DNA of 64,000 nt from Blastocystis hominis (Eukaryota; Sar; Bigyra; Opalinata; Blastocystidae), in contig NW_013171816.1 of assembly GCF_000151665.1 (NCBI RefSeq), positions 543,176-607,175 on the forward strand, given 5' to 3'. The translations under genes and the position numbers were made by a program. Numbering within the stretch: position 1 is the first letter of the stretch; each line of letters begins with the position of its first letter. Positions 1-64,000 of this stretch are shown one piece after another. Below the pieces are notes generated by a model, which did not search any database, was not told where the DNA came from, and saw only the letters and a program-made list of their open reading frames with translations.

Positions 1-454
1 CTACAATCTAGTCAAGAGTTCAAATCAATCTATCTTGTACATAATGCGTCGAAATCACCAAAGTTACCAAATCCATCAAAAAAATAATTCACTGAATGTA
101 TAATGTTCATGCTACCAATAATTACTCATATCCCCAACTTTATTTATTCAAATAATACATGACTCTTTACGAAACTCAATTGGAATGTCGAGATATGTGA
201 ATTGTTTCGCGAATGCCTACGTAAGCATATGGAATATTATCGGATGGGTTAGAAATTTACTACAAAATAAGAATCAGATTGAGAATAGAACAAAGCAAAG
301 TCATGTGTAAAATGAGCATTTCATTAACTTTCGTTTATTATACCTTTTTAAGCAGGTTACCTTTGCACAATATTTGATCGTATCATACAATATTATACAT
401 TCTTTATGTTGTTAAATTAACAGAAAGTAATCTCTGTTTATAAAAACATTACTG
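1..454. other. AT-rich intergenic start of window
   Basis: I see no open frame of useful length and no recognisable RNA here. It probably holds the 5' region of the cyclophilin gene that starts at 455 and possibly the tail of a gene outside the window. Confidence 0.4.
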
Positions 455-1153
455 ATGCGGTATCATTCGGTCTTATTTGCTCTACTCGCACTTGCTGTCT
501 GCTTTTCTGTCGTGGAGGCACGCTCTAGAGGAACGGTGGGGTTTATGTTATTTTACGTTATGTCCAGAAAAGAGAGCCTAGGATCACGAAAAGAGTCTTC
601 TTTGATATTGAAATTGATGGCCAAAAGGTCGGCAGAATTGTTATGGGCCTGTTTGGATCTTTATTGGTTTTCATTGTAGATTTGGAAGAACTGCCCCTAG
701 AACTGTTGAAAATTTCCGTGCTTTGTGCACTGGAGAGAAGGGAATCGGCAGGAGCGGAATGCCGTTGCATTACAAGGGAACCGTTTTCCATCGTATCATT
801 CCGCATTTGATGATTCAGGGCGGTGATATTACTGCTGGAAATGGAACCGGAGGTGAGTCCATTTATGGCCACAGATTCCCGAACGAAAACTTTAGAATGA
901 AGCATGTGGGTCCTGGTTTGCTGTCGATGGTCAATTCTGGACCGAATGCGAATGGATCTCAGTTCTTCATTACTACCGTACTGACTCACCTAATCCATTT
1001 CACTCTTAGGTTAAAGCCCAGTGGCTGGATCGTCGTCATGTTGTTTTTGGCAGAGTCATTGAAGGTATGAAGATCGTGAAGATGATCGAAGCTCTTGGAA
1101 CAGGCAATGGAACGCCTCTGAAGTATTTGAAGGAGTGGTTGTATAATGTTTAG
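455..1153 (+). CDS. Secreted/ER cyclophilin (peptidyl-prolyl cis-trans isomerase)
   Basis: Catalyses cis-trans isomerisation of proline peptide bonds. The protein begins with a signal peptide ([17 protein letters not shown], likely cleaved after VVEA), so it should fold clients in the ER or be secreted, like cyclophilin B. Three short introns (536-567, 651-679, 978-1009) interrupt it; removing them joins the cyclophilin core through [43 protein letters not shown] and the ligand-pocket Trp in [11 protein letters not shown]. Length about 200 residues is normal for the class. It ends at a genomic TAG with no KDEL-type signal. The polyadenylation motif lies at 1190. Confidence 0.93.
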
Positions 1154-1189
1154 GAAGGTTGTTATTGCTGACAGTGGAGAGCTGTGAAT

Positions 1190-1197
1190 TGTTTGTT
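1190..1197 (+). terminator. TGTTTGTT 3'-end motif of cyclophilin gene
   Basis: Exact octamer 37 bp after the stop codon; it recurs after many genes here and matches the Blastocystis poly(A)-site motif. Confidence 0.7.
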
Positions 1198-1892
1198 AAT
1201 ACTAATAATAAAGTTGAGTGAAAATAGATTTTAGAAACAATAATGAATCATTTATGTATGTATAGTAAAATAGGTGGTATGTTAGTTTATGTTATAAATG
1301 ATAATGCTTCCTATACGATTCATTTATTCATTCTTTTTCTTTTGGATCAATTAAGTCTTTGCAGATCACTCCTAATACGGTCATCACTCTTTTCATAAAT
1401 CAACAGCATAGTCAGATTGATTCTATGGTTCAAAAAAAAGCCATTCACTCCTCGTCTCAGTAATCCGAATTCAGACAATACTTGCATTTATGTTATTGGT
1501 TTCTTTTCAGAATCTTCTGTATTCCATTGTTTTTGATTTCGTCTCTATCTGAGATTCTGTAGGCTTTCTACACCATTCTCTCTTACATTACTTACCCATA
1601 GCCCCATTTCTTCTTTATTCGCTTTTCACAACGAATGACTTAACACCAACAATCACCATACACACCTACAACCTTCAGGATTATTGGAATCTCTATCAGG
1701 TAGTATAAATCTCATTGATCTAAAAAATAGATATATACTCTCTATCCTCTCTAATGTGTGAATTACCAACCTCCAATCCACCCATCCATTCTATTCGTTG
1801 CCTCCCTTCACTCCGTGTATAACCACTAATTTACTAACAAAATCAATCCTCTATGAATGAAAAGCACTATATTCAAGCAAAAACAAGTTTGC
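1198..1892. other. Intergenic stretch, no gene seen
   Basis: About 700 bp, AT-rich and pyrimidine-rich on the + strand, with frequent stops in all frames. I see no exon that fits a known family and no RNA gene. Confidence 0.4.
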
Positions 1893-1900
1893 AACAAACA
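1893..1900 (-). terminator. TGTTTGTT motif of sphingomyelin-synthase-like gene
   Basis: Minus-strand octamer. Reading on the minus strand, a codon GAG is followed by T, then TCAT, then the octamer, so a transcript cleaved after that T would gain UAA from its tail. Confidence 0.75.
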
Positions 1901-1904
1901 ATGA

Positions 1905-3076
1905 ACTCACTCAGCCATCCCATGAAACAAATTAGCCATCTCGAAATATAAGGTAATTGAGCTTTGTCAGTCGCTACTTCAGCAAGCATCGATGACTCAC
2001 AAATCACCATCCACAACAAAACGACAATCAAAATCGCCATAAACACATCAACGGAATAATGAAATCGGCTCTACACTCAACCCTTCCAGCTACGCACACC
2101 ATAACAATCATATAACAGCACGCCAAGGCAACACTGAATGCTACCAAAAATAAAGGAACGAAGATATGAGCGTTTTCAGCGCGAATCATCGAGGCGTACG
2201 CCTACTGAGAACTCTCCCCAGCTCTGTACGCAAACAGCCGTGATGAGATAGCGAGTATGTCCGCTAAACAACATATCGCCGCTTGTTTCGATGTCTTGTG
2301 GATTGTGCAAACGAGTGAACGTGTAGTTTACAACCTGCGCGAGCGTGATCTCTTCTGGTTTCTGCTCTTCGGACGTGGTGTTAAGAACGTTAACAAGGTA
2401 GAGAGAGAGCAAAAAAAGATATGATCGACTCGGGTTATATTCACTGGGGTCGGGAAGACTGGTCATGCAAAAGATGAATGGGCGTAAAAGAGCCGTGATT
2501 CCTAACATGAAGAGAATTCGGCGAAGGAGAAGGAAATCATCGTTGTTGTTGATCATCAGAAACAGTGCGGAAAACACAAGTCCTCCAAGTAGGATGTTTA
2601 TGACTGCTTCTGTCTTCAACTTCCCAAAGAAAGGGACATTTAAGTATTGCTTCTACAATCAGCAAGAAACACGAGACCTCACTTCTTTGATAAAATCAAA
2701 CCCATAATCAGGAAGAGGAGTGGGAGGAGTTCTAGTTTAGAGGTGTAAATGGTACAAACCTGTTGAAGGAAATGTAGGTACCGCTCAATTCGTAAAATTC
2801 ACACAAGAGATAAAAGCAAAGACACATCTATTTGTTACCGCTACTACAGAAACCCACAAAAGTCTTGAGATGGTTCGGGTGATAAAAACCAAGCCCAAGT
2901 ATGATAGCTATGATCACAACAATCTGAGAGCACGAAATATATGATGCCTTATCTAAATTTCACTCCTTACGAAAATGTCAACTATTCAAACGAAAGGTTC
3001 CTACTGTAATAGGAACCAGAAGGAGAAGAATTATCGCGAGAAATACGTAAAACTCTGTTGAATACAGTTCTTCCAT
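1905..3076 (-). CDS. Sphingomyelin/ceramide phosphotransferase-like membrane protein
   Basis: Member of the sphingomyelin synthase family (PAP2-like), which moves a phospho-head group from a phospholipid to ceramide in Golgi or plasma membrane. Seen: ATG at 3076 (MEELYSTEFYVF), several membrane segments, then GDMLFSGHT (family motif D3) and, after an intron, SRFHYSVDV (motif D4), which together supply the catalytic His/His/Asp. Six introns of about 28-30 nt were removed by eye. No genomic stop follows the last conserved stretch directly: the frame runs to a TGA at 1875-1873, but the T at 1905 lies four bases before TGTTTGTT, so the stop is probably made by polyadenylation. Head-group specificity cannot be read. 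Confidence 0.82.
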
Positions 3077-3092
3077 CTTCAAAGAATTTATG

Positions 3093-3100
3093 AACAAACA
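3093..3100 (-). terminator. TGTTTGTT motif of Mei2-like gene
   Basis: The octamer lies about 40 bp past the Mei2-like stop and only 16 bp before the ATG of the next minus-strand gene. Confidence 0.7.
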
Positions 3101-3139
3101 CATACTCAAAAGACGAAAAGAATGCAAAAGGGTAAAATA

Positions 3140-4347
3140 TTAGTTTTTACGCATAGAAAAGTCAATTGGTGGCTTATAGCGGACCATCCTTCTTGTAGGT
3201 TTCCCATTATCATTCGTTATTTCTAGCTTAAAGAAAAGTGGGTGAAACTCCTCTTCCGACGTCATCACAGACCATTCGCTACAGTAGTCAATCAGATCCT
3301 TCTACTAGTAACCACAGCTACACTCCATTACAGAATCACTCTGCAAACGTCCGTAACAGATCTGACAGACCTTCTTACTCCGAGTATGCGGCCAACGACA
3401 ATTGTTATACTAGAAAATCACCCATATGCCACAAGCAACTACATTATCATACAAAACGCATACTGCGTCCAGATCCACCATATTCACATAGCCATAGCCC
3501 ATGTTACACTTTGTTTTCTGGTCTATTGGCAGATAAAGGAAATCATACATATCCTTGCACTTCTCATCAATGATCTGAACGAATGTCTTGCGTGAGTAGC
3601 TGTGCATTATGCGAGGAAATAATAAGCAGCCCTACCAGTTCGGAATGTTTCGGATCATCAACGTGGTGCGCTTATCCTCATGACGTCGGACTTTGTCAAT
3701 ATCCAAAGTACAATCAAGATCCGGATGCTTCGGATTGGGAACGAAAGAATCCGAATGAGAGGACATGGGAGTGGAACTTTTAGGGACTGTCATAAAAGGG
3801 TTGCTGTAGTTCGAGCCAATCACTGCCGCGTTGCTTGGAACATAATACCTAGGGATAGGAGGATACGTAGCAAAGTAGGATGGGTTCATAAACGAATTCG
3901 GAACCCGAGAAACAGGTGGAATACTCATAGGCATGTCACTTAAACCGCCCTGATTTGGAAACACTGATAATGTGCTTGATGGGGGCCGATACATAGAATT
4001 CTGGTAATAACTATCCGAGCAAGTAAAGTCTAAACCATTCCTATTATCTGAAACTGGATTATAATACATAGGGTCGCTTTCTATAGGCGATCTCATAGTT
4101 CCGATAAAATTCTAAACGGTAAGATTCACCGTGACAAAGAATCAACAGAACTATTTGAACCACCCATCGGAAATGATGACTGGTTAGTGAGTTGATACTC
4201 TCTCGAAGTATCTCCATTGCTGTAGCGATCTCCATTTATACTCAGGGATGGAAACTGCGCAAAGCCGGCTGACTACAATTCATACCAAACGCTCACGGAT
4301 ACAGGAGTCGGAGACCATTCTGCCGTAGAATATGAGGTTCCCTCCAT
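3140..4347 (-). CDS. Mei2-like RNA-binding protein (C-terminal Mei2 RRM)
   Basis: The C-terminal half is the special RRM of the fission-yeast Mei2/plant AML family: KRTTLMIRNIPN, then after an intron YSRKTFVQIIDE, YDFLYLPIDQKTKCNMGYGYVN and a final strand reading VCQICYGRLQ. The N-terminal half is disordered, rich in Ser, Pro, Asn and Tyr. The likely start is ATG 4347 (MEGTSYSTAEWSP); an in-frame stop lies upstream. About six introns; the one near 4090-4125 could be 18 or 38 nt. Stop TAA at 3142-3140. The family regulates meiosis and RNA fate; the role here is not known. Confidence 0.85.
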
Positions 4348-4602
4348 CCTACAATCCTCTAAACCCCTGTTAGCTCAACACTTTTCAAACACCTCAAAAT
4401 AATCTCTCGCTTAATGTATAGCTTTGCGACCAGAGCCATGCCCGGAAAATACACTTACAGATAGTTGGAAGTTAATAATTAAGCAATAATGTACTTTGAG
4501 CAAAAAAGGCTAGTTCCCTGTAGCTGATTTAAATTTAAAATCTATTTTTAGTTTGTGGATTATTTAGAGTCAATAGTGAATATCGAAAGCACCTGAAAAG
4601 AG

Positions 4603-7094
4603 ATGGCTCCAAATCAAAGGCGAGTATCTTTTCTCCCTCCTTCCGCAGATTCCCTCAACAAAGAAAACTCGATTCTCAATGATGACGAGAAAGAACGAGA
4701 GATGCGGCATGCTATTGTGATTTCGTTCATCTAAAGGAAAATCCAGAGACAAAGCCTAATTGCAGCTCGGCGACTTACTGAGAATCAGTCAAAACCAGAG
4801 CCGTTTCGAATTTGCTTCATGTTGAGTAATAGGAATCGTTCTGCAAAAATCGCTGCTATGTATGATGCGGTAATGAGACTTTCTAGCGAAAATGTGATAG
4901 TTCGGACTCTTTTTCATAAGTAGAAGATTAACCAAAAGAATACATGGAATTTGGATCTTATTAATCACATAGAAGACGTTTTACTGGATGGAAGGTGTTC
5001 GTTACCGAATTCCTTACCTCTAGCGAAAACCAAGAGCCCAACTTCCAAAAAGCGGGTACTACGCTTGATGCCTCGGTGAAAATTTATGGCTATCGAGTTG
5101 ACGATACCCTGCATACTGGTTATCGAATCTTGGATAATTTAAATCGCGGGGAACAATCAAAGCAGTCCGCAGAAACGTCCAAACCGCGTCATAAAGCTGA
5201 AAACGGAGCTGAAGGAAGCAGTAAAGCCGCGAGCACAATCGAAACAAATCTTCGAAACATCGAAATGGACCCTTCCGACTTCCAATTCAACGCAGATCCG
5301 CTCTTTCATCTCATGAGTCGCCAGTTTGATGAGGGAGGCGTGAAGGGATTGCTGCTCTCGAACCTAGTAAAGCGTTTGGATTCGTCGTTTGATCAAAGAG
5401 TGTCGATCCAGATTGCACGGTCGTGTTCGACTCCAATCAACTCATCGAAATCGCAGAAGAGTTGAAGCCCGGAGCGCAATCCCAGGCGGAATCCCAGGCG
5501 GAATCCCAATCAGAATCGTTCGTTTCTTCGTTTAATACGTTTGTGGATACCGAGGAGTTGATGGTGTTGGATTGGCCTTGCTTTGATTCTAGCATTCCGC
5601 CACGAAGAAAGAGAAAAAGCCGCTCTCGGAGATTCTAGAACTGCCCATCTGCCCCGATCTTTCTCTTCTCATCAACGAAATTCTCGCGTATGATCCTTCC
5701 GCTGTTCTCTGTGTTTTGTTCCCTGTGATCTGCAGAGCGATCTGCGGTCCCCAATGGAAATCGAGGATCCTTCCAATCGCTCGCTCTCCGTTCTGGAAGA
5801 TTATCACGTGGAGCTCGATGACGAAGTGGCGCCGATTCCCGTTCTCTCCGAAGCGGAAGTGTCTTTCGAAGCGCCAAACATGTCCATCCAAACCGACCCT
5901 CTTCAATCAACGCAGAGCCTTGAAAACGCAGAGCCTTTCCCGATAAACACACCCCTTTCCTCCACCAATAGCAATCAAAATATCGAAACAATGGGCACGA
6001 ACTCTACTCCCAATAATAGAAATAACAATAACAATAACAATAATAGCATTGAAACAATGATTGCTAATTCCACTCCCACCACCTATTCCTATTTTACACC
6101 CAGCGATTTGGTGACTGCGTGGGCAGGTCCTTCGTATTGGAAACTTCGGAAAGGCGCAAAACCGAAGAAGGCTCCGGTAGAACGCGTTCAGAAAGCGAAA
6201 AAGAAGCAGATTATCGAGTTTTCGAAAGAGTTGGTGGTGAAGCCTACTGCTCTTTTTCCAGCCGTGAAACGAACGTCCGATCTGACGATCAACGATTCCA
6301 CTTTTGAAAATGGGAGTTTGCATGTCCTCCCAGATGACTATCACTACAATATCGATGTTGCACTTCGCTTTACGATTTCATGAATAGCGATTACAGCATC
6401 TCGAGTGTCGTCCAGATATTTCTCTTCGTCGAATTGTCCGTTTCGACACGTCCTCGGGCGCGTCGCTCACTCCCGATGAATGGGAAGTTTCTCCTCATAA
6501 CGTCGATCTTGGCGGCTGCGCACTCGATAATCCAATGGATTTGATTCCGAATGAGATCACTGAAATGCCTGCGATTGATGTCGATGAAGACTCGCTCGTT
6601 TTGTCAACGCATCCTGACCTGGAAGTGAGTCATGCCGGGTTTATTAGCGAGCTGAAAGAAAGCGGTAAAAGCAACGCTTTGATGCTATGTAGAAACGGAA
6701 ACGTCGAACGGCCTTGGGTCCTTCGTGAAGGCAGATCGAGTTGTTGAAGAGATTAAGATTCAGTATGCAAGCAAATCGACTCAGGTTGATATTCACAGAC
6801 TCAAAGTGAGAATGGAAGGTGGGTTTGTTTGATAGGCCACGATTTGGAAAGTGGTTGAACGAGAACTCCGGGAACGAGACGCGGTTTCTTTTATGGAAGT
6901 AGTGCGAATGGTGAAGGAATCATCGTTTTCGGATACTGCGATCCAGTTTTTCTTTATCTGTATTTTGCATATATCCTATGACGTGAAAATCAAATCGTGT
7001 TATCATCCTTCACGAGCAGTTAGCGAACGAAAAAGGGTTGAAGCTCGACCAGTCAAATCAGAAAGAGATTTTCATTCGGATGTCTTCTCAGTAG
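4603..7094 (+). CDS. Condensin complex subunit 2 (CAP-H/Barren kleisin)
   Basis: Kleisin that bridges the SMC2-SMC4 heads of condensin and is needed for mitotic chromosome compaction. After removal of about ten introns of 28-37 nt, the protein starts MAPNQRRVSFLPPSAD and shows the Barren landmarks in order: LNDDEKEREMRH near the N terminus, KINQKNTWNLDLINHIED, NFQKAGTTLDASVKIYGYRVD, an acidic/Asn-rich middle, WAGPSYWKLRK, RPDISLRR, and the winged-helix end with YASKSTQVDIHRLK and ATIWKVV. An Asn run near 6020-6050 is low complexity. The TAG stop at 7092-7094 is followed eight bases later by a long TTTG repeat. Confidence 0.92.
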
Positions 7095-7102
7095 AATGTG
7101 TT

Positions 7103-7174
7103 TTTGTTTGTTTGTTTGTTTGTTTGTTTGTTTGTTTGTTTGTTTGTTTGTTTGTTTGTTTGTTTGTTTGTTTG
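7103..7174. repeat. (TTTG)18 microsatellite at the end of the condensin gene
   Basis: Eighteen perfect TTTG units. Every unit pair contains the poly(A) octamer TGTTTGTT, so the 3' signal of the CAP-H gene is present many times in tandem. The minus-strand neighbour ends at the other edge. Confidence 0.95.
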
Positions 7175-7178
7175 AGCA

Positions 7179-7186
7179 TACAAACA
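7179..7186 (-). terminator. TGTTTGTA motif of the minus-strand unknown gene
   Basis: On the minus strand the frame reads TAC TTT, then T, GCCT and TGTTTGTA: the T-N4-motif layout that would create UAA on polyadenylation. Confidence 0.6.
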
Positions 7187-7190
7187 AGGC

Positions 7191-7863
7191 AAAAGTACCT
7201 TGAATACTTTTCCAACAAAGTAGCATGCAATTCGCGAAGCATGTTCATGTTCTCAACTGATGGCGAATTCTCATATTGCTGGATCAAACTGGATAACTCC
7301 TACATACCCAAAGCAATCGAATCCCGTACAGCTATGTTATCTTGAAGTGTAAACACACATGGATTTCGTCCTTGCTGGAATTTCGCAGCAATTCCTTTTA
7401 AACTACCTAAAAACAAAGAAACCTCTTCTATATAGTCCGAAGAAAACGCACTGCTCTTCCCACAATTCAAGTGTTCTGAAGAAGACTGGGACGTTGTTGC
7501 TATTCATCAAAAAAGCAAAAAACACTTACCACCTTCACTTCTAAAGGAGGAGTTCTTGCGAGGGATTTCAATATAATAATCATCTGCAGTAACATGACAC
7601 TTGAGTAAACTTTTATAATTTTCATAATCAGGAGCAGAAAAGCTAATCGATCACATAAAATTTTCAAAATAAACACCTTTTAAAAGTAATGGCTTTATCC
7701 TCCAGTAAAACGGGATCAGGCAAATATTTTTGAAATAGCATTCCATCGATTAGTATAGAATCTGCGTATCACTTCAATGGGAAGCGTAGTTACCTTGATC
7801 ATTTATGCGAGAATTATCAGTAAAAAATCCAACATCTGATGCATCATGTAATCGATTCATCAT
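7191..7863 (-). CDS. Unrecognised protein, about 190 residues
   Basis: I do not recognise the family. After removal of introns of about 30 nt (including 30 nt at the LQDNIA/ELSSLIQQ junction) a continuous frame runs from MMNRLHDASDVGFFTDN through DSILIDGMLFQKYLPDPVL, SAPDYENYKSLLKC, a Ser-rich linker, VSLFLGSLKGIAAKFQQG and a helical C terminus with LRELHATLLEKYSR. No membrane segment or signal peptide is seen. Lack of a genomic stop before the 3' motif suggests a polyadenylation-made stop at 7191. Exons further upstream (7900-8235) are possible. Confidence 0.5.
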
Positions 7864-8448
7864 CTTGGACACGGTATCGGCTCACTCGAAGAAAATGAAT
7901 GGCAATTGGAAGTGAGGCACTATGATATTTAAATTTTGTATTTCTTGAAAAGAATTATTTAGTAAAATTGCAGGGACAATTGTTGAAGGGTAATTAACCA
8001 CACACTATGAATGTGGTATTCACATTCGTATTCAAATTGTTTGCACTTTCGTATCACAGACTTAAAACGATCAATTGTTATTTTCACTGTAATTTCAAAT
8101 ATAGAGGACGGTAGGGTAAAGTAGTGTGTATTTTTAGTCTGTAGAAGTATGATACAGAATAAATAACCAAAAACTGAGTCAAGTGGACCAACTTGGAAGA
8201 TTGTTCCATATGGATAGCATAATATCATTGACACGGAGCCTCTTCTTAGAGGATATGACGTAGAGTCGGATCCTCAGTGTAGGATATCACTTTTTGTGTT
8301 TCTTTTCATAGTTTCTTGTTTTTTTCTTCAATTTACGTATCTGTATCGTGGTGCTTGTGTATTTCTGCATTCAAACAGGAAAAATTATAAAGCTTGTATT
8401 CATTATTCTTGGCGTTTGACACATTTATCACTTTTTCCATTCATTTCG
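7864..8448. other. AT-rich intergenic region, possible 5' exons
   Basis: A minus-strand open frame (7959-8234) with hydrophobic stretches exists, but I could not join it convincingly to the gene at 7191-7863, nor match it to a family. Treat as intergenic with weak coding potential. Confidence 0.3.
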
Positions 8449-8609
8449 ATGGACGAGCAACTTGGTTTGATGATCGCTTCCTTGCAAGATCAGTGGTGTG
8501 TTCGTGGACAGCGTACAGAAGAGGATGAGAAGGTGATTCAAGCGATTGTAAAGAATAGCAAGGAGAGTGGTCATCGATTCCGGTGATTCTACTTTTAGTT
8601 GTACTCTAA
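8449..8609 (+). CDS. Small acidic protein, about 43 residues (uncertain)
   Basis: ATG at 8449 opens MDEQLGLMIASLQDQW followed by TEEDEKVIQAIVKN. A GT...AG intron of 29-31 nt ending at 8598 leads to a short last exon and TAA at 8607-8609, with TGTTTGTC six bases later. The presence of start, intron, stop and 3' motif in order argues that it is a real gene or the last exons of one. No family recognised; the start may lie further upstream because the frame is open back to about 8296. Confidence 0.38.
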
Positions 8610-8614
8610 TGAAG

Positions 8615-8622
8615 TGTTTGTC
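8615..8622 (+). terminator. TGTTTGTC motif of small gene
   Basis: Near form of the octamer, six bases after the TAA at 8609. Confidence 0.5.
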
Positions 8623-8725
8623 ACAAACAATCGATCCTACTATCTTTCTGGTTTGGTTGCTTTTTTTATTCGGTTTGTTTTCTTGTGTTTTTTTTTGTTT
8701 TTTTGTTTTATCCATTTTGTTTTCC

Positions 8726-10675
8726 TCACATTCTCTCCTTCTTTCCAGGCATAAACCCAATTCCTCCTCCACTACTCATCGGCGACATCCCTTGTCCCAC
8801 AACAAATTGACTCGCATTCATGCGTCTCTCTCCGAACCTCGCCGCCATCAGCTCCGAATACACGTTCTCCAGACATCTCCGCACATCTCCATACGAGCAC
8901 ACCAGCACCGTCTTTCCATCCGGACTGCACAACGGAATCGTTTCCGGGTCGCCAACATCCAACTTGGCCAGCGAATCGATCACATGGCCGAAGTCCACAA
9001 CCGCTCTTCCCTCCTCGTCCTTCTGATGAAACACAAAGTCGCGAAACAGCCGCAGAATGTACCGATCGCCCGTATCGCTCCAGCTGTACCCTCCCTTCTC
9101 GTCGGGACGCTCATTCACGAACGCCAGCTTGGTGAGAAGCCGCATATACCGACCGTTCGCGTACTCTTTTCGCTAGAAATCAGCGCCCTTCTTCGCGTCT
9201 ACGAGATCGTTGTAGTACGTGTCGCATGTCGAGAGCGAGCTGTTCAGCGTCTTCACGATCTGCGCAGTGCACTGCTCTAACACGACGGACGCGGGCGACT
9301 GTGCGGAAAGCAGCAGCTGCACGACCTTCACGAACTTCTCGCTGTAATGCACGGCCAGCGTTTTGATGTCGGGCGGAACGCCGCGACAGCCGAGCACGAC
9401 GAGCAGAGAGCCGAGCTGATAAAGATCCTTGGCTTGGAGATCTTGATTGGTGCTGTGCGGCTCGAGAATGTCCATCACGCCGACACTGCCGATCCGGAAC
9501 CGGTTTCGCTCGGTCATGAGGACGTGGCGGTAGTCCATGGTGCGACAGGCGAGATTGTAGGCGTGGATGGTCTGCAGAGCGGAGAGCAGCTGGATGGCGA
9601 TGCACCAGAGAAGGTCTTCGGGGAGAGGAGCGGAGCCAGGCAGGACGTTCTGCGAGGATCAAGGAGAAAAGAGAGAGAGAAGTACTTTGAGGAAAGAGTC
9701 GTAGAGACTGGTCGCGGTGGGGTAGAAGTCGTGGACGAAGAAAACAGCGCCGTTGCTGAGGTAGCAGTTGCGCAAAGCGATGATGTTGGGGTGATGAACG
9801 CGCTTCCACGCATTCAAAACCATCGCCTTTCACATAATAAAAAAGCACAGAGTCCGCTTACCACCATCTCGTTGTTCGTGCGAACTCGCTCCACACGACG
9901 CAAAGCGTAGCTCATCCCGTCCGTTACGTCCACCACTTTGTAGAGAGAGGTGAGAAAGCCGAAGGAGCCGGTCACCATTTCCTTCTCCGCGTCGTCGAAG
10001 ACGCGCATAGAGCAATAGCAAGGCGGGATCTGCTTGTAGCGAGGATCGTCCGGAGCTTCTTGAGCCATGATCTCGCGAGCCTGGACGTGAGGGAAGGGAG
10101 AGAAAGACAAACTTCCCGCTCAAACTGACGCGACATTTCGCGAGGGACGAAGATGGTGGAAAAGGTTTGCTGGGTCCGAACCTGAGTTAGAAAAGGAGTT
10201 TCCCCCATTGAGGGATTAGGTCGCATGACTGTCTCCTTTGGATGAACAAAACAGTACGAAATAAACAGAAAGATACGAATTCTCAACATACCCCTCCGAA
10301 GGGTAGTTCACCTATCAATTAGAACAGGCACAAAAATCCACTGAATGAGCGGATCTCAGAGCTACTGGAGAATACGAATCTAGGAATGATAAAACAACCA
10401 AGTTCGTGCTGGCAGATTCTGGATGGAGTGAATGTGACTATGAAATGAGAAAACATAGGTTTTTAATTTACCGATGAAGATACTGAAGGTGTGAACGGAA
10501 TTGCTTCAGACTTCATCGATTTCGATACAGATTGAGGAACAAATGGAGCCGCTTCAAGTGCTTTCTAAAATATTGAAAGAGGCAAGAGATTCTCTACAGT
10601 GAGCGAAGTGGCTTGCTCCTCTGTTTTCGGTGGAGGTGTTTCATTAGCAGATGGTTTACTGTTTTCTGAATCCAT
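8726..10675 (-). CDS. PAN3: PAN3, pseudokinase subunit of the PAN2-PAN3 deadenylase
   Basis: PAN3 recruits the PAN2 nuclease to poly(A)-bound PABP and starts mRNA deadenylation in the cytoplasm. The spliced protein has a disordered N terminus with a PAM2-like PABP-binding motif (KALEAAPFVPQS), the pseudokinase domain (ALRRVERVRTNNEM, WKRVHHPNIIALRN, RHVLMTERNRFRIGSVGVMD), and the C-terminal knob with LLTKLAFVNERP, DRYILRLFRDFVFHQ and VLVCSYGDVRRCLENV. Introns are 30-38 nt (one near the N terminus perhaps 52). Start ATG 10675 (MDSENSKPSANETPPP), stop TGA 8728-8726. The region 8900-9900 is richer in G+C than its surroundings. Confidence 0.93.
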
Positions 10676-10796
10676 ACTCCTGCGGGATTTCAGTGGCTCC
10701 TATTGCATAGCACTCTAAATCCTTCGAAAGTGAAGGCAGGACTTCCGCGGTTATCGGATCTTTTGATGGGAAGTATGTTATATCACTGTATTTAAA

Positions 10797-10804
10797 AACA
10801 AACA
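10797..10804 (-). terminator. TGTTTGTT motif of SAP-domain gene
   Basis: Minus strand reads GTT, T, GATG, TGTTTGTT: the T of the genomic TGA stop is exactly four bases before the octamer. Confidence 0.75.
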
Positions 10805-10806
10805 CA

Positions 10807-13068
10807 TCAAACATCATCCGCTTCGATCTTGGCAAGACTCATTCGCGTCACTTCACTCATCGGCTCATTCTCCCAGTTCCCCGAGGAACCACGTGCATTT
10901 GGAATGTGTCTGTCGTTCGGGAAGATATCTAAACTCAGAAACCAATCCAACACGCCAAACCCTTTAGATCGCACGTCTCGATCGGCGCGAATATAATATC
11001 AGCCTGAATGAACTACCCATCACTCTCCAGCTCCACTCCTACTTGCTGTCTCCGCAAATACTCATCCAGCAGTTTCCCCTCGTACCACGTTTCCACTCTA
11101 CACCTCACACACTCCCTCTCCTCCCACTCCTCTTCCCTGGGCTGCGGTGGCTGCGGCGGTTGCGGTGGCTGCGGCGCAGGATTGATCACGCGTTGCGGCG
11201 CTTTCTGCGGCGATGCCACGCGCACCGGGGACGCCGCGCCCTTCTGCATGGCCTCATTAACTTTGTGCTTGGATTGGGTCGGTGGTGGCGGGATGGGCGG
11301 CGTCTGCGACGAAGCTGGAGTTACGGGCGCTTTGGCAAGCGTCGGCGAGACGGCCGGCTTCAAGGGCGTTTGCGACTTGGACGCAGAGGCGACGGGGGAT
11401 TTGGCGGGCTGCTGGACGGGGAGCTTCGTGGGAGTGGCGGCAATGGCGGGCTTGGAGGGCGTTACGGACTTGGGCGTGGCGGCAGGCGTGGATTTGACGG
11501 GGGTGGGAGCGACGCGCGGCGAAGCCGATCCGTTCCAAGAACGATTCAATGCCTGGGGCGAAGAACGAGGCGAGGAGGGAGTCAGGCGAGAAGACGCAGG
11601 GCGTGGAGACGAAGAAGAGGAAGACTGTCCTTGGAAGAAGTTTTTGAGATTGGCGATGGAGGGAGAGACCGGAGAACCCGAACGTCCGCCCTCGCGAAGC
11701 CGATTCTTCTTCTCTTCTTCCTCTTGGCGCAGCTGGCGAAGCCGCTCTTCGTCCTCGTTCTTCAGCTGAATCAGTCCTTCCAAGCGCGAAGACGGCACGG
11801 CTTTATCGGACTATCATCGAGACCGCTCCGCAGCCCCACTTTGGCGATGTCGTCTTTGACTAACAGCTCGATCATGTCGGTTCGCGATCCCACCGCGGTG
11901 ATGCCGCGTCGCTGGCACTCGCTCACGAGCTGATCCGAGGTGAAGTGTCGGTAAGTTTGCGTGATGTCGTAGTTCGAAGCGGGCTTGGAGACGCTGGAAG
12001 CAGCAGGCGAAGACGGCGGGGCGGGAGGAGGCGACGGCGTGGTGGGCATGTGATTGATTCGAGACGAGGGAGCGGCGGAGGGAATGGCCGGTGCTGGCCC
12101 CAGAGCACGCGGAGAGGCACTTTGGGAGGTGGGAGATTTGGCGGAAGGGGAGGCGGAGGGGGCTGTGGAGGCAGAGACGGAAGCGGAGGCGGAGGCGTTG
12201 AAGGAAGGAACGCGCGTGAGAGAACTGGGCGGAGAGAGCAAGCGCGATGGAACAGTGCTGGGAGGAGTGTTCTTCGGGGTGTTGGAAGTGGATCCCTTTG
12301 AAACACTGGATGGAACTCCCTTCGGCGTGTTGAGAGCATTGTTTTTGGGCGTGCTGAGAGCATTGCCTTTGGGTGTGTTGAGCGCATTGCCTTTGGGCAT
12401 ATTTGTTGCATTTACTTTCTGACCATTTGATGCATTTAAGGTGTTGGGTACACTAATGCCAGTTCCATTGGGAACAACTGGAATTCGGGACTCGACGGGC
12501 TTCCTAGGTGTAGCTCCAAAATGTGGCTGCCGCGGAGAACGTTCACCGTTTAAATCCTCGCTCACCTCGCGAATAGGATCAAGCTTCCCTCCCTAAATAA
12601 TAATATTCATATAAATAAAATCCACCTTCTGGACAGAGTCAGATTCCAATTCCAGTTGAATTAGCTTATGTTGATCCACCTAAACATTTAAATAGAAAAC
12701 CGTCCCAAACGCATGACTTTAACCACTTTTGAATTTCTGCATACGCAGAATCGCAATTTCTACGTGCCTTTTGTAAGGCTTCCTAAATCTCACACAGACA
12801 GAGTATATGCAACATCCATCTTCAATGACATGGAATTCACATCAAACCTTGTAGCACTCTGCATTGGATCTGGTTGATTTAGAAATATTGAGAAGAAAAG
12901 TTGTGGGATCCCACCGAATGAAAAGAAGAGCTTATTACGTGTATTATTAATGTTGGGAGTGTGTATTCTATTTAGGCGCACAAGTTGTGAAAAATACGAG
13001 AGTGTCTTGTTATACTGACTACTAGAACGTTGAAAAGGGGGAGTTTCGTTGGCCATTGATCTCGTCAT
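10807..13068 (-). CDS. SAP-like domain protein with Ser/Pro/Ala-rich linkers
   Basis: Function not recognised. The spliced protein (about 600 residues) has an N-terminal helical part ([16 protein letters not shown] ... [15 protein letters not shown]), a long low-complexity region with repeated short units of the form N-A-L-N-T-P-K-G, a SAP-like helix-extension-helix ([18 protein letters not shown] ... [11 protein letters not shown]), a charged coiled coil ([18 protein letters not shown]), a Pro-rich stretch with [10 protein letters not shown], and a conserved-looking tail ending KIEADDV. SAP domains usually bind DNA or RNA. Introns of 29-33 nt were removed. The first ATG lies 15 bp from the start codon of the divergent GMD gene; an internal Met is also possible. 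Confidence 0.6.
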
Positions 13069-13083
13069 TCATCTTTTTTTTAC

Positions 13084-14325
13084 ATGTCTTCTGCTGAGTC
13101 CACTACTGAAAAGCGAAAGGTTGCCTTGATCACCGGTATTACGGGTCAGGATGGTTCCTATCTTGCTGAGTTGTTATTGTCCAAGGTGCCCATTTTAACT
13201 GTATTGTGATGTTTAGGGATATGAAGTGCACGGAATCATTAGACGCTCTTCTTCATTCAACACTGGAAGAATCAACCATCTTTACAAGGATCCTCACAAT
13301 CAGGGTGTCCGTTTCTTCCTTCACTATGGAGATCTCACCGATTCTTCCAATCTGTGCGGACTGATGGCCAAGATCCAGCCTGATGAGATCTACAACTTGG
13401 GAGCTCAGAGCCACGTCAAGGTGTCTTTCGATCTTTCCGAGTACAGTGCTGAGGTGGATGGCATCGGTACCCTCCGTCTGCTCAATGCTATCCGTACTTG
13501 TGGACTCGAGAAGAAGACTCGTCTCTACCAGGCTTCTACCTCCGAGTTGTACGGCAAGGTGCAGGCTATTCCTCAGAACGAGAAGACCCCTTTCTATCCT
13601 CGTTCCCCTTACAGTGTTGCCAAGCAATTCTCTTATTGGATCGTTGTAAACTATCGTGAAGCCTACGGAATGTTCTTGTCCAACGGTATTCTCTTCAATC
13701 ACGAGTCGCCGCGTCGAGGTCCCACTTTTGTCACTCGCAAGATCACGCGCGCTGTTGTCCGCATCAAGCTGGGCGTGCAGGATTGCCTCTATCTCGGAAA
13801 CCTCAACGCCATTCGTGACTGGGGTCATGCTCGCGACTACGTTTATGGAATGTGGCTGATTCTGCAGGTAGGAAATCTGATGAAAAAAAGGGGTGATGGG
13901 TAGCAAGACCATCCGGATGATTTCGTGCTGTCTACTGGAGAGGGCCATACTGTGCGTGAGTTCTGCGAGAAGGCCTTTAAGCGTGTGGGAATTGAAGTGG
14001 AGTAGGGATTGAGAGAAGGAGAATCATCGATAGGTGGAGAGGAGAGAAGGATACTCCCAATGAGATTGGTGTGGATAAGGCCAATCCGGAGCATGTGATT
14101 GTGCGTATTGATCCGAAGTACTTCCGTCCTACTGAGGTCGATTTATTGATTGGTGACTGCACCAAGGCCAAGACTGTTTTGGGATGGAAGAAGGAAGTCT
14201 CGTTTGATCAACTTGTGGAGGAGATGGTGGACTGCGATATGAAGTCTGCTGAGTCTGATCTTCGTTTTTACAAGTTGGGAGGCGATCGGATGAACGAGGA
14301 GAATGAGGAATTAGTGGTTGTATAA
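13084..14325 (+). CDS. gmd: GDP-mannose 4,6-dehydratase
   Basis: Converts GDP-D-mannose to GDP-4-keto-6-deoxymannose, the first step to GDP-fucose, in the cytosol. Short-chain dehydrogenase fold: NAD(P)-binding [16 protein letters not shown] at residues 14-30, [10 protein letters not shown], the catalytic Ser/Thr-Tyr-Lys set with STSELYGK and [15 protein letters not shown], and [16 protein letters not shown] as in the family. Three introns: 31 nt after LLLSK, 36 nt after WLILQ, 32 nt inside EVEW. Length about 380 residues is usual. TAA at 14323. A fucose salvage/export step is not visible nearby. Confidence 0.95.
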
Positions 14326-14350
14326 AAACTCCGTTCTTTGTTTTCCCTTC

Positions 14351-14358
14351 TGTTTGTT
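14351..14358 (+). terminator. TGTTTGTT motif of GMD gene
   Basis: 25 bp after the GMD stop and 9 bp before the next ATG at 14368. Confidence 0.7.
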
Positions 14359-14367
14359 CTATAACGA

Positions 14368-16439
14368 ATGGAATCTCCTGCGGGAGTTGTATCGTTAACA
14401 GAGGCGTAATAATCGTCTAGAACGGACCTTCCACGCCTATCAAGCCAGAACGTCGAGTTGTGTCTCCGAACTCTCTATCCGCGCTGCTTCGCAACAAAAA
14501 GGTGGAAAAAGAGGAGAACAGGGAGATTGTCATGAACGACTTTGAATTGGATGCGAATGAAATCATGGCATGGCTGCGAGGCGATACGGACCACTTAGAT
14601 CTCCACCTAACTCCGAAAAAGGAAAAAAAGCCAGAAGGGGATAGAAAAGTCAATTACAGTATTCAACTGGAAAAACGGCCTATCGAACCTCCAAAGAAGC
14701 AGAGTTGTGAGAATTGCTATGAAAGGTTACCAATCGTCACACTTGGAGGAGAAAAGGGTGTTGAAGTTCCTTCCCTTCCACAATACTTGAAGAATCGAGT
14801 TGTTTGTGGAAGTCTGGAAGGTGAGTTCTCTCAAAGTTTATCAGGAAAGACCATTCTGTACTGCTGCAACAGCTATTATGTTCACTATAACTTTTCGTTG
14901 CAATGCGCTCTCCATCTAGCAGCATCCCTGTCGATCCCTTTGATTGTGGTGATGATTCGTGACGCTGATGAATATCAATACCCGTTTTCGATGCATTCCA
15001 TTCACCTCCTTCATCATTTATGTGAATTTCATTCATCGCTTGTCGACTTGAACATCACCCCATTATTACTTTTCACCTCCTCTTTCACTTCTCTAATGAC
15101 GAAGCTAATTGCTGAATTGCATCCACTTTTTGTTGTTACAGAGCCGAACCCTGATATTCGCTATCAGCTCGAGCTCAATCGGCTTTGCAAGGACCCTTCC
15201 AATCATAAAATACTCGTAGTAAGCAATGCGATCGAAAGCTCCATACCAATACGATGCTCTTCTCTTTCTGCTGATTCGTACTTCATTTCCCGTATTTCCT
15301 CGAATCTTCAAACCCTTCCAATCCCTCCGTCTCACATGGATATTCAACTTGTTAAGAAGATCCAGAGTTCTGTAGTGTACTCTCCATCAAAAGAAGAAAC
15401 AATGATTTCTTGCCTGGGAGATACTGATTCGCCTTCTTTTGTGGATGCTGCATTGATTCTTCCTCCATTCCTAACGAATCCTCCCTCTCGTGATAGTTCG
15501 CAAGGACTGGCGTATGGAAGGGACACGCAAGATGTATTCATTGTTGCACATTGGGTCGATATTCAACACGAAATGCGATTCTACCAGTCAAAACCTTATT
15601 TTCAAATGAGTCTCAAAGATCGACTTCGCTGTTCTGAGTGGTATTACCCGTATTATCGAGGGTCGGCTCAGAATACAAATAGTTACCGAGTGTGTGGAGC
15701 GATACGAAGTGGATTTATAAGTGTTTATGAACTCATGGAATGGTATCCAGAAGGGAGAAAAGAGCTCTTCGATTTTTGTGCCTTGGAGTTGTACTATCAT
15801 AGTTACTTCAAAGACCATTTGGGTACGGTTTCTTTCCGATTGACATGCAGAGGAAAACATGCTGAATACCACCACAACTCTGATGTCTGTGAAAGAAATC
15901 AGTGTGTTAGAGCGACTTGTGAATTCCCATCTCTCAATCCAAGAAGACAATTTTGTGAAAGCTTTGAAAACCATCATCGAAGTGGAGGGAGTAAGAATAA
16001 TAATACGGAATGCAATAACTTCCAGCAATTGAATTCGTTTTTGTTGTTGTATTATATCCAATACCTTCTTTGTTCTGTGTATAAGTTCACACTCTCCCAA
16101 GATTCCAATCAGTTCTCGCTGTTTCCCATCCTGTTTTCGCTACAGCCTTCCTGGATTCCTGGTAGAAATCGAACGTTGCGTTTATGATAGCGATTTATCA
16201 TGAATCCACCATTGGGGAAGTGGTACATTGTCTGTCTCAAATAGCGAATCGATTTGAACGAACTGTTGAAGGTTGACTACCTGACTCATATATAGAATTC
16301 ACTGTTTTCTGAAGCTGAGTGCATGAAGGTGGGAATGGACGATGTGCTTTACTCTGTAGGGAATAACTGGGTTCATGGACTTTCTCCAGGGGGTCGATCG
16401 TATGAAAATGCAAAATTTACACTGTTTCTATTTGTTTGA
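14368..16439 (+). CDS. Divergent class II photolyase/cryptochrome-like protein
   Basis: Likely relative of class II DNA photolyases. The first exon encodes MESPAGV; after a 32-nt intron comes NGPSTPIKPERRVVSPN and a charged leader. The alpha/beta antenna domain is the clearest part: TILYCCNSYYVHYNFSLQCA, LSIPLIVVMIRDA, NITPLLLFTSS, LFVVTEPNPDIRYQ. A helical part follows (GAIRSGFISVYELMEWYPEG, FCALELYYHSYFKD) and, after short introns near 15824, 16000, 16160 and 16265, an end with VGMDDVLYSVGNNWVHGLSP that can be laid against the photolyase C terminus. FAD- and Trp-chain residues are not obvious, so repair activity is doubtful. Stop TGA at 16437. Confidence 0.5.
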
Positions 16440-16450
16440 AACGCAAGTAA

Positions 16451-17350
16451 ATGCCAAATAACGGTAGTTTACCACACAGTTCAGAGAAACCTTTGCGAAG
16501 AATGTATTTGCTCTGCAACAATTGCCATGCCATCATCTCGAAGGAAGATGTGAAGAGACACATCGAGAAATGTAAGGGAGCGACATTCAATTGCTGTGAC
16601 TGTAACGAGGAATTGCAGGTTGCCTTCATTGAAAGACACAAGGAATGTCCGAATGCAATAAAAACGGTTGCACCTCCTGTGTACAATCCCAAATCTGTAT
16701 TGGTTCGTGGAAAATATAATCATTTTGTAGAAGGTAACTTCGAAGGCTCTCGATATGTTCCGAATATTGGACCGAATGGTCTACGAGCATAGTTCGGACG
16801 AAAACAAGGCGGTCTATGAGCGTCTACGTACTCTTGCATCGATTCCACGGAAGGAGAAGCCGTTTATTACCCATGTCTCTGGTTATTGCCATATCAGTGA
16901 GGAAGAAGCTGGTAAAATATGGAATGAGATAGCTGAGTGGGAGAAGGAGATTTTGAAGGAAAAGCGTGCGTATCGCAAAGATCGCGTATCTGACTTTGAT
17001 TCCACTTAACCACAGAAATCAGTGAACAAAGCCCTGAAAGCTGAAGCGAAACGAGTGACTCGAATGGAGCAACGACAGAAACAGAATCAGGAAAAGAAGG
17101 AGAAGATGGAGAAGAAGGATGAGCCAACATCGGCTAGCACATTAAAGTGGGGAAAGCAAGTAACCAAGTTGATTCGGACCAATTTGGATGTTTTGAATTT
17201 CCTTTTTATTCACTATAGAATTACAAGCAGAAGGATGCGCTGAAAAAGGCGGTGATTGATCTGATTCGCGAAAAGAACGAAGCGGCCGACGAAGCAGAAA
17301 TCGCTGCCGTGTTTGAAGAGAAATACCCCGAGTTTAGTCGTAACGCTTAG
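16451..17350 (+). CDS. LYAR-type zinc-finger nucleolar protein
   Basis: Homologue of the nucleolar protein LYAR, linked to ribosome biogenesis and growth. The two LYAR C2HC fingers are at residues 20-65: LLCNNCHAIISKEDVKRHIEKC, read as C-x2-C...H...C, then NCCDCNEELQVAFIERHKEC. The following helical part contains LASIPRKEKPFITHVSG and EEAGKIWNEIAEWE, matching the 'NVPRKK...W' block of LYAR. A basic Lys-rich coil (KALKAEAKRVTRMEQRQKQ) and the motif LKWGKQVTKLIR with KKAVIDLIRE end the protein. Three introns: 28 nt before KVTSKALDMF, 30 nt, 29 nt. TAG at 17348-17350. Confidence 0.85.
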
Positions 17351-17364
17351 AATAATAGAGTGTA

Positions 17365-17372
17365 TGTTTGTT
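17365..17372 (+). terminator. TGTTTGTT motif of LYAR gene
   Basis: 14 bp after the TAG stop. Confidence 0.7.
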
Positions 17373-17491
17373 TGTTTAGAAACATCTCACTTCGGAATTT
17401 GAGGACTGTAATTGTTCATAGAATTCACTGTTTTTGGATTCCGCCGTGAGTCCCTCTTTCCCAAATATTCATATAGATTTAGTAATTTTCA

Positions 17492-19174
17492 ATGAGCGAA
17501 CTCCAAACTTTCCGAAGATCGTATATCCCTCCTCTTCCTACCATTTTGACCAAGGACGTGAATGTGAAGAAATGCGAGGCACTGGGCGCTGCCGCTGATC
17601 ACGGTATGGTTTTGGTACGGATTGGTGATATGGATAGAGAAAATTCAGGCTTTGTTCCCCTGCACTTACGGACTTCCTCGTGTAGAGTATGAGGAGTGCA
17701 CCGGCAAGGTCTGGAGACCCATGAACATCGGTGTGGTGCTTTCGGGAGGTCAGGCTCCTGGAGGTCACAACGTGATTGCCGGAATCTACGACTTCACGAA
17801 GAAGGTGGGCGGAAACATGTACGGATTCCGCTACGGACCCCGTGGTGTGTTCACCGGCAAGTACGTGAAGATCGACGACAAGTTCATGGACCAATACCGC
17901 AACATGGGAGGCTTCGATATGATCGGTTCGGGTCGTGACAAAATCAAGGGAGACGACCAGGTTCGTTATTTGCGCGTTGGCTTGATTTGTAGTTCCAAGC
18001 GTCCGCGAAGGTTTGCAACGATCTGGAATTGGACGGTCTGATCGTCATCGGAGGCGACGACTCGAACACAAACGCTGCCCTTCTGGCGGAGTACTTCCAG
18101 AGCATCCACCACCGCACGCACGTGATCGGCTGCCCCAAGACGATCGACGGCGATCTGAAGAACGACTACATCCCGGTGTCCTTCGGCTTCGACACGGCGT
18201 GCAAGATCTACTCGGAGCTGATCGGGAACATCTGCGTGGACGCGTTGTCTGCGCAGAAATACTACCACTTCGTGCGCTTGATGGGCCGCTCGGCGTCGCA
18301 CATCACCATGGAATGCGCGTTCGAGACGCACCCGAACTACACGTTCATCGGCGAGGAGATCTCCCAGAAGAAGAAGTCGGTGAAGCAGATCACGCAGGAA
18401 GTGGTGGATCTGATCGTGGAGCGCGCCAAGCTCGGCAAGAACTACGGCGTGATTCTTCTCCCCGAGGGACTCATCGAGTTCATCCCCGAAATGGGCTCGC
18501 TGATCGAGGAGCTCAACGAGGTCATCGCGGCCGGCCACACCGCGCAGGACGACATCGCCGCGCACCTGCAGCCGGCGTCGCGCGAGCTGTTCGACTATCT
18601 GCCGCAGTCGCTGCGCGATCAGCTGACGCTGGACCGCGATTCGCACGGCAACGTGAAGGTCTCGCAGATCGAAACGGAGAAGTTCATCGTGTCCTGCGTG
18701 CAGAAGGAGCTGGACGCGCTCAAAGCGCAGGGCGTATACTCGGGCTCGTTCAACGCGCAGTGCCACTTCTTCGGGTACGAGGGCCGCTGCGGCCTGCCGT
18801 CGTGCTTCGACACGAACTACTGCTACGCGCTGGGCTACAACGCGGGCGTGCTGATCCACGAGGGACTCAACGGCATGATGTCCACCATCAGCAACCTGGA
18901 CGCTCCGGTGGAGGCGTGGACGGCGGGCGGCGTGCCGGTGACGATGATGATGAATATCGAGCGACGCAACGGAAAGGACGAGCCGGTGATCAAGAAGGCG
19001 CTCGTGGAGCTGGACGGACTGCCCTATCGACGCTTTGTCGAGCAGGCCAAGAAGTGGAGACTCGGAGATTGCTATAGCTTCCCGGGACCCATTCAGTTCA
19101 CGGGACCCGCGGCGAACGTGATCAACCAGACGCTGGCGTACGAGATCGAGGAGAGAAGAATGAGAAAGCATTGA
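17492..19174 (+). CDS. pfp: PPi-dependent 6-phosphofructokinase (PFP)
   Basis: Phosphorylates fructose 6-phosphate with pyrophosphate instead of ATP, a reversible glycolytic step typical of anaerobic protists. Seen: LSGGQAPGGHNVIAG, IVIGGDDSNTNAALLAEYF (the GGDD signature of PPi users rather than the GGDGS of ATP users), PKTIDGDLKNDYIPVSFGFD (catalytic Asp and the PPi-specific Lys), MGRSASHITMECA and PEGLIEFIPE. About 540 residues, the long PFP type. Two introns: 34 nt after AAADH and 32 nt after IKGDDQ. The last exon is clearly richer in G+C than flanking genes, consistent with codon bias of a highly expressed gene. Confidence 0.97.
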
Positions 19175-19199
19175 GGAGGGTTTTGAGTCGTTTTTGGCG

Positions 19200-19207
19200 T
19201 GTTTGTT
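19200..19207 (+). terminator. TGTTTGTT motif of PFP gene
   Basis: 25 bp after the TGA stop. Confidence 0.7.
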
Positions 19208-19411
19208 GCAGTCAGTCAGGGGTGTGGGAGGAAGGTGGTGAAGGAAAGGAGATAAGTGAGTGGAATTTAGTGGAATTGCTTTGTTTTCGAGGATCCAATG
19301 GAATTTAGAATGGAATCCATTTGTGGCACTTGGTGATAATTAATTTCATTTTGGAAGGGGGGTAGGAGTGTGGAGATTGGCAAAAATAGTTTTGTGTAAA
19401 GATCATTTCGA

Positions 19412-19759
19412 ATGCCTATTGGAAATACTGTATACCTGTTCACGCGCAAACAAATGGGAGACGATAACGAGCTTGGAAGAAAGCTGATTCGTGGCTTCCT
19501 TGGAAACCTCGCGAAGCAAGAAGTACTCCCCAAGCTCTTGTTCTTTGTCAACGAGGGAACCTTCCTGGTGTGCACGGAGGACGAAACGCTTCTGACGCCT
19601 CTCCGCGCTCTGGCTGATAAGGGAGTGGATATCGCCGTGTGCAAGACGTGCCTGGACTTCTACAACATCCCTGTGGAGAAGATGCCGCTGGGTCGCGTTG
19701 GAACTTCTCCGGAGTTCGTGAAGATCACCACGGAGTTCCCTGTCATGACTGTCACATAA
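19412..19759 (+). CDS. DsrE/YedF-like sulfur-transfer family protein
   Basis: Intronless, 115 residues. It matches the C-terminal DsrE-like domain of bacterial YedF ('selenium metabolism' family): TVYLFTRKQMGDDNELGRKL, LLFFVNEGTFLVC, LADKGVDIAVCKTCLDFYNI with the conserved Cys before LDFY, then VGTSPEF. The N-terminal TusA/SirA domain found in full-length YedF is absent. The family is mainly from anaerobic bacteria and archaea and is thought to handle sulfur or selenium; the exact reaction is unknown. Lack of introns in a genome rich in them, plus family distribution, suggests lateral transfer. A TTTGTTTG-like motif follows the TAA. Confidence 0.85.
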   Translation: MPIGNTVYLFTRKQMGDDNELGRKLIRGFLGNLAKQEVLPKLLFFVNEGTFLVCTEDETLLTPLRALADKGVDIAVCKTCLDFYNIPVEKMPLGRVGTSPEFVKITTEFPVMTVT

Positions 19760-19808
19760 TTGGGTTTTTGTGATGCCTCTTTGTTTGATAAGAAACACAA
19801 ATAGATCC

Positions 19809-19889
19809 ATGAGTGTTCTCGACGGATATGACTCTGACGAAGAAGAGTTCTCCTTCAACCCCTGTGGTAGAAGCGCGCATTTGTATTGA
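19809..19889 (+). pseudogene. Short acidic ORF, possible truncated gene start
   Basis: ATG 19809 opens MSVLDGYDSDEEEFSFNP, the kind of N terminus seen in nuclear/splicing proteins, then stops after 26 codons. A 30-nt GT...AG intron could carry it a few codons further (EDIGWNSTH) before stops. Only AT-rich sequence follows, so it may be a decayed or truncated gene, or a tiny protein. No 3' octamer was found. Confidence 0.3.
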
Positions 19890-20927
19890 CAATTAGAAGA
19901 CATTGGCTGGAATTCAACACATATTCGTATTAGAACATAGGGTTGCAAAGTACTATTTAATAGTAACCTTTGTGGGATAAAATTAGGATGAATTAACTGA
20001 AAAGAAAAGACCCCCAAAAAAGGGAGCACTTCTAGACTGAAATAGTTTTTTTTTAAGAAGACTACAATAGATTATACATGAATACTATGAGGAAAGAGAA
20101 AGAGAACACCTAGATACTGTTGTTAATGGAAATCATAGTTTATATTTTTGAAACTACGCTGTGATACAATTACTCCAATTGGCTATGATATCTAGTTTAG
20201 TTGTACACTACTCTTGATTTCCGCCTTTAGGTAAATTATCCATTAAATTTGATTAAAAAGCAGAATAGTCACACTCTAATTGCATGTTTTGATATGACAA
20301 ACTCCATTTTGGATTCAATGCTGATTAAGCATGCACTATCTATGGAAATAAAATATAAATATTATTTCAATATTCAAATGTTAGTGAAAACACTTGTCTG
20401 AACAAAATAACAAAAGAAAAGTGAGCAATACCAATGGGAATATTATTTCGGCGAATCTACTTCGCATATCTTATCACAAGATTACTCTTATCATCAAAAA
20501 TAAGGTAATCGCTGTATTTCATCATAACTCGCCGTAGTCATAATCATTTGGAAGTCTGTTTTCTTGAGTGATGGATAATGTAAGATAATAAAAAAGGATA
20601 CGAGAAAATCCATAAGTGCTAACTGCCATAATATGCATATTACTCGAATCCTGGGTAAAGATCGATAGAGTAATCATTCCCACTCACCAGACACAGGTGA
20701 AAAGTGTTCAAAGTTCATCTACACCTCCTCAGTATATCATCTCTCCCAGTAGTTACGGATGCCTATCATCCTGTTCTCCTTTCGAAGATCGAGTCCCTAA
20801 CAGATGCTTGTTGTGAACTCTATAATTAAGAGTGGAATAGAAGATGAGCAATCATAATGGATTGAACAAACGCACATAATCTACAACCATAACTTGTTCA
20901 TATTTTTGTACATCGAACTCAGGATTG
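19890..20927. other. AT-rich 1-kb region without clear genes
   Basis: Long A+T-rich stretch. One + frame around 20616-20816 has a possible intron and reads partly protein-like (YIISPSSYGCLSSCSPFED) but matches nothing I know. I see no RNA gene or mobile element. Confidence 0.35.
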
Positions 20928-21618
20928 ATGTCAAGTACTCCATTGAGTTGTTGTAACTATGTACTATAGATTTTGCGGTTACTCTACTGCAGAAACAGTT
21001 TCATGGTAAGGAATACCGTAAATCTTCATTTTGATAGATCTAACTCTTAATCCTCCAGAAGGTATTTCTGTTGGATTAAAGAATGAGATGAGTATTTACG
21101 AATGGACAATTGTTATGGAAGGACCGGTGGACACCCCATAGTCGTGTTTATGTCTGCTTTTAAGATATAGTGAAGAAGGTCTCTTCAAAGCAGAACTCAT
21201 ATTCCCGATTGATTTTCCAAACAGACCACCTACAATGCGCTTCATTAGTCCAATGTGGCATCCAAATAGTAGCACGAATGGATTGTGTCCTAATGTAGTT
21301 TTTGCAAACGGTTGTGTTTGCATATCGATTTTGCATCCTCCAGGAACAGATGATCTAGACGTCCAAGTAGTTTTGGATTTCGAAAGCATTACTCCCAGGA
21401 ACCGGAGGACGAAAAATGGCGCCCTATTATTAGTGTGGAGGCAATTCTCCTCTCTGTGCAAAATATGCTAACAGATCCCAACGAAAACTCTCCCGCAAAT
21501 TTAGATGCGGCTGTTTTTCTTGATTGATAAACGTAATGTATAGAGGCAATGGAAATCGGATAAGAAAGCATTTCGAAAAAGAGTTAGACAAACTGTAGAA
21601 TTATCTTTGAAAGAATAA
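20928..21618 (+). CDS. Ubiquitin-conjugating enzyme E2, UBE2G/Ubc7 type
   Basis: Accepts ubiquitin on its catalytic Cys and passes it to substrates, typically in ER-associated degradation for this subclass. Start ATG 20928: the first exon is only seven bases (MS plus one base), then a 35-nt intron leads to [14 protein letters not shown]. Landmarks: [49 protein letters not shown], the active-site segment [15 protein letters not shown] with the UBE2G-type acidic insertion DDLDEPEDE, and [20 protein letters not shown]. Six introns of 30-38 nt, three of them inside the catalytic core. Stop TAA at 21616, whose T is four bases before the octamer. Confidence 0.92.
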
Positions 21619-21620
21619 CT

Positions 21621-21628
21621 TGTTTGTT
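21621..21628 (+). terminator. TGTTTGTT motif of E2 gene
   Basis: Layout T-AACT-TGTTTGTT, with the T being the first base of the genomic TAA. The next ATG follows 11 bp later. Confidence 0.75.
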
Positions 21629-21639
21629 CTATATTTTAT

Positions 21640-22659
21640 ATGTTCTCATTGTGGAGAACTCCATTGAGAATACTGGGATCAAGAGCAATGTCTAGTCTAG
21701 CAAAAGCGATTCAAGAAACATGGAATAGAGGAATTCAGGCCGATGACATCATTTTCATGAATACTACGCGTAATATCATTACGGAAGATGGGGCCGATGT
21801 AAGCGAATACTCGGATGGGTGATTCTTGATAGTTCATTGTGTTACTTTTGAACGATGAGCGATTTGATAAGAAGAAATCGAACATCAAAGCTGAGAAGAA
21901 GGAGATCGTCGATCCATTTAGCACCGAGAACAGAGATCCGCTGTTAGTCGTGAAGGAGATAGAGAGTCATACTTTAATGCTAAATAAGTTTCCTGTGCTA
22001 AAGAATCATGTTGGGCGTTTGCGTGCTTATTGATATAGTGTGTGTTGGTGACCAATGAGTTCAAAAGTCAATTTGATCCTCTCACTCTTGAGGATTTCAA
22101 AAGTGTTTCTTCTGTTCTCAGCGAAGTTCCTTCGTTGGTGTTCTACAATTGTGGCGTTGATTCAGGAGCAAGTCAGCCACATAAGCACATACAAGTATCG
22201 ATTGTTTGTGTTGATTTTATCCACAGCTCATTCCATTCTCTCAGTATGAGTCCAATAAATGTCCTTTTGATAAGATTATGGAGAAGCAACCAATCGAGCT
22301 TGACTCTCACTCGATTGGGCATTGTCCTCTTTATAAGTTTCCGCACTTTCTGTGCAGAATCAGTGAAGAAGAGAAGACTTCTCCTACCTCCCTTTTTAGC
22401 TATTATCAGAGATTGTTGGAGTGCAATCACTACACATCCTATAATTTCTTAATTACTCGGGATTATATGATGCTTGTTCCACGGAGCTGCGTATTTTCTT
22501 GGCTGGTTGGTTTATTTCTAGGAGTCATGGGAACATTTCGGCATAAACAGTTTAGGGTTCGCTGGAAGCTTTTTTGTGAGGAGCGAAGAAATGCTACACA
22601 AACTAAAGGAAATTGGTCCGTTGAAAGTGCTCCAGAATGTAGCTGTTAAGGATACTTAA
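21640..22659 (+). CDS. Ap4A phosphorylase / ATP adenylyltransferase
   Basis: Splits diadenosine tetraphosphate with phosphate to ATP plus ADP (Apa1/Apa2 family, GHMH/HIT-like). Seen: LLVVKEIESHTLMLNKFPVL, LVTNEFKSQFDPLTLEDF, and the catalytic block FYNCGVDSGASQPHKHIQ with the H-x-H-x-Q triad; then CNHYTSYNFLITRDYMMLVP and a C terminus with INSLGFAGSFFVRS. Four introns of 29-34 nt. The leader MFSLWRTPLRILGSRAMSSL looks like an organelle presequence, but translation from the second Met would give a cytosolic form. About 290 residues, usual size. Confidence 0.92.
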
Positions 22660-22668
22660 TGTATTCAT

Positions 22669-22676
22669 TGTTTGTT
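22669..22676 (+). terminator. TGTTTGTT motif of Ap4A phosphorylase gene
   Basis: Ends two bases before the start codon of the ESCRT-III gene at 22679. Confidence 0.75.
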
Positions 22677-22678
22677 CG

Positions 22679-23472
22679 ATGAGTTTTTTTGGAAAGGTTA
22701 AGGGGAGAATCGGGAGTGGATTCTCAAAGATCAAGCAGATATCACTCTTTCACAAGAAGAGTCAGCAAACACAAGAAGACCCGCAAGTTCAAATTACGGA
22801 TGTAGATATAACAATTGCAAGATTAAAGACACAGAAACGAAAGATTAATGAGCAACTGCGAAAAGTAAGAAATGAGTCTACAATAGGATTTAGACAAAAG
22901 TAGAATCGGCAGAGTATTATGAAAAGGCAATAGCTGAACGAAAGAGTGGAAATAAGGTATTGTTGACCATTTTTGTGAATCGTAGGAATTAGCGGCAAAA
23001 TACTATAGTTTTTATAAGTAGAGCTCACGGTCACTGATAATCAACTAGAGAAAAAGAAGAGCGTGTTGCTTTCCTAACCAATTCTCTTATAAAACTCGAT
23101 CAACAAGTTTAAACTTGTTTGGTGGTTAAAATGCAGATTGATTTAGTTACAAATTCACAAGATATGAAAGACTATGTTGATGTTTTGCAAAGTTCTGTTC
23201 GTTGCATTGATAATCTTACCGAATCCATTGGCGACGTGAATAAAGTGATGGATGACGTGCATCGAGTGAGCTCAATGATTAACGACGTTGATCAAACTCT
23301 GTTTGATACAACAGATCTCGCCGAGCAGCTCTCTCTTGATGACGTGGAGCTTGAATTAAATGAGGCTTCAGATAAAATAGAACTGGAGAATCTTCCTGAA
23401 GTTCCTGCCAATGAACCTTGTTCGAGCAAAGTGTCTAGTGAGACGCGGCCAATTATGGAGTTGGAAACATAA
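22679..23472 (+). CDS. ESCRT-III subunit (Snf7/CHMP family)
   Basis: Small coiled-coil subunit that polymerises on membranes for budding away from the cytosol and for scission. Start MSFFGKVKGRIGSGFSK, basic alpha-1 region, then ITDVDITIARLKTQKRKINE, VESAEYYEKAIAERKSGNK, TNSLIKLDQQ, the alpha-4/5 block SSVRCIDNLTESIGDVNKVM and an acidic C terminus with SLDDVELELNEASDKIELE. About four introns; the third (near 23010-23052) could be 43 nt. The ITxVD...LKTQRRKL pattern favours the Vps20/CHMP6 or Snf7/CHMP4 branch, but I cannot decide. TAA 23470-23472 overlaps the T-N4-octamer layout. Confidence 0.75.
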
Positions 23473-23474
23473 GT

Positions 23475-23482
23475 TGTTTGTC
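23475..23482 (+). terminator. TGTTTGTC motif of ESCRT-III gene
   Basis: Layout T-AAGT-TGTTTGTC, with T the first base of the genomic TAA. Confidence 0.7.
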
Positions 23483-23518
23483 ATCAATCACGTTAAATCC
23501 TCAATAGAACTATTTGTT

Positions 23519-24307
23519 ATGAGTGGAATCACAGAGGTTCACCAGAAAAGCATCGCAGAATCAAAATATATCAAGCTTAATAATGTGGAGTTCATGGAGA
23601 ATGGAATTAAGCGAAGTTGGGATTACGTGACCGTAAGGCTTTGAATACATTCCTTATACATAGAGCATGGACTCGGTGTCTGCCTTCGTATATGACAAGT
23701 ACGAGAGATGAGATTGAGTGATCATTGATAGGATTAACAGAGAATTCATCATTATCAGGCAATTCAGACCTCCTTTGCGTTTTGGGGCAAGTGAATTAAC
23801 AATGCAATCTACATCAATAGATACATTAGGCTATTGGTAAGAGTTTTTTAAAGATATGGAATGTGTAGTTATGAACTATGTGCCGGGTTAATGGATGTCG
23901 AGAATCGTAGCAAGGAGCAAGCTGTGGTCGACGAAATTCGTGAGGAATTAGGGTATGAAGTGCCTATCTCTGATCTCCATTTTGTTATTCGAAGTGTGGT
24001 GTGCATATCCATAGCAAATAGATGTTAGCAACGTTGGAATGACCGGGTCTCGCGGCTATCTTTTCTATGTTGAAGTGACTCCCGAGCAAAAAGTGTTATC
24101 GTCTACAATTTTAGACTGTAGAAATACCCCGGAGGCGGACTCCAATCTGAAGGGGAGCAAATAGAGATCGTGCATCTGAAGGAGAAAGACGTTGATTCCT
24201 TCTTGATGGATGGGACGAAAGAGAAATCTGCGGGCTTGTTTGTCGCCTTCTATTGGTGGAAAAACCTTCGTGCCAAATGTTCTGTTTATTCTCAAACACT
24301 CTGCTAA
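23519..24307 (+). CDS. Nudix hydrolase, UDP-sugar pyrophosphatase (NUDT14) type
   Basis: Hydrolyses nucleoside-diphosphate sugars such as UDP-glucose or ADP-ribose. Start MSGITEVHQKSIAESKY, then NGIKRSWDYS, FIIIRQFRPPLRFG, and the Nudix box spread over CAGLMDVENRSKEQAVVDEI and REELGYE (Gx5Ex7REUxEExGU). NVSNVGMTGSRGYLFYVEV and GEQIEIVHLKEKDVDSFL match the NUDT14 branch. Five introns of 28-37 nt. Ends at TAA 24305. It converges with the DnaJ gene, 68 bp apart. Confidence 0.88.
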
Positions 24308-24375
24308 AATACAAAAACTAGTTACTACGTTATTCGCGCTCATCTGCCTTTTCCTCCTTCTCCTCCTTCTCCACT

Positions 24376-25437
24376 CTAGTCTGTTGAAACCTCCAGGCAC
24401 TTCATATTCCGAATCGAAGCTTTATCTTCGGCACTCAGCGTTTTAGGGAATTTGATATTGAACTTAATCCGCAAGTCGCCAAAGGTTCCAGGCTGCTTCG
24501 AAATCGGCATTCCCATTCCAGGATACTTGATTTCCGTCTCAGGAGAAACGACAGAAGGAGCCAAAACCTGAATGTTGCGGCCATCTAGGTGCTTGTAAAT
24601 GAAACGAGTTCCGCAAAGAGCATCCACCAGAGGAATGTCTTTGTGGTAGATCAGATCGTTGTCTTCTCGACTGTACTCCTTATCCGGCTTGTCCTCGAGA
24701 ACAAAAACAATATCAGCTGGAATATGACCAGGACGCTGATCTCCGTGCTTGCGGTATCGAATCTTTGTGCCCGCCTTCCAACCAGGCTTGATATTGACCT
24801 CCACGATCTTGTCTTCTGTCGAGTAGTTACCACTCTGATCATAGATTTTACGAGTAATCTTCAGTTTCTTTGTTACACCAGTATAGATATCGCGGACTGA
24901 CACAGGAAGAGGACGCTCAACATCAGGATCCTGTTCCCTAGGCTCAGGCTCAGGCTCGGCGCGTCGACTAGTTCGCTGTCTTGGATTACCTCCAGAGAAG
25001 AAGTCCGCACCAGAAAAGCCGGAGCCAGGCATTCCTCCAAAACTGAAGTGGAAACCTCCGTCACCATCACCTCCATACTCGCGGAACGCAGTTCCAAAGT
25101 CAGAAGTTCCGAACATATGCGAAAACAAATCACGAGGATCAATGTTGAAGCCACTGAAACCTCCAAAACCACCGGCACCTCCAGCACCACCAGCAGCTCC
25201 AGGCATACCTCCGTTCAAGCCCTCTTCACCAAATTGATCGTACACCTGTCGCTTTTTAGGATCGCTTAGAACCTCGTAAGCCTGGCTGATGTCCTTAAAC
25301 TTTTCCTCAGCTTCCTTTTTATTATCCTTGTTCCGGTCAGGATGCCATTTCAGAGCAAGTCTTCTGTAGGCCTTTTTCAATTCTTCGTCAGTAGCGTTAC
25401 GACTGACACCAAGTATAGCATAATAATCTTTACCCAT
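24376..25437 (-). CDS. DnaJ/Hsp40 co-chaperone, class B (DNAJB1 type)
   Basis: Stimulates Hsp70 ATPase and delivers clients. Intronless, 353 residues. J domain at 1-70 with the HPD triad in [12 protein letters not shown], Gly/Phe-rich linker (about 75-170), no zinc finger, then the two beta-sandwich client domains: [20 protein letters not shown] and [20 protein letters not shown], ending with [15 protein letters not shown]. The last residues differ from the usual dimer tail. A heat-shock element lies 44 bp upstream of the ATG. Confidence 0.95.
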
Positions 25438-25782
25438 GATTAGAAAAAATTATGATATGGAAGAACGCTCGAAAGGTATAGAACGTTCTAGAAAGGATTG
25501 TTTGGCTAAGCAGATTTTAGATATTGGAAGAACCCTTCTTTTCTTATTTATCATCGTTGTATCTGGAGTTTCTTTTCCGGAATGATCATTTCTATTCCCA
25601 TTGATTTCTCCAATAGAAATGGCAGATATCCTGCTTAGAAATCATACGAAGATTGATATTTCTCGCAACCTAATTGGAATTGATTCCTTCTTAAACTACT
25701 TGTTAGCCGTTGCTTTTAGATGGTACTCTGCCATTCCTAATATATACTTTATACTATTTCATTCATAGTTCTATTAAGAATT
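25438..25782. promoter_or_regulatory. Divergent intergenic region between DnaJ and helical-repeat gene
   Basis: 345 bp without coding potential. It must hold both promoters. The heat-shock element lies at the DnaJ end. Confidence 0.5.
25481..25493 (-). promoter_or_regulatory. Heat-shock element upstream of DnaJ
   Basis: GAACGTTCTAGAA is a perfect nGAAnnTTCnnGAA array of three units, the binding site for HSF trimers, 44 bp upstream of the DnaJ start codon. A weaker GAA/TC cluster is at 25463-25473. Confidence 0.75.
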
Positions 25783-28315
25783 ATGTTTTCTAGGATTGCT
25801 TCTTATCGGTTCGTGCGGTATGTCCCTAGAGCAATGAATCGTAACATTCGATTCGCTCTCTCTAGGTCGATTTGCTGTTCTACCACATTATCGCCTCACT
25901 TTCGACTCTCACCTCTTCAGTATGAGGGATATATGAACAACTACGCATTTTTTCGCCAGTTTTCTCTAGAGAGCAAATCACTGTCCAGTATGCAATCGGA
26001 CCTAAGAGAATGTAATTCGTTTGATGCTGCAGTTGATATGATACCTGTAGAAGTGCGCTTGCGTCATTCACTTTCTAGGGATTCGAAAATCGCTCTCTTG
26101 AAGAGAATCTGAATGTACTATCAACCTGCGGTCATTTCGCATTTGGAAAAATCTATTCGCGGCAGCATCCGCTTTTTGCCTCTGTAGACGATCTGGTCCG
26201 GTACTTGAGTTCAGTTTGCGCAGACAGTGATGATGTAAACGTAATATATGGATATGTTGTCTCCACTTCAGCAACTCTCTCATGAATTGGTGGTAAATAG
26301 TCTGTGGTCAGTAGCTCGCTTTGGATTCACGATGAAAGACACGTCAGCTTCACCCCTGCTAAATTCGTTGGTCAAATCCTGCTTCGTACGTTTTCTGTCG
26401 CTTATTTCACGCTCTTAGGCGCAGTTGCCTTCCCTTCCTACTTCCGAACTGGGAGTTCTGTTGAAGTCTTTGGGCAAACTGAGCTATTCTCCAGACGATT
26501 CGAGCTATTCTGCGTTGATCGACTGTCTCTACGACAACAAAGACACGTTTTCGCTCCATGAATACGTGAACGTGCTGTGGGGAATCGCCAGAATGGGCAA
26601 AGAATCCTCGAAAACCTGGATTTCTGGAAATCCCAAAGTCCAGGAACTCTTCCGCTTCACTGAAGGTGGGTGGATGGGATTGAATGCGAGTCGTAGAGCT
26701 TCTCTCGATCAATCCTGAGGCTTTGAAAGTGCTCAAACCGTACCTGTGTTTTGATTGGCTGTCAGTTTAGGTCCTATTACGTCAATCTAATCTACAGTTA
26801 TTCGTATTTGCATCATCCACACACCGAGCACATGTCTTTAGTTTTTGAAGGGAAAACTCATTGCTAGCCTCTCCGAAATGGCGTACCCTCTCTGTTCGTT
26901 CATTCATCGAATGACACCTCTCGAGTTGGTTCTCGTTTATCGCGCCTATGTGGAAAGTCGAGTCGTTTCGCCCGAATTGGAGCGACGTGTTTGCAACTAT
27001 ATTCGCTTTCGGAACGGAGAACTCAATGGATCGACCGCGCTAAGCCTTTTGTTTTGCTATTCGCGCGGCGTGGAGCTCTCCAGACGCAATCTCCAGAAGG
27101 ATGTGGTTTCGATTCTGTGCGACGAAATCCATCGCAGCTTGCCAAACTACTCGACGCGCGATTTGGTGTATCTGGTCTGCGCGTTTAATCATCTCCGCCT
27201 CTTTCCCGAGCAAGACATCGACGTGATCGCCAGCAAGCTGACTCCCCACGTCTCCGATCTCTCTCCCAAAGAATGCTTCTATCTGCTCACCTGCGTCAAT
27301 CGGGCGCGGTACTCGCATCCTTTCATCGTTTCACCGCGTAGCACGTCCTCGGAGGCTGTGATGAATCTCTACAACGCCTTGCTGCAATGCTACGTCTCCA
27401 TGGAGGAATCCTCGATCGCCATTACCGGCGTTCGCTGCATGCTTCTTCGCTTCGCGGCTGCCGTTTTCCTTTGTTGATCGGCTTCATTCTAGAGACATTT
27501 GGACAAACAACCCATGCTTCAAACGATCACTTCGGATTACACGCAGCATCCGGAATCGTTCAACGCTCGCTCGCTTTGCCAGGTCATTTTAAACACCAAC
27601 GCGGATCGTACCTCTCCCTTCGCCTGCCTCTTTCTCCTAGAATCCCTTTCGAAAGAGCAGCTTCTGAGCATGTTGAAGCATTTCACGCTGCTGTGTTCCA
27701 AACCCGGCGCGGTGAAGCCGATGGATCTGCTGAACACGGTTACCGCTCTGGTTCCCTACGCGAAGTCGCAGAAATCGCTGGTGGTTCCGATTACGATCTC
27801 GATGGGCGTATCTTCGTGGATTGGGTGCAAGGGCAACTCCGTGTCGCCTCAGCTGATGAGCAATCTGCTGCTGTTTTTGGCGAAGATGGGAGCGAAGTCG
27901 GCTCCTTTGATCGATTTGTTCGACTCAAAACTCGCGAAGAAGCTCGGAGATTTCCAAGATGAAGTATTGTTAGGAGTGGAATAGCGAGTATGTAGGACTT
28001 GGTGAAGGTGCTGAAAGCATTTGCACTTGTGGGGTATCGCAATGACAACATTCTGCATGCGATTTTTGAGCAGCTTTCGCTGGTTGTTTCGACGCTCTCA
28101 AATCAGGTACGGATGTCCGTCGTTGTTGATCGTAGGATGCTCTTTCGTTCTTGTGGGCAGTAACGACCCTCTCGCCTGACTCTACGTAGATTCTTGACTT
28201 GTGTTTCAAGGGTAGAGAACTCATGGCTCGTCTGTGTTCTGACATAGATCGAAGGCCTCTCTCGGATTCCGAACGTGAAAACTATATGAATATGCAATCA
28301 ACCATCAGAAAATAA
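25783..28315 (+). CDS. Organelle-targeted helical-repeat protein
   Basis: I cannot name the family. The N terminus (MFSRIASYRFVRYVPRAMNR and following) is rich in Arg and Ser with no acids, a typical mitochondrial presequence. The mature part, about 600 residues after removal of about ten introns, is a string of two-helix units such as LPTSELGVLLKSLGKLSY, HEYVNVLWGIARMGKE, TALSLLFCYSRGVELSRR, STRDLVYLVCAFNHLRL, MSNLLLFLAKMGAKS and DLVKVLKAFALVGY. This resembles FASTK, OPR or ARM-like organellar RNA-binding proteins, so a role in organelle RNA is possible. No RAP domain seen. TAA 28313; the octamer follows at 28328. Confidence 0.7.
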
Positions 28316-28327
28316 GTGTCTTTGCAG

Positions 28328-28335
28328 TGTTTGTT
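28328..28335 (+). terminator. TGTTTGTT motif of helical-repeat gene
   Basis: Four bases before the ERMP1-like start codon at 28340. Confidence 0.7.
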
Positions 28336-28339
28336 CAAA

Positions 28340-31015
28340 ATGAGGTTTCGCTCAATCCCCTATATAGGTTCATTAGCTGTTCTTTTATTCATATATTGCT
28401 TTCCGTTGTTAGAGTTTGATATTAATTGGAATTACGTAGATTGGAACACAGCCATTTCCCAGCGATCTGGATCCAATATTATCTATGCAACAAGGAAATT
28501 CGACTATCCTCGAGTGCCTGGAATCGAGCCTCATTGGTCTTTCGCTCATGAGCATGTTCGAAGGGAACTACAGGCGATAAACGCCTCAGTACTTCCAGAA
28601 TATGCGTACACTTGGTATTATAAGGATGCAAGTGGAGTGGATTCTGTGGACCAGTCCTTTATGATTAGCGATGGCGTGGGAGGATATATTGCTATTTTGT
28701 ATCCACGCGGAATGAATTTATCGTCGTCCTATCGGAGTGTGTGTACAATTTCCAATATGGATAGTGTTTTTGGAAGCACTGGATTTACTTCCAACGCATT
28801 GGGATTGACGCAGAGTCTTTTGGCGCTAGAGGAGCTTGCTCGTACGCCAGGCTTGGTCAATCCAGTCACTATCGTGATTTTGGAGTCGAAAGAAAACGGA
28901 GCCAACGTGCTGGTGAATATGTACTCTCTTCCCGAGTTGGAGAAGTGTGCGTATTCCATCGTTCTGGACTCTCTTGGGATTGCGAAAACAGTCCCAGAAG
29001 CAATTCAATTGACGGAGTTATCAGGATCCGTGTTGTCTTTCCTTCCCCGGACAGTTAGTTATCTACGAGTCTCCAACTATATTATGGATATTGCGAAGGC
29101 ATTATCTCTCCTTTCAACATCGGAAATGAAGCTTCTAGACAAAAGCTCGGCCAATCCATCAATATCTAAAATCGATTATGTGGACAACCAGTTTCGGTTT
29201 CATTCCGCTGGCGATAATAGCGACGCAGTGAACGCTGCTGCAGTAAAGGCTCGTTATGATCGAATTGTGGAGATAAACCGAGTTTTGAGCCAGGTAGATC
29301 CGTCCAGCATCAAAAGCTCCACGACCTATTTGGACTATGCTTCATACATCAGCGTTTGGGGATTTACGATTCGCGTATCCTCCCTATCGCAGTTTTTTAT
29401 GGTTTTGGTTGGCCTAGCTTGCTCGATTGTCTTTATCCGATGGGGCAATATGGGGAATGCGACTGCTATCAAGAGTGGAATCGCAAGAGCTGGTTTCATT
29501 CTTGCTCTTCAGATTGTGGTTCTTTGTCTAACCGTTTGTTTTACTTTGCTGTGGCTCTCTCTGGATCCTCTTGTCACCCACAAAATCAATCCGTATATCT
29601 TTTCGTTGCTTCTGACTCTTCTCATCACCGCCTTCGTTCAGTTCACTCTCCAGATCTGTTTCTATACTCAGTTTTTTATTCGTGATCATGCAGGATCGAT
29701 GATCGCTTCTCTCAGCATTGTATATGGAACCATTGCTATTGGGTGCATTTTGGGCGGCTTAACGACATCGCTGAACTTCGCCTTTCCTTGTCTTTGTTTT
29801 GGCCTTACCCAGCTTCCCCTGTTCTTTCGAAAAGTTCGCTTCGGTGATGGATACCGCTTGAAAAAGATCACATATTCGATCTTCCTTGGACTCTGTGGCG
29901 TGCTGACATTCCTCGTGAACATGGGATCCGCCTGTGCAACTTTACACGTCGTGTTTGGAATGATGTCCACTCGTGATTTGTCCGTGAACATCATTCTCGT
30001 CTTCGCCTTCTGGAACGCTATCTTTCCCGCCCTCTTTTGTGCTGCCTGCACGACCGTGATTTACGTGTTTGATGGCCATCCGCTGGAAGTCCCATCGGTC
30101 ATGTACTCTCCGCTTTTGCCTCCAGATGGCGTGAAATCCGAAGAATTCACGATGGAGAAGATTGTTGTTCGATCCTTCCTGCGGTGGAGCTCCGGGTTTA
30201 TTCTCTGCCTGGTTCTCCTAATCGCGACGTGTAGCTCTCAGCTCTCCGCTTGGAACTCGGAGAATCCCGTGTCGATCACGGTCGGAATCACCTACTCGAA
30301 GAACCACTACGAAATGAATTCAGCGGAGGAAGAAGATCCGCTGGGCGTGTTGATGATGGCTGGCAGGGCATCGTCGTTGCGACCCATCCGACAGTTGTTG
30401 CAGATGCTCCACCTCGAAGATGGCTATAAAATCAAGGACTTTGTGGACACGAGATGCTACTTGGAGAACAATCGGCTCGGTGATTGTGTGCAGGTGCAGC
30501 TGCTGCACAATGATAAGCCGGTGGAGTTCCATTTGAATCAAACGACGTTCAGCATGTCGCGTATAGTGCCGAAGGGACCGACGGTTCGAGCAGGGAACTT
30601 CACCTTTTATTGGAGAGATTTCGACATTGTGATTCCCGAACGCAATAATGTCAGTCTGTTCGGATATCCGTTCGTCCACTTTACTATTTACACGACGACT
30701 CGGCATGAGGAGGATAGCAAATTGTACAGCAATGCGGTGGAGTTGATTGTGAACCATAAAGGAGTGACCTCTCATCAGCGAGGATTTTCCTTAAAAGGTG
30801 TAATTTTCACGAACGGAAGAAGGCAGATTACGATTCCTGTAAGGGTGAAAAGCAGAGTAGGTTCGCAAGTTGTCTTCCGTATTATGGATGTAAGTCACGA
30901 TCAGCCCAAAGAGATTCGGATTCTTCAGAAAGGATTGGGAGAAGGCTTTGTGTTCGGAAGCAATTCGGATCTAACCTCCTACAGCTTTGCTAATACCTAT
31001 TTCTTTTCTTACTAG
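28340..31015 (+). CDS. ERMP1/Fxna-like M28-family ER membrane protein, probable pseudo-peptidase
   Basis: Intronless, 891 residues, the length of ERMP1. Topology: signal-anchor at 8-28, a lumenal alpha/beta domain to about 350, eight or nine membrane spans (about 360-650), and a C-terminal lumenal domain. The M28 core is recognisable, but the zinc-binding stretch reads SNMDSVFGSTGFTSNALG where active enzymes have AHxDSV...GAxDDxxG; His and both Asp ligands are replaced, so catalysis is unlikely. GPAA1 of the GPI transamidase is a related alternative, but it is shorter and lacks the C-terminal lumenal domain. ATG 28340 is the first in frame; TAG 31013. Confidence 0.65.
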   Translation: MRFRSIPYIGSLAVLLFIYCFPLLEFDINWNYVDWNTAISQRSGSNIIYATRKFDYPRVPGIEPHWSFAHEHVRRELQAINASVLPEYAYTWYYKDASGVDSVDQSFMISDGVGGYIAILYPRGMNLSSSYRSVCTISNMDSVFGSTGFTSNALGLTQSLLALEELARTPGLVNPVTIVILESKENGANVLVNMYSLPELEKCAYSIVLDSLGIAKTVPEAIQLTELSGSVLSFLPRTVSYLRVSNYIMDIAKALSLLSTSEMKLLDKSSANPSISKIDYVDNQFRFHSAGDNSDAVNAAAVKARYDRIVEINRVLSQVDPSSIKSSTTYLDYASYISVWGFTIRVSSLSQFFMVLVGLACSIVFIRWGNMGNATAIKSGIARAGFILALQIVVLCLTVCFTLLWLSLDPLVTHKINPYIFSLLLTLLITAFVQFTLQICFYTQFFIRDHAGSMIASLSIVYGTIAIGCILGGLTTSLNFAFPCLCFGLTQLPLFFRKVRFGDGYRLKKITYSIFLGLCGVLTFLVNMGSACATLHVVFGMMSTRDLSVNIILVFAFWNAIFPALFCAACTTVIYVFDGHPLEVPSVMYSPLLPPDGVKSEEFTMEKIVVRSFLRWSSGFILCLVLLIATCSSQLSAWNSENPVSITVGITYSKNHYEMNSAEEEDPLGVLMMAGRASSLRPIRQLLQMLHLEDGYKIKDFVDTRCYLENNRLGDCVQVQLLHNDKPVEFHLNQTTFSMSRIVPKGPTVRAGNFTFYWRDFDIVIPERNNVSLFGYPFVHFTIYTTTRHEEDSKLYSNAVELIVNHKGVTSHQRGFSLKGVIFTNGRRQITIPVRVKSRVGSQVVFRIMDVSHDQPKEIRILQKGLGEGFVFGSNSDLTSYSFANTYFFSY

Positions 31016-31128
31016 AAGAAAGCTAGATATAGATGAACAAAATAATGGTTTGTTGATACAAACAATGGAAAAGAGAGAATAAAACAAGAGGGAGGGAGGT
31101 TATGAGTAAGTAGTAGTAAATGAATGTT

Positions 31129-32561
31129 TTATTCCAGAAGAGAAGCCTCCGTAGCGATAACCATCGTGCAGACTCCAAGCATCGCAAGAATGATATCGAC
31201 CGTCTGTCTCGCCTTGCTCTGAGGAACCAGCACGTAATGAATCAGAGGAGGGAAGATGAAGGTCACAAAGGAGATGGTCAGACATCCAATAAGAGAAACG
31301 ACCTTCTTGAAGAACGGGCAGATGATCGAGATCACAGTCACAAGGATCGTCATCACAATACGAAGAATCACACGAGGCGGGTACTTCACGAACCATCCTT
31401 CCTCCGATTCCGCTAGTTCTTAGCATCGTCCTCAACGAGTACAGGTCTTCATTCCGCTCTCCAGAGCCAGAATACCAGGGAACACGGCCACAGGATAGGA
31501 GAAGTAAGCGACGAAGCAGACGCAGATGCAGCACACGACGTAGGTGGGGTTCTGCGCTCCGATGTTCAGAATGACCAGCGGATCGATTCCATCTATGCGT
31601 GAGCCGGCTGCGCTGCGAAATCTACTGGGATCCATCGAGTAGGACATCGCGCCCAGCACGCCGAGCGACATGTAGACGAGCACAGCGATCACAACGGACA
31701 CGATCAGAGCCATCGTGTACTGCTGCGGCTTCTTCATGGTGTTCTAGAGGGGAGGGAGGGAGAGAAAGGGGAACGTAGGAAGTGGGACCGATCACAGCCA
31801 CGCCGAGAGAATAGCAAATCACACCAAACAGCTTCGCCAGGTCGAGGGGCGTGTTCCAGAGAAGGTGCTCCTTGTCAATCTGGAGTCCGTACTTCCAGAT
31901 ACCGAAGCTAGGCGTTAGGGAGGAAGAGGAGGAGCCGAACATGATCACAATCAGGGAGACGGTAACGATGAAGATGTTTCCCATCATGGAAGGAACCGCG
32001 AGTGCCTTCAAGTTCTTGAGAAGGGCGAGAGGAATGGCCAACACACAGTAGACGATTCCCCAGAACCACATCTTGCCGAAGATGGAATCCTTGCTCACAA
32101 GACCCGAGAGCAAGTTGTTCCAAGTGATCTGGTCGTAAAGCAAGATTCAATAAAAATACTTCATAAGCTACCGCGATTCCGTAAACCGTAATAACAAAAC
32201 AAATCTGAAGAATCCACACACCAACTTTTCCAAAAGCCTATTTCAGAGAAGGAAAGCAAACAAACCTTATCAGCAAGAAGAACATAAGGATCCTCATCGT
32301 CCTTAGGCTTTGTGTCAAAAGCACAGAAGCAGTCCGTAACGAGCTTCGTGCAGTAAACAATCCACGAGGGAACGATAATGAAAATGAGAAGAGCAGGAAT
32401 ATAGCCCCCCTAAAAATAAGATAGCCAGAGGAAAAGCGAACAAGGAAAACAGTGTTAGGGAGGGCTAACATACCCGTACCAATGCAAGTCTTTACCAAGT
32501 TGGCAATAACCTACGAATCACGCCATTATAGCACCAATACGTTAGCTGTAGTAGCAGACAT
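31129..32561 (-). CDS. Amino acid transporter, AAAP (SLC36/38-like) family
   Basis: Multi-span permease for amino acids. Start MSATTANVIANLVKTCIGTG followed by MLALPNTGGYIPALLIF, the conserved first span of the AAAP family; a total of about eleven hydrophobic segments, for example FIIVPSWIVYCTKLV, GKVGVWILQICFVITVYGIA, VCCICVCFVAYFSYPVAVFP and VVSLIGCLTISFVTFIFPPL. About seven introns of 28-45 nt; the one ending near 31744 is uncertain by a few codons. Ends at TAA 31131-31129. Substrate and membrane cannot be read from sequence. Confidence 0.85.
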
Positions 32562-32862
32562 CTCAACGACTGGTCAGTTCTTTATTAAAAAAGAGACACA
32601 AATAAATACCCTGTTTCTACATTTGGTTTTTGTAACATGATGATAATCAGTTTTTCAGGCAATCCTATTTCGTTTTTGGTGCATTCAACACGTTATAACA
32701 CCCATTCTTTAAGTTAATACATTTGTTTACTTTCTGCAAGATAGGTTTGAGGCATTTTGACATGTTTCATAAGTTATACTGCATCGAACAATACAGAATT
32801 TGCAAATTCACGTTTTTGTACAAGTATTTGTACATCATATTTCGTTCCGTTGGGTTGTTCTG

Positions 32863-35815
32863 ATGGGTTGTTCGTGCTCAAAAGTGTCCAGAGAGGTTGT
32901 AAACTCCGAGGAAAACATGCTGGAAAATGCTGCTCAGAGAGAAACAAATGGTATTGCAAATGTTGCATTTACCGGCGAAGACCACCTTGAATGTCATGCT
33001 GTAGATATTTATACGCTTGCTTATGGTATAGTTGAACATAAGTCTTGAAAATATCATCATTCCCAACAAGGATGCTATTATTGATGGAAGCTGTTTTGTC
33101 GCATTGTATGAAAGTCGAAAACTTGGGAATTCTAATAGTATGGGCTATGTTTTTATCGGTGTAACTGAAACTATTACCTATGAACCTAAGTACCTCTTAT
33201 TTTGTTTCCTTTGACCACTAGTCCCGAGTTTGTGAAACGTTTTTTGCTGTACAACAAGGGGCAGAGTTTACGTTTTGAGGTGTACGAAACGAATGGTAAA
33301 GACACCAATAACATATCCTAGCCAATATTTTATTACTCTCTTTCTCTTTCTAGTTGTTTCTTAATGGTAGTTGGATGAGAATGAAATGATCGGTACATTT
33401 GAATGTACTTTAAACGACATTATTAACTGCGATGGTTTTTATACGTGTCCTCTTAATCCTGTATCCATTCCTATCTTCGGTTCTATCCAAGTACTTTATT
33501 CCAGCAGCAGGATCATTTGTTAGATTCACAGTGAGCTTTGTGTGGAGGACAATAGTACTTCCGGTCTTTCCCTCTCCATTTCTCGTATCTCCTCGAATCC
33601 CCCGCGTCCCTATCTTCTAATTTCTCGTCTTACCGAAAAGGGTATTCGTATCCCTATCTATCGAAGCCTTGTTCTTGACAAAATGAATCGTTGCCAGTCG
33701 GTTGACACGCAAGAAGAAGAAGAAGAAGAAGAAGGAGGGTTTTCAGCAGGAGTGGGTGTAGGACAAAAGGCATCGTCTTGGAAGAACGGAGATAAAGAAT
33801 CGTTGAATGGAGGATATGACTTTGGAAAGATCAGTCTCTTGAATCAGGATTTGTTGAATGGAAGCATGAAGTGTACGATTCTCTTTGAGGTGTTCAACCA
33901 TAACCAGAGGTATCGTGACTATTATTGCGGTCATGCAGCGATTTCGGCCTCCCACTTCGCCACAATCCAAAACGGAAGTCATTTTAGTATTGACTATATG
34001 GATGAAACGGTATCGAAGTGGAGAACGGATTCTTGTCGCGTCATTAATGGAAATAGCGACTTGATTCGATCGTTCAAAGAAATGGTCAACTTGAAGATTA
34101 ACAGCATTTCGGGTAGTTCGTATTTCCCCGAGAATGTTGCGACGATTTCTACGGATAAGAAGGCGAATATGTTGCTGAGCAGTTTCTATAACGATAAGCG
34201 CAATCCTTATCACTGCAAGTCTGGGTATGAATGCGTAGTTTATGATGTAATGCATAGCACTCATATCGGAAGTCTGATTGTGGATGAAATCGAGACGGTG
34301 TACAAGAATAGCTTTTTCGATTATCGCGATACAACGAATATTGATTTCATGATCGCCGTGGATATGAGTAGTAGTGTGAAGCACTCGAGTCATTCCAATC
34401 TTCGAAATCCTTAGTAAGGGATGTTTTTGTGGAGTGAAGAATAGTTATGAAGAGGCGTTGGTGGATGTGGGTGTTGTACTGTCTCGCTATGATGAGGATA
34501 ACAACTACGCCGTTTTTGGATTCGGTGGACAGCCCGGAAAGCTCAATCTCTCCAAGTCCCAAACGATATCGCCTCGTCTCGATGAGATTGAAGAAGTCGA
34601 GGTAGCCGAAGAAACCGCTGAAGTTCCCGCTGAAGAGACAGCTACGGGTGTTCTTGTTGAAGAAGAATCTATTGAGGTTCCCGCGGAAGAAGAATCTATT
34701 GAGGTTCCTGCTGAAGAAAAATCCCCTGAGGTTCCTGCTGAAGTAGAATCCCCTGAGGTTCCCGCGGAAGAAGATCATAGCAAGAGTAGCAGTGAAGACG
34801 AAGAAGAAGATTCAAGTTCGGATTCTTCGATCGAGTCTCGTCGGGATTCATCTCACAGTCATCAAGAAGAGGTTCAAATCGAAAAGAACGAAGAGTCCCC
34901 GACGGAAGCGATGTCTCCTACTGCTGCTGAGAACCCGAACCCTGAGAAAGAAGAGCTCTCCGTTCTTCCCTCTGTGGAGCTACGCAGAAAGCCCGTCTCT
35001 CCGCCTCCTCGTTCCACTTTCACTCGTACATTTCTCTTGCTTCTCGTTCTTATCTAGCCATGACGAGTGAAGAAAAGGCGGATCAGGAGGCTATGAAGCT
35101 TTTACAAGCCAATGTGGAGAAGTTAAGAGCCGAATCGAGCTATCTTTCGCGAGTGAACATTGACCAAAACTTAGAGAGCGAAGAACTCTCCGTCCCTCTG
35201 TTCCCAATGAACGGAAATCATCGCAACCCCTACATCCATGGCATCGATAACATTTTAAAGGCTTATCGACGCATGCTGCGAAGTGTGATGCCCTCTTATC
35301 CCACCTATTTCCAGCACGTTATCTCGGAAGCGATCGAGTACTCGCTTTCCTTCACCAGTGAAACGTAGACACGCCAAGAAAGCGGCTGAGACCAAGGGAA
35401 AGGAGTATATTGTGTTGATTTTGCTTAGCGATTGTTGTATTGTGGATCAAGTCGAAACTGCCCGACTGATCGTAGAGATATCCTTTGTTTGGAAAATGAA
35501 AGTCGCCTTGACGACAGGGATCTGAATTGCCTCTTTCGATCATTATTTTAGGAATGGGAGAAAGCGATTTCCACTTTATGGAGATCTTGGATGGGGATAT
35601 GAAGAAGCTGGAATACAACGGAAATGTAGCAAAGCGTGATGTAGAACGCTTCGAGGAGAGATTACGGATAGATGGTCCAGTTCGTTTCCTTTGAAGAGTT
35701 AAGAAACAAGTCGTATGAAGAGATTGTGGAGTCGCTCCTCTTTGAATTGCCGAGACAGTTTATGGACTACATGAATGCGAATAACTTGTCTCCTAATACG
35801 ATTCGAGATTCTTAG
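32863..35815 (+). CDS. Copine (C2-C2-vWA) with large acidic insertion
   Basis: Calcium-dependent phospholipid-binding protein. MGCSCSKVS at the start is a strong N-myristoylation plus palmitoylation signal, unlike most animal copines but as in plant BONZAI. C2A: ISLENIIIPNKDAI ... EFVKRFLLYNKGQSLRFEVY; C2B around 33540-34300 with LLISRLTEKGIRIPIYRS; copine vWA domain: IDFMIAVDMSSS, NPYYEEALVDVGVVLSRYDE, YAVFGFGGQPG, FPMNGNHRNPYIHGIDNIL, YIVLILLSD, ILGMGESDF. Between GFGGQPG and FPMNGN sits a disordered acidic insert of about 200 residues. Introns near 33300-33540 I could not resolve. Confidence 0.88.
34575..35190 (+). repeat. Acidic low-complexity insertion with tandem VPAEEESIE-type repeats
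   Basis: Inside the copine vWA domain. At 34620-34770 near-identical 27-33-bp units encode repeats of the form E-V-P-A-E-E-x-S-x, followed by Ser/Glu-rich sequence. Confidence 0.8.
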
Positions 35816-36930
35816 TTGTGTTTGTAATAAGAAATAAAGGGGAAGAAAAAGGGACAAAGAGATTCCACATGAAAGGAGGACTTCCAGACGACATGGGATT
35901 TGAGTTTGGAAATGCTGAGATAAGTGTGGAAGAGTTCAGAGGTTGAAACAGGGAGAGGGCTCGTCTTGCAGGCAGAAATATACTTTTGGAGTTGAACAGT
36001 AAATCGATCTTGGGAAGGAACTCCAGTCTACAATCAGTAACGTTGAATGAGATCCTGGTTACTTGCTGATCAATACCATACGAATAGCTCTCTTCTCCCA
36101 CTGAACTACTGGCTAAAAAGGCAGATCGAGGTGGTAGCTTCTATAAGGTAAAACGAATCTTACATTTTTCTTCCACTTACCGATGGAATGAGTGAACCCG
36201 CTTGGCATGTATCAATAATAACCAATACTTCATGATACCTGCCATGATTATACATATCATGCAATACTCTGGCAAGAATATCTCTGGTTATTTCCTCTCT
36301 TTCCTATATTTATTTAGTTAATTAGGCAGGAATGGCAATACTCTTATTTTTAAAAAGTTATCTCCTCCATGACCATTGAGAAAAATCAACACACGAGACG
36401 AGGAGGAATTCAGAAGTAATCGCTTTTGGAGTGGAATGGACAAGGGTAACTTGTCTAAAACAACAACAGAAATCAATTGCTTCTCTACTTGTAAGCACTC
36501 CAATAATGTGGTCGAGAGTCACATCCTCTCTTCTGTATGCAACTGACACTCTATCGGTTCTAGTCTGAAATCCAGTTTCAATTCCTACAATTTCCTTTCG
36601 TGACTGGGAGACATAATATGACCATAGCATGAATTTCGACTATGACACTGATAATCACCCGCGTTGAATAAAATCATCTAGGAGATATTGATATGCTATA
36701 TTACATTTGATTTTGGGATTCCATTTTCTATTAGTGTGTTTGCAATGGACATAGAATTCACTGCATGTCGATAGTTCCTGAAGAACACAGAAGAGGCGAT
36801 CTATACAATAAAATTGGTTAAATCAAGATATTACAATGACAGCATACGTATTTAGGTTGCAAAATCCAATGGATAGCAAAATGCACAAAACCAGAATAGA
36901 ATTCGCATGATAGCAATTGAACATGATCAT
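35812..36930 (-). CDS. GPI8: GPI8/PIG-K, catalytic subunit of GPI transamidase
   Basis: C13 cysteine protease-like enzyme that cleaves the C-terminal signal of proteins in the ER lumen and attaches the GPI anchor. Signal peptide (NSILVLCILLSIGFCN), then NTYAVI, FFRNYRHAVNSMSIANTLIE, YRREDVTLDHIIGVLT, the catalytic His in VLIFLNGHGGDNFLK and catalytic Cys in EVLVIIDTCQAGSLIP, SSVGEESYSYGID. About seven introns of 27-41 nt. It lacks the C-terminal membrane anchor of the human protein, as in some protists. TAA at 35814-35812 overlaps the copine stop on the other strand. The start could be either of two Met codons. Confidence 0.9.
35819..35826 (+). terminator. TGTTTGTA motif of copine gene
   Basis: Three bases after the TAG stop at 35813-35815. 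Confidence 0.6.
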
Positions 36931-37203
36931 AGAAAACTTGAATAACAGATATTGATAGTTTGACAACATATGAGTTGACAAGTCATGTTCAAAGTAGTTC
37001 ACCTTTCTCCACAAACAACAAGATAATACTCTGTAAAGGTGTGATATGTCATACGCTTCGTCATAATCTTCGTGAATAGAAACCCATATTTTCGAGTAGC
37101 ATCGTGTTGATAATAATATAGAATGGATGATAGAAAGGATGGTAGTATTGAATTCTTCCCATACAGATATGTTTGCCTGAGATTTTTGATTTAATGACTA
37201 GAA

Positions 37204-38186
37204 ATGTATTTCTCCGCATTCCACATGATTCATGTAGATGGAACCGAAGATTATTTATTATCAACAGATGTCAAACCTCAAGAAAACCATGATTTTCACT
37301 ATAATCCTCCGACTCTTCAACAGGCAAGTGAAATATCAACCAATCAATCGCTTTCAGAAGAAGAACCAACAAACCCATTGGCGCTCAATCCTACGAATTC
37401 GCTATTAGCTAGATCCAGTTTTCAGAATCCGTTTTTGTCCTCTCGCTTTCAAGCAGATACAGTAGCTTACAATCACGAATTTGGGTATCCACCATCATTT
37501 TCTCGTCAGTATTCATTTTGGAGCAAACCTCATCTGGACTACAAAGTAACGAATGTGAATTCTATTCGTCGGAATAACCGATAGGTGAGAGATCGATCTC
37601 TTGATATGGTTTATGAGAAAAAAGTGCGCTGATTGATCGCTTCTATTGATGTAGAGCTGCTACTATCTCTTCGAAATACAGTTCAAACGGAATACCAAAC
37701 TATGTATGGGCTCCGAAGATGACTCTGTAGTTGATATTGGAGATTATGTTTGTGTAACGGGAGATCGAGGAGTGGATATGGGGAAAGTGGTCAATCGGAA
37801 AATTTGCATCCGACGTAGGATCAATAGAAACGAATCATAAAAATATAGCTCCGAGCAATCAGCCAATGCCAATAGTCCTCAACAAAGCAAATCAAATAGA
37901 AGTGAGTCTGCTAAGAGATCAAGTACAGCATCACTAATAAGGATGTGATGATTTATAGAGACGAGAAGAGAAGTGTGTCGTGCGTCTTTGTACACAGAAA
38001 GCACGTCAGCATAACATGGATATAGTGGTTGTTGACGCAGAATTCCAATACGACCGAAAGAAATTGACGATTTATTACTTCAGCAACTCCCGAATTGATT
38101 TCCGAAGCTTTGTGAAAGAATTGTACTCTATTTACTACGCCCGCATTTGGATGGAAAACATAAAAGCTGCCCATGAAGGAGCGTGA
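37204..38186 (+). CDS. PSP1 C-terminal domain protein
   Basis: The N-terminal third is disordered (SLSEEEPTNPLALNPTNSLL, SFQNPFLSSRFQADTVAYNH). After a 39-nt and a 31-nt intron comes the PSP1 domain: YLFEIQFKRNTKLCM, DIGDYVCVTGDRGVDMGKVV, then, past two more introns, MDIVVVDAEFQYDRKKLTIY and RIDFRSFVKELYSIYYARIW. The domain occurs in bacterial and protist proteins of poorly known function; in kinetoplastids some bind RNA. Stop TGA at 38184; a TTGTTTGA near-motif follows. It converges with the carrier gene, 41 bp apart. Confidence 0.82.
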
Positions 38187-38227
38187 ACGCTTGTTTGATC
38201 CAAATAACAAGAGGAAACGAAATGCTA

Positions 38228-39197
38228 TTAAACACCGCATGCTTTCTTTGTCATTTCATATATACAGAAAGAAATTGCACACTTCGGAATGGTTTTCAAA
38301 TACTGGGGTAGCAATCCCGCATAAAATCCAAGCACACCCTTCTCCTTGTAGATAAATCGAGCGCATTCCCATGCGTTGGAATACTTCTTCACATTGGCTC
38401 CCATGCCAGTGACCTGCAGGTTTCGCTGAACTAAATGAAGGGGGAAAGTGATGGTATTAGCGCAACAACCACTCAAAGCTCCCGATATCATACTAACCCA
38501 AACTAGGGAAAAGGAAGTATTTGTAATAAGCCATTTGCGGATAAATTCATAAGAAGTAAAACTAAGAGCCATATTCGGAATCACGGAAATAAGATTCACG
38601 ACGAGACCTTTGTAAAGAGAGCGAAGGCCTCCCGAACTGAAACCCTTATGCATTGTTTTTAGAACTGTGCCTGTCGAGCCTTTTTGGCTGATATAGATAC
38701 GAGTCTTTAAAATATCGATGGGATATGTACAGATGACAGCTGTCATTCCGGCAGCGCCACCAGCTAAAAGATGTTGAAGTGTAGGGTGGTCTTTGCTCGT
38801 GGAATTCAGCCGAAGAGAAACGACTTCGTACATCCCATAATTGATCGACGAATAAGGAATGGATCTAAGAATGTCGACAAGATTTCCACGAAAAAAACCG
38901 ATGATACCTAAAAGTAAATAACAATAAACGGAAGAACCATCTTTTAAATAGACAGACCGTAAAGTGTGAACAAGATTATTTTTCTCAGCAACCACTAGAT
39001 ACTCGGCTGGGTTGATAGAAACACGCGTTTCCTGCAAAACGGATAACCTGGAAAACGGAGCACAAACTGTTCGAGAAACGATTCCAGACAAACCGCCAGA
39101 CGCGAATTTTATAAACACCGAATCTACAGATGAGACAGCCAAATGAGGAACATACACCACTTTTTATCTTCTGATGGTCGTGAAAAAAGGCTGTCAT
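38228..39197 (-). CDS. Mitochondrial carrier family (SLC25) protein
   Basis: Inner-membrane metabolite exchanger, here expected in the mitochondrion-related organelle. Three repeats with signatures APFSRLSVLQ, YPIDILKTR and FPLHLVQRN, and helix blocks FASGGLSGIVSRTVCAPF, LLAGGAAGMTAVICTYPID, SMISGALSGCCANTITFPLH. KDGIIGFFRGNLVDILRSIP is restored by removing a 30-nt intron, and a 37-nt intron links the first exon (MTAFFHDHQKIKN). Best resemblance is to ADP/ATP-Mg or CoA-type carriers; substrate not certain. Stop TAA 38230-38228. Confidence 0.9.
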
Positions 39198-39292
39198 TAT
39201 CTTGATTTGGCATATGATTTCACAACAGATATACAATGAAAACCCTTAAAACGTAGAAACGGGGGTACAAAGTGAAACGTCCTTATATTTCC

Positions 39293-39300
39293 AACAAACA
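39293..39300 (-). terminator. TGTTTGTT motif of ankyrin gene
   Basis: Ten bases past the TAA stop on the minus strand. Confidence 0.7.
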
Positions 39301-39310
39301 AAGGAACCAC

Positions 39311-40668
39311 TTATTGCATACAGGGAGGAGGCAGCACATCGCTCGGAGACTTTGTGATATTGTTACCATACTTTTCTGCCAACTTCTACGAGTAACGTTC
39401 ACACATCATCCCAAACAGGATTGCCCACGGTCGTAATAAACCCATCAGGATTCACGCGCACTCGTCTCACACTACAGACAATCCAAGTCAGGATTTGTAC
39501 GGTTTTGGTGGCTTGGCCTTGGGCATCAGCTTGGGAACTTGGTTGCCAGACGGGAACATGGGGCCAGGCGACACAGGCGACACGCTCGATGCAGTGGCCG
39601 CATCGGGAGTGGCAGTGGCTGCTACCGAAGGAGCTGGTGCAGGTGCAGGGGCTGGGGCTGGCATGGGAGCCATAGCTGGGGCAGGGGCTGGGGCTGGAGC
39701 TGGCATGGGAGCTGGCATAGGTGCCATGGCTGGAGCCGGAGCTGGGGCTGGGGCTGGGGCTGGGGCAGGTTGTTTGTTGATTCGGGGAGGCAGAGGGGCA
39801 GAGCGAGCCATACCGGCCACAACGCGAGGACCCTTACTTGCAAGACCAAAAGAACGAGGGGCAGGAGCTGGGGCTGGGGCTGGAGTCGCAGCAGGAATAG
39901 GAGCCGGAGTTGCAGCCGGAGCAGAGACTGGAGCCGGGGCTTGGGCAGGCACTGGGGCTGACATGGGCGCAGCAGCAGCAGCAGCAGGCATGGGAGTGGG
40001 GACATAGGGCATGGGACGATGAGACGAACGAGACAGACCCGGATGATGGAACACCGGCATCGAGGAAGAAGACATCGATTCACCCGAGGGGGGAGCCGAA
40101 CTCGGCATGGCTGGTGGAATGGAAGTCGGAATCGGAGCCGGGATAGGAGCCGGGGCAGGCGCCTCGACAGCCTCAGCAGCATCCGTAGCCTTCATAACGT
40201 AAGGAAGAAGGCTCTGTCTGATGGATAAGTTATGGCAGAAGTCATAAGGAGTAGATCCACTATTGTTTTTCTGTAAGAGATTGCATCCATTGTCTACCAT
40301 CACAAAAATAGAAAATACAAACTAATCAAGTACATAATGCAGTCCATATGGTCTTTAAAGCAGGCATAATGGAGAGCAGTATTTCCATCACGCCCAAGCT
40401 GATTAATATTACAGCCTATACATCAATAACATACAAATCATATTTCCTCTCAAAATCAAGTGCTGAAGCATTTGAAGTTGACCACTATAACTAGCAAGAT
40501 GAATTAACCCATTTTCTTGTTCCACATAATTTACAACATCAAATCCATCCCGAATATAGGCATCCAATGAAGGAATATCGCCTGATTGCACCGCCATCTA
40601 CGATCAAGTGGAAAATAGTATACCAATACCTGTACCTTCTCCTCAATTGACTTCTCCTTAGGAGCCAT
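39311..40668 (-). CDS. Ankyrin-repeat protein with Ala/Pro/Met-rich linker
   Basis: Start [11 protein letters not shown], then ankyrin repeats: [80 protein letters not shown] linker of about 230 residues follows, made of short [10 protein letters not shown] and PIP units. The C terminus ([36 protein letters not shown]) is reached through a 29-nt and a 31-nt intron; without splicing the frame would stop earlier at 39488. One intron (40416-40446) seems to begin with GA instead of GT. Stop TAA 39313-39311. Function unknown; probably a scaffold. Confidence 0.8.
39600..40000 (-). repeat. GGGGCTGG/GGAGCTGG-type low-complexity DNA
   Basis: Degenerate 6-nt units (GCTGGG, GCTGGA) coding Ala-Pro and Pro-Met dipeptides in the ankyrin gene; strongly purine-skewed on the + strand. 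Confidence 0.8.
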
Positions 40669-40902
40669 TAAATTTCCTATTGTTCCGTCATATAACCACT
40701 GAAACATCTAGTACACTCACTCACCCCATGAAAAACGAACTGTTGATGGATGCAGCGTTAAATGATCGATCGAAAACTCAACACTGAAATAGTATTAATC
40801 GAACTCTTCCCATTATCGAGCGATAACCGCGGTTGTTTGAACAAGAAATGGATTGTTAAGCAATAAGAACAAAATCAAACATGGAAAGAGAGTGCCGTGA
40901 AA

Positions 40903-40910
40903 AACAAACA
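40903..40910 (-). terminator. TGTTTGTT motif of TRIAP1-like gene
   Basis: Octamer about 38 bp past the TAA at 40950-40948. Confidence 0.6.
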
Positions 40911-40947
40911 ATATGATGATAAACAGAGAAATGGTAAAGATGACTAA

Positions 40948-41290
40948 TTATTGTTTGGATTCACTTCCAAAATCATCCGTATACTGGAGTTCTGGATTCG
41001 CAATAAACTCTCCCAACTCACCATCGGGATGCAGCTTTTTGAGACATTCCTACCATGACGAAACTATAAAAAATACATACTAATACACATTTAAGGTATG
41101 GCTCCTGCAAATCTTGGCATCCCACTTCGGTCGCGCCTCCCTTTACAAATACATTATCGTACCTAATTATAAAGATATGGTAAGCACAAAGACCAGTCGA
41201 TAAAGCACGCTTCGTACTTTCGGCGTAAACCTTCACATTCTTGGCATTCTGCATAATAGGAAGTCAACCAATTGCGCTACCGTTATTCAT
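40948..41290 (-). CDS. TRIAP1/Mdm35-like twin-CX9C intermembrane-space protein
   Basis: Small chaperone that shuttles phosphatidic acid with PRELI/Ups proteins in the mitochondrial intermembrane space. It is invisible to plain ORF search because four exons encode about 76 residues: MNNECQECEGLRRKYEACF (first C-x9-C), IDWYDNVFVKGGATEVG, CQDLQEPYLKC (second C-x9-C), then CLKKLHPDGELGEFIANPEL and an acidic tail. Introns 32, 31 and 37 nt. The 'KYEACFxxW' signature is that of the family. Such a protein implies phospholipid transport in the organelle. Confidence 0.85.
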
Positions 41291-41322
41291 GTCACTATAA
41301 TCAAAATTATAAAGGTATCTTT

Positions 41323-41330
41323 AACAAACA
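41323..41330 (-). terminator. TGTTTGTT motif of RbfA gene
   Basis: Fourteen bases past the TAG stop of the RbfA gene and 32 bp before the TRIAP1-like ATG. Confidence 0.7.
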
Positions 41331-41344
41331 CCCTGCAAACCAAA

Positions 41345-42409
41345 CTAAAGAACGTGAATAAAGTGAAGCTGAGGAACTCTCTATTCATAATGCTAAAGTA
41401 ATATAGCAGATACCTTAATGTTCAACTCCTTACAAAGCAAAAAGCGAATCCGCTTTGTTGAACCATTTATATCATTTATTATCTTTACGTCGTCTAGCGT
41501 AAGTGGATAGGCTTGATATCGATGAGTACGTTTCAGCTGCTTCAACTGACTCTAGAGAATAATCCCCTCTTCACAAACAAACAATAAGCTCTTTTTCAGA
41601 TCGCTCCCTTTTCTTGTTTTCTCGCTTTTCAATATACCTATCATTACGAATATCTATATCGAAATACATACCAATATGGGTACATAAATCATCGAAGAAT
41701 GCATCACTATCATCAAAACTGGGAGATTTTGCTCTGCCATAGGAGGAATTCTGCTTTGTATAGCGCTTTGAAGCACTGTTGATTCGAAAACGGACATTGA
41801 TATCCCTCCCATCTTCGGTTAGATTCATATCTTCGATAGAAATCGAATCCAAAGTTTTCCTTGATAATACACCGCTTGTCTCGATGATATTCTCCAAAAT
41901 ATCCAAAACACGGTTCTCAATATAACCATATTTCACCACAGTGGTTTCGGATGGAACATGGCTCAACAAATCACTTCTAGGGATTGTCTTCTTGGTTGAT
42001 GGTCCCACACTTTTCAACTCCGACATTCCAGACTGTTTCAATACATTCCAGTCAATCGATTCAACAACTTGATTCGGCTCTTCGACTTCGTTAACCTTTT
42101 CCTGCGAGATTGTTGGTTTGCTAAGAGAGTCCACTTGACCAATGTTTATTTTATCATTATAAGTTTTGGAATTCACAGAACTAGTCGATAAAACGGTCGT
42201 TTTCGGTTCGTCGCAGTTCTCGTGTGCATTTTCACTATTTGATATCTGGGAAATGATATTATCAACGATACTCGAATCTACGATCAATGGAATAAAACAG
42301 AAATACCATTTTGCGTCCAACGTCTTCCAAAACAGCGGATGACGACTGGCGGATAAAATATACTCTTCCGGGCCAAAAAAAGGAGAGAGGAGATTGGTTT
42401 CGAAAACAT
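41345..42409 (-). CDS. Organellar ribosome-binding factor A (RbfA) domain protein
   Basis: RbfA helps mature the small ribosomal subunit. The presequence MFSKPISSLLFLARKSIFYP with Arg-rich continuation targets the organelle; a 29-nt intron follows. A poorly conserved Ser/Asn-rich linker leads to the KH-like domain: NRVLDILENIIETSGVLSR, TLDSISIEDMNLTEDGRDIN, VRFRINS, then after a 31-nt intron TKRIRFLLCKELNIK and after a 33-nt intron RVPQLHFIHVL, the classic 'LRxVPELHF' end. The loop between strands is longer than in bacteria. Implies active organellar translation. Confidence 0.8.
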
Positions 42410-42420
42410 AATAAACAAGC

Positions 42421-42426
42421 AAAAAA
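42421..42426 (-). terminator. T6 Pol III terminator of tRNA-Cys
   Basis: Six T residues on the minus strand begin directly after the tRNA 3' end; 11 bp further lies the RbfA start codon. Confidence 0.7.
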
Positions 42427-42497
42427 GCGACCAGGCGGGATTGAACCGTCGACCTCTCAATCTGCAATCGAATGCTCTACCACTGAGCTATAGTCGC
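42427..42497 (-). tRNA. tRNA-Cys (GCA)
   Basis: 71-nt cloverleaf on the minus strand. Acceptor GCGACTA pairs with TGGTCGC; D arm GCTC-AGTGGTA-GAGC; anticodon stem TTCGA/TTGAG around loop TTGCAGA, anticodon GCA; T arm GACGG-TTCAATC-CCGCC with one A-C mismatch. A box and B box are present (GTTCAATCC). No intron, no encoded CCA. It sits between the divergent RbfA and PP2C genes. Confidence 0.95.
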
Positions 42498-42578
42498 TCT
42501 TGTATCTATCTGTACTTTGTCACTACTTGTATGTGTAGTACCGCCTTCCACTTTTCCGGACGTAACATAAAATGATAA

Positions 42579-43638
42579 ATGGGTTGCAAATTCTCAGACT
42601 GTGCTGATAATCAAATCAAGTTCGATCCTGCCGCTGTGCAAACAAATTTACCTGAAGGGTACGATTACGCTTCTATGCCTGTTATAAATCCTATAATACG
42701 AGATTGCGCAATATTGTCAAAATCAGGGTAGCTTTAATTTATTTACTATAATAGTAGTCGTTATTATTTAAGAACGAAGTTAAACCAAGATAGGGTGTTT
42801 CTTCATTTTGATGAGAATGCTAAGGTGGTGATATTTGGTGTATTTGATGGCCACGGGGACGATGGTCATATTGTATCGAATGTAGATTTCGAAAGGGTGT
42901 ATGATTGTAGTTCATTCGTTCTGCGTTTTTACACTTTATTAAGTCAAGTAAGCTATATCCAGAGTTTCCCTTGAATGCTATGACACAGGCGTTGGATATG
43001 GCGGAAGTGTATATGAAAAAGAGTGAATGAGGATTCGAATCTTGACATATAGAAATAGAGTCGACGTGTAACAATAGTGGTACAACTGCCTTAATAGGCC
43101 TCATCAAAGGGACTAAGCTTTACACGATAAATGTTGGAGACTCCCGCTCGTTTTATCAGTATAAAGATGCGAAAACGGGAAGAATTTGCACGGCTCCTAT
43201 CTCTCTCATTCACAGTCCAGATGACGAAAAGGAAAGCATACGAATTCGTGAGAACAATGGTTATATAAAGTCTTATCCTTCTGTAAGTGCTGAATATTCG
43301 ATCTGTCGTGTGTTTCAAGATAGCAAGTGTATTGAGGGAGGTCTGGCAATGAGTCGAAGCATTGGTGACTTTGAGTTACATAAATATGGAGTGATTAGTG
43401 AACCTGATATTTACGAATTGGATCTAAAAGAGAAAAACGTTCATGCCGTGTTGTTTGGTTCCGATGGATTAACTACTTGCTATGGAGCAGACAGTTGCTT
43501 TGCACGGATGCAATCAAAACCCTCGGCGCTTGAAGGGTTGAAGAAGTTAGTTCGGGATTGTTACAAAGATTCTTATGAATCATCAAAGCGAATATATGTA
43601 GATGACATGTCTGGCATTTACATAGAATTTAATCACTA

Positions 43639-43639
<1 letters not shown>
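42579..43639 (+). CDS. PP2C-type protein phosphatase, N-myristoylated
   Basis: Mg/Mn-dependent Ser/Thr phosphatase. MGCKFSDCADNQ is a myristoylation/palmitoylation signal, so a membrane location is likely. Metal-binding blocks in order: NQDRVFLHFDE, VVIFGVFDGHGDDGHIVS, NNSGTTALIGLIKG, YTINVGDSRS, GGLAMSRSIGDFELH, VLFGSDGLTTC and DDMSGIYIEF at the end. Introns of 29-30 nt after LSKSG, IVSN and MKK, and a possible one of 38-41 nt near 43280. TAA 43637. An (AAC)11 repeat starts at once after it; no octamer seen. Confidence 0.9.

Positions 43640-43672
<33 letters not shown>
43640..43672. repeat. (AAC)11 microsatellite between convergent genes
   Basis: Eleven AAC units between the PP2C stop (43639) and the glycosyltransferase stop (43717). 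On the minus strand it is a GTT run that might stand in for the 3' octamer. Confidence 0.9.
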
Positions 43673-43673
<1 letters not shown>

Positions 43674-43716
43674 CAGCTAAAAAGAAAAGAAGGCAAGAAT
43701 ACATCATGTACATTAT

Positions 43717-45364
43717 ATTACTCTCGTACCTTAAATCTAGATTTCTTTATACAACTAGGAACTGCACGTAAATGAAGCAGCGGAAGTTTTCTTAGATTTT
43801 CCGGTTGCAAATGTACATCATTAAAGTTTTGGGGCAAATAAATCTATATGATTAATATTATCCATGCTCTTTTCTACAATGTTTTCTTTCACTTGCGATT
43901 CCGAAGCACCACACTTATACTCATAGACCGGACCTGTCTTATATAGGTTGATTACTTCTGAAGAAGTTCGGTTATCATAGAGGATTTGCTAGGGCATCAC
44001 CATTTTCGATCTTTTTTACATGAGCTCGGAACCGGAATTTAATAGCACGCTGGAATCCATATGCGCAAATATCGTCCCAAGAACAAATATTACAGTACGT
44101 TTTGTTGATAGAAGGGGGGCAAGCCATCGTTGGCATGATCAGAGTGCGATTTAATTGCATTACCAGAGTTGCTAATCGAGGGAGATCCGTCACTACACAA
44201 TGAAAATCCGAGAAGAAGCATACTCTTTACATTATCGATCAGAACATATCCTCCTAGAGGTGTACTGTAATATGAACCATCCTTGTCCTCAAGGTAGAAT
44301 CCCTGCTCTCTCCATCGATAGAGCTTGTTTGAGATCATGATAATGAAGTTATTATGATAGGATATGATATTCGTATCATTTTCATTTCGATCCCAGAAAA
44401 ACTGGTGGGTTTGAGCATAGTCCCTCCCGCTCATAAAAAGATCTGAGGGAAGGTAAGTAAAGTTGAGATTATTCATATTACGAATTCTCCAATAGAGCGC
44501 ATCCTGGTCCATGATGTCCCTCTGATACATTGTATAAATACTATTGTACAAAAGATGTTTTGTGGTAACAGTGGGCATCAGATACATGAATCCAGCGCAA
44601 AGAGTCTCATCCCTCTGCGCCACAATATCATAGGAGCGATATTCCTGAAGCTTTGGAAAAGGGTTGTGAAATAAAAGAACATCACTATCCACATAGAGCA
44701 GATTATAACCACAATTAATTACATCACGTATCGCAGTCAATTTTAGAACCATTTTTAGGAAGGCAGACTTCGTCCACATTTTTGTCCCTTGGGAAGCATC
44801 CTGGGCATTTATGATATCATTTCTATAATAAAATATAGAAGAGAACTCCTTCGACAGAATCTAGACTCAGAGCAAAACAAATAATATACATACATCATAC
44901 CCCTTCTTATCCAAAACAAAGGTCACAAAATTCGGATATTGCCACATCTTATTCAGTCTGTAGAACAAACGATAGATATCCAAATAACCAGAATCACAAA
45001 CAGTGATCATCACATCATTATTGATTGCTTTTTGCTTTAAATATCCATCAATCTCTTGGAGTGTGACTCTTTCCGACCCTCTGACAGGGATTTGCTCCGA
45101 ATTTCGCGCCAAAGTAGGTATTTGTGTGTGCTTTCCCTTAATGTTGATAATATAGGGTGGTAATGTAGTCATGGTCTGGAAATGAGCCTTGCTTACAAGC
45201 ATTTTAGGCTCTGTATACTTTACGGTCTGTAAATCAGCTTTGGTACGAAATAAAACGAATTTCTCACGTTGCACAAATAATTCAGATTGCCAGATACTGT
45301 AGAAAACCACATGAGTACAGGCTAACACAAAAACTAGTATCCTTACCAGTAACATATTCGCCAT
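43717..45364 (-). CDS. Golgi type II glycosyltransferase (nucleotide-diphospho-sugar transferase, GT77-like)
   Basis: Start MANMLLVRILVFVLACTHVV, a signal anchor, then a stem and catalytic domain: ITVCDSGYLDIYRLFYRLN, FVTFVLDKKGYD, KSAFLKMVLKLTAIRDVINC, the metal-binding DxD in YNLLYVDSDVLLFHNPFP, ETLCAGFMYLMPTV, MDQDALYWRIRNM and a C-terminal part with LNRTLIMPTMACPPSINKTY. Four introns: 33 nt after KKGYD, 25 nt before TLVMQLN, 43 nt, and 34 nt before YLPQNFND. The last two exons are short and easily missed; the protein ends SRFKVRE. Donor and acceptor sugar unknown. Confidence 0.8.
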
Positions 45365-45503
45365 TACGCTATTGTTCCTGATAAGTAAGGAATAGACAGG
45401 AAATACAATGAACCTTGTTTATTTAATAATCATCCAGTGACTCTTGATTATCAAGGTGATACCTGGTCATACAACCTTCCCCATATTTGTTCCAAACAAG
45501 GCC

Positions 45504-46265
45504 ATGCAGCGATCTTATCCTGTCTTTAAGAGATGCTTTTCTTCGGTAACTCGATTTCGTTCAGTTTTGCTCATTTTATAGATCAAGGACTCCAAGGCTT
45601 ACCAGGCTGTGAACTGTGCCTTATCTGATCTCATTTTTTAGGTAAAGGATTTCCTTGTGCTCCATCCTACTTATGTGCAGCACACGCGTTATGCACCTGA
45701 AGGTTCTACGACTCCTGGTTTTAGATATCCTGCTCCTGGGTATGGATGGATGCAAACCAATTAGCATTGTAGTTCATACAGAGTTCCAGTCGTTCCGACC
45801 ACTGAAAACACCGACAGATATTTCAAGAACGATTTGATTCAGCACGATACAAGAGGCATGGGACGTGATATCCATGTCGTTCTGAGCCCCCAGATGAAGT
45901 CGCTTCCTCGTGATATTCGAGGCTGCTACATTACTACGTACAGTCTCAAGGGAAACGATGACAAGGTGTTCGAGCACCCCGTAAGTCCATCCTTTTGATG
46001 TAACGGTAGATGTCGGAGATTAAGGCTGGAGATCTTGATCTCTGGACCACGGAGACGGAGGAGAAGGTGAAGGATCATCTCTATGAGCAGATGGGAGATA
46101 ACGTGCCACATCCCGTAGCCCTTTGTGGCGTGATTCACTCTGTAGTTCTGGGAGGCTGAAGCCGGAAAGATTGTCGAGGACTACGAATCCAAGGGACTTC
46201 CTCCTTGCCCTGGAAAGATGTATCAGTGGGAGTGTCCGAAGGAGATGGAGAGTGGACTCTGGTAA
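45504..46265 (+). CDS. Predicted organelle protein, about 200 residues, family not recognised
   Basis: MQRSYPVFKRCFSS is a short presequence, cut by a 36-nt intron. The rest, after four more introns of 28-34 nt, reads KDFLVLHPTYVQHTRYAPEG, SYRVPVVPTTENTDRYFKND, MGRDIHVVLSPQMKSLPRDI, CYITTYSLKGNDDKVFEHP, then AGDLDLWTTETEEKVKDHLY and a C terminus with CPGKMYQWECPKEMESGLW. No membrane span. The style recalls accessory subunits of mitochondrial respiratory complexes, but I cannot support a name. Confidence 0.6.
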
Positions 46266-46385
46266 AACGCTTATATTTATTGGGGTGTTTCTTCACAACA
46301 AACCATTGTAACCAAACAATATATAACACTCACTCCCCTTAGATAACTTGCTTCGTCATCTCGTTTCTTCCAGGATGTCCTGAGT

Positions 46386-47205
46386 CTAATTTTGAACTGG
46401 AACTTGAGCAGGAGCCATCGGAGCCATCGGAGCCATTGGAGCCATTGGAGCCATCGGAGCCACAGGAGCCATCGGAGCCATAGGAGCCATATTATTGTTC
46501 ATCGGATCCATCGGGGCCATATTATTGTTCATCGGAGTCATATCATTCATCGGGGCCATCGAAGCCATATTATTGTTCATCGGAGCTACTGGAGCCATCG
46601 GGGCAGCAGGAGCCACTGGAGCCATATTATTCTGGGTAGCGGAGTCGGCCTGCGTCAAGAGACAAGGGAATAGAAGGTACATTGTTCTGACGATAGTACT
46701 CGTCTAACTGATTGTCCAGATTCTGCTTTGCAATAGCTGGGTCCTGAGGATCAAATCAGACGACAATAGGTATACATTCTGGAAGTACTGCTCCAGATCC
46801 TTGTTAAGCATTTCAGGAGTCTTTTTCTGTTGCTGCGCGCGCTTTTGATTTCTTCGATTTCTCTGGCCTCCTCTTCTATTCGTTGTCGTATTTGCCACTT
46901 GACGATTGCCAGTAGCAGCTCTAATCTGTCGGGACACGACTTCCTGAGTCAACCTCATTCCATTCCCATTTCTTTTAGGTTGATTCTTCGCACCTTGCGC
47001 CTTTGTGTTATAAACCACGCTAGATATTTAGCCGATCCGAAGTGAGAGAGTACAATTGTGAGCGGGCCGTTACCCGACCATTTGAAGTGATAACACGGCG
47101 ACCGTAACGAGAACGTTTTTGAGACCCTGCAGGATGCAACACGATCCTACGAGGCTTAGAGCCACTTTGAATTTTTTGTTGTGACTTTAACTTATCAAAA
47201 TCCAT
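46386..47205 (-). CDS. Basic RNA-associated protein, FoP/ALYREF-like, with MAPM repeats
   Basis: Start MDFDKLKSQQKIQSGSKPRR, then Arg-rich stretches (RVITSNGRVTARSQ, NRRGGQRNRRNQKRAQQQKK). Two copies of a short motif follow, TPEMLNKDLEQYFQN and KQNLDNQLDEYYRQN, which match the duplicated C-terminal motif of Friend-of-PRMT1/ALY-REF mRNA export proteins (LDxELDxYM). The C terminus is a low-complexity run of MAPM, VAPM and MNNN units. Introns: 34 nt before VVYNTK, 32 nt before DPAIAK, 31 nt before ADSATQ. No RRM found. A role in mRNA export is an inference. Confidence 0.6.
46405..46630 (-). repeat. 9-bp tandem repeats coding Met-Ala-Pro units
   Basis: Near-perfect GGAGCCATC-type units on the + strand, alternating with ATATTATTGTTCATC units; both code the MAPM and MNNN repeats of the minus-strand gene. 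Confidence 0.9.
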
Positions 47206-47371
47206 CTCGATTGAAGAATAAATGTTGATTTTAGTATAGCCTGACACCGCGGTTATTTACCGTTCTTGGCATATTTTTCTTAGCCACAATTCGAAAACAA
47301 ACACAAGTATTTAGTTTTTTTTGACTCCACTTTACCCAATTTAAAAGCGCGCAACAGGATTTCCTAGAGTA

Positions 47372-48244
47372 CTACAATTCCAGAAATCCTACTTTCGTCC
47401 AACGATACGTCCCTGTGCGAGGCTTCTCGGAAAACTCAGGAACTCGGCAAACCTCTTTCCCCTACTTTTGGATCCGCGCAGAATGATTTACCTTGCAGAA
47501 ACAAATAAAGACCGGAATTTCTCCCGAGTAACCACTTATGTTCACTTTCAGTTGATCGGCAAGCTCCTGGGAACGCGTCAGATCAACATGGAGGAAAACG
47601 GTGGAGAGAGAGGTGTATTCATTCGACAACTCCGCAAAAAGCATCTTCACATACTCATTTCCATAAGCCCATGTGGTGTCGAACATCGTAATATATTTCG
47701 TGGAGGTCATATCTACTTCAAAGGGGCTAGACGTCTCTCACCATCTAACACCAGCGATTGGAACGATCGTGCACTGTAGTCAATCACTTTAGACGGACCA
47801 TCGAATGTCGGCTGTGGTATACAAAAGAAGATTACTACAGTCGTTACCCCTTAAAACGCTTACACAGGTACACAACTCCATATACTAGAGCCACGTATTT
47901 GTCATATTGGAAAAATAGCACGAATATTAAAGTTTTGCAGTGCAAAAGAAAGGATTGAACGAGACGCTACATAGAAAGTGTTTCAAAATGCAAACATCGA
48001 TGTTGAGTCCATGTCGGATATTTTTCAGTTGGATAATAGCTAATAACAAGAAAATCTGCGTTTCTCTTGTAAGTCCCATCCAACTATGTTCCTTGGAAAG
48101 GAGAGAACTCCCGGAGGGAATAACATATCCTCTCACGAAGAAATACGAAAGAATCACCTATGAATCACGAACCCATTCCTTTTACGATACAATGTAGTGA
48201 GCAACGTAGTAGAGGTCAAGAAAGCGATATTGATATGGTAACAT
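47372..48244 (-). CDS. TMX2-like thioredoxin-related transmembrane protein
   Basis: ER membrane protein with a thioredoxin fold. Start MLPYQYRFLDLYYVAHYIVI is a membrane segment after splicing a 33-nt intron, then ETQIFLLLAIIQLKNIRHGL, FFQYDKYVALVYGVVYL, and the lumenal domain PQPTFDGPSKVIDYSARSF, FDTTWAYGNEYVKMLFAELS, FLHVDLTRSQELADQLKV, GEIPVFICFCKGKEVCRVPE. The site that holds CxxC in active thioredoxins reads WAYGN here, so no redox activity is expected, as in TMX2. Four introns of 29-33 nt. The ATG lies 2 bp from the octamer of the upstream USO1 gene. Confidence 0.85.
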
Positions 48245-48246
48245 AA

Positions 48247-48254
48247 AACAAACA
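48247..48254 (-). terminator. TGTTTGTT motif of USO1 gene
   Basis: Fourteen bases past the USO1 TAA and two bases before the TMX2-like start codon. Confidence 0.75.
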
Positions 48255-48268
48255 TGAAATAACCGCAC

Positions 48269-50058
48269 TTATTCACTCTTTTCTGGGGGACCACTCGCAA
48301 AGAACTCCTCAGCCGACTGCACTGTTTCCTTCTCTTCCTGAATAGGTGTGGCTGGGGTCGGTTCACTGGGTGTCGGTTCACTGGGTGTCGGTTCATTGGG
48401 TGTCGTAGGAGACAGAAGGCTTCGAACCATATTATCCATCATCTTCTTCTCTTCCTGCAATTTCTCGACTGTGGCTTGCAAATCGTTCTACAATGCTTAT
48501 TCCCCATCAACCAATACGCGAGACTGCTTCGCACGCTCGAGCTCCGCAAGCAGTCTCTGGTTTTCCGCTTGCAACTCTTTGACAGTTGCAGAATTATCTC
48601 TCTGAGACGATAACTCAAATAACGTTTTCTTCGTCTCTTCCAATTCGTCCTCCACTGCACGGTAGTCCACAACGAGTTGGCTGAATTTCTTTTCGCTCTG
48701 CTGCAAAGAAGATTGGCAAGCACTCAATTCCTGCTTTGCTTTCGCTGTCTGCTGCTCAAGACTCGCGTATTGCGTGTTGTGTTCGGTTTTATCTAGACAT
48801 GAAGACTCTACAGAAGCGAGAACTTCGTTGCAATTCCTGGCGCAGTTCTTGGATCACGTTTTCGTAGCTGGTGATAGTGCTGTCTAATGTTCGGATTTGG
48901 TTCTCCTTCTTCTCCAAAGACACCATCATCGCACTCATTTCCTGTTCGTGAGTATCTCGGTTTTGCTCTGCGATCTCCTCGAGCTCTTCCTTCTCCTTGC
49001 CGAGCTGCTCAATCTGCCCATTCAACGTTTCCTTCTCCTTTTCAAACGCTTCCTTCTCCATTTGAGATGTGTATTCCAGCTGCTCATAGGATTGCTCCTT
49101 CTCTCGCAAGGCTTCCTCCTTTGAAGAGAAGCGTTGCTTCCAATCGTACACTTCTTGCTCGAGATTTTGGATTTGCTTTCCAGAGGCTTCGAGCTTCTTC
49201 GTCATCGATTCATATTCCTCGACCAATTCAATGCCAGCGCCTTGGTTATTACTAGTAGCCAGCTTGATTGTGCGGAGATCTTGGTCTTGAACACGAATAA
49301 GCTCTTTGTAACTGTTGATGACGATCTGGGAGTCGTCATCAAACATGGGATTGAGCCCGATAAAGAAGGAGAACAGGGTATCTTTGAAACGATGATATAC
49401 ACTTTCCATCAGATCAATCATCGTGATATCCAAACTATTGGTGACTGCACATCGGAAACATCACCGAATTTCGTCCATCGCATTTACGAGGTGAGACTTC
49501 ACAATCGATCGGACACCAGAAAGATAAAAGAAACGGATAGAGAGATTGCAGATCCTGTGCTGAGAATCACAAATCAATGGTTACGTTTCAAAGCCAAGGC
49601 GATCATGGAGAAGTTGAATGTATTCGCGACAATGCGTGGAGGGTTGCAGCAATCCTAAAAGAATGAACAAGCGAAGATAGTTGAGAAGCTGTACATCTGA
49701 GAGTGACTACATCGGTCCATTGCTACCAAAAGAAGAATTCTGGAAGCCCCCGGCCTTTCGAGATTCTTGCACGGCATTCATGTAGTTTATTATGATGGGC
49801 AACGAGTCAAAGGCCGTTTCGGCACTGTTCGGATCGTGAAGAAAAGCGCTTAGCAGGAGGTGTGTGAGATGAGTCTACACGATAGATTTCAATGATAAAC
49901 GCGATACGTTTAGCTCAATTGTCAGATAGTCTCCAAGAACGATATCGCATAAAACACACCACAAACGACGACCGATTGGGTTTGGAGAAGCGCAAGCTAT
50001 CGAATCAGGATTTGCTGATTGTTCTTGAGGTTGAAGCTCTAATTGAATGTTAAGTTCT

Positions 50059-50099
<41 letters not shown>

Positions 50100-52245
50100 T
50101 TGCTCGTGCTCGTGTTCTTGCTCTTGCTCTTGCTCGTGCTCGTGCTCTTGCTCGTGCTCTTGTTCAGGGTCGTTTGCTCTTTCTTCCACTTCCTCCTTTT
50201 CAGGTTCTTTCGTTTCTTCTTCTTCTAATTCCTCCGATTTCTTTGATTCCTCTTCCAAGTTCGATTCCACACCTTCCGTTTTCGCCTTTTCCTCCTCTTG
50301 TGTTTCTTCTTGTTTCTCCTTTTTTTCCTTTCCCTTGGCTTCGCTGCTTTCTCCTTCTTTTTCCTTGCTTTCACTCGTCTCTTCTTCTTCTTCTTTCTTT
50401 CCCTCCTTCTCCTTGTCTTCTCTCTTCTCCAAAAACGAGCAATCCTCATCCCCCACAAACAGCTTCATAAACCCTGAACTATCCTCAGTACAACACTGCA
50501 TGTACACAGAAGAAACCAGCTTAAGCTGATTCAATGCTTTCAAATAGCATTCTTCATCTTCTTTGTGTGTAGCCAGCGTATTCAGAGACTTCATAAAGGC
50601 ACTCTTCAAAATATCGCCACACCCACTCTCCGGATGGATCAAATAACTCCGCAGTTCCGAATCACCCGTGAAAAGAAGCATAAACAAGCGTACATAAATG
50701 CTGCTGTGCTTGTAAAGACCTACAGAGGCGACAGATGTGAGTTCGCTCTCCAAAAAGCCATCCAGAAGCAACGAAACCAAGTCATGGCAGCCATCCGAAT
50801 CCAAAATTTCTACACGCAGCAATTCTTTCAAAAGATTAAAATCGGCTATTCGTGAATCGAGTTTTATTATACGCATCCTACGTGACTGCTGGAACGACAA
50901 AGCCAGGAGAGGCTCGCAGCGAGTCGAGAGATCGAGCAAGTCATCGATGTTGTGACGTCGCTGTTCATTGTCTCCCTCCTCGGTCTCTGCATCTTGGCGC
51001 AGCTGGTAGAGCGTGAAATAGAGCATATTGAACACATATTGGGGATTCTACAAGCATGAGCTGGTTCACAAAAAGGTAAAAACAGCATGCAGCACAGCGC
51101 GGTTTGCCTTAATGACAGGCTGAGCGATGTGCAATCGCTCTTCATCGTCGCGGTACGAATCCTCCTCCATTGCTAGCTCCAAAATCTACACTCAACTCCC
51201 TCGATAACCAGGTACGCAAACAGCAAATTGGTAGCATTGAATATCGACATTACTAACACTTTCCAAATCGCCATATCGTGTTAGATCAATGACTCGGTCA
51301 CCAACAGGTTCATGAACGGTGAACGAGGTGTCATTCAGATCCTCCGTTCCATTGATGACAGGAGTGGATCGGATAGACGACAGGGGAGTGATCTTTTCGC
51401 TCACAGAGAGGATGTCGATGATGGCGTTGATCAGTTTCTTCTGCGAAAACAGCTTGAGCGTCAGCACACTGTTCGCCACCATATTGTAGATCACATGGAG
51501 ACAGTCGCGAGCCACCACGCCCGTTTCAGACTGCAAAATCCGGATCAAGATATCGTAGCCATCTTGGAACGCGATGAACTTGCAAATCTCTTGATTTCGT
51601 CGAGTTAAGGAACGGAGGAGAAGCAGCATCTCGTTTCGGACTTCTTCTCGAGAGTCGTTGAGCACATCGACAAGTTTCTGCAGTCCCATCGAGCATCCCA
51701 AGATCGATTTTTCAACAATACTCTTCGCTTCAGAAAAGCAACTCACTCAAACCTGATTGACAGCTATGCAGTTCTTTAATATCTGGATCGCCTGGATACG
51801 TGTCCACACATCCGGACTGTCAAATAGTCCCAACAGGATTTCGACATACGACTCTTCCTATGAATAAATACGAAACCAAATGCATACACAGAGGAGTGTA
51901 GAAACGTTCTCAATAAGAAGAGTCTCACTGTTTGGAATCTGCTTTAATTCCGTTAGAAAGCACAATATGTCCAAAACTTTTTGCAAAATCTCTTCATCAT
52001 CGACGCCACTCCCGAGAATATAGATCAGACGAGGAATTACGGAAGAGGGAACTGCATCGGGAGCATCCTTTATCGCATCCTACGAATTATATGATATTTC
52101 CATTACTCACAGCGAGATCTGCAGCAGATTGTCTTTTGTCAAGCAACTTGGGCATAGATTCCAACTGCGTCAGGAAAAGATCGATTGACCTTCCAGAATT
52201 GTTTGGAGTCGAAGCGCCCGCAACCCAAGAAAGAAAGGTTGACAT
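48269..52245 (-). CDS. USO1: USO1/p115 vesicle-tethering factor
   Basis: Golgin-like tether for ER-Golgi and intra-Golgi vesicles. N-terminal ARM-repeat head: LSWVAGASTPNNSGRSIDLF, AVPSSVIPRLIYILGSGVDD, EILLGLFDSPDVWTRIQAIQ, LQKLVDVLNDSREEVRNEML, LTRRNQEICKFIAFQDGYDI, SVLTLKLFSQKKLINAIIDI, IYVRLFMLLFTGDSELRSYL. An acidic/Lys/His insert (50045-50430) interrupts the head. The tail, from about 49330 down, is a coiled coil (EEYESMTKKLEASGKQIQNL, ELQAENQRLLAELERAKQSR) ending in a Pro-rich acidic tail (SEPTPSEPTPA). About a dozen introns of 25-33 nt. Total near 1,150 residues; order and length match p115. Confidence 0.88.
50045..50430 (-). repeat. GAGCAC/GAGCAA hexanucleotide and Glu/Lys-rich low-complexity DNA
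   Basis: At 50055-50165 runs of CGTGCT units on the + strand code Glu-His and Glu-Gln dipeptides of USO1; at 50165-50430 the sequence is a CT-rich run coding Glu/Lys. Confidence 0.85.
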
Positions 52246-52295
52246 TGTAAGGAATGATTGAAATAAACACTTCAATGAGTTACAATAGATCTTAA

Positions 52296-53031
52296 CTAAC
52301 AACAACAACTCTTCTTTTCTGTTTCGTCTGATACCAAAAGTGGCTCCGAAATGCTGTTAAACGTTGTTGCATCCTCGTTGTTTTGGCTGAGAAGACCTAC
52401 TTATCACCAAGCAGGAGTATGCAAACCTCGGACTACGCAATCAAGCAATTGAGGGAGATTGTATCCAGTTTTGGCAGATGTACGAATATAGGTCCCGCTT
52501 ATGCTCCTTGTGAATGCTATAGCGTCGGTATCATCGTAATCCGACACCAAGTCAGTCTTATTGCCGACAATCACAAAAACTACCTTTTTATCACAAACTA
52601 CATTCATTTCTTCAATCCAAGACTGCACCTACCTCTCAGTACAGCTCACGAAAAAAACTACCATAGAAAATGTATTTGGAAGTGAAACATCGTATACCAC
52701 AATCGCAGCATCTACAATCCACAATAATTTTGATCTCTACCCGCATCTCGGTAGTAGGCCGGTCCTAATGCGTGGTATTGCTCTTGTCCAGCTGTATCCC
52801 ACAAGTCTAGCGTAACGGTCTGTTTCATCAAACGACATAACAACCATTACAGTCCCGTTGACAGATACATTCTTTTTATAGTTAGTCGCTTTTGTTGTCG
52901 TCTGCTCTCCTTCCTCGAACGTCCCCTTTATTATCTGCTTCAGCATTGAGCTTTTCCCCACACGGCCTACAGATAGGATTCTAAGAATGGCCAATACCCT
53001 CTCCTAACAATACAACTTTATAGGTTTTCAT
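52296..53031 (-). CDS. Rab GTPase, Rab21/Rab5-like
   Basis: Vesicle-traffic GTPase. First exon [12 protein letters not shown], then after a 31-nt intron [17 protein letters not shown] (G1), [35 protein letters not shown] (G3; HALGPxYYRD is a Rab21 hallmark), GNKTDLVSD (G4), RTSAKTGYN (G5). A 30-nt intron after LLDCVVRG switches to an exon ending [11 protein letters not shown], a C-terminal Cys cluster for geranylgeranylation; without that splice the frame would stop at HTPAW. Five introns of 29-33 nt. Likely early-endosomal. Confidence 0.9.
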
Positions 53032-53283
53032 AGAATAATATGGGATAAAAGTATTCTATTGTTTCTGGGTGAGCCAACTTGGCTCCAACACATTATATTG
53101 TTCCTTAAGATAATTTACTTAATTCCTATTTGTTCACAATTGTATGTGTGATCATACTGTTGACAGGATTTCAAAGAGTTCTGAAGTATAAAGGGTTAAC
53201 AAAGCACTTTATGCTAAAAACACAATTATCTTTTCATAGAAACAGAGAGACATGCTTTGTACTGAACATCTAGCGAATTCAAA

Positions 53284-54846
53284 ATGTCCCTCCCTTTGAA
53301 ATGTCACTTTTTTCTTCCTTCTGGCTTTACAGATTGGGCGGGTGCACGACAATCAGTGGAGGCAATGGTTCGGAAGATAAAAAAGAAAACAATGGACAGC
53401 AAGCTGATTTCCTCAGAGAAGGAGCAGCCGGTGGAATGCATTGAAAAGAATTTGTTGTGTTGTTACTGGTAATCCGATTTTGAACTCCTGTCATCTTTAA
53501 GCAACAAACTGCTCACAAAGCCAAATCGTTTGAATTGCGGACACTTAATTTGCCAGTACGTTCGTCTGAGGTATATCTATTGCATAGGAGGTGTATAAGC
53601 TCCCTTTTAAAAAGAGCGGATTCTTGTCCTCAATGCCACGCTCCCATTTTACGCGAGAATATTACTCCAGACCCCCTCATTGTCGTATCTTTGGGTAGTG
53701 ATGTTATGTACAGAGCAGTTTGGCTACCCAGCTGAAAGAAATCAAAGAGTCGCACACAGAAAATGAATTGATTGTTACTGATTCAGTGGATGCTCTTAGT
53801 GGTCGTTCTGTATATGATATCAAACAAGAGTTAAAGAGTTTATCTCCTATGAATAGTCCTCATAAAGCTCAAGCAAACGATACAGCGTCAAGGTTCCAAT
53901 CCAAGGAAGAACCAAAGAAGAAGTTGGAGATCGTGGATGACAGCAGCAATGATGCGTTTACCTTTCTTTGCAGCCATCCCGAAGTTCGATCCGCTCCTCT
54001 GCGCACATCATTCACAGATGCTCCCAAGCCGGTTTCCCGGAAGCGGAGCCGTCCATCCATCATGAAGTCGTCTGAAGAGAAAGCCGCTGCGGGTGATGAC
54101 TTCGTGAGTAGGCTTCCCAGAGAGATTCGTGAGGAATAGTATCGGATTACATGATCATCGTTTCGTCTCTGAGCACCTCTGCGGTCGATAAGATCCGCCA
54201 GTTTGCTTCCCAGCACAGCGTGCTTTGGAATCGCGAGTTCCCCTACCAGGTGAACTTGGTGGATGCAGCATGTCCGCAGGTGCTGAACAAACCCGCCTTG
54301 GAGGTGGTGGAGCAGAACCGAGGTCGGCGGAAGCAGCAAGTGCAGAAGTACATTTTGGTGATTCGCACGGAGAATGGATGGTGCAAGCGAACCGTGAAAT
54401 ACCTGTATGGATTGGCGTGGTAGGAGTGAGAGAACCGATCGAATTGTAGCGGAGCCTGGATCGTGACGCTGGATTGGATCGAAGCCAACCTTACCTCCGA
54501 TCATCTCATCCCTCCGCATGCATTCGAGGTGCTGGGCGACACGAAGACGAAGGTGCTCAACGTGCCGCGAACCTCGCGGTTGGCGCATGAAAAGGGCAGT
54601 CCGGGAATCTTTTATGGGATCTTTTTCTTTGTGCGGGTGCGCGATACGGGGGATGGAATCCCGCTGAATATTCTGTTGGATCTGATGCAACGGTGCGGGT
54701 GTATTCGAAGTTTGGAGGATGTGAATTTCCGAGGGAAGAGCATGCGAGTGATCGAAGTGGTGGAAAAGCTCACCTCCAGAAGCAGTTTGGATGAGGTTAC
54801 GGTGGATTGGGTGTTGAACTGCATTGGTAGTTGGAAAGTTCTATAG
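53284..54846 (+). CDS. RING plus tandem-BRCT protein, BRCA1/BARD1-like
   Basis: Probable E3 ubiquitin ligase of the DNA-damage response. RING near residues 55-95: LLCCYCNKLLTKPNRLNCGH, then LICQRCISSLLKRADSCPQC, giving C-x2-C...C-x-H-x2-C-x2-C...C-x2-C across two introns of 32-33 nt. The middle is disordered and basic/Ser-rich (PKPVSRKRSRPSIMKSSEEK). The C terminus carries two BRCT-like repeats: VSSLSTSAVDKIRQFASQHS ... CGAWIVTLDWIEANL, and GIFYGIFFFVRVRD ... LDEVTVDWVLNCIGSW. Much shorter than human BRCA1, closer to BARD1 or plant forms. One intron near 54082-54124 is uncertain (43 nt). TAG at 54844-54846. Confidence 0.75.
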
Positions 54847-54856
54847 TAGTAATCGC

Positions 54857-54864
54857 TGTTTGTT
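54857..54864 (+). terminator. TGTTTGTT motif of RING-BRCT gene
   Basis: Ten bases after the TAG; it places the hexanucleotide array outside this gene. Confidence 0.65.
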
Positions 54865-54912
54865 TGAATTTGCCTTTTGTCTGCTCTTGTTGGTTTTGGT
54901 CTAGGTCGTTGG

Positions 54913-55614
54913 ACCTGTACCTGTACCTGTACCTGTACCTGTACCTGTACCTGTACCTGTACCTGTACCTGTACCTGTACCTGTACCTGTACCTGTACCT
55001 GTACCTGTACCTGTACCTGTACCTGTACCTGTACCTGTACCTGTACCTGTACCTGTACCTGTACCTGTACCTGTACCTGTACCTGTACCTGTACCTGTAC
55101 CTGTACCTGTACCTGTACCTGTACCTGTACCTGTACCTGTACCTGTACCTGTACCTGTACCTGTACCTGTACCTGTACCTGTACCTGTACCTGTACCTGT
55201 ACCTGTACCTGTACCTGTACCTGTACCTGTACCTGTACCTGTACCTGTACCTGTACCTGTACCTGTACCTGTACCTGTACCTGTACCTGTACCTGTACCT
55301 GTACCTGTACCTGTACCTGTACCTGTACCTGTACCTGTACCTGTACCTGTACCTGTACCTGTACCTGTACCTGTACCTGTACCTGTACCTGTACCTGTAC
55401 CTGTACCTGTACCTGTACCTGTACCTGTACCTGTACCTGTACCTGTACCTGTACCTGTACCTGTACCTGTACCTGTACCTGTACCTGTACCTGTACCTGT
55501 ACCTGTACCTGTACCTGTACCTGTACCTGTACCTGTACCTGTACCTGTACCTGTACCTGTACCTGTACCTGTACCTGTACCTGTACCTGTACCTGTACCT
55601 GTACCTGTACCTGT
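54913..55614. repeat. (ACCTGT)117 perfect hexanucleotide array
   Basis: 702 bp of perfect ACCTGT units, followed by decayed units ACCTGC, ACCTAC, ACCTGC. All six frames are open (Leu-Tyr, Pro-Val, Cys-Thr and their complements), so long frames here are artefacts. It lies between the RING-BRCT 3' motif and the S1/P1 nuclease. Confidence 0.97.
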
Positions 55615-55644
55615 ACCTGCACCTACACCTGCACCTGAAGAACC

Positions 55645-56743
55645 AAATTCGCTTTTGTGTTTTTCTTACTACTAGAAGCTGGAATATATGCATGGGGATG
55701 TTGCTCTTCCTTGTTTCGTTCACGTGAAGGTAATGTTCATCGCCTATCGATTGAGTTGGCAAAGAAGATGATGACAGAGCAGGAAATTGTATTCTGTGGC
55801 CTGTTTTGCTTCCTTTGTAGGAGAGGCTTACTACTCACATCTCGAATTCGCCCGTTGTCCAATCGTATGCCTCCTACCCGTATGACGCAACCGATACTGT
55901 TTTTGGAATGGATGTTTCAATAATGCATAGGTTTGCATTCCTGATATGATTAAGAGGAAGCGTCAATATAGATACACTTACTATTGGCATTTCTACGACA
56001 TAAACTATAATGTTGAAGTCACATCGTCGTCGCTAAATCGTAGACAAGCGAATGGTCTCCAGATGAGTCTGGTTTTCCCCCGGACCTGTTTTCCTTAGAA
56101 AAGAACAACCTCTATTCTGCACTCTTCAACGAGTTGTACACTATTAATAGTGAGTGGGACAACAAGGAGGATTCTTTTCTTTTTTTAACCCATCTGGTCG
56201 GGGATATGATGCAACCTCTTCATGTGACGCAACTTGTGAGTAAGGAGTATCCGAAAGGCGACCGAGGCGGTTTGTTGTACACGTTGCACGGTTGTAAGAA
56301 GAAGAATTTGCATCTGTTTGCAGATGATCTCGGAAATTATTTCCAGAAAAGAGAGGTATGGGTATTTCGTGGATTGAACATAGTTTAAACAAATTGGTAA
56401 AGTAGCTGACACCATGCACTTGCTCTGTGTTCAGTAGGAATTCTGTAGCACTTTGAATCGTAGGAAGAATTGGTATGGTTCTGATACGTTGGAAGTGGGG
56501 GTGTTCAATCTGATTCAGAACTGGATAATGGAGTCTCATTACAGAGGTCGTGAAATCTACCAGGTACAAACAGTTGTTGTGGTTGAAGGGTAGATTTTGA
56601 ATGGTTCTCATTCTTTTTCAAAATCCGCGAAGGAAGAGACTCAAGCAATCTTGCTTCATAGTGTTTGTCGCGCTGCAAGCGCTATTACTCTAACTTTACG
56701 ACATCTTTTTAACGATACTTGGTTCCTAATTTTTATTGTTTGA
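55645..56743 (+). CDS. S1/P1-type zinc nuclease, secreted; 5' end unresolved
   Basis: Single-strand nuclease/3'-nucleotidase family that uses three zinc ions. The hydrophobic leader FAFVFFLLLEAGIYA precedes Trp (AWG), the residue that becomes the N-terminal zinc ligand after signal cleavage. A 30-nt intron, then VHRLSIELAKKMM, PYDATDTVCIPDMIKRKRQY, YYWHFYDINYN, SFLFLTHLVGDMMQPLHVT and KKKNLHLFADDLG match the family metal sites. About six introns of 28-32 nt; the one near 56400-56460 is not settled. No ATG in frame precedes the leader: the frame opens just after the ACCTGT array. Ends at TGA 56741 or, by polyadenylation, at T 56732. Confidence 0.72.
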
Positions 56744-56744
56744 T
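56737..56744 (+). terminator. TGTTTGAT motif overlapping the next start codon
   Basis: Layout T-TTAT-TGTTTGAT with the T at codon position 1 of the nuclease frame. The octamer overlaps the ATG of the HEM gene (56743-56745). Confidence 0.6.
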
Positions 56745-59700
56745 GGATCCACAAAAGGTCGACTTACTAATTAATTATTTGAAGTTATTTAAGGTGGGGA
56801 AAGCGAATTCGTACTTTTGTAGCAACACGCATTCTATCTCGATTCAGAAAGCAGTTTTTTCCGAAACATACCTGATTCCAGTATATACCACTGCTCGGAG
56901 CTTGCCAAGATCCGTTCTTATGTCCATTTTGCTTTCCTTTGCTAACTTGGTAGTTAGAATCCTCTATTAGTAATTTCGACTCGAAAGATTTTAAAGCAAT
57001 TAAAGGATATGAATGGTTAGTTGTAAATCATGAAAAGTACAAGACGGAGATTTTGGATCACTATTCAAAGCTGGAATGTCTCTCGTTTCTCTTTATTTTT
57101 ACGAATAGCTTGCTATCTGCTTCTGGATTCTGCTCTCAAACAACTTCCGCAGTTACTCGTTCCGTTTTCCGCTCCTCTGGATCTTCTGCCTGTGGATTTC
57201 CTCTGTTCCTGTGTTTCGCTGAGCATCCAGCTTCAGAACCTTCCCTTTGCAATGATCATCGGTCTGAAGTGGATGACAGACACAATTCTGGGTTGTGAAA
57301 GTCCCCACAAGGATGAGTTGGCTCCGTACTGCTCGTCGAACTGCTTGGAGCAGCTTCGTGAGATGTGCACGCCATACAGTACGTTTTGCTTGTTCGCTTG
57401 TTTTCTAGTTTCCGTGATTGATGGGATGCTTCATGGCCCGGTGTGGAGAGAATACCAAGCCTACCAGTCCGTGTGCAGAGCCAGTTCTTCGCTGCAATCC
57501 TTTCTATTCCACAAATCGGAGGAAGAAGCGCACTTGCCAGCGTCGTTCATGCAGCCGCCTTGGACTACGCTTGCCATGAAAACGACTTCTCTTTATCGAT
57601 TCTCCATGCTCCTATTGCTTCATCCGCCCTTGCTGCTGACGGAGGCCCAGCAATCTAGTATCATTCTCATAACGATGCTGGCGGACGTGTAATGGAAGGG
57701 AGGAGGCGTGATCGATATAGGGGGGTTGAGTGCATTTCGTCGGGAATGGTGTGTAATGTGTATTCGGAACTGAGTGGAGCCATATCTAAAATCCCCAAAA
57801 CGAAGGAGAACAAGCAGGATTTGGCTCAGCTTCAGAAGACGATCAAGAATCTGAACTGCGCTTCCATTCATAAGTGGGCCTTGCTCTGTGTGTGAGATTA
57901 TTTTTGTAGAGGATATCGTGAGAATCTGATCGAGCTTGTGGAACATTGGATCGATAACATTGTGAGAGACACAGGAATCGTGGCTCCTTACATTTTTGTG
58001 ATTCTCTCCATTCTGTCAACCGCACTTTATGAGTTGGAGTGGAGCTGTGTGAATAGTGTTCGCACAAAACGGCAACTCTTCGGTTCATCGGAGCGTGTTT
58101 GCGAAATGGCAACGCGTGATGACGATACCTTCCCTGTTCTGTTGAAGAGCGTCTTGCAACTGCGTCGATTGCTACTGCAGTACGCGCCACTGATTGAGCA
58201 GTATCTCGTTGGTGTTCGCGACTTGCTCAAGAAGGAAATCACGGTGCTTCCGCAGTTGGCAAAAGCGGATAGAATCGATGAGGACGATTGGATTCGCGTT
58301 TTGTTCCGTTTGCAGAACCAATCTCTGCAGACACAGCGAAGAGCGTTGTATTTGTGCTATTTGATAACGGCCTGTTCTGACATCCCGCGGTGGCTCACCG
58401 ATCGCTCCGAAATTCGCTGCATGGGAAGCTTGTATCAGTTGTTGCGATCGTTCTGCGAGAAATTCTACTACCGAACCAATCAGGACTATTCCTACATCTT
58501 TCTGTTCATCGATTTGGCAGATATGATTGAGCATTCGCGCTTCTGTCCAGAGCAGTCCACGTACTATCAAGATACGTACAACACGATCCAAGATTTGGTG
58601 GATCGTGTGGCGGAAATCCAGCAGGTTCTGTGGAACAATGGACATAGTTGGGAGGGAGTGGATCGCGAAGAACTGGAACAATATGCTGTGTTGTTGACGC
58701 GATATCGTCGCATCGAACTGAAAGAAGATGTCATCGTGTAGGGAATAGTATCCCCATTCTCGAATCTAGTCCAATGGATATGCTGTCGGAAGCGTTGCTC
58801 GAGCAATTTTTGAAAGTGCTGAGAACCTCTCTGCAAGGCAATGTTTTACCTGGGTCTGTTATGGAGCTAATTCGGTCATTCCACCAGTCATTGCTTGTGC
58901 TGAGATCGGTGATTTCGCAGCTGAATGTTGCCCACATCGTACGCTCGCTGGTTGGTTGCGCACTAGATGGAACGATGTCGGAATGCGTGGATGTCCGTGA
59001 ACAGCGAAGAGAGCGAAGCGAACGATTCTGCTTCTACGAGGAATAATAATAATAATAATAACAATAACACAAGAGGAATTAGTCTCTTCGACTACTTTGC
59101 CTCGCAAGTTCAGAGCTATATCGTGGAATTTCGAGCGAGAAGTGTGATGGATAGGATCGAATTATCGACGATCCCTCGGGAGGCTTTAGTCTCGTCTCCA
59201 GGCGATTTTACTGCAATGGCGCGTGCTGCGCGCTCTTTCTCCCTGAGGAAATAAAGCAGCTGTTTCTCCTCATCGGCAGCTCTGGGATGATGTCGCTGAT
59301 CCGTCTGCTAGAGGAGGAGATGAAAAGGATGGTGGGGAAGCAAATCGACGAGTTCTGGGAGCAGATGAAATACGTGGGCTTGATGGAGTTTATGATTCAC
59401 GTCGTTTACGATGCCTGTACGGAGGCGATGAAGGAAAGTCACGGGGATATCTGGTCGTTCTGCGCGGGCGTGCAGGCGGAGTTGGGCGATTCGTCGGCTG
59501 AATGGATCGAGGCGCGCGCCTCCTTGTTTGTGGAGCCCAAAGTTCCGTTCTGTATCGATGAATCGTGCGCATATTTGGTGGGCGTGATCCAGCAACACTC
59601 GGTGATCTCTGCCGACCAGCTGCAATCCTTCACGCAGTCGCTGGCGATTTGGAGCGCGTGCGCTCAGCAAGCGACGGGCGTGTGGACGGGACATGTGCTG

Positions 59701-60168
59701 GAAGGATTTCATGGGATCGCGCTGATTCTGAGCGCCTTGCACCAATCCTTTGAAACGTTTTGCTATGACGTTTTGAATGGAGTGCTGAACAGCGATCGGA
59801 AAGACGTGGGGTGTGAAAGGAAGAAATGATGTCTAGAAAGGCCGCTATTTGAAAGCCGTGCAAACTGTCTCCCAGTTTTTCTATCAGTGTCCGAAGTTAA
59901 GGAAGTCGATGCCCCAAGCATGCTTTTTGCGTTCTTTGGCGTATTCATGGAAATCAGAGTTTTATTTAGGGTGTACGAGGGGCAAGATGTGTTGGATAGT
60001 GAAACTTCAGAAAGTGACTGCTTTGTTTGTTTGCTCAAACATGCTAATCAAAGTTACCTTCCTGAATGCGCTCCACCGCCTTCATTCTATGAGATTCCAT
60101 CAACTTGGGAAGACCTAATAGATTCGAGACGAAGTTATCGTAGATCACACGCGACAACTACCAAATAA
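56743..60168 (+). CDS. NCKAP1/HEM (NAP1)-like subunit of the WAVE complex
   Basis: Large helical scaffold of the WAVE regulatory complex that controls Arp2/3 actin branching. Start MDPQKVDLLINYLKLFK. Blocks that align with NCKAP1: LPFAMIIGLKWMTDTILGC, VEHWIDNIVRDTGIVAPYIF, LLKSVLQLRRLLLQYAPLIE, LFRLQNQSLQTQRRALYLCY, YSYIFLFIDLADMIEH, MMSLIRLLEEEMKRMVGKQI, GVWTGHVLEGFHGIALILSA and C-terminal VQTVSQFFYHMLFAFFGVFM. More than ten introns of 28-38 nt; exons near 56900-57060 and 57650-57700 are uncertain. A poly-Asn tract (59045-59070) is species-specific. Stop TAA 60166-60168, overlapping the REEP gene end. Confidence 0.68.
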
Positions 60169-60710
60169 ACACGTACAAGAGAAGCCACATTCACATCCTT
60201 TGAAACACAAAGAAGCAGTAACGATATTTTGAAGGGATAGAAAAAGGGAAGGCTGCATCAAAGTAAACTTTCATTCATACAAGAAGGAAATGTGAGGAAT
60301 GGAGATATCAACAAGGTAGAGCAGACCAAAAATCGTCCAATATACAAGGCTATACTGTTACAAATAAAAGAACATATCATACAATTCGACATACTCTTCG
60401 TGCGAATGAAATCGCATGATCGACAAGGTACGATAAATCGGGTATGCGCAACCGATGATATTCCTGCAATGTTATCGAAAGAGGTCGCGAAAACTTACGC
60501 AAGCATCGAGGGACCAAAGATAACGAAGAAGAAGATGCTACTCAGTAAAACCGAAATGCTCACGAGTAAGGAAACACGCACATTGACCTTCTTGCTGATA
60601 TTCATCAATGATGCTACACATCACGCTTAAGCTTTAAAATGACGGTAGTTTTCTAGTTGGCTGTCTACTAATGACAGTTTCTCTTCGATTTTGTTGAGAA
60701 CGATTTCCAT
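60135..60710 (-). CDS. REEP5/Yop1/HVA22-type ER membrane-shaping protein
   Basis: Reticulon-like hairpin protein that bends ER tubules. Five short exons rebuild: MEIVLNKIEEKLSLVDSQLE, ISKKVNVRVSLLVSISVLLS, FFFVIFGPSMLA, NIIGCAYPIYRTLSIMRFHS (the family 'CNLIGFxYPAYxSxKAI' block), YSLVYWTIFGLLYLVDISI (the 'TYWVVYxFFxxxE' block) and LPFFYPFKISLLLLC. Introns 30, 35, 28 and 28 nt. No single ORF is long enough to reveal it. TAA at 60137-60135 lies inside the last exon of the HEM gene on the other strand. Confidence 0.85.
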
Positions 60711-61303
60711 GTAAAAATAGTGTATCGAGTCAATTTGCAAAAAGAGCAGTTAGACCGAGACGTACAACTTGGCAGAATAAAGAATGGAGTGTCTCTTATA
60801 GTCAGCCATGTTGGGAAGTGAGTCGAAAGGGAATGAAGGTGTTCATTATATACGTAATAAGTATTACTCAGAATTAATGGTTCAAGGATTGTTGAAAGAA
60901 TTAATTCAATTTGATTATTAGTATATATTTTGATAATGGCAATTAATATGTGATTTTCACTAATTCTGAATTAATGTTAAGAGAATTATTAGATTACTAC
61001 TTCTGATGAGCTGTTTATGGTAAATGTGACTTATTATAATCTACTCACAATTGAAAGATGTGTTGTAATACTCGGTATTGAATAGTTTTGAATTAGTTTC
61101 TATGGAATGATGAGTGAAAATTAAAAATAGTAATAATTAATAAGAATAAATCCTAGGAATTAATATTTGCAACATTATTGTTGAGATTATTAGATTGCAA
61201 TTAATAATTGGATTATTTCCAGACTTATTATAGAATTTTGCACAAATTTTCTATCATTTCTATCACAAACAACAATGAACATAATTCTACTGGTAAAATA
61301 CAC
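60711..61303. other. Very AT-rich intergenic region
   Basis: Rich in AATTAAT-type short palindromes, with no frame that fits a protein family. It should hold the REEP promoter and nothing else that I can see. Confidence 0.45.
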
Positions 61304-61311
61304 TTCAAACA
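61304..61311 (-). terminator. TGTTTGAA motif of ubiquitin-like-domain gene
   Basis: Minus strand reads GCA, T, CATC, TGTTTGAA; the T is at codon position 1. Confidence 0.6.
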
Positions 61312-63729
61312 GATGATGCTTCTTGGGGGTTGCGTCTAGGGCGTCGATGAAAGCGTCTATTGGCTTTATTCCCATGCTCTGCTTGATTGTTCGCGTTTGA
61401 TGGAGCGGATTGAACTGGTGGAGCAGTTTGCTTCGGTTTGCTCATTTGTGGTGCTGGACGAGTTGCTTGAGCGTGCTGATCGGGTTGTGGATTCTCATAA
61501 TTCTTCTTTCCTTTGCCAGTTCTGTTTCTTTGCTTTTTATTTTGAGTGGGTTGAGTAGGTTGAGTAGGCTGAGTGGGTTGAGTAGGCTGAGTAGGTTGAG
61601 TAAACTGAGCTGGCTGAGCTGGCTGAGCTGGCTGAGCTGGCTGAAGCGGCTGAAGTGGCTGTGGTTTGAAAACAGGTGTTGGTTGAGGGAATTGAACTGG
61701 TATTGGCTGATCGGGTTGTTGATCTTCATAATACTTCTTTCCTTTTCTAGTTCTACTTCTTTGCTTTTTAGGTTGAGTGGGTTGAGTAGGTTGAGTAGGC
61801 TGAGTAGGCTGAGTAGGCTGAACTGGCTGTGGTTTGAAAATGGGTGTTGGTTGATTGACTTGTGGATTTTCAGTATTCTTCTTTCCCTTTTCATTCCGAT
61901 TCCTTGGACGCTCTGGTTGAGCGGGTTGAGTAGGTTGAGTAGGTTGAGCGGGTTGAGCGGGTTGAGCGGGTTGTACTGGCTGTGGTTTGAAAATGGGTTT
62001 TAATTGAGGCGCGTTTTTCTCCTGTCTTTTCAACCTCGGCATTTTTGGAACGACTTGTGGACCTTCTGTCCGCTCTTGGTTCGTCTTCTTTGTAGTGCCC
62101 ACAAAAGGCTCTTCAATCTCGTCTCGCGCCTTCGAAATCATTCTCTGATTACACTTCTCTATAAATTGCTGGGGAGCCAGGAGAACGGATCCCGATTCTT
62201 CTGTCACCAAATAAAACTTGCCATCCTTGCTCTGTTCCAATATCATTTTGCTTAGCGCTTCCATCTCCTCCTTACTCGGGTCATGAGCCCATTTCACTAC
62301 CGGTCAACCACCAAACAAAACAAAAACGGGGCGTCGTCACTTCGTAATACTCTGTGTATGCGTTATATTTGTTCACGATGTAATCCGTTTCAGCGAAGCA
62401 CGGAGGACAAACTCCCAAATCGAACGCTTGCACCGTGTTGTTATCCTGCAATCGATCCATCGAAATCGAGGTCGAAGCCACGAATTTCTCGTCTTCATAC
62501 ACCACCAGCATGCGTTCCTGTTTGAAATGATCCACAATGCAGTCGTAAAGCTTCACCTCGTTGTCCTGCGTGTAGTTCCCCGCGGGAATCACGAACCAGG
62601 CTCCGTGATAATTCACTTCAATCAGCAATCCCTAACGATCACCACACTCTGCCAAAATCCATACTTCCTTCACCACAAATCGCTGCCCTTCCTTCAAAAA
62701 GAATCGAGACAACGGCCGCGGCGTTTGGCTCAGCGACAGAACAGAACCGTTGATCGAAATGCAATAGGATTGAGGCGTTTCCAGCATTCTCCACTTCAAT
62801 AAACCCACAAAAAGCGAATTCCTACCACTTCGAGAAGCACTTCGTTCATGTTTTGGAAGGATTCAATGCGCAAATGGTAGGTGTCTGATTCGGTTTCCAC
62901 CGTCAGCATCATCATAATCGTGAGAACGTGGTCATTCTCCAGTCCCAACGCATCCAGAGACTCGGAGTACCGCGATTCCTCAATGTCGAAATTGTGCATA
63001 AACAGCAAATAGCTTCGATGGATGCCCAAATGATTCTGTGCGATGATTCGGTCAACGAGCAAATACTTCGAAGGCTGAAACGATATCATCAAACGGAGAT
63101 TGGTGGTTGCAATTGATCACAAACTGCTTATTTGCGATCCAAGCGCACAGTTTCATGTCTGGGTTGTCGGATATGTTCAGAATGGTTCTAATCGTCAACG
63201 CACTCTGATTTACTCACGACTCTTCCTCCTTTTCTTTTCTCATTGTATTGCTATTATCTTCCCTCTCTTCCTCCTCTTCCTCAGTTTCCTCCTCTTCCTC
63301 CGCTTCCTCCTCACTACTCGAGTTTGAAATGGGTGAAGAACTATTTTTGCTATAACTAGATCGCTCAAGTAAGTCGTCATCACAAGCTTGGTTATCTTCA
63401 TCCAAATCGGATTCAATAGAATGTTCATCGCTCCTACTCTCGGAATCGTTTATATCATTAGATTCATCCCGTTCAGAATACTTGTTTGACTCATAACCAT
63501 CATCACTATTTATCCCGATCAGATCATCAATATCGGATGCTTCAGCGTCATCATCATGATTCACAGATAAATCGCTACCGTAACTTGAAATGGGAGAAGA
63601 CCTGGATATCACAAAAACAATCATACAGTACAGTTCTTCTTGCTCACTATAACTGTATTCACTTGAATAACTCGCCAAACTCTCTTCAGGATCATCAGTT
63701 GAAGAGGAGAGAATTGGAAGATCATCCAC
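61305..63729 (-). CDS. Protein with three tandem ubiquitin/SUMO-like domains and a Gln/Pro tail
   Basis: Not a known named protein. Order: acidic Ser/Asp/Glu-rich N terminus (1-165, e.g. ERDESNDINDSESRSDEHSI); domain 1, KLCAWIANKQFVINCNHQSP ... SRYSESLDALGLENDHVLTI, which fits the Rad60/NIP45 SUMO-like pattern; domain 2, TYHLRIESFQNMNEVLLEVW ... KEGQRFVVKE; domain 3, LIEVNYHGAWFVIPAGNYTQ ... SISMDRLQDNNTVQAFD; a basic linker; then a 250-residue tail of QPAQPTQP and FKPQP units mixed with basic RNRxxKGKK blocks. Introns of about 30-35 nt were removed. Ends at TGA 61307-61305 or at T 61316 by polyadenylation. A SUMO-linked genome-stability role is an inference. Confidence 0.55.
61530..61980 (-). 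repeat. GGTTGAGTA/GGCTGAGTA tandem repeats
   Basis: 9-bp units in three clusters coding Gln-Pro-Thr and Gln-Pro-Ala triplets; the clusters themselves recur with a basic spacer, so there is a higher-order repeat of about 150 bp. Confidence 0.85.
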
Positions 63730-63858
63730 TATATATCAAACGAAATTCGTTCGTTTACAGTTATCAGAACTATGCTTTCTCATAGAAACAGCAACTATTG
63801 CAACAAAAAAGTGCAAAATCCCAAAAGAATTCAGTATTCTAATAAAAATAACGTCAAA

Positions 63859-64000
63859 ATGGCTTGGATGAAGAGTTTTCTTGTTTTGCTTTCATTAATA
63901 CTTCCTATCTTCTTATTGGAGTACTATGTAATGGTTCCAGTGTTTGTTACTCCAGTTTGGAATCGTGCCGTTGCTACAAATGCGACGCTGCTAAGAAAGC
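63859..64000 (+). CDS. Signal-anchor protein, partial (runs off the window)
   Basis: MAWMKSFLVLLSLILPIFLL followed by EYYVMVPVFVTPVWN is a signal anchor typical of type II Golgi or ER enzymes such as glycosyltransferases. An upstream in-frame ATG at 63772 is possible but would add a polar leader. Only the first 47 codons are visible, so the function is unknown. Confidence 0.5.
   Translation, partial: MAWMKSFLVLLSLILPIFLLEYYVMVPVFVTPVWNRAVATNATLLRK

What the first reader, a model, noticed from the sequence alone, without database searches (positions are those of the whole stretch)
1893..61316. Stop codons apparently made or fixed by polyadenylation: T-N4-TGTTTGTT in seven genes
In seven genes a T at codon position 1 is followed by exactly four bases and then TGTTTGTT or a close form: T at 1905 (sphingomyelin-synthase-like), 7191 (unknown), 10809 (SAP), 21616 (E2), 23470 (ESCRT-III), 56732 (S1/P1) and 61316 (ubiquitin-like). 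Cleavage after that T plus a poly(A) tail gives UAA. In three of them (10809, 21616, 23470) a genomic stop starts at that same T; in four (1905, 7191, 56732, 61316) there is no genomic stop there. Such stop creation is known in Blastocystis; the constant spacing and codon phase across one window is the direct observation.
Basis: partly seen in the sequence, partly recalled or inferred. Interest (0 to 1): 0.85.

Follow-up and report, generated by a model that had tools for sequence, protein, structure and literature searches.

The report
Known Blastocystis poly(A)-made stop codons
In this gut microbe some genes lack a stop codon in the DNA and get one when the messenger RNA is cut after a T and given its poly(A) tail; this looks real here, but it has been published since 2014.

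Summary
The window lies in an 18.7 Mb Blastocystis nuclear genome, subtype 7-like in size and at one gene compared. All seven T-N4-octamer sites exist as described: three octamers exact, three with one mismatch, one with two. Over 97 exact octamers (260 kb elsewhere plus the window), coding phase upstream puts the T at codon position 1 more often than chance (33/12/11 of 56 sites with a clear phase, p = 2.6e-4). Octamers with mismatches show no such excess overall. T1905 is the best case: the subtype 1 ortholog ends where that T would end the protein. At 7191 the public B. hominis model probably uses a false intron. At 10809, 21616 and 23470 a genomic stop sits at the cut. 56732 and 61316 are weak: an in-frame genomic TGA lies inside the 'motif', and 61316 has a better octamer downstream. 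The mechanism is that of Klimes et al. 2014 and Gentekaki et al. 2017: already known. Two small additions: genomic stops at the cut T are no commoner than base composition predicts (11 vs 10.8 in 56 sites), and at 22664 the window encodes a stop where three metagenomic relatives read through in frame and would need a created one. No poly(A) reads were available.

The parts
1893..1905 (-). T1905|TCAT|TGTTTGTT: end of a PAP2_C (sphingomyelin-synthase-like) gene; no genomic stop at the T, next in-frame stop 30 nt on; predicted created UAA
   Evidence: subtype 1 ortholog P0001 ends at the same place
7179..7191 (-). T7191|GCCT|TGTTTGTA: end of a gene without Pfam match; genomic frame would run 39 codons on, mostly through an (AACA)n repeat; predicted created UAA
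   Evidence: public B. hominis model P0008 ends elsewhere
10797..10809 (-). T10809|GATG|TGTTTGTT: end of an INCENP-like gene with genomic TGA at the cut; tail would make UAA
21616..21628 (+). T21616|AACT|TGTTTGTT: end of an E2 ubiquitin-conjugating-enzyme gene with genomic TAA at the cut
   Evidence: weak coding score 8.7; UQ_con on a hand-joined fragment
23470..23482 (+). T23470|AAGT|TGTTTGTC: end of an ESCRT-III (Snf7) gene with genomic TAA at the cut; one-mismatch octamer
56732..56744 (+). T56732|TTAT|TGTTTGAT: end of an S1/P1-nuclease gene; undecided, because the octamer variant carries an in-frame genomic TGA 9 nt after the T
   Evidence: TGTTTGAW shows little positional excess
61304..61316 (-). 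T61316|CATC|TGTTTGAA: two mismatches, in-frame genomic TGA 9 nt after the T, and a closer octamer (TGTTTGTG) starting 45 nt after the T; probably not a cut site
22657..22681 (+). Relatives read this stretch open in frame
1185..1197 (+).

Best explanation
These are 3' ends of Blastocystis nuclear genes. A GU-rich downstream element (UGUUUGUU) fixes cleavage four nucleotides upstream of itself. Because the cut is so precise, a U at codon position 1 just before it plus the first two A's of the tail makes UAA, whether the DNA there has a stop or a sense codon; other genes have an ordinary stop a few bases earlier. Shown here: the motif and spacing, the bias of exact octamers to coding phase 0, and an ortholog end at 1905. 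Shown by others: poly(A) sites from ESTs in subtype 7 and loss of reporter expression when the motif and two upstream T's are mutated. Inferred: that each listed T in this window is used, and which factor reads the element.
For: Exact octamers, 97 sites in 260 kb plus window: clear coding phase in 56, split 33/12/11 with T at -5 in 23/4/6 (p = 2.6e-4). Six of seven decoy octamers were not so skewed (for example AACAAACA 13/12/19); the seventh, TTGTTTGT, overlaps the motif and shows the same signal one base shifted, 8/30/11. T at -5 in 56 of 97, p = 9.6e-6. Subtype 1 protein P0001 ends FMRWLNM opposite FMGWLSE of T1905, without the ten residues the genomic frame would add. Subtype 4 model P0003 runs on into WD40 repeats, the chimera type described in print. 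Of 97 exact sites 12 were best read as created stops and 58 as a genomic stop up to 80 nt upstream, close to the published 15%. Klimes 2014: 2,333 of 2,419 mapped poly(A) sites have the motif exactly four nucleotides downstream with up to two substitutions.
Against: No transcript reads here. One- and two-mismatch octamers show no phase-0 excess (75/85/67 and 501/764/519), though four of the seven sites are of that kind. T at -5 by phase is only p = 0.06 (23 of 33 vs 10 of 23). A simple open-frame-length test gave no phase-0 preference in the sample (16 sites of 40+ codons in phase 1, 14 in phase 0). A free-ended gene finder chose none of the exact octamers as ends. DL ortholog P0002, marked partial, stops six residues earlier and does not help.
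Confidence: 0.92

Rival explanations
1. The seven-site list is partly a selection effect: octamer-like words are common, and with two mismatches allowed a reader will find T-N4-octamer at many gene ends. Real created stops exist in the genome, but 56732 and 61316, and perhaps others with mismatches, are ordinary ends.
For: One site with up to two mismatches per 117 nt of strand. No phase-0 excess for mismatched octamers. TGTTTGAW has stop-like TRA at -5 in 140 places and at -6 in 125, p = 0.39. In-frame TGA inside the octamer at both sites; TGTTTGTG further on at 61316.
Against: Klimes 2014 accepts up to two substitutions in mapped sites. 56732 is the closest octamer in the stretch from 30 nt before to 300 nt after that T. 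1905, 10809 and 21616 are exact, and TGTTTGTV shows an excess of 167 vs 106, p = 2.7e-4.
Confidence: 0.35
2. The genes end at their later genomic stops (or through a further intron), and the T-N4-octamer is only a poly(A) signal in coincidental phase.
For: In-frame genomic stops do exist 30, 117, 9 and 9 nt after the T at 1905, 7191, 56732 and 61316. The public B. hominis model for the 7191 gene reaches a stop through a 32-nt GTAG...CCAG stretch of ordinary intron length.
Against: The subtype 1 ortholog of 1905 lacks the extension. The 7191 extension is mostly a simple repeat. The stretch spliced out in the public 7191 model is read as protein, unchanged, in P0007, P0009 and P0010, although those are ORF predictions without transcripts. 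Mapped ESTs in subtype 7 place the cut before the octamer.
Confidence: 0.06

Closest known systems
Polyadenylation-created termination codons of Blastocystis nuclear genes (Klimes et al. 2014, PMC4159000; Gentekaki et al. 2017, PMC5608401)
   Same: Same genus, same octamer, same four-nucleotide spacing, U|AA created at the cut, same kinds of gene-model error
   Different: Nothing in kind. This window adds individual genes, a comparison of genomic stops at the cut with base composition, and one site (22664) where encoded and created stops seem to alternate between relatives
Incomplete stop codons of animal mitochondrial mRNAs and Tyr-to-stop conversion (PAY*) in a few mammalian genes, as described in the introduction of Klimes 2014
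   Same: A poly(A) tail completes U or UA to UAA
   Different: Organellar genes, or alternative isoforms of genes that also have a genomic stop; no fixed downstream GU element four bases from the cut is described for them there

Membership tests
Blastocystis polyadenylation-created termination codons | Blastocystis nuclear genome | tested here: met
   Every hit with a source name is Blastocystis: three, one; P0008 (B. hominis) agrees with the window translation but for one residue at an exon junction, up to a divergent tail. Genome 18.7 Mb
Blastocystis polyadenylation-created termination codons | TGTTTGTT or close form exactly four nucleotides after the cut T | tested here: met
   Spacing right at seven of seven sites; octamer exact at three, one mismatch at three, two at one
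Blastocystis polyadenylation-created termination codons | T in codon position 1 of the gene upstream | tested here: met
   Clear phase 0 at six of seven sites, not at 61316; 33/12/11 over 56 exact sites
Blastocystis polyadenylation-created termination codons | No genomic stop at the cut in a subset of genes, with the protein ending there | tested here: met
   1905: ortholog end agrees. 7191: probable. 56732 and 61316: inconclusive
Blastocystis polyadenylation-created termination codons | Poly(A) tail attached directly after the T in mRNA | not testable with these tools
   No transcript reads on hand
Blastocystis polyadenylation-created termination codons | Short CSTF2 ortholog (RRM and hinge only) | tested here: inconclusive
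   Hinge match at C1:100012-100170 whose frame ends soon after; CSTF_C not found, but none of the 14 control genomes rang either
Blastocystis polyadenylation-created termination codons | No conserved AAUAAA-like element upstream of the cut | not tested
   Stated in Klimes 2014; not examined here

The most novel reading that the evidence does not exclude
In this lineage the cleavage site, not the stop codon, is the conserved unit that defines a gene's end. The two bases after the cut T drift freely, so genomic stops there are incidental, and encoded and created stops replace one another between close relatives at the same poly(A) site, as seems to have happened at 22664 by a one-base change of length.
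Probability: 0.5. Interest if true: 0.4.

Novelty: already known. Interest (0 to 1): 0.2.

Why it matters
If genomic stops at the cut are truly incidental, stop codons in these genes are no longer under selection in the DNA, and that could be tested across subtypes.

Tried and rejected
A Viterbi gene finder with ends allowed at motifs chose 0 ends at 98 exact octamers, 3 at 557 one-mismatch octamers and 1 at a decoy, because cheap introns let it fuse genes (the script then failed on saving). It was replaced by a local test of coding phase upstream of each motif. Open-frame length alone did not separate phases in the sample (medians 14, 14, 9 codons for 77 exact sites). Ends of 176 long ORFs in the sample showed 3 octamers (up to one mismatch) at the expected distance against a mean of 0.44 per position, and 53 in the window showed none: too few, since many long ORFs end in introns.

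The whole-genome spacing peak of TRA before exact octamers (T at -5 483, -6 185, -4 293, -8 380) is not proof of stops: it partly reflects preference for T and then G at the cut, and the lists for -4 and -8 contain TGATTG-type repeats. The tool's own control, the pattern read backwards, gave 164, 278, 160 and 279 for these, and 181 for TRANNTGTTTGTV, more than the 167 real matches; it is a poor control here because the octamer read backwards (TTGTTTGT) is nearly the same word, but it does not help the claim. The -6 list for TGTTTGAW holds a repeated sequence (TGAAGGTGTTTGAT), which raises that control.

A scan of viral contigs for the Ap4A/ESCRT junction found no relative. A paper search for Proteromonas with polyadenylation found none. 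Rfam on the window found one tRNA.

Rows dropped: octamers in TGTT-type arrays, sites near sequence ends, and sites with N upstream (10,787 N in the 260 kb sample). 41 of 97 exact sites had no clear phase and are not in the phase counts. One pair of sample sites (positions 249676 + and 13939 -) has the same context and the same scores and is probably a duplication; both were counted, in phase 1.
Full report
What is there. The window is G000:C2:543176-607175 of an 18,707,701-base, 40-contig genome. Every hit with a source name is Blastocystis: subtype 1 ATCC 50177/Nand II, strain DL and subtype 4, and B. hominis. B. hominis P0008 agrees with the window's translation except for one residue at an exon junction, up to a divergent tail. 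Introns in my models are mostly 28-34 nt. So this is Blastocystis, subtype 7 or very close to it on this evidence; the subtype was not typed directly.

The seven sites. Coordinates, strands and spacings are right. Octamers are exact at 1905, 10809 and 21616, have one mismatch at 7191, 23470 and 56732, and two at 61316. Genomic stops start at the T in 10809, 21616 and 23470. Gene models forced to end at each T in phase 0 gave coding scores at six of seven sites; at 1905, 7191 and 56732 the other phases gave none, at 10809 and 23470 another phase scored nearly as well, and at 61316 slightly better; 21616 gave no model and 8.7 in the local test. Pfam: PAP2_C 4e-12 (1905), INCENP_ARK-bind 1.2e-4 and SAP 0.003 (10809), Snf7 2.5e-8 (23470), S1-P1 1.1e-15 (56732), none for 7191 and 61316 at E <= 0.01; UQ_con 1.2e-23 for the E2, on a hand-joined fragment.

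Is it more than chance? For exact octamers, yes. Of 97 exact sites outside TGTT arrays (77 in the sample, 20 in the window), 56 had a clear coding phase: 33, 12 and 11 in phases 0, 1 and 2, with T at -5 in 23, 4 and 6 (phase p = 2.6e-4, T by phase p = 0.06). The sample alone gives T 19/3/4 and not T 5/7/3; the window alone T 4/1/2 and not T 5/1/2. Six of seven decoys were not so skewed; the seventh overlaps the motif and shows the same signal shifted by one base. With one or two mismatches there is no phase-0 excess (75/85/67 and 501/764/519; the latter leans to phase 1), so such sites need other evidence. By TRA at -5 against -6 in the whole genome, exact octamers give 483 vs 185, TGTTTGTV 167 vs 106 and TGTTTGAW 140 vs 125 (p). 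These figures partly reflect base preference at the cut, and the tool's backward-pattern control does not support the TGTTTGTV figure.

Site by site. 1905 is the best: subtype 1 P0001 ends FMRWLNM opposite FMGWLSE, without the ten residues that the genomic frame would add; DL P0002 (marked partial) stops six residues earlier; subtype 4 P0003 runs on into WD40 repeats. 7191: P0008 leaves through a 32-nt stretch that begins GTAG and ends CCAG and reaches a stop just after 7340, but P0007, P0009 and P0010 carry that stretch as protein, unchanged (GSLKGIAAKF), so the public end looks artificial and T7191 remains the best end. Against this, those relatives are ORF predictions, and no relative covered the last exon. 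10809, 21616 and 23470 are ends with a stop at the cut. 56732 and 61316 carry TGTTTGA, which puts TGA in frame 9 nt after the T; at 61316 TGTTTGTG starts 45 nt after the T, so an ordinary stop with a short untranslated end is likelier there.

At 22664 the Ap4A-phosphorylase gene has a genomic TAA 7 nt before the predicted cut, an exact octamer, and the ESCRT-III start codon 15 nt after the cut T. Three metagenomic relatives (P0004-P0006) read the Ap4A end in frame into FIVCSMSFFGKV. For P0004 there are 9 nt where the window has 10, and P0005 and P0006 have the same number of residues by eye. They would therefore need a created stop; their DNA and transcripts were not seen. T1185 has TGA at the cut and an exact octamer, but an ambiguous gene end; 60019 (T|AA) and 47308 (TA|A) are ambiguous candidates for created stops.

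Rough frequency. Of 97 exact sites, 10 were best read as T|AA, 2 as TA|A or TG|A, 58 as a genomic stop up to 80 nt upstream, 8 as open through and 19 were unassigned. The stop class is favoured by having many options, so 12 of 70 is only a rough check against the published 15%.

Genomic stops at the cut. In 56 exact sites with T at -5, 11 have a stop there and 10.8 are expected from the make-up of the next two positions. That fits the idea that the bases after the cut do not matter, but the sample is small and includes sites that are not gene ends. A is rare at -4 (11 of 97) and T common at -1 (57 of 97). PMC4360255 already notes U before the tail and a non-A after it in B. hominis (passages).

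Literature. Klimes 2014 (PMC4159000; parts 1 and 2 of 3 read) maps poly(A) sites of 2,419 subtype 7 genes by ESTs: 372 with created stops, 90 more where UAG or UGA becomes UAA, and the motif exactly four nucleotides downstream with up to two substitutions in 2,333. Gentekaki 2017 (PMC5608401; passages) reports 26% of subtype 1 genes. PMC6395660 (passages) reports 324-fold lower reporter signal when the motif and two upstream T's are mutated, and 148-fold lower with a 3' end that lacks the motif. PMC9896827 (one passage) restates the phenomenon. PMC4159010 was seen only in a listing. I saw no report of the 22664 turnover or of the stop-frequency comparison, but only the searches were made, in an open-licence library, mostly by listing.

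Machinery. A CSTF2 hinge match lies at C1:100012-100170, and its frame ends in a genomic stop soon after, in line with the short protein of Klimes 2014. The test for the C-terminal domain was negative but silent in all controls. Suf (CstF77) family matches exist, 13 in all, exon by exon. Which factor reads the element is not known from this work.

Verdict. Real for exact octamers, well supported at 1905, supported at 7191, weak at 56732 and 61316, and already known as a phenomenon.

Noticed in passing
window 22657-22681 (+): The Ap4A-phosphorylase end, its poly(A) octamer and the ESCRT-III start codon lie within 25 nt; relatives P0004-P0006 are open in frame across this junction.
   Followed up: partly
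window about 7337-7440 (-): Public B. hominis protein P0008 splices out a 32-nt stretch that relatives keep as protein, and ends in a short unrelated tail: a probable gene-model error.
   Followed up: partly
protein P0003 (subtype 4): The PAP2_C gene is fused to a WD40-repeat gene in the public subtype 4 model, the chimera type expected where a created stop is missed.
   Followed up: partly
   Followed up: no
G000:C1 about 100565 (-): The gene just upstream of the CSTF2-hinge gene seems itself to end by a created stop (T before CATT and an exact octamer, phase 0; phase 2 scores 21.3 against 25.9).
   Followed up: no
window about 54900-55650 (+): A long run of alternating Leu-Tyr codons lies between the S1/P1 gene and the coding sequence before it; coordinates approximate, gene structure not resolved.
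   Followed up: no
window 42426-42497 (-): An ordinary tRNA gene (Rfam RF00005), the only Rfam match at gathering score.
   Followed up: no
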